Shown piece by piece: positions 1 to 64,000 of a stretch of 64,000 nucleotides of DNA. Below the pieces are notes generated by a model. That model ran no database searches. It was not told the DNA's origin and saw nothing but the letters and a program-made list of their open reading frames with translations. The translations under genes and the position numbers were made by a program. Within the stretch, counting starts at the first letter, position 1, and every line of letters starts with the position of its first letter. Source of the stretch: Symbiodinium natans (Eukaryota > Sar > Dinophyceae > Suessiales > Symbiodiniaceae); contig CAJNDS010000091.1 of the NCBI GenBank assembly GCA_905221605.1, forward strand, positions 460,283 through 524,282, written 5' to 3'.

Positions 1-105
1 TGGTGATTCGGACCACGATGCAATCTCGGGGCTTCCTAAAGTCACGTTCACCCAATATCCAAGGAATGGGCCTTCTTTCCCTGTCCGCTCCTTGGAAGCC
101 CAGGA
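1..105. other. Left flank, no gene seen
   Basis: About 105 bases of unique sequence precede the target-site duplication of the retrotransposon. I see no reading frame or repeat that can be interpreted. It should be continuous with the sequence right of 11986 in an allele lacking the element. Confidence 0.5.
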
Positions 106-122
106 ACGATAATATGGGGTTT
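106..122. repeat. Target-site duplication, left copy (17 bp)
   Basis: ACGATAATATGGGGTTT is found here and again at 11970-11986. The two copies bracket the whole retroelement, with heptamer repeats beginning just inside each copy. A 17-bp direct repeat is typical of target-primed reverse transcription by LINEs. Confidence 0.85.
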
Positions 123-180
123 AGGGTGTAGGGTTTAGGGTTTAGGGTTTAAGGTTTAGGGTTTAGGGTTTAGGGTTTTT
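123..180 (-). repeat. Telomere-type 3' tail of the LINE
   Basis: About eight TTTAGGG-like units on the plus strand, i.e. (CCCTAAA)n in the sense of the element. They lie between its 3' UTR and the left target-site duplication, where a poly(A) or microsatellite tail normally sits. A few units are variant (GTGTAGG, TTTAAGG). Confidence 0.8.
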
Positions 181-312
181 AACGGACATGCTTGAGCAAA
201 TCAGCGCGCGCTAAATTCCAGGCAAACTGCGCCGTTGCGTGTTGCAACGAAAAGCGACTTGAGAGCAGAGCTCAAACGGGAGAAAAGGTGGAACAGCGGT
301 GGGATAAAAACC

Positions 313-3300
313 TCACCCGCCGCCCATCGGCGTCAAATGCGCCCAAAATGGCCTTGGGCCTTCTACTTGCACAGCAGGCCGCCATGCGTGTTGGTGACGT
401 GGCAGTGCACCTTGCGCCTGTGCCGTGATGTCACTCTGTACATACACCACTCGGCAACGAGCTTGCTGCTTTAAGTGCTCTCTAAGCCGGGACCTATCCC
501 AGAACTCTGTGCAGCACACCTCGCACCGTGTGCCGAATGTCACTGTGGACGCCTCCGACCTGATTCCATGGTGCTGCCATTTGTGCAAGGCGTGCAAACG
601 CGGCGTGGACTGCACTGCGCCACAGATGCCGCACATCCAGCCGTGGTCGGGGTCATCGCAAGCGGTGACCGTGCGCTGTGGGACGTATTGCACATCCGGT
701 GAATGTGCCTCACGCAGGCCGCGCCCAAACTCCGCACGTGACTCAACTGCATATCGCAGGAATCTGCGGATTTGGTTGCCGAGGCTTTGTCTACGCTCCC
801 GCAGGACTTGCAAGAGGCTAGCCAGGTCCGCTTCACGGACGAAGACGGGATCCACACTCGTGGTTTTTGAGGCTCGAGCGGTTTCGGCCAGCGCCTCTCG
901 TGCCTGTCTCAACCAAACGCCATTAGGTGTTGCGGCCTTCCACACTTGCACCTCCGAGATGGCTGTGGCCTCGAGCAAGGCACGCGCCTGTTCCGCGAGC
1001 AGCAGCTCCTTAGGGAGAGGCAAGCCCAGCATTGCCGCTGCCTGTTCGGTGTTGTATCCCTGCTGGGATATACCAAGGATGGGGCGGAGTGCCCCGCGCA
1101 GTACTTGGGTCAGCGGCTCTAGAGCTGTGCGTTGTTCGTGGGCAGTCTCCAGGCGCCACAGACCCGAGCCAAAAAGGTACTTGGTGAAGACTCGCTCCGA
1201 GATCAGGCGGAGCTTCTCAGCCACCGTGACATAGGGATTGGTCAACACCTTACGGCGCAGAGGTTGCCAGACCTCTTGCATCAGCGCGTATCGCCTCTTC
1301 AAATTGGGATACTCGTGACAATCGGCCTTTAAGAGCGTGCCCAGGTGGACATAAGATTCCACTACTCTGACCTTGACGGATCGGCCGGAGGGAGCGTCAA
1401 CTTGAACGTGTGGGCATTCCAGACTGAAAAGCTGCTTCCGGGCTAGCAATGCGCCAGGGCCACGCATTGCAAGTACGGCTTCAGTCTTGCCCGGCCCGTA
1501 GTTGAACCTAAGCCCGATACCCTGCACAAGCTCTTCTGCAAGCCTCACTACCTCCTTCAAGGCCTGAGGTGTGGCTGCCGCGCTTGGTGCGCTAAACAAG
1601 ACAGCAACGTCATCCGCCCACGTAGGGCTGCTGGATACGTCTGCCCGCTCGCTTCCTGCGCACTCCTTGGCCTGACGGCAGACAAAGGCAGAAAGGCCTG
1701 CATCAGACAGAGCCTTCTGAAGGCTGCACAAGAAGGGCGAGAAGAGTATGCCGAAGAGCGTGTCAGCGATGGGGGAGCCTGGTGAAGTGCCACTGTGCGT
1801 CTGCCATAGGGTCTCCCCTGCACGATCGGTTGTGAACCAGGATTGCGCAAACAGGCCCTCGACGTAGCGGCGCAACTCTGGGGGAACGTGTTCTTTACCC
1901 AGAATGGGGCCCTCATCAAGACGCCGGAGAAAGGCTTGCCGCTCTGTCGGGTCTTGGAAAAGCTGGTTGGCGCGAGCCATAAGCCATGCAGGCGTGGATG
2001 TGCTAGAGGGCGTAACAAGGACTTCTCGTGCCACCGAGTAGTAGGCAGCAGTACAGTCCAGAAACAGGACCCCCCCGCTTTCCCCTCTGGCTCGCAGCGC
2101 AGCGAAGTGTGACCGTGCAAGAAATGCCGGCAAGGTCAGGGGGCACCCCGGAACGCCGCCGTATTGATCGAATGGGCGCCCATGGCAGAAGGCTTGCAGC
2201 AACTTCGGGCGGAACGCCCTTTGGACGGCCTTAGCGTCCGCTTCCAGGAGCATGATCGATCTCCAAGACGCGCAGCTCGTGGGGTCTTTTGTCCCCTTGG
2301 GTATACTGTGGGCGAGCCCACCTGTCCACTGTAGGGGGTGTCTGCCGCTTGTCAGTGCCTTAGCGACAATGGGCCATATGGCGACCGCTGAAGCTTGCGG
2401 CGCCATCCTGAACAGGTCAGCTGGCAGTCCTGAAAGGCCCGGCGCTTTGCCACGCGCAAGCTGTCCGAAAGCGGCGGAGAGCTCCACTATGGACGGCACA
2501 GCCGCCCCATCGTAGGAGCTGCAGGGGTGCACATGTGTACAAGCAGCTTCTGCCAAGAAGGGCTCGACAGTGACCTTCTGCCCTCTTTCGGCAAGCGCAA
2601 AGAAAGCCCCCAACGCAGCCTTGACTTCAGAAGAACTGTGGCAGATCCCCTGATCCGTGACAAGCGCTGGCAGTAGGGGGGGGGGTTTAAACTTACGCCC
2701 TGTCCTAAGGATAGAGCGAATCTGGTGCGCAAAGGCTGCAGTGCCCGTGTCCCTTGCGGTTTGCATCTGTCTCCGAAGAAACTCAGCCTTGTCGAACTGC
2801 GCATTCAAGCGCTGGCTCCATTCATAGGCATATTGCTTCCCCTGCCAGCGCATGAGATTGCGTCGCAGTGCGCAGAACGCCTTTGGTAGGAAGGCCGCGG
2901 CATGATGCTGCGTAGGCTGCCCGGCACTATGACAGCGCAAGGCTTGGAAGACAGCTTGCAGAGTTGCTTTTCGCACCCGTTCCCGGAGGTGGCGCACGAC
3001 ACTTCGACAGTGACGTGACTGCTGTACCAGTTGGAAGGTATGCTCCGAGAATGCTGGGTGTCGTGGGCCAGGAGGGGGAGGCGGCAGATGCTGAGTCATG
3101 AAGTCACGGAAATGGCTATGCAGGAGGTGGACATGTGTCGTAGAATCCACATTCCAAGGGATTATCGGCGCCGTGCGGAACGCCTCCTGGACTGCCTGCC
3201 TCCCTTCTTCTGTTTCGAGCTGTTTCGCCTGGATACGTGGAGCTCTTGGGGCATGTTGTAGGTTGAGCTTAACATCGCATGCTGCAAGGATCGGAAAGTG

Positions 3301-5379
3301 GTCCTTTCCGGCGTGCAAGTCATTGAGCGTCGTCACCGTGCAGGCGCTCAGATGTCTTTCCCATTCCGCGGGGACAAGCACATAGTCAATCAGGGAGTAT
3401 TCACCCCGAGGGCTGCGCCATGAGAAGAGAGGATTCCCTTCATGGTCGAATTGGGCTGAGGGCACAAGGCTGTGCCTTGTGCAGAATCCCTGTAGCGCTA
3501 CAGCATTTGCTCCTACCGGCAGTGTCTCTTCAAAAGTTGGGTGCTCCGCATGTGCCTCGAAATGTGCATTGGCGTCGATGAAGACCAGGGGCACAAAATG
3601 CTGTGGGACCTTGTTTAGTTCCTGAGAAACCTCCTGCCAGAAAAGGGTGCGACAGCGGGCTGTTGCCGCTCCAATGGGCGCATGCGCCGAGACAAGGACG
3701 AAGTGGAGGTCACCCAGTTGTGCCGTGCAGATGAGCAGCTGAGGCTTGGCATAGCGGATGGCAAAGGACTCTCGATCCCAGCAAAGTGCTTCACCCCCTT
3801 TGCCAATTCCGCTCGCGGTGAGCCATAATTGGCATCCTCCGACACCAGTGTCATCGCATGGAGCGTGCAGAACCCAGAATGAGCCTACACGTGCTATCCC
3901 TGTTGTGGCAAGCCGTGTCTCTTGCAACCCAGCAACTGAAATTCCAAGCCTCTCCAGACCACGTCTGAGGAGCTCTTTTGCAAGGTCGCCTTTCTGCGAG
4001 AGACAGTTATATTGTAGCAACTTGAAAGGCAGGCACGCTGTCTGGACTGGCTGCACAGGCTGGTGGCCAAAGGATGCGAAGGCTACAGGCCGTGTAGTCG
4101 GTGGTGGTAAGATCGAGGCCTGCAACCAAGCGCCATCTTCGGCGCAGAAAGGCAGTTGTGTCTGCAAGGATTTGTCTGTGCCTAAAACCCAAGCCCGCTC
4201 GAGTAGCCCCTCAGCTGCAGCCAGGTACAAACATTCATCACGAGCGTGCAGGTCGAAGTCATGCCCACTCCGAGCTATCGCCTTCGCAATGTTGTCTGCA
4301 GCCTCGTTGAAGAGGCACCCGGCATGTGCTTCAACTTTGAGGCACTGCACACTTTGTCCGTGTGATGCGGAGATGAAGGCCAGTCCCGCCGCCCCGCGGA
4401 CAACCGCATCGTTTTCATGCAAAGCACAAGCCGCATGCGTCGCCGCCAATGCGGACGCACAATCGCTGCCTATGAAAGCCGGGACCGGACAGCTGGCGAA
4501 CGCTATAGCACGGGCATGCAGAAGCGCTTCCGCCTCCCCATCATACGCCCCCCTGTTGAGCGGCTGTCTAACCTTGCCTGCCAGGACTCCTACACGCACG
4601 ACGCGGGCATTCTGCAGTGCCGTGACGACGACGGCCCAGGAAGCTATGCCAGTGCTAGGGCAAAAGGATCCATCCGTGAAGATGTAGAGCGCTTCAGTAG
4701 GCAATCGCTGATCCCAAAAGTGTAGAGACGCCCAAAGTGCCCGTACGGGCATTGTAATGTCTGGTAAGGCATGAAAATGTTTATGCAGGCAGCACAGGCG
4801 GTGTGCGCCCACGGCGCTGCTCAGCATGGCCTTGTTGATTCCGTGGAACCATCCACTGCGCGGCTCGGGCACACACGAAGCAAGCTCCAAGATGCGTCTT
4901 TCCGGCATAGACCTAGTCTGTGGCTCCTTATGGTTGCGCACAAAGGTACGGACCCCAAAAGGTGTGGGGACTTCCCAAGTTGGGCCAGCAGGTGCCGGGG
5001 CAGTCGTTCCAGGAACCGTTGACATTCCCAAACCTTCACTTACATCGTCCCCCTGAACTGCATGTCCTATTCCAGGTTCAAACCCTTCGCCCGCCGGGTC
5101 GGCGTCTGTCGTCGGCTGCCCGACATCTTCGTCATCCGAAGGAATGGGTGGTGCTGGCGGCAACTCTTGCACAAAGAGGAATTGCAACTGCGAGGGCCTT
5201 GTCTGCAGTGGGTTCACTTGCGGGCGGTAAGCATCCCGGAGTATCATGCGTGACTCTGCGAGAAGCTCAAGAAACCTTTCCCCTGTGGAGATGCAACTAG
5301 GGGAGTCGGGCCGGGTTACAAGGAGGTGCTGTCCTATGTCTTCCCATCGCGAGGACGGCGACACATTCACTGTACACAC
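313..5379 (-). CDS. LINE polyprotein: RNase H - APE endonuclease - reverse transcriptase - zinc fingers
   Basis: Copies the element into DNA at a nicked target. Visible domains are as follows. RNase H, about residues 230-365: FTDGSF, GEAEALLHA, IGSDCAS, HAGCLFNEAADNIA. APE-type endonuclease, about 450-670: LQETRL, VSAHAP, FIDANAH, SLIDYVLVP. Reverse transcriptase, about 975-1300: FLDCTAAYYSV in motif A and WADDVAVLF in motif C, so the catalytic aspartates are kept. Two C-terminal C2H2-like fingers, about 1580-1645: CGICG..H..HH and CEVCC..H..C. RNase H at the N-terminus, before the endonuclease, is unusual; it normally follows RT. The listed first codon (5377-5379) is GTG, and the frame is open further upstream into ORF3. 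Production by frameshift or reinitiation is therefore more likely than an independent ATG start. Confidence 0.9.
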   Translation of the reverse strand: MCTVNVSPSSRWEDIGQHLLVTRPDSPSCISTGERFLELLAESRMILRDAYRPQVNPLQTRPSQLQFLFVQELPPAPPIPSDDEDVGQPTTDADPAGEGFEPGIGHAVQGDDVSEGLGMSTVPGTTAPAPAGPTWEVPTPFGVRTFVRNHKEPQTRSMPERRILELASCVPEPRSGWFHGINKAMLSSAVGAHRLCCLHKHFHALPDITMPVRALWASLHFWDQRLPTEALYIFTDGSFCPSTGIASWAVVVTALQNARVVRVGVLAGKVRQPLNRGAYDGEAEALLHARAIAFASCPVPAFIGSDCASALAATHAACALHENDAVVRGAAGLAFISASHGQSVQCLKVEAHAGCLFNEAADNIAKAIARSGHDFDLHARDECLYLAAAEGLLERAWVLGTDKSLQTQLPFCAEDGAWLQASILPPPTTRPVAFASFGHQPVQPVQTACLPFKLLQYNCLSQKGDLAKELLRRGLERLGISVAGLQETRLATTGIARVGSFWVLHAPCDDTGVGGCQLWLTASGIGKGGEALCWDRESFAIRYAKPQLLICTAQLGDLHFVLVSAHAPIGAATARCRTLFWQEVSQELNKVPQHFVPLVFIDANAHFEAHAEHPTFEETLPVGANAVALQGFCTRHSLVPSAQFDHEGNPLFSWRSPRGEYSLIDYVLVPAEWERHLSACTVTTLNDLHAGKDHFPILAACDVKLNLQHAPRAPRIQAKQLETEEGRQAVQEAFRTAPIIPWNVDSTTHVHLLHSHFRDFMTQHLPPPPPGPRHPAFSEHTFQLVQQSRHCRSVVRHLRERVRKATLQAVFQALRCHSAGQPTQHHAAAFLPKAFCALRRNLMRWQGKQYAYEWSQRLNAQFDKAEFLRRQMQTARDTGTAAFAHQIRSILRTGRKFKPPPLLPALVTDQGICHSSSEVKAALGAFFALAERGQKVTVEPFLAEAACTHVHPCSSYDGAAVPSIVELSAAFGQLARGKAPGLSGLPADLFRMAPQASAVAIWPIVAKALTSGRHPLQWTGGLAHSIPKGTKDPTSCASWRSIMLLEADAKAVQRAFRPKLLQAFCHGRPFDQYGGVPGCPLTLPAFLARSHFAALRARGESGGVLFLDCTAAYYSVAREVLVTPSSTSTPAWLMARANQLFQDPTERQAFLRRLDEGPILGKEHVPPELRRYVEGLFAQSWFTTDRAGETLWQTHSGTSPGSPIADTLFGILFSPFLCSLQKALSDAGLSAFVCRQAKECAGSERADVSSSPTWADDVAVLFSAPSAAATPQALKEVVRLAEELVQGIGLRFNYGPGKTEAVLAMRGPGALLARKQLFSLECPHVQVDAPSGRSVKVRVVESYVHLGTLLKADCHEYPNLKRRYALMQEVWQPLRRKVLTNPYVTVAEKLRLISERVFTKYLFGSGLWRLETAHEQRTALEPLTQVLRGALRPILGISQQGYNTEQAAAMLGLPLPKELLLAEQARALLEATAISEVQVWKAATPNGVWLRQAREALAETARASKTTSVDPVFVREADLASLLQVLRERRQSLGNQIRRFLRYAVESRAEFGRGLREAHSPDVQYVPQRTVTACDDPDHGWMCGICGAVQSTPRLHALHKWQHHGIRSEASTVTFGTRCEVCCTEFWDRSRLREHLKQQARCRVVYVQSDITAQAQGALPRHQHAWRPAVQVEGPRPFWAHLTPMGGG

Positions 5380-8300
5380 TCCAAGTTGCAGACCACGGCA
5401 GTCGACAGGGACAGCCAGGCCGTCAGGGGCGGCATCAACGAAGTTAGCACAAACTGGGGCTCAGGGAACCCGTAGACCGGGACCGAAAGTTGCTGTACCG
5501 CCCTCACAGCCCGGGGCGTAGCTCTAAGTAGGTCCGCAATGAGCCATTCGACTCGGAGCCCAGGCCTGTAGGTGCGAATCCGGATTTGATTGACTGTGTC
5601 AAATACGGTGTAGCGCATGTCATCAGGTCCGGCAAGGGGGGTCTGCACATTGCGGGCTGCCGCAAAAAGCGGTCGGTCGATAGCAACCGAAAGTTCTTCT
5701 GGATAGAAGATGGGTGGCACCTGACTTTGCACAAGGAGATGGTCCGCACGGCAACCTACATATGCTCTGCCCGCCGCGGCACATTGCAGGACATCGGAGG
5801 TTTCGGCTGCGGAATTGTGTTGCAATGGCTGTGCAAGGTCTTGTACGCTGGAAGATTTGCCCAACTCCCATTGGGTCTGTAACAGGCTGACACCTTCAGG
5901 CGTCTGCCTGTGCAGGAAATTGTGCACGGTGCCATGCTGAGGCCTTTGTGATCTGCTGACGGTCAGGTGTGGGGGAGCCGTCAACCTGTGTGTTTGCGAC
6001 ACGACCTCTTCATTAACCGGCCACAACAAAAAGAGCCGGAGCATGTAAGGTACTGGCACAATATGCCAATGGTGTCGCGCCTCGTGTGCATCACGCGCAA
6101 GAAAGATCGGTGCATCTCCTGAAAGCATGCCTGTGTCATGAAGGTCGTGCACATCGACCCACTCCGGCAACCGCTGAAGAGCCTCGGAGACTTGTGCAGT
6201 CGTAGCCGGAATTCTACAGTGTATGTGTACTAACAGCTCTCCCCTGACTCGGCTAATGACCAGGGCTGGTTGGGAGACCGGCAGGAAGTGACCTAGCTGC
6301 GTCCTCCGAATTTCGCACGCATGCTCCACAAAGTTGAAAGCATGCTCCAATGCAAGGTCCGCATCAGCGGGGACCGGGAACAGGTCTTGTGTTGCAAAGT
6401 CCAAGGCGAAGGGCGACAGACAAGGCCACCGGCGGAAAAGTGCAGCCCGTGGTAAGGCTGGCAAGGTGGGACTGTCTACTTCAAATGAGACAAGGTCTCC
6501 GTCCTGGAGACTGTCACCGAAGAGCTGTGCTGGAATACCATTTATGTATGCGATGATGTCCGTCCTCTGAAGGCCTTCCGGTAGAAGGCTGAGAACATCA
6601 ACATCCGCGTCGACTGAAACATGCCGCACTCCCCCCCCGACAGGCCTAGCATCAACAAGTACATGTAGATGTAAATCCAGTGGAAACCAGATGAAATAGA
6701 TTTCCCTGAAATCATGGCTTCTTCCTGGGTGAGCTTGCGCAAGCCTGAGTTGCCCGGGGTGCGGTGCTCGCTGTCTCTCGACATGCGCAAGCATGAGCTC
6801 AGCAAGGACTTGTGTTGCTTCCTGTGCATCTAGGTTACTGATTTGCTGTCCCGCAATTGCGTCACCTGCGACCAGGAACATGATAGGTCTTCCAGGCACT
6901 AGCATTGCAGTCGTAGTGACTGTCGTCTGCGCGGCAGTGGTCGTGGCCGTCGACGATGTGGCACCTTCATCAGTAAAGGCTGGAAACGGTCTGTCTCCTT
7001 CAACATAGAAGGTGGTCCCGGGCGTGAGGGTCACAGAGGCAGTGCTCTCACTTACCTGACTGAGACGCTCTAGCCTCCGGTGTGCTATTGGCTGATCTAA
7101 TCCTGGGCCTCTGGCACCCCATCGTCGCCATCTTGCTTGGCTGTGGCCAATCTGCACGTGACGATGCATCTCTGTGGAAGGAAAGATGGGGCCATACCAT
7201 GCCCTTCCGGGCACCGGCCGCGCCTCAGCATCGTCTATCGGCGCCAGGCATGCAATCGTGCTGGGTAAGACTGCATGGGGAAGTCTGAAAGCGACAACAG
7301 CGTTGCCTGTGACATGTATACGAGTGTATTCCTCAATGGGGTTCATGTCATGTGGGACAACTACAAGCAGCCTTCTCCCGGCAACGGTCCCTTCCGTATC
7401 GAAAAGGCTCGCCTGCCCAAAAGTAGGTACGACCCATTGAGCTGCCCACTGCCCTGCCGCCTCCAAATCCCAGGTTTCACTGATCAAGGAACCGACAGCG
7501 TGCAAGTTCGGACCAACAACGACGAAGGGAAACGAAGTTCCAACCGACCCAAAACCAAGTCGCGTCAGCCTGACTCGGAAAGCCTCTTGCCAGGCGGTTG
7601 CCGCGATTTGGGTGTCGATGTCTAGATCAGTCGTCGTTTCAAAGTATGCGTCGGGAGGGGCCTTCAGGGGAGTCAAAAGAGCTCCGAGGCCAGCTATGCG
7701 TTGCACAAAGAAGTCGTTGGGACGTATGTCAGGGGCCTGTGGGACCACGGAGACCATTATTAGATCACCATCGTGAATCCTAGCACCCTTATCCAACCGA
7801 CGACCATTAACATATACCCCTTTGGCCCCCCGGAATTTTGCAAGGAAATCCGACGGCTCGAGGAAAGCCGGGAGTCGCACAAAGGAGAGCACATCCTGAG
7901 GCCGAAAGTCAATCCAAACCGTAGCGGTATCATCGCTGTGTGGCACATCGTCGGCTTCCGGCTTTGCGAAGAACAGCATTTCCCTGTGCGCGACCTTATT
8001 TGGCGGCTGGCATGGTGTCATCTGGATGCTGGCACGCCCTGGCAAAGCCGATTGTCCTGCTGCCATAGCCCAGACCTTAGCGATGAGATCGCAACCAGCC
8101 GGATTATCTTGGAATTCAGCCGTGAAAACTCCCTTGCCCACAATCCCGAGCCTTACAAGGAGGAGATTGCGAGGTGCCAGCTGCACTACATGATGTGGCA
8201 GCTCTTCAGGACCGTTCGGGGTGGTAGTGGTCGTGGAGGCCACGGCCGCTGCAGGCGTTGTCTCACCAGGGAGAGGCACAGAACCTCTTGCAACGGTCTG

Positions 8301-8444
8301 GACCGCTTCAGGCAGGCGGGAAACAGCTTGGTGCATGCCAGGGAATTGCACGATGGTCTCTATGGTATCAGTGACAGCACATGTCACTTCAGCCGCAGGT
8401 ACAAGAAGTGCACCTGTGCGGGCCGTAGTGATGTGGAAGCACAT
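5367..8444 (-). CDS. LINE ORF3, 1025 aa, unknown function with beta-grasp-like modules
   Basis: Starts at an ATG (8442-8444) and overlaps the first bases of pol by 13 nt in another frame. It is in the same frame as ORF2, separated only by the TGA at 8463-8465 and six sense codons. I recognise no catalytic domain. Two stretches share a pattern like ubiquitin/ThiS-type beta-grasp folds: about residues 175-236 (VYVNGRRL then HDGDLIMVSV) and about 600-655 (AYINGIPAQL then QDGDLVSFEV). Low-complexity threonine runs separate segments. A structural role in the RNP or a host-interaction role is possible but only a guess. Confidence 0.75.
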   Translation of the reverse strand: MCFHITTARTGALLVPAAEVTCAVTDTIETIVQFPGMHQAVSRLPEAVQTVARGSVPLPGETTPAAAVASTTTTTPNGPEELPHHVVQLAPRNLLLVRLGIVGKGVFTAEFQDNPAGCDLIAKVWAMAAGQSALPGRASIQMTPCQPPNKVAHREMLFFAKPEADDVPHSDDTATVWIDFRPQDVLSFVRLPAFLEPSDFLAKFRGAKGVYVNGRRLDKGARIHDGDLIMVSVVPQAPDIRPNDFFVQRIAGLGALLTPLKAPPDAYFETTTDLDIDTQIAATAWQEAFRVRLTRLGFGSVGTSFPFVVVGPNLHAVGSLISETWDLEAAGQWAAQWVVPTFGQASLFDTEGTVAGRRLLVVVPHDMNPIEEYTRIHVTGNAVVAFRLPHAVLPSTIACLAPIDDAEARPVPGRAWYGPIFPSTEMHRHVQIGHSQARWRRWGARGPGLDQPIAHRRLERLSQVSESTASVTLTPGTTFYVEGDRPFPAFTDEGATSSTATTTAAQTTVTTTAMLVPGRPIMFLVAGDAIAGQQISNLDAQEATQVLAELMLAHVERQRAPHPGQLRLAQAHPGRSHDFREIYFIWFPLDLHLHVLVDARPVGGGVRHVSVDADVDVLSLLPEGLQRTDIIAYINGIPAQLFGDSLQDGDLVSFEVDSPTLPALPRAALFRRWPCLSPFALDFATQDLFPVPADADLALEHAFNFVEHACEIRRTQLGHFLPVSQPALVISRVRGELLVHIHCRIPATTAQVSEALQRLPEWVDVHDLHDTGMLSGDAPIFLARDAHEARHHWHIVPVPYMLRLFLLWPVNEEVVSQTHRLTAPPHLTVSRSQRPQHGTVHNFLHRQTPEGVSLLQTQWELGKSSSVQDLAQPLQHNSAAETSDVLQCAAAGRAYVGCRADHLLVQSQVPPIFYPEELSVAIDRPLFAAARNVQTPLAGPDDMRYTVFDTVNQIRIRTYRPGLRVEWLIADLLRATPRAVRAVQQLSVPVYGFPEPQFVLTSLMPPLTAWLSLSTAVVCNLECVQ

Positions 8445-8462
8445 ATCCGGCGACGCTAGGCC

Positions 8463-10187
8463 TCATTCGAGCAGCTTCTTTCGCGCTGCTATGCACATCG
8501 CCTCAGCCGATTGTGGGGTATTGAGGAGTGCGTTTAAAGCTGCTAGGTTCCGTAAATCCGGGCCGAAGATTCGCCGGAAATCAGCAAGAAAGATGTTGCT
8601 GATTTGGCTGGGGCCTTCTCGTCTCGGTGAGACCAGGCAGTGTAGGTCAATCCCTGGTACCCAAGGCTGTCTCCACAAAAATTGGGTTCTCCACCCTGCC
8701 TTACCGGTGAGGCTTGCCATCCTCTGGGCTGCTGCTCTTGCAATGGATTCCGGAGGGGCAAGTCGTGGCAGTGACTCAGTCCAAGGGTGGTGCCCGACAG
8801 CATGGAACGCCACCACAAAGTCGGTGGAGTGTTCATCGCATTCATGTGCCGCACAATGGAAGAGTTCATCGTCCGACGATGACGCCGCCTCACTTTCACT
8901 GGAGGTCGGGCCACTGCCATCATTGCTCGATTCTTGCCACAAAGAGTGCACACGGGTACACACCACGGCGGGCTCGAGAGCAAGGGCATCAGGGCGGAAA
9001 GGGTCTGTGATGTCAACTCCTGGCGGCCCTAGGTTCCACCGGGAGCGTGCAACTTCATGGGGGATGGCAGCAGGAGCTCTGCAATTCTGAAGCGCTCGTA
9101 AGGCAATCTCATATGAAGATGAGTCTCCCGGAACACCTATAGTGCAAATGTCATGCCCTACTTGTCTCAAGTCGATGGGGACTGTGCTCCATCCCGAAGG
9201 GATGTTGGCCCCTGACAACACAAGCTGCAGCACAGGCAAGTCAGGCAGAGGCCTCCGGAGTACGCGCACTTCAAGGACAGGCTGAACTGTTGAGTGACGA
9301 ATGGCGTCCAGCACAATCTCATGTATGCCCCACGCACTCTCCCTCTTACGCCAACGCACATGATCATGCGTGTCGAAGAAGACGAAAACATCCTGATCTG
9401 GGTGCTCCTCGAGATAACTTCGTATCTCGAGAGCGGGCACAGGAAGCCAGACAGCGACAGGATTGCCTGTTGGCAGTGCAGTCTTTTGCGGTGTCTCCTG
9501 TGAGGGCGGGGCTCCATCTAGCCCGATGTAGTACAGGTGCATTTCTGGTGCCAAGTTTTCATTCACTTGGAGGGCACCACCGCGGTCATGCTGGCAACAA
9601 ACCTGAGCTATAACCGAAGCCTGAGGCAAAATCCCTGAACTCGGCCCGACGTGACTGGGGCCGGCAAGCTGAACACTTCCTTCCCGACATGCCGGATTTG
9701 GCAGTTCAGCTGTGGGAACGGGCGTGCCAAGGCTGTTGAACTGCAGCACAAGAGTGCCCCGAACATGGTGCTCAGTGTTAGGCGCAAAATGCACGTGAGG
9801 CTTTAGCCCATGTTGAAATCTATGTACAACGCTCTTGGCCTTATAGGGGAGGCATTGCTCCTCTCTACCGGCGGGACTGTACAAACTTTCCTGGTTCACA
9901 GCAGTCTGGTGTTCCGACCATTGCCTTGAACGATTCAACTCTGCCTCGACAAACTCCAGTTCCTCATCAGCCTGATCGATCCGGGGATCCCTGAGGGCAG
10001 AGAACTGGAAACCTTGGCTGTCGAAAGCAACTTGGTGTGCGAGCGTCAGAGCCTGAGCAGCTGCACGAAAAGGCGATACGAAGTCCTTTTCCTCGACGAT
10101 GGAGTGCAAAGCATGCACTGAATACTTCTCAACAGCGAGGCTGTTGCTCGCCGGAGGTTCTTGCCCATGGGGTCCCTTGCGGCTCAT
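8463..10187 (-). CDS. LINE ORF2, 574 aa, unknown function
   Basis: The ATG (10185-10187) overlaps the ORF1 stop as ATGA, a layout typical of termination-reinitiation. The frame stays open upstream to about 11552, but that part is only the shadow of ORF1. The product starts MSRKGPHGQE and contains an acidic helix-rich N-terminal third (ADEELEFVEAELNRSRQW) and a later segment with DVFVFFDTHDHVRWRKRE. No known domain is recognised. It ends RKKLLE at a TGA that is in frame with ORF3, so ORF2 and ORF3 may be one protein of about 1600 residues made by readthrough, or one gene broken by a single mutation. Confidence 0.7.
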   Translation of the reverse strand: MSRKGPHGQEPPASNSLAVEKYSVHALHSIVEEKDFVSPFRAAAQALTLAHQVAFDSQGFQFSALRDPRIDQADEELEFVEAELNRSRQWSEHQTAVNQESLYSPAGREEQCLPYKAKSVVHRFQHGLKPHVHFAPNTEHHVRGTLVLQFNSLGTPVPTAELPNPACREGSVQLAGPSHVGPSSGILPQASVIAQVCCQHDRGGALQVNENLAPEMHLYYIGLDGAPPSQETPQKTALPTGNPVAVWLPVPALEIRSYLEEHPDQDVFVFFDTHDHVRWRKRESAWGIHEIVLDAIRHSTVQPVLEVRVLRRPLPDLPVLQLVLSGANIPSGWSTVPIDLRQVGHDICTIGVPGDSSSYEIALRALQNCRAPAAIPHEVARSRWNLGPPGVDITDPFRPDALALEPAVVCTRVHSLWQESSNDGSGPTSSESEAASSSDDELFHCAAHECDEHSTDFVVAFHAVGHHPWTESLPRLAPPESIARAAAQRMASLTGKAGWRTQFLWRQPWVPGIDLHCLVSPRREGPSQISNIFLADFRRIFGPDLRNLAALNALLNTPQSAEAMCIAARKKLLE

Positions 10188-11299
10188 CCACGGGCTTCGC
10201 CAGGGGGCGCGCTGCCGTCCTTCGGCAACGGTAAGCCCTCCATAGTTCTCTCCTCGTCTTGCTCCACGTCGTGTCCTTCGATCTCGCCTGCGCCACGCTT
10301 TCTCCGTGGTGTTCTCGATGCCTCGCGGCCTTCTTGAGTTGCCTCCTTGGCCGCCTTCAAAGCAGACATGACCTTGTCCGTTTGCGCCGCTGTCTGTTCT
10401 CTTTTGGCCCTTCTCGCAGCGAGTCGCTTGTTCTCGTCCTCGATGACCTCGACCACCACTGCCTCGCTGGCTTCGATGGCCTCGTCGCCATCGAGGTCTA
10501 TCACAGGCTCTTTGACATTCGCATGTTTGGCCAGAGAGCTGGATGCCTCTCGCAACCTTGATTGCCATTGATCTTCTGCAACATCCAAGTCCCCGAGGAC
10601 GACATCCCGCTCTTGGAGCTGCGTTTCCACGAGCGCGAGGAGGTCGTTCATGTAGGCAGCCCATCCTGCGCAGTAAGTCGCACGCTCCTGCTGGATACGT
10701 GTGATCTCTCTGTGTGCCTCGGCCTTCCTCGTGACGACCCTGTGCAACTCCCGGTGCTGTGCCCTGCCGTCCTCGTTCTTGTACTTTTCCATCATACCAA
10801 CCAGGTCCGGCGGGAGGTCGTCTCTCTCTCCGACGTGGGAGAGTAGCGCTTCCAGCAGTTTTTTGTCCGGCCCACCAGCGGTCGCACTGGTGGCTTGCGT
10901 TGCCGTCGTCGGCTTTGGCAGGACTGTCGCCGGCGGTGTCGGTGCCGGGGGCAACGCCGAGGACTTGGGGGCCACAGGTGCAGCTGTTGTCTGTGAAACT
11001 GCTCCTGTCTTGGCTTTGCCTTTTCCGGGTGGCTGCCCTTTGCCACCACCTTTGACTTGGCTTGCATCCTTTGCTCGGGCACGCGGAGACCTCGGCCTGC
11101 GTCTTGGGGATTCCCAACGCTGGCCCTGAGCTTCTCCTTTCCAGGGCGGCCTCTCTGGGGCCGTCCAATAAGTGGCGCCCATCTGCGGTTGGCCTTGCCA
11201 GTGCGTGCCACACTTCCCGCAGAAACTTTGCGACAGCTTGTTTTGTTGTTTGCAAGTTGCACACTGCCACGCTTTGCTTCCCGAAGGCATCATGGACAT
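10184..11299 (-). CDS. LINE ORF1: RanBP2-type zinc finger protein
   Basis: Likely nucleic-acid-binding ORF1 protein of the element, about 371 aa from the first ATG (11297-11299). Near the N-terminus W-Q-C-A-T-C then ten residues and C-G-K-C fits the RanBP2 zinc finger (W-x-C-x2-C-x10-C-x2-C), a fold that often binds single-stranded RNA. A basic Gly/Lys/Pro linker follows, then a long charged helical region (about 180-330), then a basic tail with RTPRRKRGAGE. The frame is open without ATG back to about 11545, so a longer non-ATG form is possible. The stop codon overlaps the ORF2 start. Confidence 0.8.
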   Translation of the reverse strand: MSMMPSGSKAWQCATCKQQNKLSQSFCGKCGTHWQGQPQMGATYWTAPERPPWKGEAQGQRWESPRRRPRSPRARAKDASQVKGGGKGQPPGKGKAKTGAVSQTTAAPVAPKSSALPPAPTPPATVLPKPTTATQATSATAGGPDKKLLEALLSHVGERDDLPPDLVGMMEKYKNEDGRAQHRELHRVVTRKAEAHREITRIQQERATYCAGWAAYMNDLLALVETQLQERDVVLGDLDVAEDQWQSRLREASSSLAKHANVKEPVIDLDGDEAIEASEAVVVEVIEDENKRLAARRAKREQTAAQTDKVMSALKAAKEATQEGREASRTPRRKRGAGEIEGHDVEQDEERTMEGLPLPKDGSAPPGEARG

Positions 11300-11928
11300 C
11301 GCCAGTTGCTGCGTCCTGCAGACCAAACTCGAGTCGCTGTGATGCCCAGATAGGCTGCGAAGTGCTGTTTGCACTTCGGCTGGTGAAGGCTGCCTCGCCC
11401 CCAGTGAACGCAATAAGGTTCTGGCCCGGGTTCTCGACCGGCGGGCCTTTCTGTGCCAGCTGGGTTCCCTTACCGGCGTCGTAGCCGTAGAAGGGGATGA
11501 GCCGTCCAGAAAACCAAAAGATGATCCAGCCGAGGGCTCTGTTCATATACACAGAAGCTCACGTGGAAATCCAGTCAGGCGCCACCCTGAACTAAAAGGC
11601 GTAAACACCAGTATAACAAATAGCCGAACCAGGGGCAAAGTGAATTGCAGCCAAGGTTGGCAATGCCGCGAAAGCAGCTGGAAAAAAGGGGCCAGGCGTT
11701 TGGCAGAACGCAGGCAGTGCTGATGCGCAGATCAGAAGGTGATAGGCCGGCAGTCGGCAGCTATCACTACACACGCAATCGGGGGAATGCGGTGTGTTAC
11801 AGAAGGAGGGCGCACGTGCGGACCACCTCCCCTGCAGACGCGGGTCTCTGGGCTTAGACCACGCGTGGGGTTTAAGTCAGGAACAGGGACCACAAAGGGA
11901 AACTACCTGTCCTGAAGCAGAAACGCCT
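11300..11928 (-). other. LINE 5' leader
   Basis: Sense-strand leader between the 5' heptamer array and ORF1. No dinoflagellate spliced-leader sequence and no conserved ORF was seen. It probably holds the internal promoter of the element, but no motif can be pointed to. Confidence 0.45.
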
Positions 11929-11969
11929 AGGGTTTAGGGTTTAGGGTTTAGGGTTTAGGGTTTAGGGTT
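11929..11969 (-). repeat. Telomere-type array at the LINE 5' end
   Basis: Six TTTAGGG units (plus strand) lie directly between the leader and the right target-site duplication. A heptamer array at the 5' end as well as the 3' tail means both termini of the insertion are telomere-like. Confidence 0.8.
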
Positions 11970-11986
11970 ACGATAATATGGGGTTT
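11970..11986. repeat. Target-site duplication, right copy
   Basis: Exact second copy of the 17-mer at 106-122. It is followed by CGGGCTTAGGGTGTATG, while the left copy is followed by the element tail. Confidence 0.85.
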
Positions 11987-12700
11987 CGGGCTTAGGGTGT
12001 ATGTGATAGTAAGGGTACCCTGGTTAAGTTTACCAGGTAATCTAAGACCAACAACAAGGACAAAGGGGTACCACCGGGCTACCAAGGCTCGTACATGTTC
12101 CAGAGTGAGCCCAGCACGGAAAAGGAGTACCGCGCATGTTTCCTGAGCTGTCGTAACCCTGCTCTCCAGTTCCTAACCACCAGAAGCCCCAAAAGACCAA
12201 ATTCAAACTACGAATGCGAGGCCTGCGGAGGTCTATATACCTACGTGCCAGCTGATCAGAGTGATCCTGTATGACTTGTCAGGTTATGGGCAGCACCTGC
12301 ACAAAGTCTGCAGGTTCTACAAGACAGTCAGTTCTTGTGATGTTCCCCCTTCTACAAACAGTCCTTCATCGGGATTCTCGTACCCCCTATTCGAATCCCT
12401 ATTAAGGACTATTAAATATAAAGGGCAACATCGGCTACGCGCTGCCAAAGTACATCGAAGATGCATGTGCATACTGAAGGCCCTAGGCAAAACCGTCACA
12501 GCAATTTTACACCAGGAGCTCTCGCACAGCTAAACCCCTAAACCACCACACCCTTAGACCCCTAGACCCCTAAACCCCTGAACCTCTAAACCTCTAAAGC
12601 CCGTAGACCCGTAGACCCCTAAACCCCGAAACCCCTGGACAACCCCCTAAACTCCTGAACCCCTAAACCCCTACGCCCGAAACCTTCTCTTATATGAGCC
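11987..12700. other. Intergenic or intronic DNA with degenerate heptamers
   Basis: Unique sequence to about 12335, an element-C copy at 12337-12433, then a degenerate C-rich heptamer stretch (12531-12685) with units such as CCCCTAGA and CCCCTAAA. No exon is supported here; the minus-strand BTB transcript would run into this stretch, so it may hold its 3' end or further introns. Confidence 0.4.
12337..12433. mobile_element. Element family C (GATGTTCCCCC ends), diverged copy
   Basis: Starts GATGTTCCCCCTTCTA and ends AAAGGGCAACATC, with the family interior TCCCTATTAAGGACTATTAA. The ends match those at 14038-14148 and 26398-26499 but the right end is degraded. Confidence 0.6.
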
Positions 12701-12708
12701 CCATAAAC

Positions 12709-12832
12709 TTCTCCAAGCATCCGGCCCACAGCCACCACCGTGTGGTTGTCGATGACAGGTTGCAGTTCGTCCTCCATGGCTGCTGCTTTCCGCTTGCCCC
12801 AGCCCCGCAGTAGGCCAAAGAGCTCTTCTTGC
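12709..12832 (-). CDS. BTB gene, candidate 3' exon (BACK-like helix)
   Basis: Open in one frame as QEELFGLLRGWGKRKAAAME followed by VIDNHTVVAVGRMLGE. The ELFGLLRGWGKRK stretch resembles a BACK-domain helix after BTB. Acceptor CTAAG|G at 12833 and donor GAA|GTTTATGG at 12708. High-coordinate side is a G17 run rather than an array. Confidence 0.55.
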
Positions 12833-15179
12833 CTTAGACTCGGGGGGGGGGGGGGGGGACGGGGAGGGAGGAAACCCTAAACCCTAAACCCCTTTCGACT
12901 TTAAGAAGGAGTCTAAGGCCTTAGCGAGTTCTGGAAGGTCCGAAGTTGAGCTCAATATCGGGGCTTTGTTTTCAAGGAGGTTTCCATATCGTTCTGGCCC
13001 ACAACCACTGCGGTCCTGTGAATGGGGAGGGTTGTATGACCCTAAGCTTCCTTAAGATTCCCTAGGTACCCCCCATGAAGCCCCCTCCCTTAAGAAACCT
13101 CTAGGTTTAGGTGTTCGGAGGGTTTAGGATTTGGGGTGTCCCAAAGCCTAGCCCCAAACCCTAAACCCTAAACCCTAAACCGTAATAACAAGCAGGACTC
13201 TCGGCCGAGATGCTCGATGCACAAGAAGGGCGAGCTCAGTACCTGAAGGGTTTAGGGTTTTAGGGTTTAGGGTTCAGGGTTCAGGGTTTAGCCCAAATCC
13301 CAGAGGTCGTGTCTAAACCTTCGTACCTAACTTCATGCACCCGAAACCCAAGCCCTGGAACCTAGCCAGCCAGGGAGGAGGCTGGTACACCCGTGTGACC
13401 CTAAACCCTAAACCCTAAACCCTAAACCCTAGACCCTAAACCCTAAACCCTAAACCTAAACCTAAACCCTAAACCCTAAACCCTAAACCCTAACCTCGAT
13501 TCAGAGCACCAAAAGCCCCAAGCCCCTTTTCGGCCTCGTCCAGGAGACGAGGGCTGATTTGGGGGCGTATGCGCAGGGCGTCCTCCACGGCTGTGGACTC
13601 TGAGTAGGGTTTAGGGTTTAGGGTTTAGTGTTTAGGGTTTAGGCTTTAGGGTTTAGGGGATTCCAAGTGCTTTAAAGAGGGTTTCAGACGTGCTTCAAAG
13701 GGTTAAAACAGGGCTTTAAAGGTTTTTGAGGGTCTTACGTTTAAGGGGTTTAAAGAGGGGTTAACAGTGCTTGAACGGGTTTTAAGAGGGCGTTAACGGG
13801 CTTTAAGGGGCTTTTTCCGGGCTTTTTAAAGGGGGTAGCAATCGCACTGTAGGTTGAAGCCCCCAAAAACCCAAAAAACCTTTCATGACCCTTCAGGGAC
13901 GTAGGGAAGCTTAGGGAGCCTTAGGGAGTATTAGGGACCTAGGGCTCCCCCAAAGGACACCACAAACGCTAAAACCCTTAAACTTGTCCGACCTCGCAGC
14001 GAAGAAGGATCCCAGAGCCCCCTAAATCCCTGAGCCTTGGGATGTTCCCCCTTGCACCAACAGTCCCAAAATTTAGACAGGGACTATAGTAAGGGGTACT
14101 AGAATCCCTATTAAGAACTGTTAGGTATAATTATGGGGGAACATCCCAACCCTGAGCCCCTGAAGAGCCCCGAAGCCTTGTCCTTGGGGGGGTGAAAGCA
14201 GAACGAAAGCACCCAGAAGCAAAAGACGCAGGCCCCCCAGCGCACCGCACTCAACCCTAAACCCCAAAACCTCCTAAACCCTAAACCCAAAACCCAAAAC
14301 CCAAAACCCCCTAACCCTAAACCCCAAACCCCAAACCCTAAACCCTAAACCCTAAACCCTAAACCCTAAACCCTAAGCCCTGGTCCTTGGGGTGAATCAG
14401 AATCTTCTCCAGCGCTTGCAGGCGCAAGTCGGCGTTCTGGCATCGGTCGGCCAGCTGAAGCAGCTCGAAGGCCGTCTCGGGCCTGTTTTTTTTTGTTCGT
14501 TTAAGTTAGGGTTTAGGGTTTAGGGTTTAGGGTTTAGGGTTTAGGGTTTAGGGTTTAGGGTTTAGGGTTTAGGGTTTAGGGTTTAGGGTTTAGGGTTTAG
14601 GGTTTAGGGTTTAGGGTTTAGCCCAAACCCTAGACCCTAAGCCCCTTTCTAGGGTTGGTGTTACAGGACCCCGTCGTGCAAGAGAAGGAGCAAACTTCTA
14701 GTGCCTCGAGACGTACTCAACTAGGATGCCCAGTGACCTAGGAATAAACAGGGTGCCGTGCCCTTTTTTGCTTATAAAGGGTTTGCAATGGAACCGAACC
14801 CCCCCCCCAAAAAAAAAAAAAAACAAAAAAACAGGGAATAAGGGTACTACTGGGCATCCTCGCCAAAGCCTTACAACCACAAAGCCCTAAAACTCAACCC
14901 AAAACTCAACAAACCTGAACAGCGCCAAAGTGCCCTGAACGCTGTAGCCCTAAAACTCCTAAATCCGACCTAGCCTACACCCTACACCCTACACCCTAAA
15001 CCCTAAAGGGTGGATCAACCGCAGATCGAGCCTGAGCTGCTTCTGCACAGCCTGCTTGCAGAGGGCCTGAAGCTTCTCCACCTGCACGGCAGTATCAGCT
15101 GGGGTCAGCCCCTGGGGAAAGGGGAGGAGGGTTTAGGTTTAGGGTTTAGGGTTTAGGGTTAGGGTTTAGGGTTTAGGGT

Positions 15180-15217
<38 letters not shown>

Positions 15218-18200
15218 AGGTTGAGGGTTGAGGGTTGAGGGTTTATAATTTAGGGTTTCGGGTTTAGGGTTTTGGGGTTCAGGGCGGGCAAGCTTGCAAG
15301 CAGGCGAGCCTGGTATTTGTCGGCCAGCATGCCCACCTCCGGCTTACTTGGAGGTTCATGGTGTACTTATAACTGTACTGATAACCATATTATAACTGTA
15401 CTTATAACTGTACTTATAACTGTACTTATAACCATATTAGGGCACTTAAGGGGCGTATAGGTGGGATATAAGTACAGTTATAATTGGTTTATAAATAAGA
15501 TGAACCTCCAGGTAAAGTAAATACCTATACAAATTAAGGGCCCATACTTCAGAACCCCTTAAAGGAGGTTAGGGACCATTTTAAGGGCCCATGAAACTAC
15601 CCTTGGAAAATACTTGCCAGTCAAGGGCTTATGAGGGTCTAGGGTTCAGGGTTTGGGGTTCAAGGTTGCGAGCTTGGGGGTATAGGGTTGTGGACTTAGG
15701 GGAAGGCCTTGTGGGACCTTAAACCCACAACCCCCCCCCCCCAAACCCTAGCCCGAACCTCAAACCCAAAGCCCTAAACCCTAAACAAAGCTGAATACAT
15801 TGCGCCCGTGGCGTTTGACTGTCCAACAAGCCCTCCAGGGGTCGTGCTTTATTAGCATTCTAATTACAATTGTGTCGTTTGTGGAATCGGCCCATTTCAG
15901 GGTTGAGGCTTTACGCTTTGGGATTTGAGGTCAAGGATGGAGGACGGTACCCCAACAAAAACATTCGACATACTGGGTGCCCGCCCTAAGGCGACACATC
16001 CCAAGTAGACGCCCCTGAATGCAAAAGGCAGCCCATGCATGCAACAGGCGACCCACGGAAAGCTAATCCCCAGGGAGACGCCCTTGCCAGGCTACTGTTG
16101 CAACATAGCAAAAAACAAGCAAAACGCACGCGAGACCTAGCGCAGAGTATCGATTCCACATAATGTCGGACGACGGAGATGCACCCTGAAACCCCAATGT
16201 GACGCCTTGCCAGACTCCATGTTGCGAGCACAAGCCAACGTTGCTGGATGCTCAGGGATGAAAGTGTCCATTCCCGACCAAACATTGCGACGCAAACGGT
16301 TTATGGGGTCCGGGCTTAAAGCTGTCGTGTGACACCCGCCAAAGTAGATCACAAATTGGAGAGCTGCCTTGTGACACCTACACGAGACCACAAAGGTAAC
16401 CTAGGTTAAGGAATGTACCAGAACAGAAAACTGCAGGGGGACGCCCTGGCGAGACGCCCACGTGTCGTAAAGATGACTGTGCTATAGCATGCTGCAGTGT
16501 GACGCCTCGCCTTTTGCTTGCGCGAGACGCCTTACATCAACCACCCTCTAGGATTCTCGCTACCTACTTCCGGTGTACTTCCTACAGATGGATCTTTAGT
16601 CTGCGGGCTTAGTTAAACTGTATAGAAACCACAGGGAATCACCCAAACACTCGCCAACCCGAAGCTCCCCAAACCTACCTACAGCAACCTTCATAATCTA
16701 AGGGAAACGTACTTCACTCTATGGACCATTTTTTCAGGGACCCTAAGCCCTAAACCCTAAACCCTAAACCCTAAACCCTAAATCCTAAACCCTAAACCCT
16801 AAACCCTAAACCCTAGCCCTAAACCCTAACCCCCATTGAGGCAGCCTCCACAGCCGTGGCAAGGCTCCCGCGCAGGATCCCGGAGTACAGGAAGCGTAGG
16901 AAAGCCTTCGGGTTTAGGGTTTAGGGTTTAGGGTTTAGGGGTTCGGGTTTAGGGTTTAGGGTTTAGGGTTTAGGGTTTAGGGTTTAGGGTTTAGGGAACC
17001 CTAAACCCGAACCCGAAACCCAAAAACCGGCCGGCCTGAAGCTTGAGAAGTCCCCCTCCACCCCCCTCCTCAGGCTCGGGTTTAGAGGGATTTGGACTTG
17101 TTGGGTTTTGGGGTTCGGGGTTAGGGTTTAGCATACAGTCATCTCTGCATCGGTAGAACTGTACAGTCCCTTTTCATGCCCGATGATAGTGCGGAGCCTT
17201 AGATAAATAGAAAAGGGCATCCAAACAGGCCTCATGATTGCGAGACTTGCCCATAAACGGGACTACATAGGAACCGCTTGACACCCAAATATCTTAAGAT
17301 TTAGGGGTTTAGGAGTTGTTAGGTTTAGGGTTTACGATTTAGGGTTTCGGGCTTAGGGGCAGAGGATTTGGGGTTTAGGGTTTAGGGTTTTACGCTAGAA
17401 CACTGAACACCTCCACATGAGGAGAGCTGCGACCACCCCCCACCCAAATCTTTCAGGGGGCTATTTTGTGGCGTCTGCGCCTCATACACCATAAGGGTTC
17501 CCTAAACCCTAAACCCTGAACCCAAAACCCTAAACTTTGAAGTTTAGGGGGGTTCCTGAAACCCTGAAATTGTTTAGGATCTAACGTCTAGTTTTTTTGG
17601 GGGGAGTGATGGTGAGGGGCCAGTGAGCCTCCACGGTGGTGGCGGAGAAGTCCTGACGAAGGCATTGGGGCCCTCTAAAAATCTCGGAAACTTCCCCCCC
17701 CCCCCCCCTCCCCCAAGTACGCCTAAGGGCCTAAGTGTATTCATTGCAAGGGGCAAGCTTGGGGGCTTTATAGAATTCAGGCCAGGGTTTACGGTTTAGG
17801 GTTTGGGTGTAGGGTTTAGGGTTTAGGGTTTAGGGTTGAGGGTTTAGGGTTTTGTGTTTGGGGCTGCGAGCTTTTGGTTTTTTTTTTGGTTGGGGGGAGG
17901 TTTTTGGCCAACTTTTAGTTCCCTAAACCCCAAGCCCTGAGCCCTGAGCCCTGAGCCCTGAGCCCTGAGCCCTGAGCCCTAATTAAGCCCTAAGCCCTAA
18001 ACCCTAAACTTCAAACCCTGAACCCTAAGCCCCAAGCCCTAAATCCTAAACCCTAAACCCCAGCCCTACACTCCTCGAACTTTTTTTATTGCCTGAGATC
18101 ATCAAGGTGGCCTCAGCCTAAGTTAGGGTTGAGGGTTCAGGGTTTAGGGTTTAAGGTTTGGGGTTTGGGGTTTAGGGTTTAAGGTTTGGGGTTTAGGGTT

Positions 18201-20898
18201 TGGGTTTTTTAGGTTCAGGGCTGAACTATGAGGGAGTCATAGGCATAAACTCGATGCTAAATCTGAGGGCTTGAGGGTTTAGGCGCTTTGAGAGGTTTAG
18301 GGGCAAGGTGCTGATTCGTGCTGAGCTCCCGGCTTTAGGTCAGGGGTTCAGGCTTCACATGGGGTACGTAAAGAAACCGCTCCAGGTCCGGCAGGTTTAA
18401 ACCCCGAACCCTAAACCCTCCAAGCCTAACCCCCTAAATCCTAAATTCCAAGCCAACCCCAAACTTCGTGCGGTTAAGAAGACCCTGTGTCCTAAGGTGA
18501 AAGCCTCTGTGATATAGGCCCATATGTCCGCCTTGACCCCTAGGGACCCCTACGGTGTATGGTCTACAAGAAGCCTCTGGCATAGGGGCCCCAGGGGGCA
18601 ATTAGAGTAAAATTGTCTGTAAGATTCTGCAAGGGAATACTACAACTAGCAACTGCAGCAACTACTCCGACCCCAACCCTAAACCCTAAACCCTAAACCC
18701 TAAACCCTAAACCCTAAACCCTAAACCCTAAACCCTAAACCCTAAACCCCGGCCATAAATAGGCTTGTGGCCGATGAATTGGGGGTACATCGGGTTTCGG
18801 GTGCTCTGAAGCCTTGCAGTTCAAATGGTGGCTCGAGTTCTTGGGTTGAGCATGTCAGGGTTAGATGCAAAAAACCCGCACCTGAAACCCTAAACCCTAA
18901 GCCCTAAACCCTAAGCCCTAAACCCTGAACCCTAAGCCCTAAGCCCTAAGCCCTTAGCCCTAAGCCCTAAACCCTAAACCCTAAACCCTTAACCCGCCAC
19001 CCCGAAGCACAAGCTCATTTCACGTCCTGAATGACGACCTCCGCGGCGGCTTTCTCCCTAAAGGCGGGTGAGTTGATCATGGTGTCAAGGACCTGCAGAA
19101 TAAGGGCTTTAGGGATAAGGGTTTAGGGTCTAGGGTTTTAGGGTTCAGGGTTTAGGATTTGGGGTTTCAGGGTTTGGAGTTCAGGGCTTAGGGGGGATAA
19201 GGATCCATCGAGAAGAGGGGGAGAGCGTGGATATCATGGCTACACGAAGTAGGGATTTGTGTACTAGTATCCCAGAGGCAACCAGAAAGGACACCAACAC
19301 GTACACTCGCCAATATTTAGAAAGAGCCATGTACACACGCACAACAAACAGATACATAGACCCTAAGCCTAGACCCTACACACTAAACCCCTTAACCCTA
19401 AACCCTAAACCTTTCTTGGGTTTGAGTTTGTGTTGGGGCTCAGGGCCTTAGGCTGGAAACCCTAACTAAGGGTTTAGGGTTTAGGGTTTAGGGTATAGGG
19501 GTTAACTCCTTAAAAAGCCAAGGGGCTTTTGACCACTGACTCAGCAAGATCGACCAGACCTGTCCATGGACCAGTTCTCCAACTTCTGGTTCCAAGTTGA
19601 GTTCACGGGTTCCCCTACTGAATCAATAGCCTGAATTCGGGAGGGAACCTAGAAAAGGGGGAGTAGGGGAACCCATGTCCTAAACCCTAAACCCTAAACC
19701 CTAAACCCTAAACCCTAAACCCTAAACCCTAAACCCTAAACCCTAAACCCTAAACAAACCCTAAACCCTAAACCCTAAACCCTGAACCCTAAACCCTAAA
19801 CCCTAAACCCTCTCATCCCAGGCCTTGAACTCGGTCCTGACGACCTCGGCATTCTCGTAGCTCAGCTTCCCCGCAGCGCGCTCTTCAACCACCACTGTGA
19901 AGTCGCCGCCCTTCTTGGAGTTTAGGGTTTAGGGTTTAGGGTTTAGGGTTTAGGGTTTAGGGTTTAGGGTTTAGGGTTTAGGGTTTAGGGTTTAGGGTTT
20001 AGGGTTTAGGGCAAGACCTTACACAAAGCAGCACTTCAAGCCGAAAGGCTGTAGTACTCTTGGGGTCTGAGGGCAGGTTTAGGGTTTAGGGTAAAGGGTT
20101 TAGGGGTTTAGGGTTTAGGGGTTTAGGGTTTAGGGTTTAGGGTTTAGGGTTTAAGGGTTTAGGGGTTTAGGGTTTAGGGTTTAGGTTTTAGGGACTCGAT
20201 GCTTCTACGGCGTACGGTTTTGTGTATTAGGTTCAGGGGTTTGATTAGGGTTTAGGCTGTGGGGGGGGGGGGGTTCCGGAGGCTAGGGACGCCTAATCCC
20301 ACCACTATATATATATATATATATCAACATAATATATGTTTGATACCATACAGCCCCTATAGACCCCAACAAACCTAGATCCTAAGAAGAACCCCTACAC
20401 CCTATACTAAAACGACTTGAACGCCCTTAAAACCCTTAAAACCCTAAACAACCCTAAGCCAAGCGTCCTGGCCAAAGCATCCACCCAGCACATCCGCTGC
20501 GAAGGCCTTGTCCGCCTCTTCCACGGCCACGGCCATGGCAACTTCAACCAGCTCAGTGTATTGGTGGGTTTAGGGTTTATGGTTTAGGGTTTAGGGCTTA
20601 GGGTTTGAGAGTTTAGTGGTTGAGGGTTTGTGGATTTAGGGTTTGAGAGTTTAGGGGTTGAGGGTTTGTGGGGGTTGTGGTTTTAGGGTTTGAGAGGTTA
20701 GGGTTGAGGGTTTGAGTGGTTTAGGGTTTGAGGAATGAGGGTTTGGAGGGTTCAGGAATGAGAGTGTAGGCTTCGGTTTGAGGGTTCAGGATTGGGGTTT
20801 AGGGTTGAGGGTTTAGTGCTGGGCTTCAGGCTTAGGGGTTCAGGGTCAAACACTCCAAGCGCTTGAACCTCAAGGCTGGGCTCCAAAGACGGGGGAGC
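12709..20898 (-). CDS. Multi-exon BTB/POZ-domain gene (exon chain)
   Basis: Ten minus-strand exons join with agreeing phases: 20898-20869, 20551-20453, 19913-19809, 19092-19024, 18111-18072, 17068-17028, 16905-16831, 15111-15020, 14482-14379, 13599-13495. All acceptors are AG; donors are GT, with GC at 14378. The product has BTB features: DFTVVVEERAAG (first strand), LDTMINSPAFRE, AFLRFLYSGIL (the hallmark BTB segment), QVEKLQALCKQ, then FELLQLADRCQNADL. BTB proteins usually serve as dimerising adaptors, often for Cullin-3 ligases; that role is inferred. Two further exons (13242-13181, 12832-12709) probably belong but their phase join is not settled. Sel1-type exons just upstream could be the same gene. 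Confidence 0.8.
13181..13242 (-). CDS. BTB gene, candidate exon
   Basis: Acceptor CCCTTCAG, donor CG|GTTTAGGG, so the donor lies in a heptamer. Two frames are open (VLSSPFLCIEHLGRESCLLL or TELALLVHRASRPRVLLV). The second agrees with the upstream phase, the first with the downstream exon; an unseen exon or another splice choice is needed. Confidence 0.45.
13406..13494. repeat. CCCTAAA array
   Basis: About 12 units, some shortened to CCTAAA, ending exactly at an exon donor (GTTAGGG on the minus strand). Confidence 0.85.
13495..13599 (-). CDS. BTB gene exon
   Basis: Encodes ESTAVEDALRIRPQISPRLL and GLGAFGALNR. Donor G|GTTAGGGTTTAGGG lies directly in a CCCTAAA array (plus strand); the high-coordinate side is a TTTAGGG array. 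Phase agrees with the GC-donor exon upstream. Confidence 0.7.
14038..14148. mobile_element. Element family C, intact copy
   Basis: 111 bp with terminal inverted repeats TGGGATGTTCCCCC / GGGGGAACATCCCA. The interior carries imperfect palindromes around TAAGGGGTACTAGAATCCC. No coding capacity, so a MITE-like element. Confidence 0.75.
14379..14482 (-). CDS. BTB gene exon (post-BTB helices)
   Basis: Encodes PETAFELLQLADRCQNADL then RLQALEKILIHPKDQ, the helical pattern that follows a BTB core. Acceptor AAAAACAG|G; donor is GC (CAGG|GCTTAGGG), again within a heptamer variant. Flanked by CCCTAAA and a 17-copy TTTAGGG array. Confidence 0.75.
14504..14622. repeat. TTTAGGG array, about 17 units
   Basis: Nearly perfect heptamers lying in the intron upstream (sense) of the exon ending at 14482. 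It runs tail-to-tail into CCCAAACCCTAGACCC at about 14622. Confidence 0.9.
14721..14862. mobile_element. Element family B (CTAGGATGCCCAGT ends)
   Basis: Ends CTAGGATGCCCAGT and TACTACTGGGCATCCT form inverted repeats. The interior GGTGCC...CCCTTTTTTGCTTATAAAGG is shared with 26275-26390 and 37067-37179. This copy has an inserted C11A15 homopolymer pair. Confidence 0.7.
15020..15111 (-). CDS. BTB gene exon
   Basis: Encodes GLTPADTAVQVEKLQALCKQ and AVQKQLRLDLR. Acceptor CCCTTTCCCCAG is a good pyrimidine tract; donor CG|GTTGATCC. Joins in phase 2 to PETAFELL of the next exon. Confidence 0.75.
15178..15240. repeat. GGGTTGA variant heptamer array
   Basis: Nine units of a variant heptamer, nearly uniform, sitting beside standard TTTAGGG units. 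A uniform variant implies local duplication rather than templated telomerase synthesis. Confidence 0.8.
15344..15514. mobile_element. Element family A (TACTTGGAGGTTCATGG ends)
   Basis: Starts TACTTGGAGGTTCATGG and ends GATGAACCTCCAGGTA; inverted ends with an interior of repeated ATAACTGTACTT units and a GGGCACTTAAGGGGC core. At least seven relatives lie in this window. Confidence 0.75.
15520..16730. other. Intron-like stretch with dispersed GACGCC motif
   Basis: No convincing exon. From about 15990 to 16540 a degenerate motif recurs (GAGACGCCCTTGCCAG, GTGACGCCTTGCCAG, GGACGCCCTGGCGAG, GTGACGCCTCGCC), spaced 60-130 bp, which looks like a decayed tandem or dispersed repeat. A short candidate exon near 15788-15840 is too weak to call. 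Confidence 0.4.
16738..16830. repeat. CCCTAAA array ending at an exon donor
   Basis: Around 12 heptamers; the last GTTAGGG (minus strand) provides the GT of the exon ending at 16831. Confidence 0.85.
16831..16905 (-). CDS. BTB gene exon (core FLRFLYSG)
   Basis: Exactly 25 codons, phase 0 at both ends: AFLRFLYSGILRGSLATAVE then AASMG. This is the diagnostic BTB stretch. Donor GGG|GTTAGGGC lies in a heptamer array, and the acceptor ...CCCTAAACCCGAAG lies in the opposite array. Confidence 0.8.
16906..17027 (-). other. Intron made of an inverted telomere-type repeat
   Basis: The 122 bp between two phase-matched exons read, in sense, GTTTTTGGGTTTCGGGTTC...GGGTTTAGGGTT then CCCTAAACCC... to CCGAAG. 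Almost no other sequence is present, so the intron can fold as one hairpin that brings donor and acceptor together. Confidence 0.7.
17028..17068 (-). CDS. BTB gene exon (glycine-rich loop)
   Basis: A 41-nt exon read in phase as RGGWRGTSQASGRP. The composition is loop-like, so recognition rests on splice phase (1 in, 0 out) and on its place between two confident exons. Confidence 0.55.
17932..17980. repeat. CCCTGAG variant heptamer array
   Basis: Six to seven uniform CCCTGAG units next to CCCTAAG and CCCTAAA units, another locally expanded variant. Confidence 0.75.
18072..18111 (-). CDS. BTB gene exon
   Basis: A 40-nt exon, ATLMISGNKKSSR. Acceptor GGCTGAG|G, donor GGA|GTGTAGGG. CCCTAAA array on the low side, TTAGGG on the high side. 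Supported by phase agreement with neighbours. Confidence 0.55.
18676..18747. repeat. CCCTAAA array
   Basis: Ten nearly perfect heptamers inside the intron between 18112 and 19023. Confidence 0.85.
19024..19092 (-). CDS. BTB gene exon
   Basis: Exactly 23 codons: VLDTMINSPAFREKAAAEVV then IQD. Acceptor CTTATTCTGCAG|G; donor GAC|GTGAAATG. LDTMINSPAFRE corresponds to the helix where other BTB proteins have a VLAARSPVF-like stretch. Confidence 0.75.
19678..19808. repeat. CCCTAAA array, about 18 units
   Basis: Near-perfect array with one short interruption (AACAAACCC), reaching exactly the donor of the 19809-19913 exon. Confidence 0.9.
19809..19913 (-). CDS. BTB gene exon (first BTB strand)
   Basis: Exactly 35 codons, phase 0-0, starting KGGDFTVVVEERAAGKLSYE and ending EFKAWDER. 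DFTVVVE fits the opening strand of a BTB domain. Donor AGG|GTTTAGGG is supplied by the array. Confidence 0.75.
19919..20010. repeat. TTTAGGG array, about 13 units
   Basis: Begins 6 bp from the acceptor of the exon ending at 19913. With the array at 19678-19808 it makes an inverted pair around the exon. Confidence 0.9.
20453..20551 (-). CDS. BTB gene exon
   Basis: Exactly 33 codons: LVEVAMAVAVEEADKAFAAD then VLGGCFGQDAWLR, mostly helical and alanine-rich. Acceptor ACACTGAG, donor AGG|GTTGTTTAGG. Confidence 0.7.
20869..20898 (-). CDS. BTB gene, 30-nt micro-exon
   Basis: Ten codons, APPSLEPSLE, acceptor GGGTCTAG|G and donor GAG|GTTCAAG, phase 0-0 and so compatible with the next exon. Short enough to be chance. 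Confidence 0.4.
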
Positions 20899-20926
20899 CT
20901 AGACCCGGACTCCGACCCAGTTTAGG

Positions 20927-21003
20927 TTTAGGGTTTAGGGTTTAGGGTTTAGGGTTTAGGGTTTAGGGTTTAGGGTTTAGGGTTTAGGGTTTAGGGTTTA
21001 GGG
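20927..21003. repeat. TTTAGGG array
   Basis: About 11 units upstream (sense) of the 20869-20898 micro-exon, followed by GGGTTTCGGGTTGTG variants. Confidence 0.85.
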
Positions 21004-21129
21004 TTGTGGGTTTCGGGTTGTGGGTTTCGGGTTTAGGGTGTCTCAGAGAGTGTCTCGAGTCCGTGAACCACCCCTAAACCCCGAGGCCGCAGAACGCGCC
21101 AGGGCGCTCAGCCCAGCAAGATGGGGGGG

Positions 21130-21660
21130 GCGCCAGGGCCCGTAGGGTGCGGCATGATCCAACTCTCTGCTACCACAGAAAATTCAGGCCTGTGGGTGTA
21201 CCTACCAGTACACCCAAGCCCCAAACCCCAAACCCTAAACCCTTGTTCCTAAACCCGTAACCCTGAACCCTGACTGTAAGGTTAGGTGCACAAACAACGG
21301 AACTACATGTGTTGTCCAAGGTCGGGCTTCAGGTGGTGCGGGAACCTTAGGGCGCTGCAAAAAAATATGAAATCTGTATGTATGTAAAAATATTTATAAA
21401 TCAATGAATAAATAGATACGAATAAAAGCATAATACATGCATAATATATTTCCAATATAGAAAAATTATATGTATGTGCATGAGGACTAGAAGGAGATAG
21501 TCTCAACCATCAGCCCGAAAGCCTGAACCCTAAACCGTAACAGCCTGGACCCCAAATTCACTCCCCCCCCCTCCCAACCTCTCCGGTCCAATCATGCAAG
21601 TAACCCTTCTAATTCTTCGGAAGAAAATGGTGTGCTTTGCATCGGCTGCTTTGTGTGTGC
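21130..21660. other. Intron or intergenic stretch with AT-rich island
   Basis: From 21357 to 21490 the sequence is strongly AT-rich, unlike its surroundings, with runs such as TATTTATAAATCAATGAATAA. No gene is visible. A possible short exon around 21070-21110 has no resolved phase. Confidence 0.45.
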
Positions 21661-21981
21661 GCTAGTCTTCAAAACCCTAAACCCTAAACCCTAAGCCCTA
21701 AGCCCTAAAGCCTAAACCCTAAAGCCTAAACCCTAAGCCCTAAACCCTAAACCCTAAACCCTAAGGCCTAAGCCCTAAGCCCTAGCCCTAAACCCTAAAC
21801 CCTAAACCCTGAACCCTAAACCCTAAACGTCTAAACCCTGCAAAGTCCCAAAACACCCTAAAAGCCCTCTAAAGCCTAGAACCCCCAGAAACCCCAACCT
21901 AAGCCCTAAACCCTAAACCCTAAACCCAAAACCCTAAACCCCAAACCCTAAACCCTAAACCCTAAATCCTAGACCCTAAAC
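21660..21981. repeat. CCCTAAA / CCCTAAG mixed array
   Basis: Two blocks of heptamers with many CCCTAAG and AAAGCCT variants, ending at an exon donor. Confidence 0.8.
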
Positions 21982-22045
21982 CCTGGCGGCCCAGTGGCCC
22001 ATCCTTGTCTCCCGACTCGGCAGCCTTGAGGAAGTACTGGGCCGC
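21982..22045 (-). CDS. Sel1 gene exon
   Basis: AAQYFLKAAESGDKDGPLGR, a Sel1 helix pair. Donor CAGG|GTTTAGGG in a heptamer, acceptor TTTCGGAG. Arrays in inverted orientation on both sides. Confidence 0.65.
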
Positions 22046-24980
22046 CTCCGAAACGGGCGTAGGGTTTAGGGCTTAGGGCTTAGGGTTTAGGGTTTACGGT
22101 TTAGGGTTTAGGGTTTGGGGTTTAGGGTTTGTGGGTTTGTGGGTTTGGGGTTTCTGGGTTTGGGGATTACACCCTCGGCTTGACCAGCGAGTCTCGGTGG
22201 TCTCAGTACAGGGCTGAGGGTTTGCAAGACCCAAGGGGAATAACAAAGGGTACCCCTTTTGGTTTTAAGGGAACCGAAACCCTAAAAACACAAAGGGCAT
22301 AAGGGCCTACTCTGGGTCCTAGTTTCATGAGTTCCAGGGCACCTCAGCGCAGCTTTCTGGGCGATGCAGTCACTCGGGGTGTAGGGTTTAGGGTTTAGGG
22401 TTCAGAGTTCCGTTCGGGAGCCTTCGTCTGTCGGAGGTGGCTTTTGGGGGTTTCAGGGCCTTGGAATTTAATCTTTTGGGTTTGTGGTTCGGAGTTTAGG
22501 GGCCCAGTGCATGGCCTTTGGCTTTGTGATTAGGCGTCTTCGGGGCCAGGGCTTTGGGGATGAAGATTGGGGCTCTGCACTGAGCCCCGAAACCCCAAAC
22601 CCCAACTCGTCGACCCTAAACCCATTCAAGGGACTCAAGTAAAAAACCTTATAAGGGAGCTTAGGGGATATGTAGGGACTATTGAGGTATAGGGGCTTGA
22701 TAAGGTGTGCATATATATATATATGTATATCATATGTATATATATATAGGGGTTAAATAATTAAATAGGGGAATCAATTTTAATCTAGGGGTCCCTCCTT
22801 ATACCCCTTCGGGGCTGTGGGGGGGGGGGGGGGGGGGGGGTTTACATAAGTTTCTAGGGTGCAAGGCGAACCCATCAACGGTGTTTCAAGTTCGCCTGGG
22901 CATTCTCCCTAAACCCTAAGCCCTAAACCCTAAATCGCAAATGGGGGTATCCCCCTAATACACTCCTCTGAATGCTCGGAGAGGGGCCCCCTCAATGCGG
23001 TGCTGCAATCAAGAACCTAAGCCTTATATACAACCCCAAGGGTCGAGGGCTGGTTTGGGCATCTACCCTTAAAGACCCCAAACACCTGAAGCCCGAGCTG
23101 CTGCACCCTAGATCCGGGCTGCAAAGGGCTGCCTACCAGCTGCTTTCGATCCCTGTAACATAATACACACGCCGAACAGATTCAAGCAGGGATTAAGGTT
23201 CAGGGCTTAGGATATAGAGGCCCGTACTTGGAGGTTCATGGTACTTATTCACCAGTTATAGCTGTGCTTATAACTGTACTTACAACCACATTAGGGCACT
23301 TAAGGGACTTTTAAGTGGGTACAAAGCACGATAATTTGTGCCATGAACCTCCAAGTGCAACTTCAAGAAGGCTTGGGACGCTGGCCTTCTCCGGGTCCGC
23401 CTGCACGACGTCACCTGGCGGTACAGTCTAGGGCCAACCTGCAGGAAAAATAGACCCCTAAACCTGAAACCTACACTTGAATCCTGAAACCCTAGAGTCT
23501 ATACCCTTGAGGAAGGGTAGTGTACCTCAAAGCTGGGCATTCTTCCTTGCTTTAAGGGTATATGGCAGATTCTTTTGATAGGGCTTGTGGCTTAGGGCTT
23601 AGGGCCTACCGCTTGAGCGTTTATGAAGCCTAGGCATGAAGGATACTAAACCCCAAACCCGGTTCATCAAGCGAGCCAGCAGCCGTCTAAACCCGCAGGT
23701 AGAAGACGCAACTGCTAAAGCCTACATAGACGAACGTTTAGACGGACCTTCCGGAAGCGGAAGGCGAAAGGTCGATATAGCCGTTCGGCACCGTAAGCCT
23801 TAACCCCGAAACTCCGAAACTCCGAAACCTTAAACCCTAAACCCAAAACCCTAAACCCAAAACCCAAAACCCAAAACCCAAAACCCTAAACCCTAAGCCC
23901 CAAACCCTAAACCCTAAACCCTAAACCCTAAACCCTAAACCGTTTACCCTAAACCCTAAACCCTAAACCCTACCCGAAACACGAGCATGGCATTTCGCAT
24001 CGGGGTTTGGGGTTCCTACAACAAAAGGCAGTCAGGGGCCGCATCCGCGAACTCTCAAGCCCTTGCGCCCCGCAGCCTTTCCCTTACAAGCTAGCCCAAG
24101 ACTGGTCTAGGGTTTAGGGTTTAGGGTTTAGGGTTTAGGGTTTAGGGTTTAGGGTTTAGGGTTTAGGGTTTAGGGTTTAGGGTTTAGGGTTTAGGGTTTA
24201 GGGCTATCCAAGTTTTGTGGGCAGGCCTTCTAGCAACATCTTTCCCAGGATGGTCATGGATTCCGCGTCGCCCCGCGAAGCCGCCTCGCGAGAAGGGCTG
24301 GAGACATGTAGAAGCCCCCAGAAAAAATGCCGTAGAGTTTCGGGTTTCGGGTTTCGGGTTTAGGGTGTGGTGCTTAGGGTGTAGGGCTTAGGGTCTCGAC
24401 GGCCTAAAGGACGCTGGGATTTGCAGAGCCTAAGGTGGTTTGGTGACTGAGGGGTAGGGGGCGGGGCGTGCAGGCTTGTGGGCTTTAGGATGTCTTTGGG
24501 CTTTAAGGCTTTCAGGTTTCAGGTTGAAAGGTTTAAAGGTGTAAAGGCTAAACTTGAGGTTTATATTTTATGTGTTCGAATGCAGGTGTTCAACGCAAGG
24601 CTCACGTGTGACAGTCTAGCTTTCGGCGCGGGCCAAAACCCTTAACTCTAAGGGCTTGATCCTGTGTATGTACGGTTTAGTAAATTTAGGGTTTAGAGTT
24701 TACAAGCCCTGAACCCTCAACCCTAAACCCTTAGGGCTTGGGAGCTTCGGGTTTTTTTAGGGCTTGGACGTTGGGGCTATCGGGTCTGTGGAGCCTCCTG
24801 CAAGATTTCCAGCTCCTCGGCCGTCAGCACTGGCCTCCCTGACAGGGTAAAGAAAACCCGAAACCCGAAACCCGAAACCCTAAACCCGAAACCCGAAACC
24901 CTAAACCCTAAACCCCAAACCCTAAACCAGAGGGGCTTCTTCGGTTCAGGGGTTCTACGGGTCTGGAGCTTCGGGTTGAG
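21982..24980 (-). CDS. Sel1-like repeat exon chain
   Basis: Minus-strand exons 24980-24928, 24838-24795, 24284-24227, 23414-23362, 23002-22964 and 22045-21982 join in consistent phases (1-1, 0-0, 1-1, 0-0, 0-0) with AG acceptors and GT or GC donors. The joined product reads LTAEELEILQ, then AASRGDAESMTILGKMLLEG, DVVQADPEKASVPSLLE, and AAQYFLKAAESGDKDG. That is the Sel1/TPR-like pattern A..GDA.SM..LG.ML..G.(V)..D..KA. Sel1 repeats form helical scaffolds for protein binding. It may be the 5' part of the BTB gene, but the 22.0 to 20.9 kb junction is unresolved. Confidence 0.68.
22227..22322. mobile_element. Element family B, ACCCAGAG-type subfamily
   Basis: Ends AGACCCAAGGGGAATAAC and GGGCCTACTCTGGGTCCTAG; interior GGTACCCCTTTTGGTTTTAAGGG is shared with 34611-34723. 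Confidence 0.6.
22820..22840. repeat. Poly(G) run
   Basis: About twenty consecutive G. Similar runs recur at 12842, 35563, 57838 and 61138; they are assembly-sensitive. Confidence 0.8.
22964..23002 (-). CDS. Sel1 gene, candidate small exon
   Basis: Thirteen codons, HRIEGAPLRAFRG, with a good acceptor (TTCTTGATTGCAG) and donor (GGA|GTGTATT), phase 0-0. Could be skipped, since neighbours also join in phase without it. Confidence 0.4.
23225..23356. mobile_element. Element family A, intact copy
   Basis: 132 bp from TACTTGGAGGTTCATGG to CCATGAACCTCCAAGTG. Interior CACTTAAGGGACTTTTAAGTG is palindromic. It sits at the 5' splice site of the 23362-23414 exon. Confidence 0.8.
23362..23414 (-). CDS. 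Sel1 gene exon
   Basis: GDVVQADPEKASVPSLLE, with its first glycine split across the junction. The donor GAA|GTTGCAC lies only a few bases from the inverted end of a family A element, so the element forms the start of the intron. Confidence 0.65.
23826..23972. repeat. CCCTAAA / CCCAAAA array
   Basis: About 20 heptamers, including a block of CCCAAAA variants. Confidence 0.85.
24110..24203. repeat. TTTAGGG array, about 13 units
   Basis: Near-perfect array on the low side of the 24227 exon. Confidence 0.9.
24227..24284 (-). CDS. Sel1 gene exon
   Basis: AASRGDAESMTILGKMLLE, 58 nt. Acceptor CTCGCGAG|G, GC donor GAAG|GCCTGCC. Here the low-coordinate side carries TTTAGGG, an exception to the usual orientation. 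Confidence 0.65.
24795..24838 (-). CDS. Sel1 gene exon
   Basis: GRPVLTAEELEILQE with acceptor TTTACCCTGTCAG. Orientation of the flanking heptamers is reversed relative to most exons (CCCGAAA units on the high side). Confidence 0.6.
24928..24980 (-). CDS. Sel1 gene, candidate upstream exon
   Basis: Read in the phase demanded by the next exon it gives STRSSRPVEPLNRRSPS, a basic linker. Donor TG|GTTTAGGG lies in an array; acceptor ATTCTGAG. Confidence 0.4.
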
Positions 24981-25059
24981 CTCAGAATAGAGGGCTTAGA
25001 ACGGCTTAGGGTTTAGGGTTTAGGGTTTAGGGTTTAGGGTTTAGGGCTCCGGGTTAAGG

Positions 25060-26150
25060 GTTTAGAGGTTTAGGGATTAGGGTTTAAGGACTGTTCAGGC
25101 TGTAGTTGCTGCGTCAGGGGCCTGACACTCGGTAGCTCTAGTACGCGATTCTACGGTCAAGTACAGCCGAAAAGGATCTGGAATGATGGGGGCCGTCTCG
25201 ATATAGGCCTCTTGTTAAGGTCATGTCCTCGTGGCTATGGAACTCCAACGGGTATATACCATGGCTGGCGTCACCCTGAGCCCTAAAATCCGAACTGCAA
25301 CCTCTAAACCCCAAGAACCTTAAACCCTGAAAACCCTAACAAGCCAAAAAAACCCTACAAACCCGAAACCCTAATTCAGCCCTGGACCCTACAGACCTAA
25401 AGCCCCTACAAACCCTGGGACCCTCGGTGCTTGACTTTTCTTCCTCTGCGCGTGTGAACGAGCTGTGCAAGTCCGAGCAGTGCTGCGTGCCGTTTAACAG
25501 GCGTTGAGACCCCCACCACCAAAGTCTCTCAGACTCCTTGTGTGATAGAGCTTGAAGTTTGGTTTTCGGGTTTGGGGGGTTAGGGTTTTAGGGTTTAGGG
25601 CCTTAGGGTTTAGGGTGATATGGTGTGAGGGTATTAGGGTTTAGGGTTGGGGCTTATCGTACTTCACCAATCACGAAGGAATGAAAAAGGTTGCACTTCA
25701 TTATTCCTACTACATAGGAACCCCAAAAGTTTGAACTTCGCTCCTGGGCAAAATAAGTTATGGGTTTTGGGTTTGGGATTTCAGGGCTTAGTGGTCAGGG
25801 TGGTTTAGCAGCCGACAGTACTACCATATGGTCAGTTCTCAAAACTATGGTTCCTTTTTGTGTTCCCTAGAGGGGCCGCCTTGTAATCAGGACCCCCCGA
25901 AAGCGACCATATTTTGGGGCAGTGACCATCTAAGCTTCATATTACATATTGCAAGCTAGTAGAAGTTCCAAAACTTAACCAAAACCAGAAGATGACGACA
26001 TGCATGCCTGGGCGAAGAGGGGGCCGTAGGAATACACAAGTGTTTGGGGTTTAGAGGGTTTAGGGGTTAGGGAAGGTTAGGGCTTATATAGGGTTTATGT
26101 GGTTTGAATAGGAATGGTAGGGTTTATCGGATTCATAGGGTTTAGGGTTT
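25060..26150. other. Mostly non-coding stretch
   Basis: Degenerate heptamers and unique sequence. A weak exon candidate lies at about 25440-25560 (minus), with no phase support. Nothing else seen. Confidence 0.35.
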
Positions 26151-26163
26151 AGGGCTCGGGCAC

Positions 26164-26199
26164 GTCCGCGCCCAGCACCCAGCAGGTTTTGCCCGGAGG
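26164..26199 (-). CDS. Candidate exon
   Basis: Twelve codons, PPGKTCWVLGAD, phase 0-0; acceptor GCGATGAG, donor GAC|GTGCCCG. High GC at third positions like neighbouring exons. Confidence 0.45.
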
Positions 26200-26274
26200 C
26201 TCATCGCGGCATCGAGGAGGGAAAACTGTCCGCGGTGTCCTGCGGCCGCACCAGACTCTTTGAAACGGCTTATG

Positions 26275-26390
26275 CTAGGTTGCCCAGTAGTAACCTTGGA
26301 TGAAAAAGGGTGCCCTTTTTTGCTTAAAGGGGTTTATAAGGGAACCTAAACCTACCAAACAGGGAATAAGGGTACTACTGGGCATCCTAG
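26275..26390. mobile_element. Element family B, intact copy
   Basis: 116 bp with ends CTAGGTTGCCCAGTAGTAACC and GGTACTACTGGGCATCCTAG, 21-bp near-perfect inverted repeats. An element-C copy follows 8 bp later. Confidence 0.8.
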
Positions 26391-26397
26391 TATGGGT

Positions 26398-26499
26398 TGG
26401 GATGTTGCCCCTTATAAGAACAATCCTTAGAAGGGACTTATAGGATCCCCCTATGAATAGTCCCTCTGAAGGACTGTCAGTATAGGGGGGAACATCCCA
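26398..26499. mobile_element. Element family C, intact copy
   Basis: Ends TTGGGATGTTGCCCC and GGGGAACATCCCAA; nested palindromes around TAGGATCCCCCTA. Lies tandem to a family B copy. Confidence 0.75.
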
Positions 26500-26777
26500 A
26501 GTTATAGGGATTCTAGAGAGTTCATGTGGCTTCGGCTTACGGAGAGCTTATAGGGTTTATAGGTTTTTTGTCGGGTTGTATATAGGGTTTCTATGGTGTT
26601 TATAGGGTTGCAGGGTTGATACGGTTTATAGGGTTTCAACAGGGTTTGGAGGGTTTATGGGGCTTACTTGTAGGGCTTCGGGGAGATGCCCCTTCTGAGC
26701 ACAAAGGAGAGTTGATGATTGCCCTAAACCCTAAGCCCTAAGCCCTAAGCCCTAAAACCTAAACCCTAAACCCCAAA

Positions 26778-26875
26778 AGAGGCGAAAGAATCCCCAGCAT
26801 CCCGGAACAGCAGAGGCACTGCCACAGGCCGGGAGGTCCGGCTTAAGCCGGCTTCGCCCATGTCTTCGGCTGCCT
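26778..26875 (-). CDS. Candidate exon
   Basis: EAAEDMGEAGLSRTSRPVAV then PLLFRDAGDSFASF on the minus strand; acceptor ATCCTCCGCAG. Flanked by CCCTAAA on the low side. Donor position uncertain. Confidence 0.5.
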
Positions 26876-27348
26876 CTGCGGAGGATGCTTACGGGTTTCC
26901 CTAAACCCTAGCCCTAAACCTTAGACCCTAATTAGACCCTAAACCCTAAACCCTAAACCCTAAACCCTAAACCTTAATCAGACACTCTGTCCCGTTCGCT
27001 GCATCCTTACGCCTTTGAACCCCTGAACCCTTAACCCTTAACCCGAAACCCAAAACCTTACTCGCTGGGAACCCTGTGAACCCCGAAACCCTAAACTCTG
27101 CACCCTTTGAACCCGTAAATCCTACACCCTCGAACCCTTGAACCCTGAACCCCTAACTTCTCAGACAACCCCTAGCCCTAAACCCTAAACCCTAACCCCT
27201 AACACCCTCTCCTAAATCCTAAACCCTTCTAACCTCTCACACCCTCACCCTAAACCCTAAACCCTAAACCCGACACCCTAGCCCTAAACCCTAAACCCCT
27301 CGAACCCCTAAACCCCTAGCCCCCTGCGTCCCCCGAAGCCAGCCTCAC

Positions 27349-27401
27349 GCCGCGCCCCACCGGCGCCGGCGCCTTGGCTTTGGGTTTGGCCTTCGGAGCT
27401 C
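27349..27401 (-). CDS. Candidate exon (Ala/Pro/Lys linker)
   Basis: APKAKPKAKAPAPVGRG with acceptor CCTGACATCAG|G and donor GGC|GTGAGGC, phase 1 to 0. Arrays inverted on both sides. Confidence 0.6.
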
Positions 27402-27434
27402 CTGATGTCAGGAGATAGGATTTAGGGTTTATAG

Positions 27435-27556
27435 GGTTTAGGGTTTAGGGTTTAGGGTTCAGGGTTCAGGGTTTAGGGTTTAGGGTTTAGGGTTTAGGGT
27501 TTAGGGTTTAGGGTTTAGGATTTAGGGTTTAGGGTTTAGGGTTTAGGGTTTAGATA
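27435..27556. repeat. TTTAGGG array
   Basis: About 17 units with a few TTCAGGG and GATTTAG variants. Confidence 0.85.
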
Positions 27557-27968
27557 ATTAGGTTTAGGGGGTTCTGAACCCTAAGCCTTATATACAAGGG
27601 CTTGCGGATTTGAAGGAAAATCTCCACAAAATGCCAGGGGCGCTCGGGCTAAGAGACCACTCTTGACCTTGAGTTTAGGGCATAGGGTGTTTAGCGTTTT
27701 GAGCTTGGGGTTTAGAGAACTTTGGGGTTCAGGGTTGAGGGTTTTAGGGTTCAGGGTTTAGGGTCAAGGGCTTCGAGGGTTGATGGTTGAGGCCCTGTCA
27801 ACAAAGGAGGAGGTCCGCGCACACCGTTTCCACACGCTACACAGCAATGAAGCCAGTCACTCCTTCCCCTCCAACCCCAAATCTGTAAACAAAGCCGTAT
27901 AGGGGGGTCGGATGAGAGTAATAAAGGGGTGACAATGGTGAAATTCGGCTGGCCAGGAACCTACAATC

Positions 27969-28391
27969 TTACTGAAGATTGCTTAAGAGTTCCATTGCAG
28001 ATTGACGTTTCAGCTGAGCTGGCTTGAAAGAGCTCCAGAGCTCACTCTTTAGAGAAGCAGATCTCGTTTGAGATTGCTGCAGCTCCAGAGCTGCGAGAAA
28101 CCGCTCCTTCCGGCCTGTTTCTTCAGAGACGCAGGTGTCTGTTTGAAATTGCTGCAGCTCCAGAGCTGCGAGAAACAGCTCCTTCAGGCCTGTTTCTTCA
28201 GAGAAGCAGGTGTCTGGAAACCGACAGAGTTCTGAAAGCAAGGTTTCCTTACTTGAATCCTTATCTGCCGAGGCTCGAACATACATCCGGAAAGGGCATC
28301 CCTTACGGGCCTCCAAACGGACTATCATAAAGGGGTGGCAATAAGAGTTTCGGCGACGGGGGTGGGGGGGGGGAAACCAAGGAGGCCTCAA
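27969..28391 (-). CDS. Hypothetical ORF with 25-residue repeat
   Basis: 140 codons on the minus strand, unusually long for this part of the window, in a segment free of heptamers. It holds two full copies and one degenerate copy of a 25-residue unit (SEETGLKELFLAALELQQFQ plus TDTCV; 75-bp DNA spacing between 28076 and 28151). The unit looks like an amphipathic helix. The family is not recognised. It could be a coding exon or a transcribed repeat; the first residues cross a poly(G) tract and are unlikely to be real. Confidence 0.45.
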   Translation of the reverse strand: MRPPWFPPPHPRRRNSYCHPFMIVRLEARKGCPFRMYVRASADKDSSKETLLSELCRFPDTCFSEETGLKELFLAALELQQFQTDTCVSEETGRKERFLAALELQQSQTRSASLKSELWSSFKPAQLKRQSAMELLSNLQ

Positions 28392-28407
28392 GTGTTAAAC
28401 ATAGCCT

Positions 28408-28506
28408 GCCTCTAAGGTTTAGGGTTTAGGGTTTAGGGTTTAGGGTTTAGGGTTTAGGGTTTAGGGTTCATGGTTTAGGGTTTAGGGTTTAGGCTTTAGG
28501 CTTTAG
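28408..28506. repeat. TTTAGGG array
   Basis: About 13 units with TTTAGGC variants at the end. Confidence 0.85.
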
Positions 28507-28547
28507 GCTCCCGTTAAGCTTGCAACTTCAACCAGCTGGTCCCAGAC

Positions 28548-28652
28548 CCGAGACCCCCAGACCCCCAGACCCCCAGACCCCCAGACCCCCAGACCCCCAG
28601 ACCCCCAGACCCCCAGACCCCCAGACCCCCAGACCCCCAGACCCCCAGACCC
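28548..28652. repeat. AGACCCCC 8-bp minisatellite
   Basis: About 13 tandem copies of an octamer, C-rich on the plus strand. Unrelated to the heptamer in length but similar in strand asymmetry. Confidence 0.9.
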
Positions 28653-28979
28653 AGGAATTCATTGTTTTCAGCCCCTCTTCTTTTTTTGGATCCTCAAGTC
28701 CCCGGAAACCAAACAAAATCTGGGGTGGGGGGGGGAGGAGGGTGTTTTCATGTCACCCTGACTTATAGATCCTCAACCCCCTCTGTGCCCTAAAGCACAC
28801 CGGGCCCTGTACAAAGCCTGCGCTCTTCTCCTAAACCCTAAACCCTAAACCCTAAACCCTAAACCCTAAACCCTAGACCCTAAACCCTAAACCCTAAACA
28901 CCTGAACCGTAAATCCTAAACCTTCAACCCTCAACCCTAAACCCTAAACCCCAGGGTGCACCTGCAGGCTTCGCCTTAC

Positions 28980-29029
28980 TCTTCGGAGCGCTGGGCAGCG
29001 AGGGAAATGCCTCTCATCGGGAATGATCT
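28980..29029 (-). CDS. Candidate exon
   Basis: Acceptor GGCTTCAG and a strong donor GAAGA|GTAAGG. Two frames are open (RSFPMRGISLAAQRSEE or IIPDERHFPRCPALR). Arrays inverted on both sides, as for most exons. Confidence 0.5.
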
Positions 29030-29299
29030 CTGAAGCCTTGAGGGGTTTAGGGTTTAGGGTTTAGGGTTTAGGGTTTAGGGTTTAGGGTTTAGGGTTGAGG
29101 TTTGCAGGTGTTTGGGGTTTCTGGGGGTTCTGGGGTTTAGAGGACTTTTAGGGTGTTTTGGGCTTTGCAGGGTTTAGACGTTTGCGGATCAGGGGTCATG
29201 GCACAGGCAGTTGAGGGTCTAGATGCTTTCCCTCGAAGCCATGGGAGAAGCAGTCCTTATGCGGCGATCCGAGCCCTCTACAGCACTCTACCCTAAACC

Positions 29300-29458
29300 C
29301 TGAACTCTAAACCCTAAACCCTAAACCCTAAAACCTAAACCCTAAACCCTACACCCTAAACCCAAAACCCAAAACCCTAAACCCTAAACCCTAAACCCTA
29401 AACCCTAAACCCTAAACCCTAGCCCTAAACCGTAAACCCTAAACCCCAAACCCTGAAG
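29300..29458. repeat. CCCTAAA array
   Basis: About 20 units with CCCAAAA and CCGTAAA variants, ending at an exon donor. Confidence 0.85.
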
Positions 29459-29459
29459 C

Positions 29460-29554
29460 TTGCAGCTGTCCGGGGTTTAGGGCTTCGAAGTGCGCACGCA
29501 CATGCGCAAACGTGACGCCTTCCATGGGACTGGACCGCTCAAACGTGCACCCGA
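29460..29554 (-). CDS. Candidate exon
   Basis: CTFERSSPMEGVTFAHVRAH then FEALNPGQLQ. The coding part itself contains a CCCTAAACCCC stretch (ALNP), so a heptamer-like sequence is read as protein. GC donor CAA|GCTTCAGG, acceptor GAACAAG. Confidence 0.6.
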
Positions 29555-29572
29555 CTTGTTCTCCTATTGATG

Positions 29573-29634
29573 GGTTTAGGGTTTAGGGTTTAGGGTTTAG
29601 GGTTTAGGGTTTAGGGTTTAGGGTTTAGGGTGTT
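29573..29634. repeat. TTTAGGG array
   Basis: Nine units on the acceptor side of the 29460-29554 exon. Confidence 0.85.
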
Positions 29635-29706
29635 TAGGGTTGATGTCCACGTCGCACTCTTTTCCCCACTGCGAGAAAGGACCTCACTCGGTGTGAATTG
29701 CAGCCA

Positions 29707-29848
29707 TACTTGGAGTTTCATGGTTCTCATGAACCAGTTATAACTGTACTTAGAACCCGGTTCTAAGCCCCCTTGAGTGCCCTAATATGGTTATAAGTAA
29801 AGCTACAAGCACAGTTATATTTGGTAAATAAGTACCATGAACCTCCAA
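29707..29848. mobile_element. Element family A copy
   Basis: Starts TACTTGGAGTTTCATGG, ends TACCATGAACCTCCAAG; interior TAAGCCCCCTTGAGTGCCC. Confidence 0.75.
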
Positions 29849-30254
29849 GCAGTGTTCGGGACTCAGGCCGCTCACCCCCTCACAGATAAGGGTTTCGAGC
29901 TTCGGGTTTTGGACCCAGAGCCCTGCCCTATGAACCCCTGAAACCACCCCAAACCCCCAGCCCTAAACCCTACAAACCCTACAACCCTTATAAACCTCTC
30001 AACCCTATATAAACCTTATTACAACCCTCTCTGGGCCCTCTAAACCCTCTAAAGCCTAAGTTATCAACCCTCTAAGCCCTTTGAATCCTACAAACTCCAA
30101 ATCCTGCCCCTCCCAAAGTCCCCTCCCCTCCCGAGATCCCCCCCCCCCCCCCCCAAACCCTAAACCTAAACCCTCAACCCTAAACCCTACCCCTAAACCC
30201 TAAACCCTAAACCCTAAACCCTAAACCCTAAACCCTAAACCCTAAACCCTGCAC

Positions 30255-30292
30255 CTCTGCTGGTGCCGGCGCCGACGACTTTGCCCAAGCAC
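30255..30292 (-). CDS. Candidate exon (Ala/Pro linker)
   Basis: 38 nt, AG acceptor TAGCCTTGCAG and donor GAG|GTGCAGGG. In one phase it reads AWAKSSAPAPAE; all frames are open. Confidence 0.45.
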
Positions 30293-30609
30293 CTGCAAGG
30301 CTACTGACTCTTAATAGGCTGTGGGGTTTAGGGTTTCCGGTTTAGGGTTTAGGGTTGAGGGTGCAGTAGGGAATGCGGGAATTACGGGTACCTTATATCC
30401 CCGTATACTAACCCTGTAAGGGATTCTATAAGGTACCCAACTTCGTCATCCCCTGCTAAGAACCTTTAAGCCAGGTTCCGAACCTGAGCTCTTGTGTTTT
30501 TCTAGCGCAGCGCGAGGCAACACCCGCAAATCAGTCAATGTTGAAAATTGCGGTGAACAACGAAGAGGTCAACGGAAACAAATGGGGTGAAACATGAACA
30601 GTTGAATAG

Positions 30610-30664
30610 CTAGGTTAGGATGAAAAAGAAAAAGGGAATAAGGGTACTACTGGGCATCCTAGAT
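30610..30664. mobile_element. Element family B, internally deleted
   Basis: Begins AGGTTAGGATGAAAAAG and ends GGGTACTACTGGGCATCCTAG; the middle of the family is missing. Confidence 0.6.
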
Positions 30665-30890
30665 AGAAACCAGTCCACTCCCTAGAAGGTGCTGGTTGTA
30701 TGCGCCTTGCGATGTCCTCCATCATGCCTTGGCACAAAACCCTTCCGTCTTGTGGCGAAGCCCTCAACACTGAATTCTGCAAGCCTACACCCCAAAATCT
30801 ACAAGTTTTGTTTCCAAGTAGCACCCTAAAGCCTGAACCCTAAACTCGAAACCCGAAACCCGAAACCCTAAACCCTAATCCCCCCCCCGG

Positions 30891-30954
30891 CCCCCGACAG
30901 GCCAAAAAGGCTCCCGAGAGGCTTGAAGAAGTCCGACACGGCACCAACAAAGCC
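30891..30954 (-). CDS. Candidate exon
   Basis: GFVGAVSDFFKPLGSLFGLS, hydrophobic and amphipathic, minus strand. Low-side poly(C) and CCCTAAA, high-side GGGTTTGGGG repeats. Donor unclear. Confidence 0.45.
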
Positions 30955-31077
30955 CGTAGGGTTTGGGGTTTGGGGTTTAGGGTTTGGGGTTGAGGGTTCC
31001 TGGAATGAAAAAGGCTCGAAGGCCCGAAAGCGCTCCTGACAGGTTAGAAGGCAAATCCTGAAAAGTCACCAAAAGGC

Positions 31078-31173
31078 CCCCCCCCCCCCCCCCCAAAAAA
31101 AAAAAAAAAAAACACCTAAACCCTAAACCCTAAACCCTAACCCCCCCCCCCCCCCCCAAAAAAAAAAAAAAAT
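31078..31173. repeat. Two C(n)A(n) homopolymer pairs around a heptamer array
   Basis: C18A18 at about 31078-31113 and C17A14 at about 31141-31172, separated by three CCCTAAA units. The same C-run/A-run junction recurs at 14797 and 39466, and as T-run/G-run at 33027 and 57187. Confidence 0.8.
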
Positions 31174-31384
31174 ACTTAAAACAAACTTCTGAAAAACACG
31201 CCGTTGAAGCCGACGTGCTCAGGAAGGAAATTCGAAGCAAAGAAACCTTCGCTCCAAACCCGGACACAAAGCAAAGAAACCTCTTGCGGCAGCTTGGGGT
31301 GGACCTAAACCCTAAACCCTAAACCCTAAACCCTAAACCCTAAACCCTAAACCCCAGGCCCTAAGCCCTAAACCCTAAGTAGAC

Positions 31385-31515
31385 TCCCCAGCATGCGACC
31401 GCATTGAGAGTTACATCCCGCAGCAGGCGCCCTTTCCCAGTAGAGCCTTGTGCGCGCTGCGACGCACCAGCGCCCAATGTCGGGAAGGATTCGGATTCGG
31501 CTGCACGCGTGGGCA
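31385..31515 (-). CDS. Candidate exon
   Basis: Long open stretch on the minus strand, best read AAESESFPTLGAGASQRAQG then GRLLRDVTLNAVACWG, but a second frame is also open. CCCTAAA on the low side, TTTAGGG on the high side. Confidence 0.4.
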
Positions 31516-31559
31516 GGAGGGTTTAGGGTTAAGGGTTTAGGATTTAGGGTTTAGGGCAG

Positions 31560-32480
31560 AAGGATTTGGGAGTGGGAGAGTGGGCCTGAAGAGAGGGGTC
31601 CCGTTTATCTTCCCAACCATCGCCAAAAAGACAACGTGGGCCCTTCAGTGTTTCTTCGGAACTAGGCCACCCTGTTGCTTCTGTAACCAGTCGGATGTCG
31701 AATTATGTTGGCTGCATAGCTTCCGGTTTCAAGCAACTCCAAATCGCACATGTAAGGATATTCGACAGGTGGCGGGATTGCCCTGCCATAACGAATCCGG
31801 TATAAACGTATATAGTAAACAATATGTTGTTACTTTTTGTTTGAATACATGTAATTTCATATAATATGCAATTACGTATCATATACGGTATGATAGTCAA
31901 TACAAAATGGTATCTACATGTTTCACATATCATCATGCAAATGCTGCTTAATATTTGTTAATTTCGAGTCGTATACATCTGTTCATTCATCTCCAGTTAC
32001 CAGACCTGTATAAGGCCCAATGGAGGGAATGAATGGCACCTGGAACTAGAGAAAGCCAGAGCACCCTGACCTTTTCAATTCCAGTACAGGGGCGAGGTTG
32101 ATCAACGCATGATGGTGCTAGGTGGGTTGCATAGTTGAGGAGTGAGGGTTTAGGGTTTTGGGTGTAGGTTCCTGGCTTCAGGGCTCTGGGTTCGTCAGCT
32201 GTGTAACCGTAGGCCCCTAGTCCACTGAACGCCTAGCCCTTCCTCCAACAAAACAGAAAGGTTCAACAACCGCTGCAAGCCCAATTGCTAAATCCAGTCC
32301 TCTATGTCTGTGTGCATGTGTGTATATATATATATATCACTACACATGTCACACAACAAAACCCAAAGCCCAACAAACCTATACATGTTCTTTCTCGCCA
32401 AGCCCTAAGCCCTAAACCCTACACCCCAAACCCCAAACCTTAAACCCAAAACCCTAAACCCGACACCCAAGCCCTGAGCC
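31560..32480. other. AT-rich unique stretch without heptamers
   Basis: From 31740 to 31990 the base composition is AT-rich and different from the rest. Plus-strand codons at 31580-31864 are open but show no domain. A (TA)n tract lies near 32322. No gene is supported. Confidence 0.4.
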
Positions 32481-32532
32481 CGAAACCACTGCGGTGAACG
32501 CCTGGGTTGCGTGGCTCGGCCGTGCCTAAGAC

Positions 32533-32559
32533 CTCCGCCGTGGCGGCCACAGCCTCGGG
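32533..32559 (-). CDS. Candidate exon
   Basis: Nine codons PEAVAATAE, phase 0-0, acceptor CCCCGAAG and donor GAG|GTCTTAGG. Confidence 0.45.
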
Positions 32560-35500
32560 CTTCGGGGGATCCAAGGCTTTTGAGGATTGGGACGTTCAGT
32601 TCTAAGCCCTAAACCCTAAACCCTAAAGCCTAAAGCCTAAACCCTAAACCCCAAACCCCAAACCCGACACCCTAAACCCTAAACCCCAAACCCTAAACCC
32701 TAAACCCTTTTGAGGGTTTAGGGCATTGGGCTTCTGGAGGTTGGGCCCTTGGGGCTCCAGGCTTAAGGCTTCTGAGGGTGGAGGGCTCAGGGCCTTCTGA
32801 GGCTGTAGGGCTTTTTAGGGTTTAGGGTTTAGGGTTTAGGGTTTAGGGTTTAGGGTTTAGGGTTTAGGGTTTAGGGTTTAGGGCTCCCGGGTCCAGGATG
32901 TTTTGTTTTTCTTGTGTTTGTTTCTTTGTGTGGGGCGGAGGGGGGGGGAAGGAGGGGAGGTTAGGGTTTAGAGTTTAGGAGGGATCAGGGTGTTGTGTTT
33001 AGGGTTTGGGGCTTAGGGTTTAGGTTTTTTTTTTTTTTTTTGGGGGGGGGGGGGTGTGTCTTTAGTTGGGGGCTTGTAGACGGAGCTGACTTTGGCGCCT
33101 GAAGCTATTCGACCGTTGGGGGGTTTAGGGGATTTTAGGGGTTGCCGGGTTAATTCCTTTAGACTTCTAAAGGGTGTAGGGCTCAGGGTGTAGAGGGTGT
33201 TGAGGGGAAGTGATGTTTGCAGGATGGGAAGGTGGGGGGGGGGGGGGATTGTTATACCTAAACCCTAAATCCCTAAACCCTGAACCCTGAAACCCTAAAC
33301 GCTAAACTTCTAAGCTTAAACCACCCCAAGACCGAGACCTGCAAGCGACTGTCCTTCACCGAATCGGCAACCATGCCCCGGTTAAGGGGCAAAGGACGGA
33401 CCCGTATAGGGGGCCGAGAGGCTATAGCAGAGCTACTTTTGGAACCGCCCTAGGCACGTACTGACTCGTGTAGGTATGCCTGGTTGAGACCTCGACCTTT
33501 TCCCGACTTGCTAGGTATTCTGGACTCCTTTAGACAGGTATAGGGCTCTATAGGATGCTGTCATAAGGGTCGCTTCTAGAGGGCCTTGCCGTATAACATT
33601 CATTGTTCCCAGGGGCATGCTGTGCCGAGCTCACGCGAATGTCATCGTCATCAATGACCTCGTGCTCGCACTCAATCGGCAGTTTCAGGGGGTCTAGGGC
33701 CATAAGGGGTATGCAAGGGTTGCGGGTTTAGGGTGATAAAGGGGCATGTAAGGGGTTAAGGTGCTGGGGTCTAGGGTTTAGGCTGCTAAGGACTCATGAA
33801 GGACTATATAAAGGCTGTAACGGCAAAATTGCGCAGTGGAAACTTGCTGACACCATATCGGAGACTCCCCCCCCCCCCTAGAGCGGTCTCCACAGATTTA
33901 GTACCTTGGAATAAGAAAACCTGACTCTAAACCCTAAACTCTAAACCCTAAGCCCCAATTCTAAAACTTAAGCAGTACACGCCGGCACTCAGCCCTGACA
34001 TGAAACGCTGGAGCCATAGGCCAGAAGCCTCCAAGTGCAAACTCGAAAAGCCCCAAACCCCTAAACCCTAAACCCTAAAGCCTTAACACTAAACCCTAAC
34101 CCCTAACCCCTAAACCCTAAACCCTAAACCTAAACCCTAAACCCTAAACCCTAAGCTGAGAAGCAGTGAGTCCGCCATCGTTGTAGTTGATGGCGCGGCC
34201 GCGCGAGTCGAGGTCTCGCACGCTGAGCCTAAACGGTGGAGGCTGGAAGGTCCTATATGTGGTCTGCTGGTCAATTCCGGAAACTCAGGTAGTCCGGGCG
34301 AAACCCTAAACCCTAAACCCTAAACCCTAAACCCTAAACCCTAAACCCTAAACCCCGTGGGGGTTTACAGGGGTCGGGGTTTGGTGGTGTAGCGTTTTGG
34401 GTTCGAGGGATAGAACAAAGGCCCTTTCATGTAGACCTACCATGCTTTCCAACTTCGGGTCTTCGGGCATTCAAGGTGAACTGCAACGCCCCGAACCTTA
34501 GATACCTTAAATCTCCTGCACGCTGAACCCCTGAACCCCTGAACCCCATAACCCCGAATTCCCCAAGCAGACCCTAACCCCCTGACACCTTCAACTCCTT
34601 AAACCCTAAACTAGACCCAGGAGTAACCTAGGAACAAAAAGGATACCCTTTTGGTTTAGAGGGGCTTATAAGGGAACCCAAACCCTAAAACAAGGGAATA
34701 AGGGCCTACTCTGGGTCCTCGTAGTCCTAAACCCTAAACCCTAAACCCTAAACACTAAGCCCTAAGCCCTAAAACAGCGACCAGCGGCCGAAAGAGGTGC
34801 TGGAAGACGGCCGTCGCCTCGCGACGTACGAGGTCGGAGCCGCCACCTATCGATGCGGTTGAGGGTTTGGGGGGTTTAGGGTTTAGGGTTTAGGGTTTAG
34901 GGTTTAGGGTTTAGGGTTTAGGGTTTAGGGTTTAGGGTTTAGGGTTTAGGGCAGTAGATGCAGGTGTGGAGTTGTTAGTTTTTTGACGTTTTTGGGTGGG
35001 TTAGTTCAGAGTCTGGTGGTTGATGAGATGCCAATGCCCCCTCCAAAACATCTGCCTGACGCAATTAGGGGCTTCGGGGAAGAGCTGGCAGGGGCATGGC
35101 AACAAAGGCGGACGGCCCAGAAGGAAACAGGAGCTTCTGACGCCAACAGCTGCCTCTCCATACTAAACCCCAAGCCCCAAACCCTAAACCCCAAACCCTC
35201 AACTCTATAAACCCGTTCTGACCTAGAACCTTCCTTGCGACATCGCTCCGAAGCTCAGCAGAGCCCGTGGCTCTCTGCAACTACTCGCTGCAACCCACCA
35301 TTCCTGGTACATAAGAACCCTCTGAATCCTTCAGGTGCTCCCTGTATCTGAATGAAGCCCAAACCCAGGCACCGCCGTTCTTCTGGAAGAGGTCGAAGGC
35401 ATCCGTGACGGATGTAGCCTTGCGACACCAGTCATGGAGTAGCGAGTTTATATCAACTTTAGACCCTAAACCCCCTAAATCCCAAACCCTAATTCGGCTT

Positions 35501-37845
35501 CTGAACTCGCTAAGCTCCCCAAAAAGCCACACCACTAGTTCAAAAACATCAGAAAGAAACAGGGGGGGGGGGGGGGGGGGGGGGGCCGGGGTAAAGGAGG
35601 GACCCTTTTAAGGTAAGGGACCTTAGGGGTCATAATTACAAGGGTTCTATAGAGGAATAAGATTTAGGGTCCCTTCGAAGATTCCTCTTATACCCTTAAA
35701 TAGAGTTTGAGGAATGCGGTTTGAGCGTAAGATCTTGGGCTCCTGGCTAGGTTCAGGACCTCCCTGTCTGACAGTCGCTCGAAGCAGTTGCCGGAAGACC
35801 CCAAATGCCCACCCTAAACTCCACACCCTAAACCTTCTCAGTTCCACCCGAAGCCCTATAATAAGCCCCATCAAACCCGACACCCTAAACACTTACCAGG
35901 GTCCTAAACGAACAGCACCGGACGTGCCCTGGTGCCTGCGTTGCTACATTACAGCTGACAAGGATGATGAGAAACGACCCTCAACTTTGCCCCTGCGTTT
36001 TCACCATTAGACCCTAAACCCTAAACCCTAAAACCCCGGTCGCACCTGTTGCCCGGGATAGTGCGCCCGCAAATGAGCATCCAGGGCAAGGCACTCCTGT
36101 CGCACGCATGGCTGTAGGGTGCCATGTCAGGGCTTCTGGGTTGCCAAAGGCCTGATCCTAAGCACTACTGCTCCTAGAGATAGCCCTAAACCCTAAACCC
36201 TAAACCCTAAACGCTAAACCCTAAACCCTAAGGCGTAACAGACTAGCATCTCAGAACACTTACACAAGCTCCGGAGAGTACCCCACCCCTTCCTGAGTCT
36301 TCAGCGGGAATCGGGAACTAGGTATCTTCAAAAAACCCTAAAACCTAAACCCTAAACCCTACAACTAGAGGGGACTCTCTGAGGTACCTCATGCCATATG
36401 TCCCTCCTGACTAGCTAAACCCCACTGTGCTCCCCAGCTTACAAACGACATCTGCTCAAACAGCCCAGCACTCTACCCCCCAGTTCAGGGTTCAGGGTTT
36501 AGGGCTTACGGTTTAGGTTTGCGTTTTAGGGTTTAGGAGTTCAGGGTTCACGTTTGGGTTTTGGGAACTTCAACCTTAATTCGGAATCAGGGCTCCTACG
36601 TGGTTTAAGGTGTGTTCTTCATAGGGAGAGGGGGCGCCTGAACCCCCTAAACCCTAAACCCTAAAACCTAAACCCGAAACCCTAAACCCTAAACCACAAA
36701 CCCTAAACCTGCCATGTTTGCATCCTGGCTGTTGGACCAGAACTGGTGCAAACCCTACTTGGAGGTTCAGAGTACAAATTACCCAATCAGAAAGTGTGGC
36801 TATAACCCACTTGTAAGCCCCTGAAGTACCCTAAATAGGGATATGTAGAGTTCTAGTTGGGTTACTAAGTACCATGAACCTCCAAATAGACCCCCAAACC
36901 CTAAACCCGACACCCTAAACCCTGAACCCTAAGCCCTAAACCCGAGATCCTGTAACTTGCGAAAAAACATACACTCCTCATAGGGGATTGAGTTCAACCC
37001 TTCGCCCTGAGCCCTGAACCCTGTAATTGTCCCTAAACACTTGGGGCTTAGGGTTTAGGTCTTAGGCTAGGTTGCCCAGAAACCTAGGATGAAAAAGGGT
37101 GCCCTTTTTTGCTTAAAGGGGTTTACAAGGGAACCTCAACCTACCACAAAGGGAACAGGGGTACTACTGGGCATCCTAGTAGGGCTTAGAAACCCTGCTG
37201 AATTTCAGCTGGGCGCCTCCCGCGTCAGCGCTTTGCGGTTGACGGGGTTGATGAAATCGAAGGAGCTAAGCCTTGGATTAGCCCAGCTGACAAGGGTTTA
37301 GGGTTTAGGGTTTAGGGTGGTGGTGTCGGGGTTGTTAGGGTTTTAACATCTTGTAGACATGAAAAAGGCGACGGGCTTAAGGTTGGCCTACAGCAACCTG
37401 TATGCTCCAAGAGGTACCAGACTCATGGGATTTTTTTCTACGAAACTTACTCAACCCTTGTAAACTCTGAACCCTGAACCTTGAACTCTTAAACCCACAG
37501 ATGGGTTAGTTCTTGCTTAGGCTTTTGGGTCGCATGAGGTCTGGCCGGGATATTGATGATGCCAGGGCTCAGAACCTGGGGCCCACCCAATTTCCCATTT
37601 TGTACAGACAAGAAAAGTTTAAAGTTCGCCCGAAGGCTCAGCAAGGTTTAAGTTTACACTTCAGGTTATCATGAAATAAACAGCTGTAGGGCTTCTAGTG
37701 TCAGTTGGCTAAGTACGTTCGAAGGCCTAGAACCTAAACCCTAAACCCTCAACCCTAAAGCCTAGACCCTAAGTAAGCGCCAAAGGCACAGGAAGCTTGC
37801 CAGAAACCGGGCATCGAAGTAGTGAGGAACCGCGGTGCCCCCTGG
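32533..37845 (-). CDS. U-box-like gene (exon chain)
   Basis: Minus-strand exons 37845-37797, 37271-37217, 36096-36046, 35418-35373, 34846-34768, 34228-34157, 33670-33635 and 32559-32533. The first six join with matching phases (2, 0, 0, 1, 2). The product reads LRCPVSGK, LSSFDFINPVNRKALTRE, ECLALDAHLRAHYPGQQ, ATSVTDAFDLFQKNG, then GSDLVRREATAVFQHL. CPVSGK...FINPVNRKALTRE...LDAHLRAHYP resembles a U-box-like fold (C-P-x-S/T-G then D/N-P-V/I, and a helix), which in E3 ligases binds E2 enzymes; the similarity is from memory and weak. Three donors are GC. Phases in the last two joins depend on donor choice. Confidence 0.62.
32817..32883. repeat. TTTAGGG array
   Basis: Nine perfect units, with a directly opposed CCCTAAA/TTTAGGG junction at 32690-32722 just to the left. 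Confidence 0.85.
33027..33055. repeat. T-run/G-run pair
   Basis: About 17 T followed by 12 G; the mirror of the C(n)A(n) pairs elsewhere. Confidence 0.8.
33635..33670 (-). CDS. Candidate acidic exon
   Basis: Twelve codons, CEHEVIDDDDIR, with a strong donor CGC|GTGAGC and acceptor CGATTGAG; frame also open outside these limits. Confidence 0.5.
34157..34228 (-). CDS. U-box-like gene exon
   Basis: LSVRDLDSRGRAINYNDGGL on the minus strand, acceptor CCGTTTAG, GC donor in GCTTAGGG (or GT one heptamer later). Confidence 0.55.
34611..34723. mobile_element. Element family B, ACCCAGGAG subfamily
   Basis: Ends CTAGACCCAGGAGTAACCTAGG and GGGCCTACTCTGGGTCCT; interior AGGATACCCTTTTGGTTTAG. Confidence 0.7.
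34768..34846 (-). CDS. U-box-like gene exon
   Basis: GGSDLVRREATAVFQHLFRP with acceptor CATCGATAG and GC donor GG|GCTTAGGG. Inverted arrays on both sides. Confidence 0.6.
34868..34950. repeat. TTTAGGG array
   Basis: About 12 near-perfect units on the acceptor side of the 34768-34846 exon. Confidence 0.9.
34983..35164 (+). CDS. Candidate plus-strand coding fragment
   Basis: Reads MPPPKHLPDAIRGFGEELAG then AWQQRRTAQKETGASDANS, protein-like in composition and the best plus-strand candidate in the right part of the window. No splice support; could be an inserted gene fragment inside an intron of the U-box-like gene. Confidence 0.3.
35373..35418 (-). CDS. U-box-like gene exon
   Basis: ATSVTDAFDLFQKNG, 46 nt, acceptor GTCGCAAG|G, donor CG|GTGCC. 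The frame stays open on both sides (KVDINSLLHDWCRK upstream, GAWVWASFRYREHLKD downstream), so the exon could be longer. Confidence 0.6.
35563..35585. repeat. Poly(G) run
   Basis: About 23 consecutive G, likely unreliable in exact length. Confidence 0.8.
36046..36096 (-). CDS. U-box-like gene exon
   Basis: Exactly 17 codons, ECLALDAHLRAHYPGQQ, phase 0-0; acceptor GTGCGACAG|G, donor CAG|GTGCGACC. Confidence 0.65.
36756..36888. mobile_element. Element family A copy
   Basis: TACTTGGAGGTTCAGAGTAC to GTACCATGAACCTCCAAATA, 133 bp, intact inverted ends. Confidence 0.78.
37067..37179. mobile_element. Element family B copy
   Basis: CTAGGTTGCCCAGAAACC to GTACTACTGGGCATCCTAG, 113 bp, interior nearly identical to 26275-26390, so both are recent. 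Confidence 0.8.
37217..37271 (-). CDS. U-box-like gene exon
   Basis: LSSFDFINPVNRKALTRE with GC donor GAG|GCGCCC and acceptor ATCCAAG|G. Lies between an element-B copy and a TTTAGGG array. Confidence 0.62.
37797..37845 (-). CDS. U-box-like gene exon
   Basis: Acceptor TTCTGCTTGCAG. In the phase fitting the next exon it reads GHRGSSLLRCPVSGK, ending at a GC donor (AA|GCTTCC). Another frame (TAVPHYFDARFLASFL) is also open. Confidence 0.5.
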
Positions 37846-37877
37846 CTGCAAGCAGAACCTCGGACCACAATTATGGG

Positions 37878-37962
37878 GGTTAGGGTTTAGGGTTTAGGGT
37901 TTAGGGTTTAGGGTTTAGGGTTTAGGGTTTAGGGTTTAGGGTTTAATTAGGGTTTAGGGCAT
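37878..37962. repeat. TTTAGGG array
   Basis: About 11 units ending with a TTTAATTAGGG interruption. Confidence 0.85.
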
Positions 37963-38039
37963 GGGGATGATAAGGGTTTAAGGCATACTTTCTAGGTTGC
38001 GATCGTGACCGCCCTCGCTCGCACGTTTTAATCAAGTAG

Positions 38040-38195
38040 ATCCAAGAGCAACCTGGGAATAACAAGGGTCGGTACCCTTTTTGGGTTTAGGGTTTAGGGT
38101 TTAGGGTCTAGGGTCTAAAGGCTCACAAGTGGTTAACGGCACCGAACTCTTGGGAAGGGAACGAACGGAGTATACTGGCATCCCAGTCATCCAGG
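38040..38195. mobile_element. Element family B relic with heptamer insertion
   Basis: Family B-like ends (AAGAGCAACCTGGGAATAAC and ACTGGCATCCCAGT) and GGTACCCTTTTTGGG interior, interrupted by four TTTAGGG/TCTAGGG units at 38088-38112. Confidence 0.5.
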
Positions 38196-38199
38196 TCGG

Positions 38200-38640
38200 C
38201 TTGTACTGAACGATGCTGATCGAGCCTAAACCCGACACCCCGCAACCCCGCAACCAGAATAACGCACAACCAAAGGAGAACTAAGGGTTATCTGGGCAGT
38301 CCGTTAAGGGCGGCGAGCAATTCAGGCTTATAGGTTTGATCACACAACTTACATGCGAACTAAAACCTGACCCCTGTATTCTTACCAGTTCTTAACCGAA
38401 CTCGGGGCACAGGTTCGGTATATCACACAAAGGAAGCCTTCTCAAGTTACGGGAGTATATGTAGGGAACCAAAACCCTAACAAACTCCAGGCCCTGAGCC
38501 CGAAGCCCAATACCCTAAATCCTAACCACCAGCCCAAAAACCTGAAACATAAAATCCTAGAGACCCTAACCCGAAACCACAAACCCTAAACCCTAATCCC
38601 TAATCCCTAATCCCTAAAACCTAAACCCTAGTAAGTAGCC
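38200..38640. other. Non-coding stretch
   Basis: Unique sequence then degenerate heptamers; no exon supported. Confidence 0.35.
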
Positions 38641-38652
38641 CCTAGCCCACGC

Positions 38653-38712
38653 TTTCAGCGCTCGGGCACGGAGGCGCCGTCAACTCGGCAATGGGAACAA
38701 GAGAGATGGGAC
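38653..38712 (-). CDS. Candidate exon
   Basis: VPISLVPIAELTAPPCPSAE (minus strand), acceptor GCCAAGTCAG|G; donor probably near GCGTGGGC. Arrays inverted on both sides. Confidence 0.45.
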
Positions 38713-39437
38713 CTGACTTGGCGCCGTAGGGTTCAGGGTTTAGGGTTACGGGTTTAGGGTTTAGAGGTTTCGGGTCTAGGGTTTAAGGCTAGGGCTCAGG
38801 GTTGAGGGGGTTTAGGGTTGAGGGTTTAGGGTTTAGGGTTTAGGGTTTAGGGTTTGGGTTGCTAAAGCTGCGTTGTTGCTGAGATCTTTGGGGGGTTAGG
38901 GTTGTGAAGGTGGCGAGTTGATGTGTGGGTCTCTTCTTGCAGCCTTTGGGAGAGTTTGCCATCAGGATTTCGGTCTCCACGAACCCTAAACTCATGGCTA
39001 CCTTGGACCCCCTAAGCTTGTGCCCCTGGGTTTGGGAACCCTTTAAAAGATCCACGGGAATGCAAGCCGGGCTACATGAGGAGTACACATATTAAGGGCA
39101 CCCCTGGGTTGCACATCCTCAGGGGTCCAATCACGAGTCCCTTGATACCTGTAAACCCCAAACCCTAAGCCCCGAACGCGGCTCGCTGCCTCCGCAAAGG
39201 CCCGAAACCTAAAACCAAGCTTCTTTGCGGAAGCTATGTTGTCATACAAGAACCCGAAACAGCAGAAAAGGAAATCGCATCCCTGACACGGAACCAATCA
39301 CGCCTCCAAAGCCCCTGAAACAGAAAGCAACTTATCTTGAACCCTAAACCCCAAAACCTTAATTAAACCCTAAACTCTAAGCCCTGAATCCTAAACCTTA
39401 AAGCCTAAACCCTATACCATGAAGCCACTATTGCAGT

Positions 39438-39598
39438 CACTACTAGTTGCTTAAGAACCCCCGCCCCTCCCCCCCCCCCCCCAAAAAAAGAACAAAAACA
39501 CAAAAATGTACTATAGAAATAATAATCCCCCATAGTACCCTTATAGGGAAGAATGTTTTTTTTTTTTTTTTTGTGTGGGGGGGGGTTCATAAGCAATT
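39438..39598. mobile_element. Element family D with homopolymer pairs at both ends
   Basis: Left end AGTTGCTTAAGAACCCCCGC, right end GGGGGTTCATAAGCAATT, inverted repeats. Just inside are C14A7 on the left and T18(GTGT)G9 on the right, themselves inverted. Relatives at 47021-47137 and 57187-57270. Confidence 0.6.
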
Positions 39599-39623
39599 CC
39601 TAAACCCTAAACCCTAAACAAAC

Positions 39624-39711
39624 CTGCTTGGCCAAGGAGCAGTCGCCATCGACTCTGGACCACCAGCCGGGTTCGCGTCGACGCTCCTGGCAGAAACATT
39701 CTGTTGGGACT
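39624..39711 (-). CDS. Candidate exon
   Basis: VPTECFCQERRREPGWWSRV then DGDCSLAKQ; donor AAGCAG|GTTTGTTTAGGG runs into the array. Start may be the GCCAG at about 39690. Confidence 0.55.
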
Positions 39712-40218
39712 GCTGGGATGCCCGACACTCTCAACAAACCCTGAACCCTAAACCCTAAAGCCTAAACCCTAAACTTAGACCCAGAACGTACGGTCTGAGG
39801 ATTGCTTGGCTGCCTTTGGTTTAGGATTTTCGGTGTCTTTGGAGCTGGTCGTCGGTGAACAACAAGGCAGGCTGTGACCCTGAACATTGGTCGCGTATAT
39901 GGGAACACGGCTCAGCAGGCCAGCGACCCACACCTGACCTAAACCTCAGCCCCTGAACCCTCAAAACCCTTAAGACCCTAAAAGACTTCAGCCCCTGAAC
40001 CCTAAAAACCCTGAAGACCCTAAACCCTAAACTCTAAACCCTGAAGCCCCTAAACCCAAAACCCTAAACCCTACATTCCCCTAAAGCCCTAACAACCCTC
40101 AACCCTTGCAAGCCCTGGCCCGAATCCCGAAGAAAACCCAAAGCCTGCATCCCTCAAGCCACCAACACATCTGAAGGGTTTAGGGTTTAGGGTTTAGGGT
40201 TTAGGGTTTAGGGTTTAG

Positions 40219-40300
40219 GGTTTAGGTTTGGCACTTGGCCCTTGTCCTTCTTTCCCTTGCCTTTGCCTTTGCTCTTTCCTTTCCCTTTCTTGCCTTGGCA
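40219..40300 (-). CDS. Candidate Gly/Lys-rich exon
   Basis: Reads CQGKKGKGKSKGKGKGKKDK in one frame, RERKEQRQRQGKEGQG in another. Strongly basic linker either way. Flanked by TTTAGGG on both sides. Confidence 0.4.
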
Positions 40301-40679
40301 TAACACTCTGGGAGCGAAACGCAGACTTCAGGGTTGAGAGGTGAGGGTGTAAGATGTAGGGTTTACGGTTTAGGGCTTGGGGATTGGGGTTTAGGGTTTG
40401 TTTGGGGGGGGGGGTGTTATATGGCCGTAGGGGCCGTTTCCGGGGCCTCCCATAAGCACAGACCATATTTCTAACCTGGCTGTACGCCTCTTGCATGCAG
40501 CTACAAGCACATCTGAGTCAATGAAGACTTCACACCATTCACTTGTCAAACGCAAAGGGAGAACTGGACTTGGAGAGCCCACGAAAATTAGCGGGCTGTG
40601 CTGATCCAGACCAACTAGACAACCATCTAGTAAAGGCAAAAGAAGGAGGAAGACATTGGACAACCCCAAGCCCTAACCC

Positions 40680-40830
40680 ACCCTAAACCCTAAACCCTAA
40701 ACCCTAAACCCTAAACCCTAAACCCTAAACCCTAAACCCTAAACCCTAAACCCTAAACCCTAAACCCTAAACCCTAAACCCTGAACCCCAAACCCTACTA
40801 AACCCTAAAAAAACCCTAAACCCCAAACCC
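40680..40830. repeat. CCCTAAA array, about 16 perfect units
   Basis: The perfect block runs 40682-40781, then variants. One of the most uniform arrays here. Confidence 0.9.
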
Positions 40831-40832
40831 CC

Positions 40833-40893
40833 GGATGTGCAGGCAATGCCCGCAGCTCAAGGCTTGGAGCCTCGGGCGGGCTTGAAACCCACT
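40833..40893 (-). CDS. Candidate exon
   Basis: FQARPRLQALSCGHCLHIRG on the minus strand, placed between a CCCTAAA array and the 43-bp tandem repeat. Confidence 0.4.
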
Positions 40894-40921
40894 GTAGACT
40901 CAGGTAGGGCTCTCTAGGGCT

Positions 40922-41265
40922 TTCATTCTATAGGTTTAAGGTTTCGGGTTTGGGGTCTGGGGTTTTCATTCTATAGGTTTAAGGTTTCGGGTTTGGGGTC
41001 TGGGGTTTTCATTCTATGGGTTTAAGGTTTCGGGTTTGGGGTCTGGGGTTTTCATTCTATAGGTTTAAGGTTTCGGGTTTGGGGTCTGGGGTTTTCATTC
41101 TATGGGTTTAAGGTTTCGGGTTTGGGGTCTGGGGTTTTCATTCTATAGGTTTAAGGTTTCGGGTTTGGGGTCTGGGGTTTTCATTCTATAGGTTTAAGGT
41201 TTCGGGTTTGGGGTCTGGGGTTTTCATTCTATAGGTTTAAGGTTTAGGGTTTGGGGTCTGGGGTT
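40922..41265. repeat. 43-bp tandem repeat, eight copies
   Basis: Unit starts TTCATTCTATAGGTTTAAGG and carries heptamer-like parts (TTTCGGGTTTGGGG). Copies begin at 40922 and then every 43 bp to 41223. Copies are near-identical apart from an A/G change in TATAGG/TATGGG. Confidence 0.92.
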
Positions 41266-41396
41266 TGGGGTTTAGGGTTTGGGGTTTGGGGTTTAGGGTT
41301 TGGGGTTTGGGGTTTTTGGGCGCTTTAGTGCTTGCCAAGGGCTATCAGGTGAAAAAAGCTAGGGGCTCTTGAAAGTCTTGTGCTCCTGGGAAAGAC

Positions 41397-41455
41397 AGAC
41401 GCTGGGAAGGCCGGCCTTTCCCATCAGCTTCGGCCGCTGGCGGAGCCTCTGGCGC
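41397..41455 (-). CDS. Candidate exon
   Basis: APEAPPAAEADGKGRPSQRL with GCG CCA GAG start; acceptor AACCTAG|G, donor CT|GTCTTTCC. 59 nt, phase 0 to 2. Confidence 0.55.
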
Positions 41456-41476
41456 CTAGGTTTACAAGGTTTTGCT

Positions 41477-41666
41477 TGGGATGTTCCCCCCTTATACTAG
41501 TTAGGGGCTAAACCCTAAACCCTAAACCCTAAACCCTAAACCCTAAACCCTAAACCCTAAACCCTAAACCCTAAACCCTAAACCCTAAACCCTACACCCT
41601 AAACCCTAAACCCTAAACCCCCAAGTACCCCTGTTAAGGACTGCTAGTATAAGGGGTAACATCCCC
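41477..41666. mobile_element. Element family C interrupted by a CCCTAAA array
   Basis: Ends TTGGGATGTTCCCCCCTTATACTA and TAGTATAAGGGGTAACATCCCC are family C. About 16 CCCTAAA units (41508-41625) sit inside it, so the array arrived after the element. Confidence 0.8.
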
Positions 41667-42013
41667 AGGTCTCATTCTAGGCCAGCGCTCAAAACCCCAC
41701 TTTGTCGTGTGGGTTGGCCCCCACCTTTAGGGTTTTGGGGTTAGGGTTTAGGGTTGAGGGTTGAGGGTTTAGGGTTCAGGGTTTAGTTGTCGCAAAAACC
41801 GGCTGTTGTTACAAACCTTTTTGTCGCGCTGTGAGCGCCTGGGCCGGTTACAAGCCCTAACGTTTTGAGCTTATAAGCCCTGAACCCTGAACGCGAAAGA
41901 CCTCCCTCCCCGCCCATTCCCTGAAACAAAAAAGAAAACGACCTCCCTAAACCCTGAAACCTAAACCCTAAACCCGAAACCCTAAACCCTGAAAAACATG
42001 TCAATTTCTGGAC

Positions 42014-42072
42014 ATGGCCTCGGGAGCTGCCTTCAGCGCCGGCGCTGGCGCTGGAGAGGCGAACGCCTTGAG
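42014..42072 (-). CDS. Candidate exon (Ala/Pro linker)
   Basis: LKAFASPAPAPALKAAPEA, 59 nt; acceptor GGCCCTCAG, donor AT|GTCCAG. Arrays inverted on both sides. Confidence 0.55.
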
Positions 42073-42453
42073 CTGAGGGCCGGAGAGCTTAACGGTTCAG
42101 GGTTAGGATTTAGGGTTTAAGATTTTAGGGTTTAGGGTTAAGGGTTTTGGGGTGTTGGGCGGGGTTTAGGGTTTAGGCTTTTGGGTTGTTGGGTTTAGGG
42201 TTTTGGGTTGCGGGGTCTAAGGTACACTTGGTCAAAACAGCGGCAAGTAGACGAATCGCTCGCTCTGCTCTGAGCCCCTAGAAGCCTGAACCCTAAAAAA
42301 GCCCTAAGCCCCGAACCCGAAACCCTAGTAAACCCTAAACCCTAAACCCCAAACCCCAAACCCTAAACCTTAAACCCCAAACCCTAAACCCCAATCCCCA
42401 CAGCCTAAACCCCGATAACAAATGAAAAATAACCCTAAAGCCTGAACCCCCAC

Positions 42454-42519
42454 CTGTGTGGCCGCCGAGGGCTCCTCAATTTCCTCCTCTTCTTCTTCCT
42501 CCTCCTCGCCGGCCTGGGA
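42454..42519 (-). CDS. Candidate acidic exon
   Basis: Exactly 22 codons, SQAGEEEEEEEEEIEEPSAA then TQ. Donor CACACAG|GTGGGG is strong; acceptor CTCGGGAG. Phase 0-0. Confidence 0.6.
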
Positions 42520-42539
42520 CTCCCGAGGCTTACTTTTTT

Positions 42540-43860
42540 GTTAGGGCGTTTAGGGTTTTTAGGGTTTTGGGTTGTTTAGGGTTTTGTAGGGTTTTTAGGT
42601 TTCTGGATTTTTTAGGCGGATTTTTCGGGTTCTTAGGGTTTTTAGGGTTTGCAGAGATTTTGAGGGTTGTTTAGGGTTTTTAGTTTTTAAAGCTTTAGGG
42701 GGCAGGGTTTAGGGTTTCGGGCTGAGGGTTTAGAGTTTCGGGTTTTGAGGTTCAGGGGCCTGTAGGGGGTTTATCGGGGTACTGGCGCATACTTTAAATG
42801 GTAGTAGCCACAATAAGGAGTAGCTAAAGAATGACAGACTCCGTAAGGTTCAAACTGAAAATGAGAATATGTCAAGAACAATACCTTAAACAAGTGTTTA
42901 GCGAGATTGTCGTTCATAGTGGTTTTCTCCAAGAGGCTTACATGCCCTGCACCCTGTATAACCTTAAGTTCGAGCCGCAGAGCCTCAAGATACCCAGACC
43001 CTAACCGCTAACACCTCAGCCTAAACCATTGACTAGACTTTGACAGCACGCTCACACCCTACACCCTCAACCCTACATCCGGGCAGTTTGAAGTGAAGGT
43101 GCCGGATTGGCCAGGCTGCTTCGGGGTTTTCCTGTTAAGGGCTCGGTTTGGGCTTGGGAATTAGCCGCCTGGTTTTTTGGGGTTCTGAGCTAAGCCGCTC
43201 GGCTCTGTAGATGTCCGAACGAAAGGCTGCTAAGCCTCAACCCGAAATCAACCCTAAACCCTAAACCCTAAACCCTAAACCCTGAACCCTAAACCCTAAA
43301 CCCTAAACCCTAAACCCTAAACCCTAAACCCTAAACCCTTAAACCCTAAACCCGAAATCTATGAGGTTCTGGCTGGATAGCGGGGACCTACTACAAAGGC
43401 AGCCTAAGTGAGTGCCAAGATCATGGCCCTGCAAACCTTGTTTAGTTTCTTGCTTGCGCGGGATAGGATCCCTTTTCTCCTACAGTACCTCCAGGTGAAA
43501 TGATGAGGTTTGGGCCACTTAGGGTTTGGGGTTTCGGGTGGTCAGGGTTCGTCAGGGCTGCGGAGTGACCTCGGGGTTGAGGATATAGGCCATGCCAGCA
43601 CCCCTAAGCCAGCCCTAAACCCTAAACCCTAAACCCTAAACCCCTATTGGGGTGTTACCACACTTGTGTTGCGGGCACTCAGATTAAGAGTTTAGAGGTG
43701 CATAGGGGGCCAAGTTTTTGGGCATTTTGGGCAAGTTGTTTAAAACTTCTAGACCACAAGCATGTAGATATGCATATACGTAGATGTAGATATGACCCCT
43801 ACCAATGGCAAAGGAACCCCTCTAGATCCGACACCTTGACCGGGTGTTCGCCAATTGCCT
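42540..43860. other. Mostly non-coding stretch
   Basis: TTTTTAGGG-rich variants (42540-42720), unique DNA, a CCCTAAA array at 43250-43360 and a weak exon candidate at about 43080-43130 (PEAAWPIRHLHFKLPG, minus). Nothing firmer. Confidence 0.35.
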
Positions 43861-43862
43861 GC

Positions 43863-43988
43863 CTTGGTCATCCCTATGTTGGCTAACGCTTCGCGCGCTC
43901 TCCGCTCCATCTCCTTCTCAAGTGCCGAGGCTGTTGGGGGTGTACGAGGTACCTTGGCCTCTAGTTGCACTTCTTCTTTGTTGAATGC
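43863..43988 (-). CDS. Candidate coiled-coil exon, largest of the set
   Basis: Exactly 42 codons, phase 0-0: AFNKEEVQLEAKVPRTPP, then SALEKEMERRAREALANIGM. Acceptor GGAAGTAG|G, GC donor AAG|GCAGGC. A stop lies just before the acceptor in this frame, which supports the boundary. Confidence 0.62.
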
Positions 43989-44059
43989 CTACTTCCATGG
44001 TCAAGGATATGCCAAGGAAACGGTGGCGCCAAAAATTATGGAAGGTTTAGGTAGGGTTT

Positions 44060-44580
44060 ATGAGGCTTGGGGTGGTGGAGGTGGCGTTTAAGGTCAAGGG
44101 TTTAGGGTTTGGTCAGGCTAGCGACCTCCACGACTGCTCTCTCTACTTACTCGTTCTGAGTTGGCACGTCGATAGTTCGGGTCCTTGTCCATATAACAAG
44201 CCAAAATTAGAGGGATATAAGGTTCCTAACTCTCGAACTGCATACGAAGAACCAGTAGGTTTAGTGCGCGATTTGCAAAACTGTTTGGGTCAAATCGTTT
44301 GCCCACTTGCATCTTTATCGTCTTTGTAGCGCTGCAGCGGTACATAGAGCCGCCTGCCTCGACAACGGCCCCACACATTCGAACACCTAAGCCCCTAAAC
44401 CCCTGAACCGCAAACCACGAAAACCCCAAGCTCAACTCCCAAAGGTCACACTAAAGCGCTAAACCCAAACCCCAAATCCCACACACCCTAGACCCTAAAC
44501 CCTGAACACTACACCCCCAACCAACTGAACCCCGAAACCTCATAGGCCCTGAACGCCGGAACCCCTAAACCCAGATGTCT
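44060..44580. other. Unique stretch, coding status unclear
   Basis: Open stretches exist on both strands (44060-44329 plus; 44226-44435 minus) but neither shows a domain or splice context. Confidence 0.3.
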
Positions 44581-44594
44581 GAACACACCCTTAC

Positions 44595-44655
44595 AGCCAT
44601 TCTGCTAGGCTGCAGACAGCTATGAGCCGCAACAGGTAGGCCGCACGCAGCGGCA
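44595..44655 (-). CDS. Candidate hydrophobic exon
   Basis: LPLRAAYLLRLIAVCSLAEW in one frame, with strong donor GCT|GTAAGG at 44594. A second frame (FLAAACGLPVAAHSCLQPS) is also open. Confidence 0.5.
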
Positions 44656-44789
44656 AGAAAGGGTTCCGGGTTTGGGGCTGCTTGGACTTTAGGGGGTTTG
44701 GGGAATATCGGGTTTAGGTGCTTCAGGGTGTTGGGCATAAGAGCTCCGTAAGCCCTAAACCCTAAACCCTAAACCCTAAACCAAAAACC

Positions 44790-44878
44790 CATCATTCCAA
44801 CAAGCTCCACACGCATGTGGCGTGCAGTCTCCTCCTGCTTCTGCTGCCTTTGCTGCGCGCCCTTGGCAGCACCTGTTG
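44790..44878 (-). CDS. Candidate exon
   Basis: APTGAAKGAQQRQQKQEETA then RHMRVELVGM, glutamine/charged helix. CCCTAAA on the low side, TTTAGGG then GGGTTTG variants on the high side. Confidence 0.58.
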
Positions 44879-44896
44879 GGGCCGATGGGGTTTAGG

Positions 44897-44945
44897 GTTT
44901 AGGGTTTGGGGTTTGGGGTTTGGGGTTTGGGGTTTGGGGTTTCGG
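44897..44945. repeat. GGGTTTG variant array
   Basis: Six uniform GGGTTTG units following two TTTAGGG. Confidence 0.75.
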
Positions 44946-45000
44946 GTTTTTCTGATGCCGGCGGAGACCCTAAGAACCCTCGAAAACTAAACCCAAGTGT

Positions 45001-45105
45001 AATTAACCTAGGAATGAAACGGGTGCCCTTTTTGGTTTACAGGAGCTTAAAAGGAAACCTAAACCATAAACAACAAGGAACAGGGCCCTAGTTCGGGTCC
45101 TCGTG
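45001..45105. mobile_element. Element family B, ACCCAGAG-like, diverged
   Basis: AACCTAGGAATGAAACGGGTGCCC to GGGCCCTAGTTCGGGTCCT; interior CCCTTTTTGGTTTACAGG. Confidence 0.5.
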
Positions 45106-45661
45106 ACCCTGAACAATAAGCCCTGATACCGAAGAAAGGGAAATCAGGGCCTACTTTGGAGTTCAGGAGTGATCCAAACCATGCCTAAGACCTAAAGCCC
45201 TACAACCCAGAACTCCCTAAACCCTAAACCGTAAACCCTAAACCCTAAACACCCCTGGAGCCCCCGCAGCCCAACAAACGAGGACTTTCCTGGAACAGAA
45301 ACCCCTGACTGGGGCTGCCTGCTGGTTCTTACCACATGATCCCTTAGTATGGTCCCTTGCCTCCTCTACAGGGTTCTGACGTATGGGCCCTTGGGTTGTG
45401 CAGGGGATTTTTAAGGGCCTGTCCATACATGGTCCTAAACCCTAAACCCTAAACTCTAAACCCATGAACCTCCAAGTGACTACCAGAACTGACCAACCCT
45501 GAACTCTAGAAACCCGAACCCCCTACTTCCCGACTCAGAACCAGCAAGACAAGCACTGACCCCAACACTAAACCCTAAACGCTAAGCCCCATGCCCTAAA
45601 CCCTAGACCCTAAGCCCTAGACAATAACTCCTGAACCCTAACCCTAAGCCCTAGAAGCCAT

Positions 45662-45722
45662 CCCGGCCCAGCCTTTGCCGATAGCTCGGCCTTTGCCCAC
45701 TCTGCCTCACTAGTGCTGAGAA
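45662..45722 (-). CDS. Candidate exon
   Basis: SEAEWAKAELSAKAGPGWL on the minus strand, same charged/Trp style as other exons of this run. Confidence 0.5.
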
Positions 45723-56700: not shown

Positions 56701-57735
56701 GTGTCGAGTATGAGGGCCTTACAGTTGGTTGTAAACCTTATTGACTCATTTTTCTTGGGGGGAATTTGCTACCACTCCTTTAAACTACACGTGAACCTTC
56801 AACCCAAAAATTGTCACCCTCAACCTTCCCATTTCAGGAATTCTCCAAGCATCTCTTTGAGATCGCAGACGGCAGCAAACTTGATCAAACCTGCATCTGG
56901 ACAGTCAGGGCTTTCACAAAATAGATACACCCTAAACCTTCCTCAACCACAAACCCTAAACCCTAAACCCTAACCCCTAACAGAAAAAGTAAATTATGGC
57001 CTACATATTTATAGGACCGTCCTGGGAACAACGGGGGGGGGGTTGTTTCTGATCCCAAATTCTACTAATTGCTAGAGAATCTCCCGATAAATGGGAAAAA
57101 TCTTCCTCATACTTCAGGGAAATATGAAACATATACTAAATATACTTCCTTATAGTTAAGGGGAAATAGAGGGATTACTATTTTTCTTTTTTTTTTTTTT
57201 GGGGGGGGGGGGGGGTTGGGGGGGGTGCCGGGGTGGTTCTGAAGCAAATAGTAGTAGTTGCTACATCCTGATCCTCAACCCTCCAAGACCCCTGTGAGTC
57301 CTCTGCGCACCCTCTGCACCCTACAACCCCAACTCCCAAAGCTGCCACCCTGTGCACCCCGATGGAAGCCTGTGAACCACCTAAACCCTAAACCCTGAAC
57401 CCTGAATCCTAAACCCTGAACCCTGAATCCTGAAAATCCTAAGCCCGCAGCCCTCCGTACCATGGCAACTTAAGCCCTGCTTCTGAGCCCTGCTCTGAAC
57501 CCTGCTCTGAACCCTAAACCCTAAACCCCTAAATCCCAAACCCTAAACCCTTAAACCCAAAGAGCCCTAAGAATCCAAATGCCCCAAAAGAGTGACCCCG
57601 TGATAAACGTCGAGCCCGAATCCGCCCGGCCCTAAACCGCAAACCCTAAACCCTAACCCCTAGATCCGCCCGGCCCTCTTCCAAAAGCTGCTGCTCGTTC
57701 TCCGACCAGGCGTCGCTTGCCGAAGCCATGGCGTT
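53710..57735 (-). CDS. SANT/Myb-domain gene (exon chain)
   Basis: Minus-strand exons at about 57735-57664, 56366-56322, 56079-56015, 55387-55331, 55076-55041, 54800-54701 and 53770-53710. Joined they spell a SANT/Myb repeat like that of the DNAJC2/zuotin group: WSENEQQLLEEG, then YPSLEELQFNLKM, KWKAIAGHVGTRD, and PEAEVKACAVRFK. Tryptophans and the last helix are in place. The join FNLKM|KWKAIAG uses a GC donor (AT|GCGTCC) and AG acceptor. Downstream READWKP, GQACRERAVKEQQVGQPEEE and GSWWKGQWSDWRWKPG join in phase (2, 0). SANT domains bind histone tails or DNA. ATG at 57727-57729 may be the start (MASASDAW). Charged coiled-coil exons from 53.3 to about 42 kb may continue the gene. Confidence 0.65.
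54138..54268. mobile_element. Single inverted-repeat element
   Basis: Left TGGGTTTTCTGACTCCCCCC and right GGGGTAGTCGGGGAAACCCA are imperfect inverted repeats of about 30 bp around a C/G-rich core. Only one copy seen here. Confidence 0.45.
54701..54800 (-). CDS. SANT gene exon (acidic)
   Basis: GPALGQACRERAVKEQQVGQ then PEEEGEEGEATNW; 100 nt, phase 2 to 0; acceptor GGTTTCAG|G, donor TGG|GTTTTGG. Confidence 0.6.
55041..55076 (-). CDS. SANT gene exon
   Basis: RSPVREADWKP, 36 nt, phase 2-2, acceptor GGACTTTCAG, donor CA|GTTTAGGG in the array. Confidence 0.5.
55331..55387 (-). CDS. SANT gene exon (last SANT helix)
   Basis: PSGRKTPEAEVKACAVRFK on the minus strand. EVKACAVRFK fits the recognition helix end of SANT. 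Acceptor CAGCCGCCAG or an inner GCTGAG; GC donor AAG|GCTTCAG. Confidence 0.6.
56015..56079 (-). CDS. SANT gene exon
   Basis: KWKAIAGHVGTRDATSSQ, from acceptor GAAGCCAAG|G. The second SANT tryptophan is here. Donor either CAA|GCAAG or CCA|GTTAGGG. Inverted arrays on both sides. Confidence 0.62.
56103..56320. repeat. Longest TTTAGGG array, about 30 units
   Basis: Mostly perfect, with GCGGG interruptions near 56218 and GGGG variants at the end. Lies inside a SANT-gene intron. Confidence 0.92.
56322..56366 (-). CDS. SANT gene exon
   Basis: QYPSLEELQFNLKM. Acceptor TTTTTTCTTTGCTTTCTCTAG is the best pyrimidine tract in the window. GC donor AT|GCGTCC fits the next exon phase. Confidence 0.6.
56465..56553. 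repeat. CCCTAAA array
   Basis: About 13 units. With 56103-56320 it forms an inverted pair around the exon. Confidence 0.88.
56560..57275. other. Unique and element-D-like stretch
   Basis: Plus-strand open frame 56578-56973 shows no domain. From 57050 to 57270 there are element-D features: ATAGTAGTAGTTGCTACA end, T14G15 homopolymer pair, GGGATTACTATT. No exon supported. Confidence 0.4.
57622..57679. repeat. Heptamer insertion with 14-bp direct repeats
   Basis: ATCCGCCCGGCCCT occurs at 57620-57633 and 57664-57677, with about 30 bp of CCCTAAA-type units between. The right copy is the end of the SANT first exon, the left copy lies in the intron. Confidence 0.8.
57664..57735 (-). CDS. SANT gene first exon
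   Basis: MASASDAWSENEQQLLEEGR. First SANT helix with its tryptophan. Exact 3' limit uncertain because the donor region was duplicated by the heptamer insertion. Confidence 0.62.
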
Positions 57736-57837
57736 GGGAGTATAGGGTTTAGGGTTTAGGGTTTAGGGCTTAGGGCATCAGGGTTGGGGGTTTAGGGTTT
57801 AGGGTAGTCCATAGGGTTTAGAGATGTATGGCTTTGG

Positions 57838-57864
57838 AGGGGGGGGGGGGGGGGGGGGGGGGGG
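57838..57864. repeat. Poly(G) run
   Basis: About 27 G, the longest homopolymer seen. Confidence 0.85.
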
Positions 57865-58671
57865 CTCGGGGTGTCTACACCCGAAACCCGAAACCCTAAA
57901 CCCTATTGCCTAAACTCTAAACCCTGAACCCTGAACCATAAACCCTAAACACTAAACCCTAAACCCTAAACCCTAAACCCTAAACCCTAAACCCTATGCT
58001 TCTTTTTGGGGTGGGAGGGGTTCTGGCTCCTGGCTGCTAACTTGCAAGGCTTGAGGTTGTGGGGTTCTCGACTCAGGGATGTTGGGGATCGACAGCCTTG
58101 GGCTGCGGTTAAGAGTTTAGGGTTTAGGGTTTAGGGTGTAGGGTGTAGGGTGTAGGGTATAGGGCTTAGGGTTTAGGGTTGGCTTAACCCCGACCAGTCT
58201 GGGACAACTTCTGGTGCGTAGATTCACCCATCTACAGCCCTTTGTTCTCATCCCGCCCTGTCTATGCTGCCAACTTTTTGTCTTGGAGTGGGAGGCTTGG
58301 TGCCAAAAGCTTGAAGATCTGCCGCTTTTGAGGTCGGTCCCAAGCACACGCACACAACAAACTCAAAAACACACCCTTGCTATCAAAGGGTTTAGGGAGT
58401 TTAGGGTTTAGGTGTTTAAGCCACAGAACTCTGAACGCAGTCTATCCGCACTCGTGGGTTATTACTAGCTATTACCCCCAGTTTTCTAGGGGCAGTATCC
58501 GCCCAAAAAGCACCCTATCATTCAGGTCGCTCAAATGCCTAAAACGCAGGGTTTCAGAGCTTCGCCTCAGGCAACTTGGCACAGGCTGCTCTGGCACGGA
58601 TTTGGGCTGCGAAGGGTTTAGGCTTCGGGTTTAGGGTTTAGGGTTTAGGGTTTAGGGTTTAGGGTTTAGGG

Positions 58672-58752
58672 TTGATTCTCTTGGGGCTCAGGCTTTGTTC
58701 GTCCAGAGCTCGGGGCTGTTTTGTATCGGGCTTGGGGTAGTTTCACACCAAA
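58672..58752 (-). CDS. Candidate exon
   Basis: KPDTKQPRALDEQSLSPKRI on the minus strand next to a TTTAGGG array (58627-58674). Limits and frame tentative. Confidence 0.4.
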
Positions 58753-58911
58753 AACAACGGTACCCCTGATGGCTCTAAACCCTAAACCCCAAACCCCAAA
58801 CCCTAAACCCTAAACTCTAAACCTTACAAACCCTAAACCCTAAACCCTAAACCCGAAACCCTAAACCCTAAACCCTAAACCCTAAACCCTAGACCCTAGA
58901 CCCTAGACCCT

Positions 58912-58962
58912 AGACCCCTGACTCGAGAAGCTCTGCAAGATGGTCTACCTGCTCTTGGGGCA
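58912..58962 (-). CDS. Candidate exon
   Basis: VPQEQVDHLAELLESG, a helix; acceptor GCCCTGAG. CCCTAGA units on the low side, TTAGGG on the high side. Confidence 0.42.
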
Positions 58963-59465
58963 CTCAGGGCGTCAAGGAATTAGGGTTTAGGGTTTAGGGT
59001 TTAGGGCTTAGGGTTTAGGGTTTCGGGTTTGGGGTTTGGGGTTTGGGGTTTGGGGTTTAGGGTTTGAGGTAGGGTTGTGCTTTGTCCTTCAAGCTCTCCG
59101 TGAAAAGACCCCTATCCCACCTACAAGTTACAGGAGAACTAGGCAAGTCTAGGGTCTAGGCTCCAGGGTTTAGGGTTTAGGGTTTGGGGTTTAGGGTGTG
59201 GGGTTTAGGAGTTTGGGTTTCTGGGGTTTAGGGTTTTAGAGAAACCCAAATCATGCCGAGGCCACCTTGGCAGACGCACACAGGCTGGTTCACGGTCCCC
59301 GATACCGGTTCAGGCCTACATTCTAAACCCAAAGTCCTCAACTTTGAACCTATGCTGAGTTGTAACCCCTAAACCCTAAACCCTTTTACCGCCTGTGACG
59401 CCTCCCCCTAAACCCTAAACTCTAAGCCTAAGCCCTAAAAGCCCTAAACCCCAAACCCTAAACCC

Positions 59466-59534
59466 TACAGTACCCCTCCTTCGAGCCCACCCCTCATTCT
59501 TGCCTTCTTCAGGAGCTTCCGCTGCGGCATCCTC
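59466..59534 (-). CDS. Candidate exon
   Basis: EDAAAEAPEEGKNEGWARRR with a good acceptor (TCTCTTCCATCAG|G). Inverted arrays on both sides. Confidence 0.55.
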
Positions 59535-59601
59535 CTGATGGAAGAGACATTTCATTTGCATGTGGGCTTCGAGGTTCAGGGTTTAGGGTTTAGGGTTAGG
59601 G

Positions 59602-59670
59602 CTTAGGGCTTAGGGCTTAGGGCTTAGGGCTTAGGGCTTAGGGCTTAGGGCTTAGGGCTTAGGGCTTAGG
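59602..59670. repeat. GGGCTTA variant heptamer array
   Basis: Ten uniform GGGCTTA units, then standard TTTAGGG units to 59705. Confidence 0.88.
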
Positions 59671-59892
59671 GTTTAGGGTTTAGGGTTTAGGGTTTAGGGT
59701 TTAGCGAGGGATTCAGCTTGGGGTTGAGGCTTGAGGACTCAGATCAAACTACAGTTTTACGGAGTTTGATGTAGGATCCGTAGAGGCTTCGGTGGAGTTC
59801 TGCTTTGTTGGGGTTTTGAGGTTATGTCAGGCTTAGGGTTCATCTGGGTTCCTAGTGCTGATTCGTGGAAGGCCAAATCCTAAACCCCGCTA

Positions 59893-60110
59893 CGCCCGGA
59901 CGTTACGCCGCAGCTCAAGAGTAAGCATGGAGCCGTAGCACACGACTCCATTGGCATTTGCAGTACGAAAAGGCCTTGGTCGTGGCTGAGGAGGCCTCTT
60001 TTCCAGGGTGCTTCTTAACAAAAGATACATCCTATCGAGGAAAGCCTTGAAGAAAAGAGTTTGGGGGCAACTACGGGTGTGAATGTTTGGGCTTGCACTG
60101 CTTCGGGGCC
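59893..60110 (-). CDS. Candidate long exon
   Basis: Minus-strand frame reads LFFKAFLDRMYLLLRSTLEK and later NGVVCYGSMLTLELRRN, protein-like and free of heptamers. No domain recognised. Confidence 0.42.
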
Positions 60111-60295
60111 AAAGGTGAGGGGTTTTGGGGTTCAGGGTTGAGGATATTTGGGCTTGCACTGCTTTGGGTGAGCTGGTTTCAGAACTTGTGGGTTTCCATC
60201 GAGACAGCAAACGGAAGCCCGGAAAGACTAAACCCCAGTGAAAGGGTTTAGGGTTTAGCGCTTAAAAAGCGTAACCCGGAACCCACCCTACGGGT

Positions 60296-60628
60296 TTAGG
60301 GCTTCAAGTGAAGGGTTTCCGGCTGAGAACAGTCCCAGTCTGGAGGCTTCGAAGCTGGAGATATCTTTCTCGTAGCGGACCTGCTGCTACACCCGACAGG
60401 TCGTGTCAGCACTTGCGTGCCCGGAGTTGAAACCTGATGTCTCGTCTCGCCGATGCGACAGGGGAAGAAGTGCCTCGTCACCGCGATGAACATCGTACAG
60501 CCAGCAGCCTCTGCGCCCATGCGCTGTGGTAAACCAGTGCGAGCATCGGAGAAGAACCTTGCCAAACGACCAGCCAGATGCGTGAGCCACCGGTCTCCTG
60601 GGGATGTGGCAGCGTGGAATAAAACCAT
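60296..60628 (-). CDS. Hypothetical ORF
   Basis: 110 codons open on the minus strand (LAGRLARFFSDARTGLPQRM, HFFPCRIGETRHQVSTPG) but another minus frame and a plus frame (60453-60638) are open as well, so strand is uncertain. Confidence 0.3.
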   Translation of the reverse strand: MVLFHAATSPGDRWLTHLAGRLARFFSDARTGLPQRMGAEAAGCTMFIAVTRHFFPCRIGETRHQVSTPGTQVLTRPVGCSSRSATRKISPASKPPDWDCSQPETLHLKP

Positions 60629-60711
60629 ACTAGTATAGACCCTGAACCCTAAACCCTATACCCTAAACCCTAAGCCCAAAGCCCAAAACCCGAAACTCAA
60701 CGTGCACATGC

Positions 60712-60775
60712 GGTGGCCCTCCCTTCAGAAGCTCCATTGCCCTGAGACTGACCCTTGCTTCTACAGTAGTGCTTA
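60712..60775 (-). CDS. Candidate exon
   Basis: VEARVSLRAMELLKGGPPHV on the minus strand; other frames contain stops. Confidence 0.48.
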
Positions 60776-61164
60776 GAGCTCTGGACGTCTTTAGCGCTTT
60801 AGAGTTTAGAGTTGGAGTGTAGGGCCAAGTTTAGGGTTTAAGGGATTAGGGTGTAAGGGGCCATTGCCCCAACCTCTGCTGACTGTTGAGCACCGTACCC
60901 CGTAGCAGCCCTAAAGCCAATACCCTAAACCTCACAATTTCAACCCCCTCCCCCCAGTAGAAACTCGAAACGTGTTTTTAGTGTTAGGGGATGTTTCTAT
61001 CCATATGCCATCTTCTGGGCTAGGGTTTAGATTGGCTTCAAGGTTTTTGAGGCCCTGAACCCACCCCCTAGTTCGGAATGGGGTTCAAAAGGCGGGGTCG
61101 GTTTTGGCAGGATTTTCCGGAAAGTGCTTTTGTAATTGGGGGGGGGGGGGTGCTTTTAATACAA

Positions 61165-61348
61165 GGGTGAAGTGATTATAACTGTACTTATAAGCATATT
61201 AGAGCACTTAAGGGGCCTATAAGTGGGTGATATGTACACTTCTAGTTGGTTAGTAAGTAAACCCTAAACCCTAAACCCTAAACCCTAAACCCTAAACCCT
61301 AAACCCTAAACCCTAAACCCTAAACCTTAAGTACCATGAACCTTCAAG
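61165..61348. mobile_element. Element family A interrupted by a CCCTAAA array
   Basis: Interior ATAACTGTACTTATAAGCAT...GTAAGTA then about ten CCCTAAA units (61258-61328) then TAAGTACCATGAACCTTCAAG. TAAGTA is present on both sides of the array, a 6-bp duplication of element sequence. Confidence 0.78.
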
Positions 61349-61368
61349 CCCTAACCTGCGAACCTTAC

Positions 61369-61412
61369 ATCGAGCCTGTGCTTGTCGAGGAAGCCTCGTG
61401 AGTCCACGATGG
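61369..61412 (-). CDS. Candidate exon
   Basis: PIVDSRGFLDKHRLD ending at a strong donor GAT|GTAAGG. TTTAGGG on the high side. Confidence 0.55.
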
Positions 61413-61434
61413 GGTTTAGGGTTAGGGTCTACGG

Positions 61435-61590
61435 TTTGGGGTTTGGGGTTTGGGGTTTAGGGTTTGGGGGTTTGGGGTTTAGGGGTTTGAGGTCTAGGGT
61501 TTGGGGGTTTGGGGTTTAGGGTTTGGGGGTTTGGGGGTTTGGGGTTTAGGGGTTTGAGGTCTAGGGTTTGGGGTTTAGGGTTTGTGGCTT
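61435..61590. repeat. GGGTTTG / TTTAGGG mixed array
   Basis: About 20 units, with a roughly 65-bp block (GGGGTTTAGGGGTTTGAGGTCTAGGG) duplicated. Confidence 0.8.
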
Positions 61591-61757
61591 TGAGGGTCTT
61601 GATGGTTTTGAGGGTTAAGGGCTTGGGGACAGAGGGCTCGGCTAGGGCGGTTGAAGGGCCTAAACAAGCTGGTTTAGAGTTTAGTTTCGGGTTCGTATAG
61701 GGCCCTAAACATCCTGGAATGTCACTTATACGGTTGATGGATTGAAGCCCTAGACCA

Positions 61758-61881
61758 CTAGACCCAGGAGTAACCTAGGAAAAAAAGGCTACCCTTTTAT
61801 GGTATGAAGGGGAGTAGGAGGGGAACCCGCAGAGAACCCCCAACCCTAAAAGAGAAACAAGGGCCTGCTCCGAGTCCTACA
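61758..61881. mobile_element. Element family B, ACCCAGGAG subfamily
   Basis: CTAGACCCAGGAGTAACCTAGG to GGGCCTGCTCCGAGTCCT; interior ACCCTTTTATGGTATGAAGG. Confidence 0.62.
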
Positions 61882-62228
61882 CTAGAAGAAGGCCTAAGCT
61901 GCAGGCTTGTGATAAAGGGCACGGTTTAGGGTTTAGGGTTTAGGGTTTAGGGTTTAGGTTTTTTTGAGGTTTAGGGGCCCAAGTTTAGGGTGTTTCGGAG
62001 AGCTTAGGGTTCGGGGTTTGGGGTTCAGGGCGTTAGGTTTCCTTTGCCTCCGGTTTCTTTTGCCCTAAATACAGCTGAAGGTCTAGGAAAACTTGCAGTC
62101 CTCGGAAAGCCCTAACACCCCGAAGCCCTAAATGGCCTGAAAGGCCTGAAACGCTCTAATCCTCACACACCTACACCTTACCGTCCATGCGTAGCCCTAA
62201 ACCCTAAACCCTAAACCCTAAACCCTGA

Positions 62229-62286
62229 GACAGCTGGCCTCCATGGTCTAAAAAGTTGTAGCCGGCCCGGTACGAAGCCGCCTGGG
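62229..62286 (-). CDS. Candidate exon
   Basis: QAASYRAGYNFLDHGGQLSQ on the minus strand; acceptor AAAACCCAG|G. CCCTAAA array on the low side. Confidence 0.52.
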
Positions 62287-62819
62287 TTTTGGGTTTTACT
62301 GTTTAGGTAAGATGTAGTAGGCTCAGGGGCTGGGCTTCATTTTAGGTTCAGGCTTCGGGGTTCTTTAGGGCTTGCAGTTTATATGGTTTTAGCTGGTATT
62401 GCCTGTAAGGTTTATAGGGATTTCTTTGCCTATGTGGAGCTCATGAGGGTAGGCTTAGTTTTAAAGTTTAGCAGGAGTAGGGTTGGGGGCTTACAGGGAT
62501 TTAAAACCCTACAAAGCCTATAAAGCCCATAAACCCGCTACACCCTTCTCACTCTTTGTCGAAGTAATTTCTTGGGTCTAACCGCCTGGAGCCCACAGCT
62601 CTCAACCTGGGTACCCTAACCCTAAACCCGAAACCCTAAACTGCCTAAACTCCTAAAACCCTAAAACAGAAAGCCTAAAGCCGTAAAAGCCTAAAGCCGT
62701 AAAGCCTAAGCCCTCAAATGCAAAAACACGAAACTCCCAAACCCTTGGCATGGTTTTAAGGAACTTCAAGCCGCAGGGTTTAGGTTACGGGTTTTGGAAT
62801 TTATGGTTTAGGGTCAGGG

Positions 62820-63009
62820 ACCAGGTACCACAATCACATGCCATTTCGGTGCCGAACATCCGGGCCTGTAGAATCAGAGTGGGGTAGTTTGGGGCAGTCA
62901 AAACTTGCCGACAGAGGGGTTGTAGTGGGAGAATACTGGCACTTGTTCGGAGAACGGTTGCCTGAGCATTGAAACATGCCTGCAGGGCCTGTGAAGATGG
63001 CCCTCGCAT
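62820..63009 (-). CDS. Candidate long exon
   Basis: SSQALQACFNAQATVLRTSA then LCRQVLTAPNYPTLILQARM on the minus strand, in heptamer-free DNA. A second frame is open over part of it. Confidence 0.35.
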
Positions 63010-63207
63010 CTGATGTCACTTCCAGAGTGTAGGGTGTGTCGAAGTAGGCAAGGACCCGTGCCGCGAGCGCACCATCGGAACCCGTGGTGCTGGGATGTCT
63101 CTGCTGGTCAAGCGCAATTCCGCGTGTCGATAGCCATTCTCATGTCTCCGAGGATTACACATGGACAACCCCCCCCCCTCCCCCCTGCCACAGGTCCCTG
63201 TCCCACA

Positions 63208-63335
63208 TGGCCCAGGAGCAACCAACCCTAAACCCTAAACCCTAAGCCCTCAAAGGCACCCTTTCCGGTCTAAACGGGCATGTAAGGGAACCTTAGCCCG
63301 ACAAAACGGGAATAAGGGCCTAGTCTGGCTCCTAG
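63208..63335. mobile_element. Element family B, diverged, with CCCTAAA inside
   Basis: CCCAGGAGCAACC start and GGGCCTAGTCTGGCTCCTAG end; three CCCTAAA units follow the left end. Confidence 0.5.
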
Positions 63336-63351
63336 ATGTGTTGTTTTTGCT

Positions 63352-63412
63352 ACTCCTCCTGCAACTCGAAGTCCGCATCCCACGGCGCCTCATCCCCCCA
63401 AAACCCAACGAA
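63352..63412 (-). CDS. Candidate exon
   Basis: GDEAPWDADFELQEE then TAG. It could be a true C-terminus or, with donor GA|GTAGCA, an internal exon. Confidence 0.5.
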
Positions 63413-63714
63413 CCTCGACAAAGTAGGGTTCTAAGCAGAGCAGCTATGGTTAGAACCTTTGTTTTGGGTTCATTCGAACCCTACTTCGAAGTGACCATGG
63501 AGACCTGCAAGTGGGGGAGCACCAAAGGAACCTCGCGCCAGTCTCTTCCTAACATTCAAGGGAGCCATACTCGGACCCCTAAGATTGTACCCCTTAGAGC
63601 TTCCCTTAATATGCTCCTAACATGGCCCCTGTTTTCCCCGTGTGGATCTTTACAAAGGGTCCCCAAGCCCAAGGATACAAACTTAGGGGTGCAAGGTAGA
63701 ATCCCATGAAACAG

Positions 63715-63762
63715 CCCCATGAAACATCAGCCCAGGAGCGATTCGGCTGTGTCAGCCACGCG
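63715..63762 (-). CDS. Candidate exon
   Basis: IAWLTQPNRSWADVS with acceptor CTGGTGTGTCCCAG. TTCAGGG units on the high side. Confidence 0.42.
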
Positions 63763-64000
63763 ATGCCTGGGACACACCAGAGAGAGCTTTGAGGGGTTCA
63801 GGGGTTTCAGGGGGTTCAGGGGGTTCAGGGGGTTAAGGGTTTTATAGGGGCTCAGGGGTTTGGGGTGCAAACCCCTATGCCCTAAGCCCCAAACACTATT
63901 TCAGCCCTAAACCCTAAACCCAAAACCCAAAACCCAAGGTTCTGGGCTTAGGGGGCTTCAGGCATTTCTGGTTTGGAGATCGTAAAGCCTCAGCCCGAAT

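Follow-up and report, generated by a model that had tools for sequence, protein, structure and literature searches.

Telomere-type repeat arrays within the introns of a dinoflagellate genome and their orientation at intron ends

Exons and arrays in the window

The window, a stretch of 64,000 nucleotides (positions 460283-524282 of its contig), contains a reverse-transcriptase element at one end and, beyond it, predicted exons set among arrays of the telomere-type heptamer TTTAGGG and its complement (Table 1). Throughout, S denotes sense UUUAGGG and A antisense CCCUAAA, both in transcript sense. The window holds 466 TTTAGGG and 550 CCCTAAA heptamers, nearly all of them beyond 11.9 kb, and it begins 460 kb into a 1.1-Mb contig, so that its telomere-type arrays occupy non-terminal sites, as interstitial telomeric sequences (ITS) do. 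With arrays merged, 51 of the 64 gaps running from CCCTAAA to TTTAGGG were exon-sized (57 to 139 nt), and 20 of the 65 gaps in the opposite order fell within the same range.

A preliminary description of this DNA had proposed that exons on the minus strand are bounded by inverted arrays. Thirteen of its 14 named examples indeed have A upstream and S downstream within 40 nt; checked individually, the segment 56322-56366 had the reversed order, because the array at 56107-56317 adjoins it. An AG precedes 13 of the 14 starts and a GT or GC follows 13 of the 14 ends, the splice-site exception being 46597-46680, which is offset from the predicted exon 46591-46666. The proposed strand was also recovered by an exon finder blind to the arrays. 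With a training set that included window segments picked between arrays, the minus strand of positions 12001 to 64000 gave 22 exons (126.3 bits) and the plus strand 11 (27.6 bits); after retraining mostly on other loci, the scores were 98.3 bits for the minus strand and 32.7 for the plus strand.

Twelve predicted window introns all have S as their first array and A as their last, but some of their exons had been selected from segments lying between such arrays. Four C-terminal exons (16831-16905, 15020-15111, 14379-14482, and 13495-13599) were joined in phase by hand, the last two being in phase provided that 14379-14482 takes a GC donor. The joined product looks BTB-like by eye; it had no match in a Pfam search, and a PDB search gave only weak SPOP matches (E 0.09-0.55). 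Several window donors fall at the first array unit, and in exon 19809-19913 the AGG ahead of the predicted donor is already part of a UUUAGGG array.

Table 1. Predicted features and repeat arrays of the window, in window coordinates
Feature	Position	Strand	Remarks
Reverse-transcriptase element	106..11986	-	ORFs 11552-313; TTTAGGG arrays at both edges
Predicted coding exon, BTB-like C-terminal region (by eye)	13495..13599	-	CCCUAAA 5 nt upstream, UUUAGGG 1 nt downstream
Predicted coding exon	14379..14482	-	15.9 bits net; CCCUAAA upstream, UUUAGGG downstream
Predicted intron, 537 nt, S-S-A	14483..15019	-	Ends pair in silico
TTTAGGG array, 15 exact units (CCCUAAA in transcript)	14512..14616	+	Intron 3' end
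Predicted coding exon	15020..15111	-	A upstream, S downstream
Predicted coding exon, KAFLRFLYSG..., BTB-like by eye	16831..16905	-	No Pfam match
CCCTAAA array, 16 units (UUUAGGG in transcript)	19685..19807	-	Next intron's 5' end
Predicted coding exon	19809..19913	-	13.8 bits net
TTTAGGG array, 13 units (CCCUAAA in transcript)	19921..20011	+	Upstream of exon 19809-19913
Predicted coding exon, Sel1-like	21982..22045	-	E 0.042, below cut-off
Predicted coding exon	50335..50415	-	19.1 bits net; A upstream, S 5 nt downstream
Array largest by exact units (25)	56107..56317	+	Adjoins 56322-56366
Short single array at a putative exon's end	57630..57656	-	10-14 bp direct repeat AGGGCCGGGCGGAT (transcript sense)

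The assembly searched comprises 759 Mb in 2543 contigs. Exact TTTAGGG dimers number 3,575,698 across it (1,788,098 on one strand and 1,787,600 on the other), compared to 537 (257 + 280) for the reversed control. The dinoflagellate spliced-leader 21-mer has 205 exact copies (104 + 101) versus none for its reversed control, and judged by these relics the host nucleus is that of a dinoflagellate. Exact heptamer rotations make up 13.6% of the bases in eight loci outside the neighbourhood of the window (L011-L018, of which L011 was chosen because arrays were listed there) and 21.9% of window positions 12001 to 64000. The eight loci carry 70 TTTAGGG dimers per 10 kb versus 47 genome-wide, and from this density and the heptamer share, about one tenth of the genome could consist of telomere-type repeat. 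A scan of viral contigs for the same architecture gave no matches.

Orientation of arrays at intron ends

We examined array orientation in genes whose exons were defined independently of the repeats. Matches were few for the conserved genes tried first (PF00118 and PF08083), and the long matches lay in intron-poor genes, so we switched to the dynein AAA_6 domain (PF12774), for which a Pfam search gave 76 exon-like matches. From these matches of one gene family we chose 13 intron-bearing loci, in which spliced alignment, with two intronless dyneins for reference and with repeats ignored, located 103 introns. The aligner permitted GT, GC, and GA donors only and penalised GC and GA; the donors obtained were 50 GC, 37 GT, and 16 GA, a donor set in keeping with a dinoflagellate nuclear genome. 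Arrays were present in 23 of these introns, and the other 80 were array-free. Around the 32 dynein homology matches examined first, repeat within 100 nt amounted to 57 S and 420 A upstream and to 339 S and 93 A downstream.

The preliminary description had called for the repeat strand to be tabulated at intron ends. In the homology-placed dynein introns, the first array was S in 19 of the 23 array-bearing introns (P = 0.003), which bears out the 5' part of the proposed rule, and the last was A in 16 of 23, with single-array introns counted (P = 0.09), a weaker result for the 3' part. The suggestion of a genome-wide arrangement stands for many loci, the same polarity being seen at exons that homology defines in unrelated dynein genes elsewhere in the genome, but not for every gene: 8 of the 13 dynein loci hold no array or one. 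In the 20 dynein introns with multiple arrays, the first and last arrays were ordered SA in 13, SS in 3, AS in 1, and AA in 3, and the orientations of the two ends had no association (Fisher P = 1.0), a comparison of low power at this sample size. Introns of the minority type, with A at the donor or S at the acceptor, include L026 position 222 and L030 positions 193, 225, and 230. Arrays in the middle of introns are not clearly polarized: interior S arrays were divided 26 to 23 and A arrays 23 to 17 between first and second halves (permutation P = 0.13; P = 0.23 for arrays more than 200 nt from both ends), although the dynein subset does show some polarity (P = 0.028 for dyneins alone, P = 0.34 for the window).

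Array-blind exons were also predicted, 72 in all, for the window together with 12 other loci. Of these, 29 were flanked on each side by an array no more than 250 nt away, and in 17 of them A lay upstream and S downstream, compared to about 23% of random repeat-free 90-nt segments likewise flanked on both sides (P = 5e-5); when the window was removed, the fraction was 9 of 19 (P = 0.02). The polarity rule did not hold for the 12 exons that have arrays on just one side: S lay upstream in five, A upstream in three, A downstream in four, and S downstream in none.

The polarity depends on the distance from the exon. In 5' intron halves, the S/A base counts were 271/72 at 0 to 50 nt, 537/101 at 50 to 100 nt, and 485/49 at 100 to 200 nt, followed by 229/193 at 200 to 400 nt and 275/265 at 400 to 900 nt. 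The corresponding counts for 3' halves were 27/246, 73/359, 208/692, 74/537, and 53/188. The 5' bias thus stops near 200 nt, and the 3' bias has no clear end. In a set of 131 array-blind predicted exons from 21 loci (both strands, dyneins included), the 5' bias had vanished at 200 to 400 nt (1286 S, 1622 A) and the 3' bias was small there (1274 S, 1463 A). For the 13 loci formed by the window and the 12 others used for the 72 array-blind exons, the ratio of A..S to S..A pairs was 5.0 at 70 to 100 nt, 3.5 at 110 to 140 nt, 2.4 at 170 to 200 nt, 1.1 at 250 to 280 nt, and 1.0 at 350 to 380 nt, and genome-wide there were 46,443 A..S and 26,016 S..A pairs at 70 to 100 nt. The A..S excess is limited to exon-size spacing. 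A separate genome-wide count at 170 to 200 nt gave 396,692 A..S pairs; one order was counted, so this number says nothing on polarity.

Intron age and traces of insertion

Eleven of the 23 array-bearing dynein introns coincide exactly in position and phase with an intron that lacks arrays in a paralogue, as do 31 of the 80 array-free introns, with 0.089 expected by chance; the remaining 12 array-bearing introns had no array-free counterpart at the exact position in the paralogues compared. At intron position 134, for example, the intron is 53 nt long in L035 versus 1196 nt in L027, and the median lengths of array-bearing and array-free introns are 540 nt and 95.5 nt. Dynein introns with arrays usually keep a native stub of 5 to 60 nt at each splice site with the array block between (median 35 nt from donor to first array and 57 nt from last array to acceptor), and in the 20 introns with at least two arrays, the combined stub length has a median of 83 nt, which is near the array-free length. 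Array-bearing introns are conserved in position like the others, and their shared positions and retained stubs argue that the arrays came into old introns; arrays that entered in this way need not provide a splice site. The array-free paralogous introns are apparently too diverged for an empty-site comparison at the nucleotide level, and a search for a paralogous copy of window positions 12000 to 22000 as an empty site returned interspersed repeats among the matches listed.

Direct repeats were found at some single arrays. Anchored direct repeats with a score of at least 8 flanked 18 of 652 single arrays versus 2.9 in shuffled sequence. Several of the 18 are low-complexity or telomere-like, and clean ones lie at L017:3766-3885 (13 bp), at L026:449-558 (17 of 19 bp, within dynein intron 208), and at the short array of window positions 57630-57656. 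Around S..A pairs, the duplications found were 0 of 178 for adjacent arrays (0.2 expected) and 1 of 309 for arrays farther apart (0.85 expected). The inserted unit is therefore probably one array, and the occurrence of direct repeats at single arrays with no excess at pairs makes single-array insertion by a staggered-cut process the best-supported route.

The preliminary description had likened these introns to introner elements with terminal inverted repeats. On such a reading, DNA elements with telomeric terminal inverted repeats would have created the introns. Inverted end arrays in 13 of the 20 multi-array dynein introns are in keeping with such elements, as are the 12 of 23 introns without an exact array-free counterpart. 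The likeness did not hold in other respects: the end arrays have no fixed register, with all seven registers occurring at the outer junctions (GGGTTTA and AGGGTTT commonest); S..A pairs show no excess of flanking duplications; and 11 of the 23 positions are common with array-free introns. Fixed inverted ends and duplications around the whole element are features of some introner families. Nor was a common body or copy family found. Among 566 segments, 21 of 158 spacers between S and A had any match, short and spread across all segment types, of which the others gave 12 of 168, 20 of 113, and 24 of 127. The flanks of 649 arrays likewise contained no recurrent family, with 57 and 60 same-side matches whose best examples were mostly overlapping neighbours. 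We consider an origin from introner-type elements highly unlikely.

Explanations and known systems

The explanation that we favor, to which we give about an even chance, is that interstitial telomeric arrays invaded and lengthened existing introns and that splicing then retained the orientation tolerated at each end, the orientation part being the more conjectural. Arrays would arrive singly and in either orientation, either where a break is staggered or through target-primed reverse transcription, and would leave duplications of 10 to 19 bp; the target-primed route could use telomerase or non-LTR-type machinery working on telomeric-repeat RNA. Near splice sites, selection would purge arrays of the wrong orientation. 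A UUUAGGG array presents an acceptor-like site, UUUAG|GG, every 7 nt and would do harm if it lay before the true acceptor; CCCUAAA is without AG or GU. At the 5' end, the G-runs may aid weak GC, GA, or GT donors, which is the less certain of the two rules. Such a splicing filter fits the end polarity best and would make the pattern more a limit on splicing tolerance than a new jumping intron. Against it, the 3' antisense excess at 100 to 200 nt and 200 to 400 nt extends farther than avoidance of AG would account for by itself, the 3' ends of array-free introns lack C-richness, the last-array polarity taken alone has a P value of 0.09, and exons flanked on one side are off the rule. A related reading, which we think rather unlikely, treats the telomeric repeat as a dispersed and oriented component of introns. 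Each array would be a discrete unit inserted by copying, with target-site duplications, possibly through non-LTR-type machinery that works on telomeric-repeat RNA; a family of reverse-transcriptase elements with termini next to such arrays is present. UUUAGGG arrays would be kept near donors and CCCUAAA arrays near acceptors as splicing signals.

A serious rival, although in our estimate an unlikely one, sets the polarity at insertion: telomerase would cap both 3' ends of an intronic double-strand break, and rejoining would yield flank-(TTTAGGG)n...(CCCTAAA)n-flank, with one-sided capping giving S-only or A-only introns and later events filling the middle. The predominance of SA over AS introns is exactly the orientation of two capped ends, the two stubs together are about as long as one native intron, which a single break point would give, and the junction register varies as telomerase priming predicts. 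There are also near-direct head-to-head junctions (L030 position 232; window gaps of 0, 3, and 7 nt), and telomerase-linked insertion at breaks has been described for mammals (PMC7215372). However, tail-to-tail junctions of 4 and 5 nt are present in the window as well, the direct repeats lie on single arrays and not on S..A pairs, the two intron ends lack association (at n = 20, with low power), and the imbalance reaches +4 arrays per intron. The largest short interspersed-repeat family occurs as S-Y-A in 14 of 43 cases versus A-X-S in 7 of 43, where capping predicts that older islands should be A-X-S. Nested insertion of array pairs (Dyck-word order), a candidate that was tried and rejected, also tells against capped breaks, with a balanced prefix order in 8 of 15 introns and 8.5 expected, hence no excess.

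Two further proposals concern the ends themselves. The preliminary description had suggested that complementary UUUAGGG and CCCUAAA ends could pair and so loop out the intron. On this model, pairing would aid the splicing of long introns, and the complementary ends would be maintained for that reason. That the ends could pair was upheld by in silico folding of one intron, 14483-15019, whose ends paired with a z score of -4.11 and which none of 100 shuffles matched, and SA is the commonest order. Any S..A intron is expected to pair by construction; A..S introns should serve equally, yet S..A outnumber them 13 to 1. The looping itself is possible on that one fold, but 7 of the 20 multi-array introns are not S-first and A-last, 6 of the 20 have like orientation at both ends, and the ends do not predict each other (again with low power). 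We therefore regard pairing as an improbable cause of the polarity. Expansion of repeats from seeds at splice motifs, G-rich at donors and C-rich at acceptors, would require no insertion at all; it agrees with the GGG excess in the first 20 nt of array-free dynein introns (45 GGG versus 18 CCC) and is contradicted by the 3' ends, where GGG and CCC are equal in the last 20 nt (24 each) and GGG exceeds CCC 34 to 17 in the last 40 nt. The arrays moreover begin well inside the intron, beyond the native stubs, and some carry direct duplications of unrelated sequence. Seed expansion is, in our view, very doubtful.

Interstitial telomeric sequences are already known; neither intron-filling telomeric arrays nor a polarity of arrays at intron ends turned up in the open-licence literature searched. 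The repeat and intron parts of Symbiodiniaceae genome papers contain no mention of intronic telomeric arrays (PMC8045281, PMC11114475). TTTAGGG itself has been reported from dinoflagellates in PMC11453091, which also cites Roy et al. 2023 on introners. In Karenia, FISH identified TTTAGGG as the telomere repeat with rare interstitial signals, according to PMC6395649, unlike its dispersal through many introns here. Mammalian ITS, according to PMC7215372, are short and inserted during double-strand-break repair, with telomerase or telomeric RNA as the proposed source. The arrays described here resemble them in being short and internal, also within introns, in having nucleotides in register at the break, and in some flanking duplications, and differ from them in that there are millions of dimers in 759 Mb, with an orientation that follows the exon ends. 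Introner elements, described from Amoebophrya and from other eukaryotes (PMC7789003, PMC9860276), likewise have complementary intron ends and occur in dinoflagellates too; they give rise to introns and occur as families of similar copies, whereas here positions are shared and neither a family body nor fixed ends were found.

The genome offers a natural experiment on how splicing responds to telomeric repeats in introns, a question that the ITS literature considered interesting to test (PMC7215372). It also suggests an origin for long dinoflagellate introns alternative to introners and makes testable how many acceptor-like UUUAG repeats are tolerated in a pre-mRNA beside weak GC and GA donors. 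Were the dispersal due to retro-insertion of telomeric RNA, telomere biology would be tied to intron growth, and if the arrays were true splicing signals, telomere sequence and splicing would be coupled on a genome scale.

The reverse-transcriptase element of the window may target the arrays or carry arrays as its own tail. TRAS and SART are non-LTR retrotransposons that target telomere repeats; the element is like them in adjoining TTTAGGG. A direct repeat of 17 bp bounds it, at positions 106-122 and 11970-11986 (2 window matches versus 0.02 expected), and the terminus adjoins TTTAGGG in all five terminus-matched copies, the window's own and four more, one of them with a single unit.

The reverse-transcriptase element and other repeats

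The reverse-transcriptase element at the start of the window lies between TTTAGGG arrays, with a direct repeat of 17 bp also marking its ends, and in four additional copies TTTAGGG adjoins the same terminus. Within its ORF, the RNase H match (E = 0.0014) precedes the RT match (RVT_1, E = 2.4e-5), both being under the Pfam cut-off. Dense telomere arrays start past this element, and GC content passes from ~55 to 58% in 1-12000 to ~48 to 52% in 12001-64000.

The short elements, whose inverted ends read by eye as GATGTTCCCCC...GGGGGAACATC and TTGGAGGTTCAT...ATGAACCTCCA, are possibly MITEs. Short repeats were also found at other loci, the largest cluster having 43 members. The intronic repeat has many genome copies, with 74 to 88% identity among the matches listed.

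Repeat features of the window
Feature	Position	Remark
Reverse-transcriptase element	106-11986	Sub-threshold RVT_1 and RNase H profile matches
Short elements, inverted ends	12343-12450, 14040-14150, 15340-15510	Ends judged by eye
Interspersed repeat, ~560 bp	15988-16546	Inside intron

Array-free and array-rich genes

Both array-free and array-rich genes are contained in one genome. At another locus (L014, 1-10000), near-identical tandem gene copies, which we take from a motif, by eye, to be nucleoside-hydrolase-like, lack telomere arrays. Dynein and Prp8 genes at loci L031, L032, and L019 have long frames without introns, and paralogues of the intron-free dynein genes are packed with introns.
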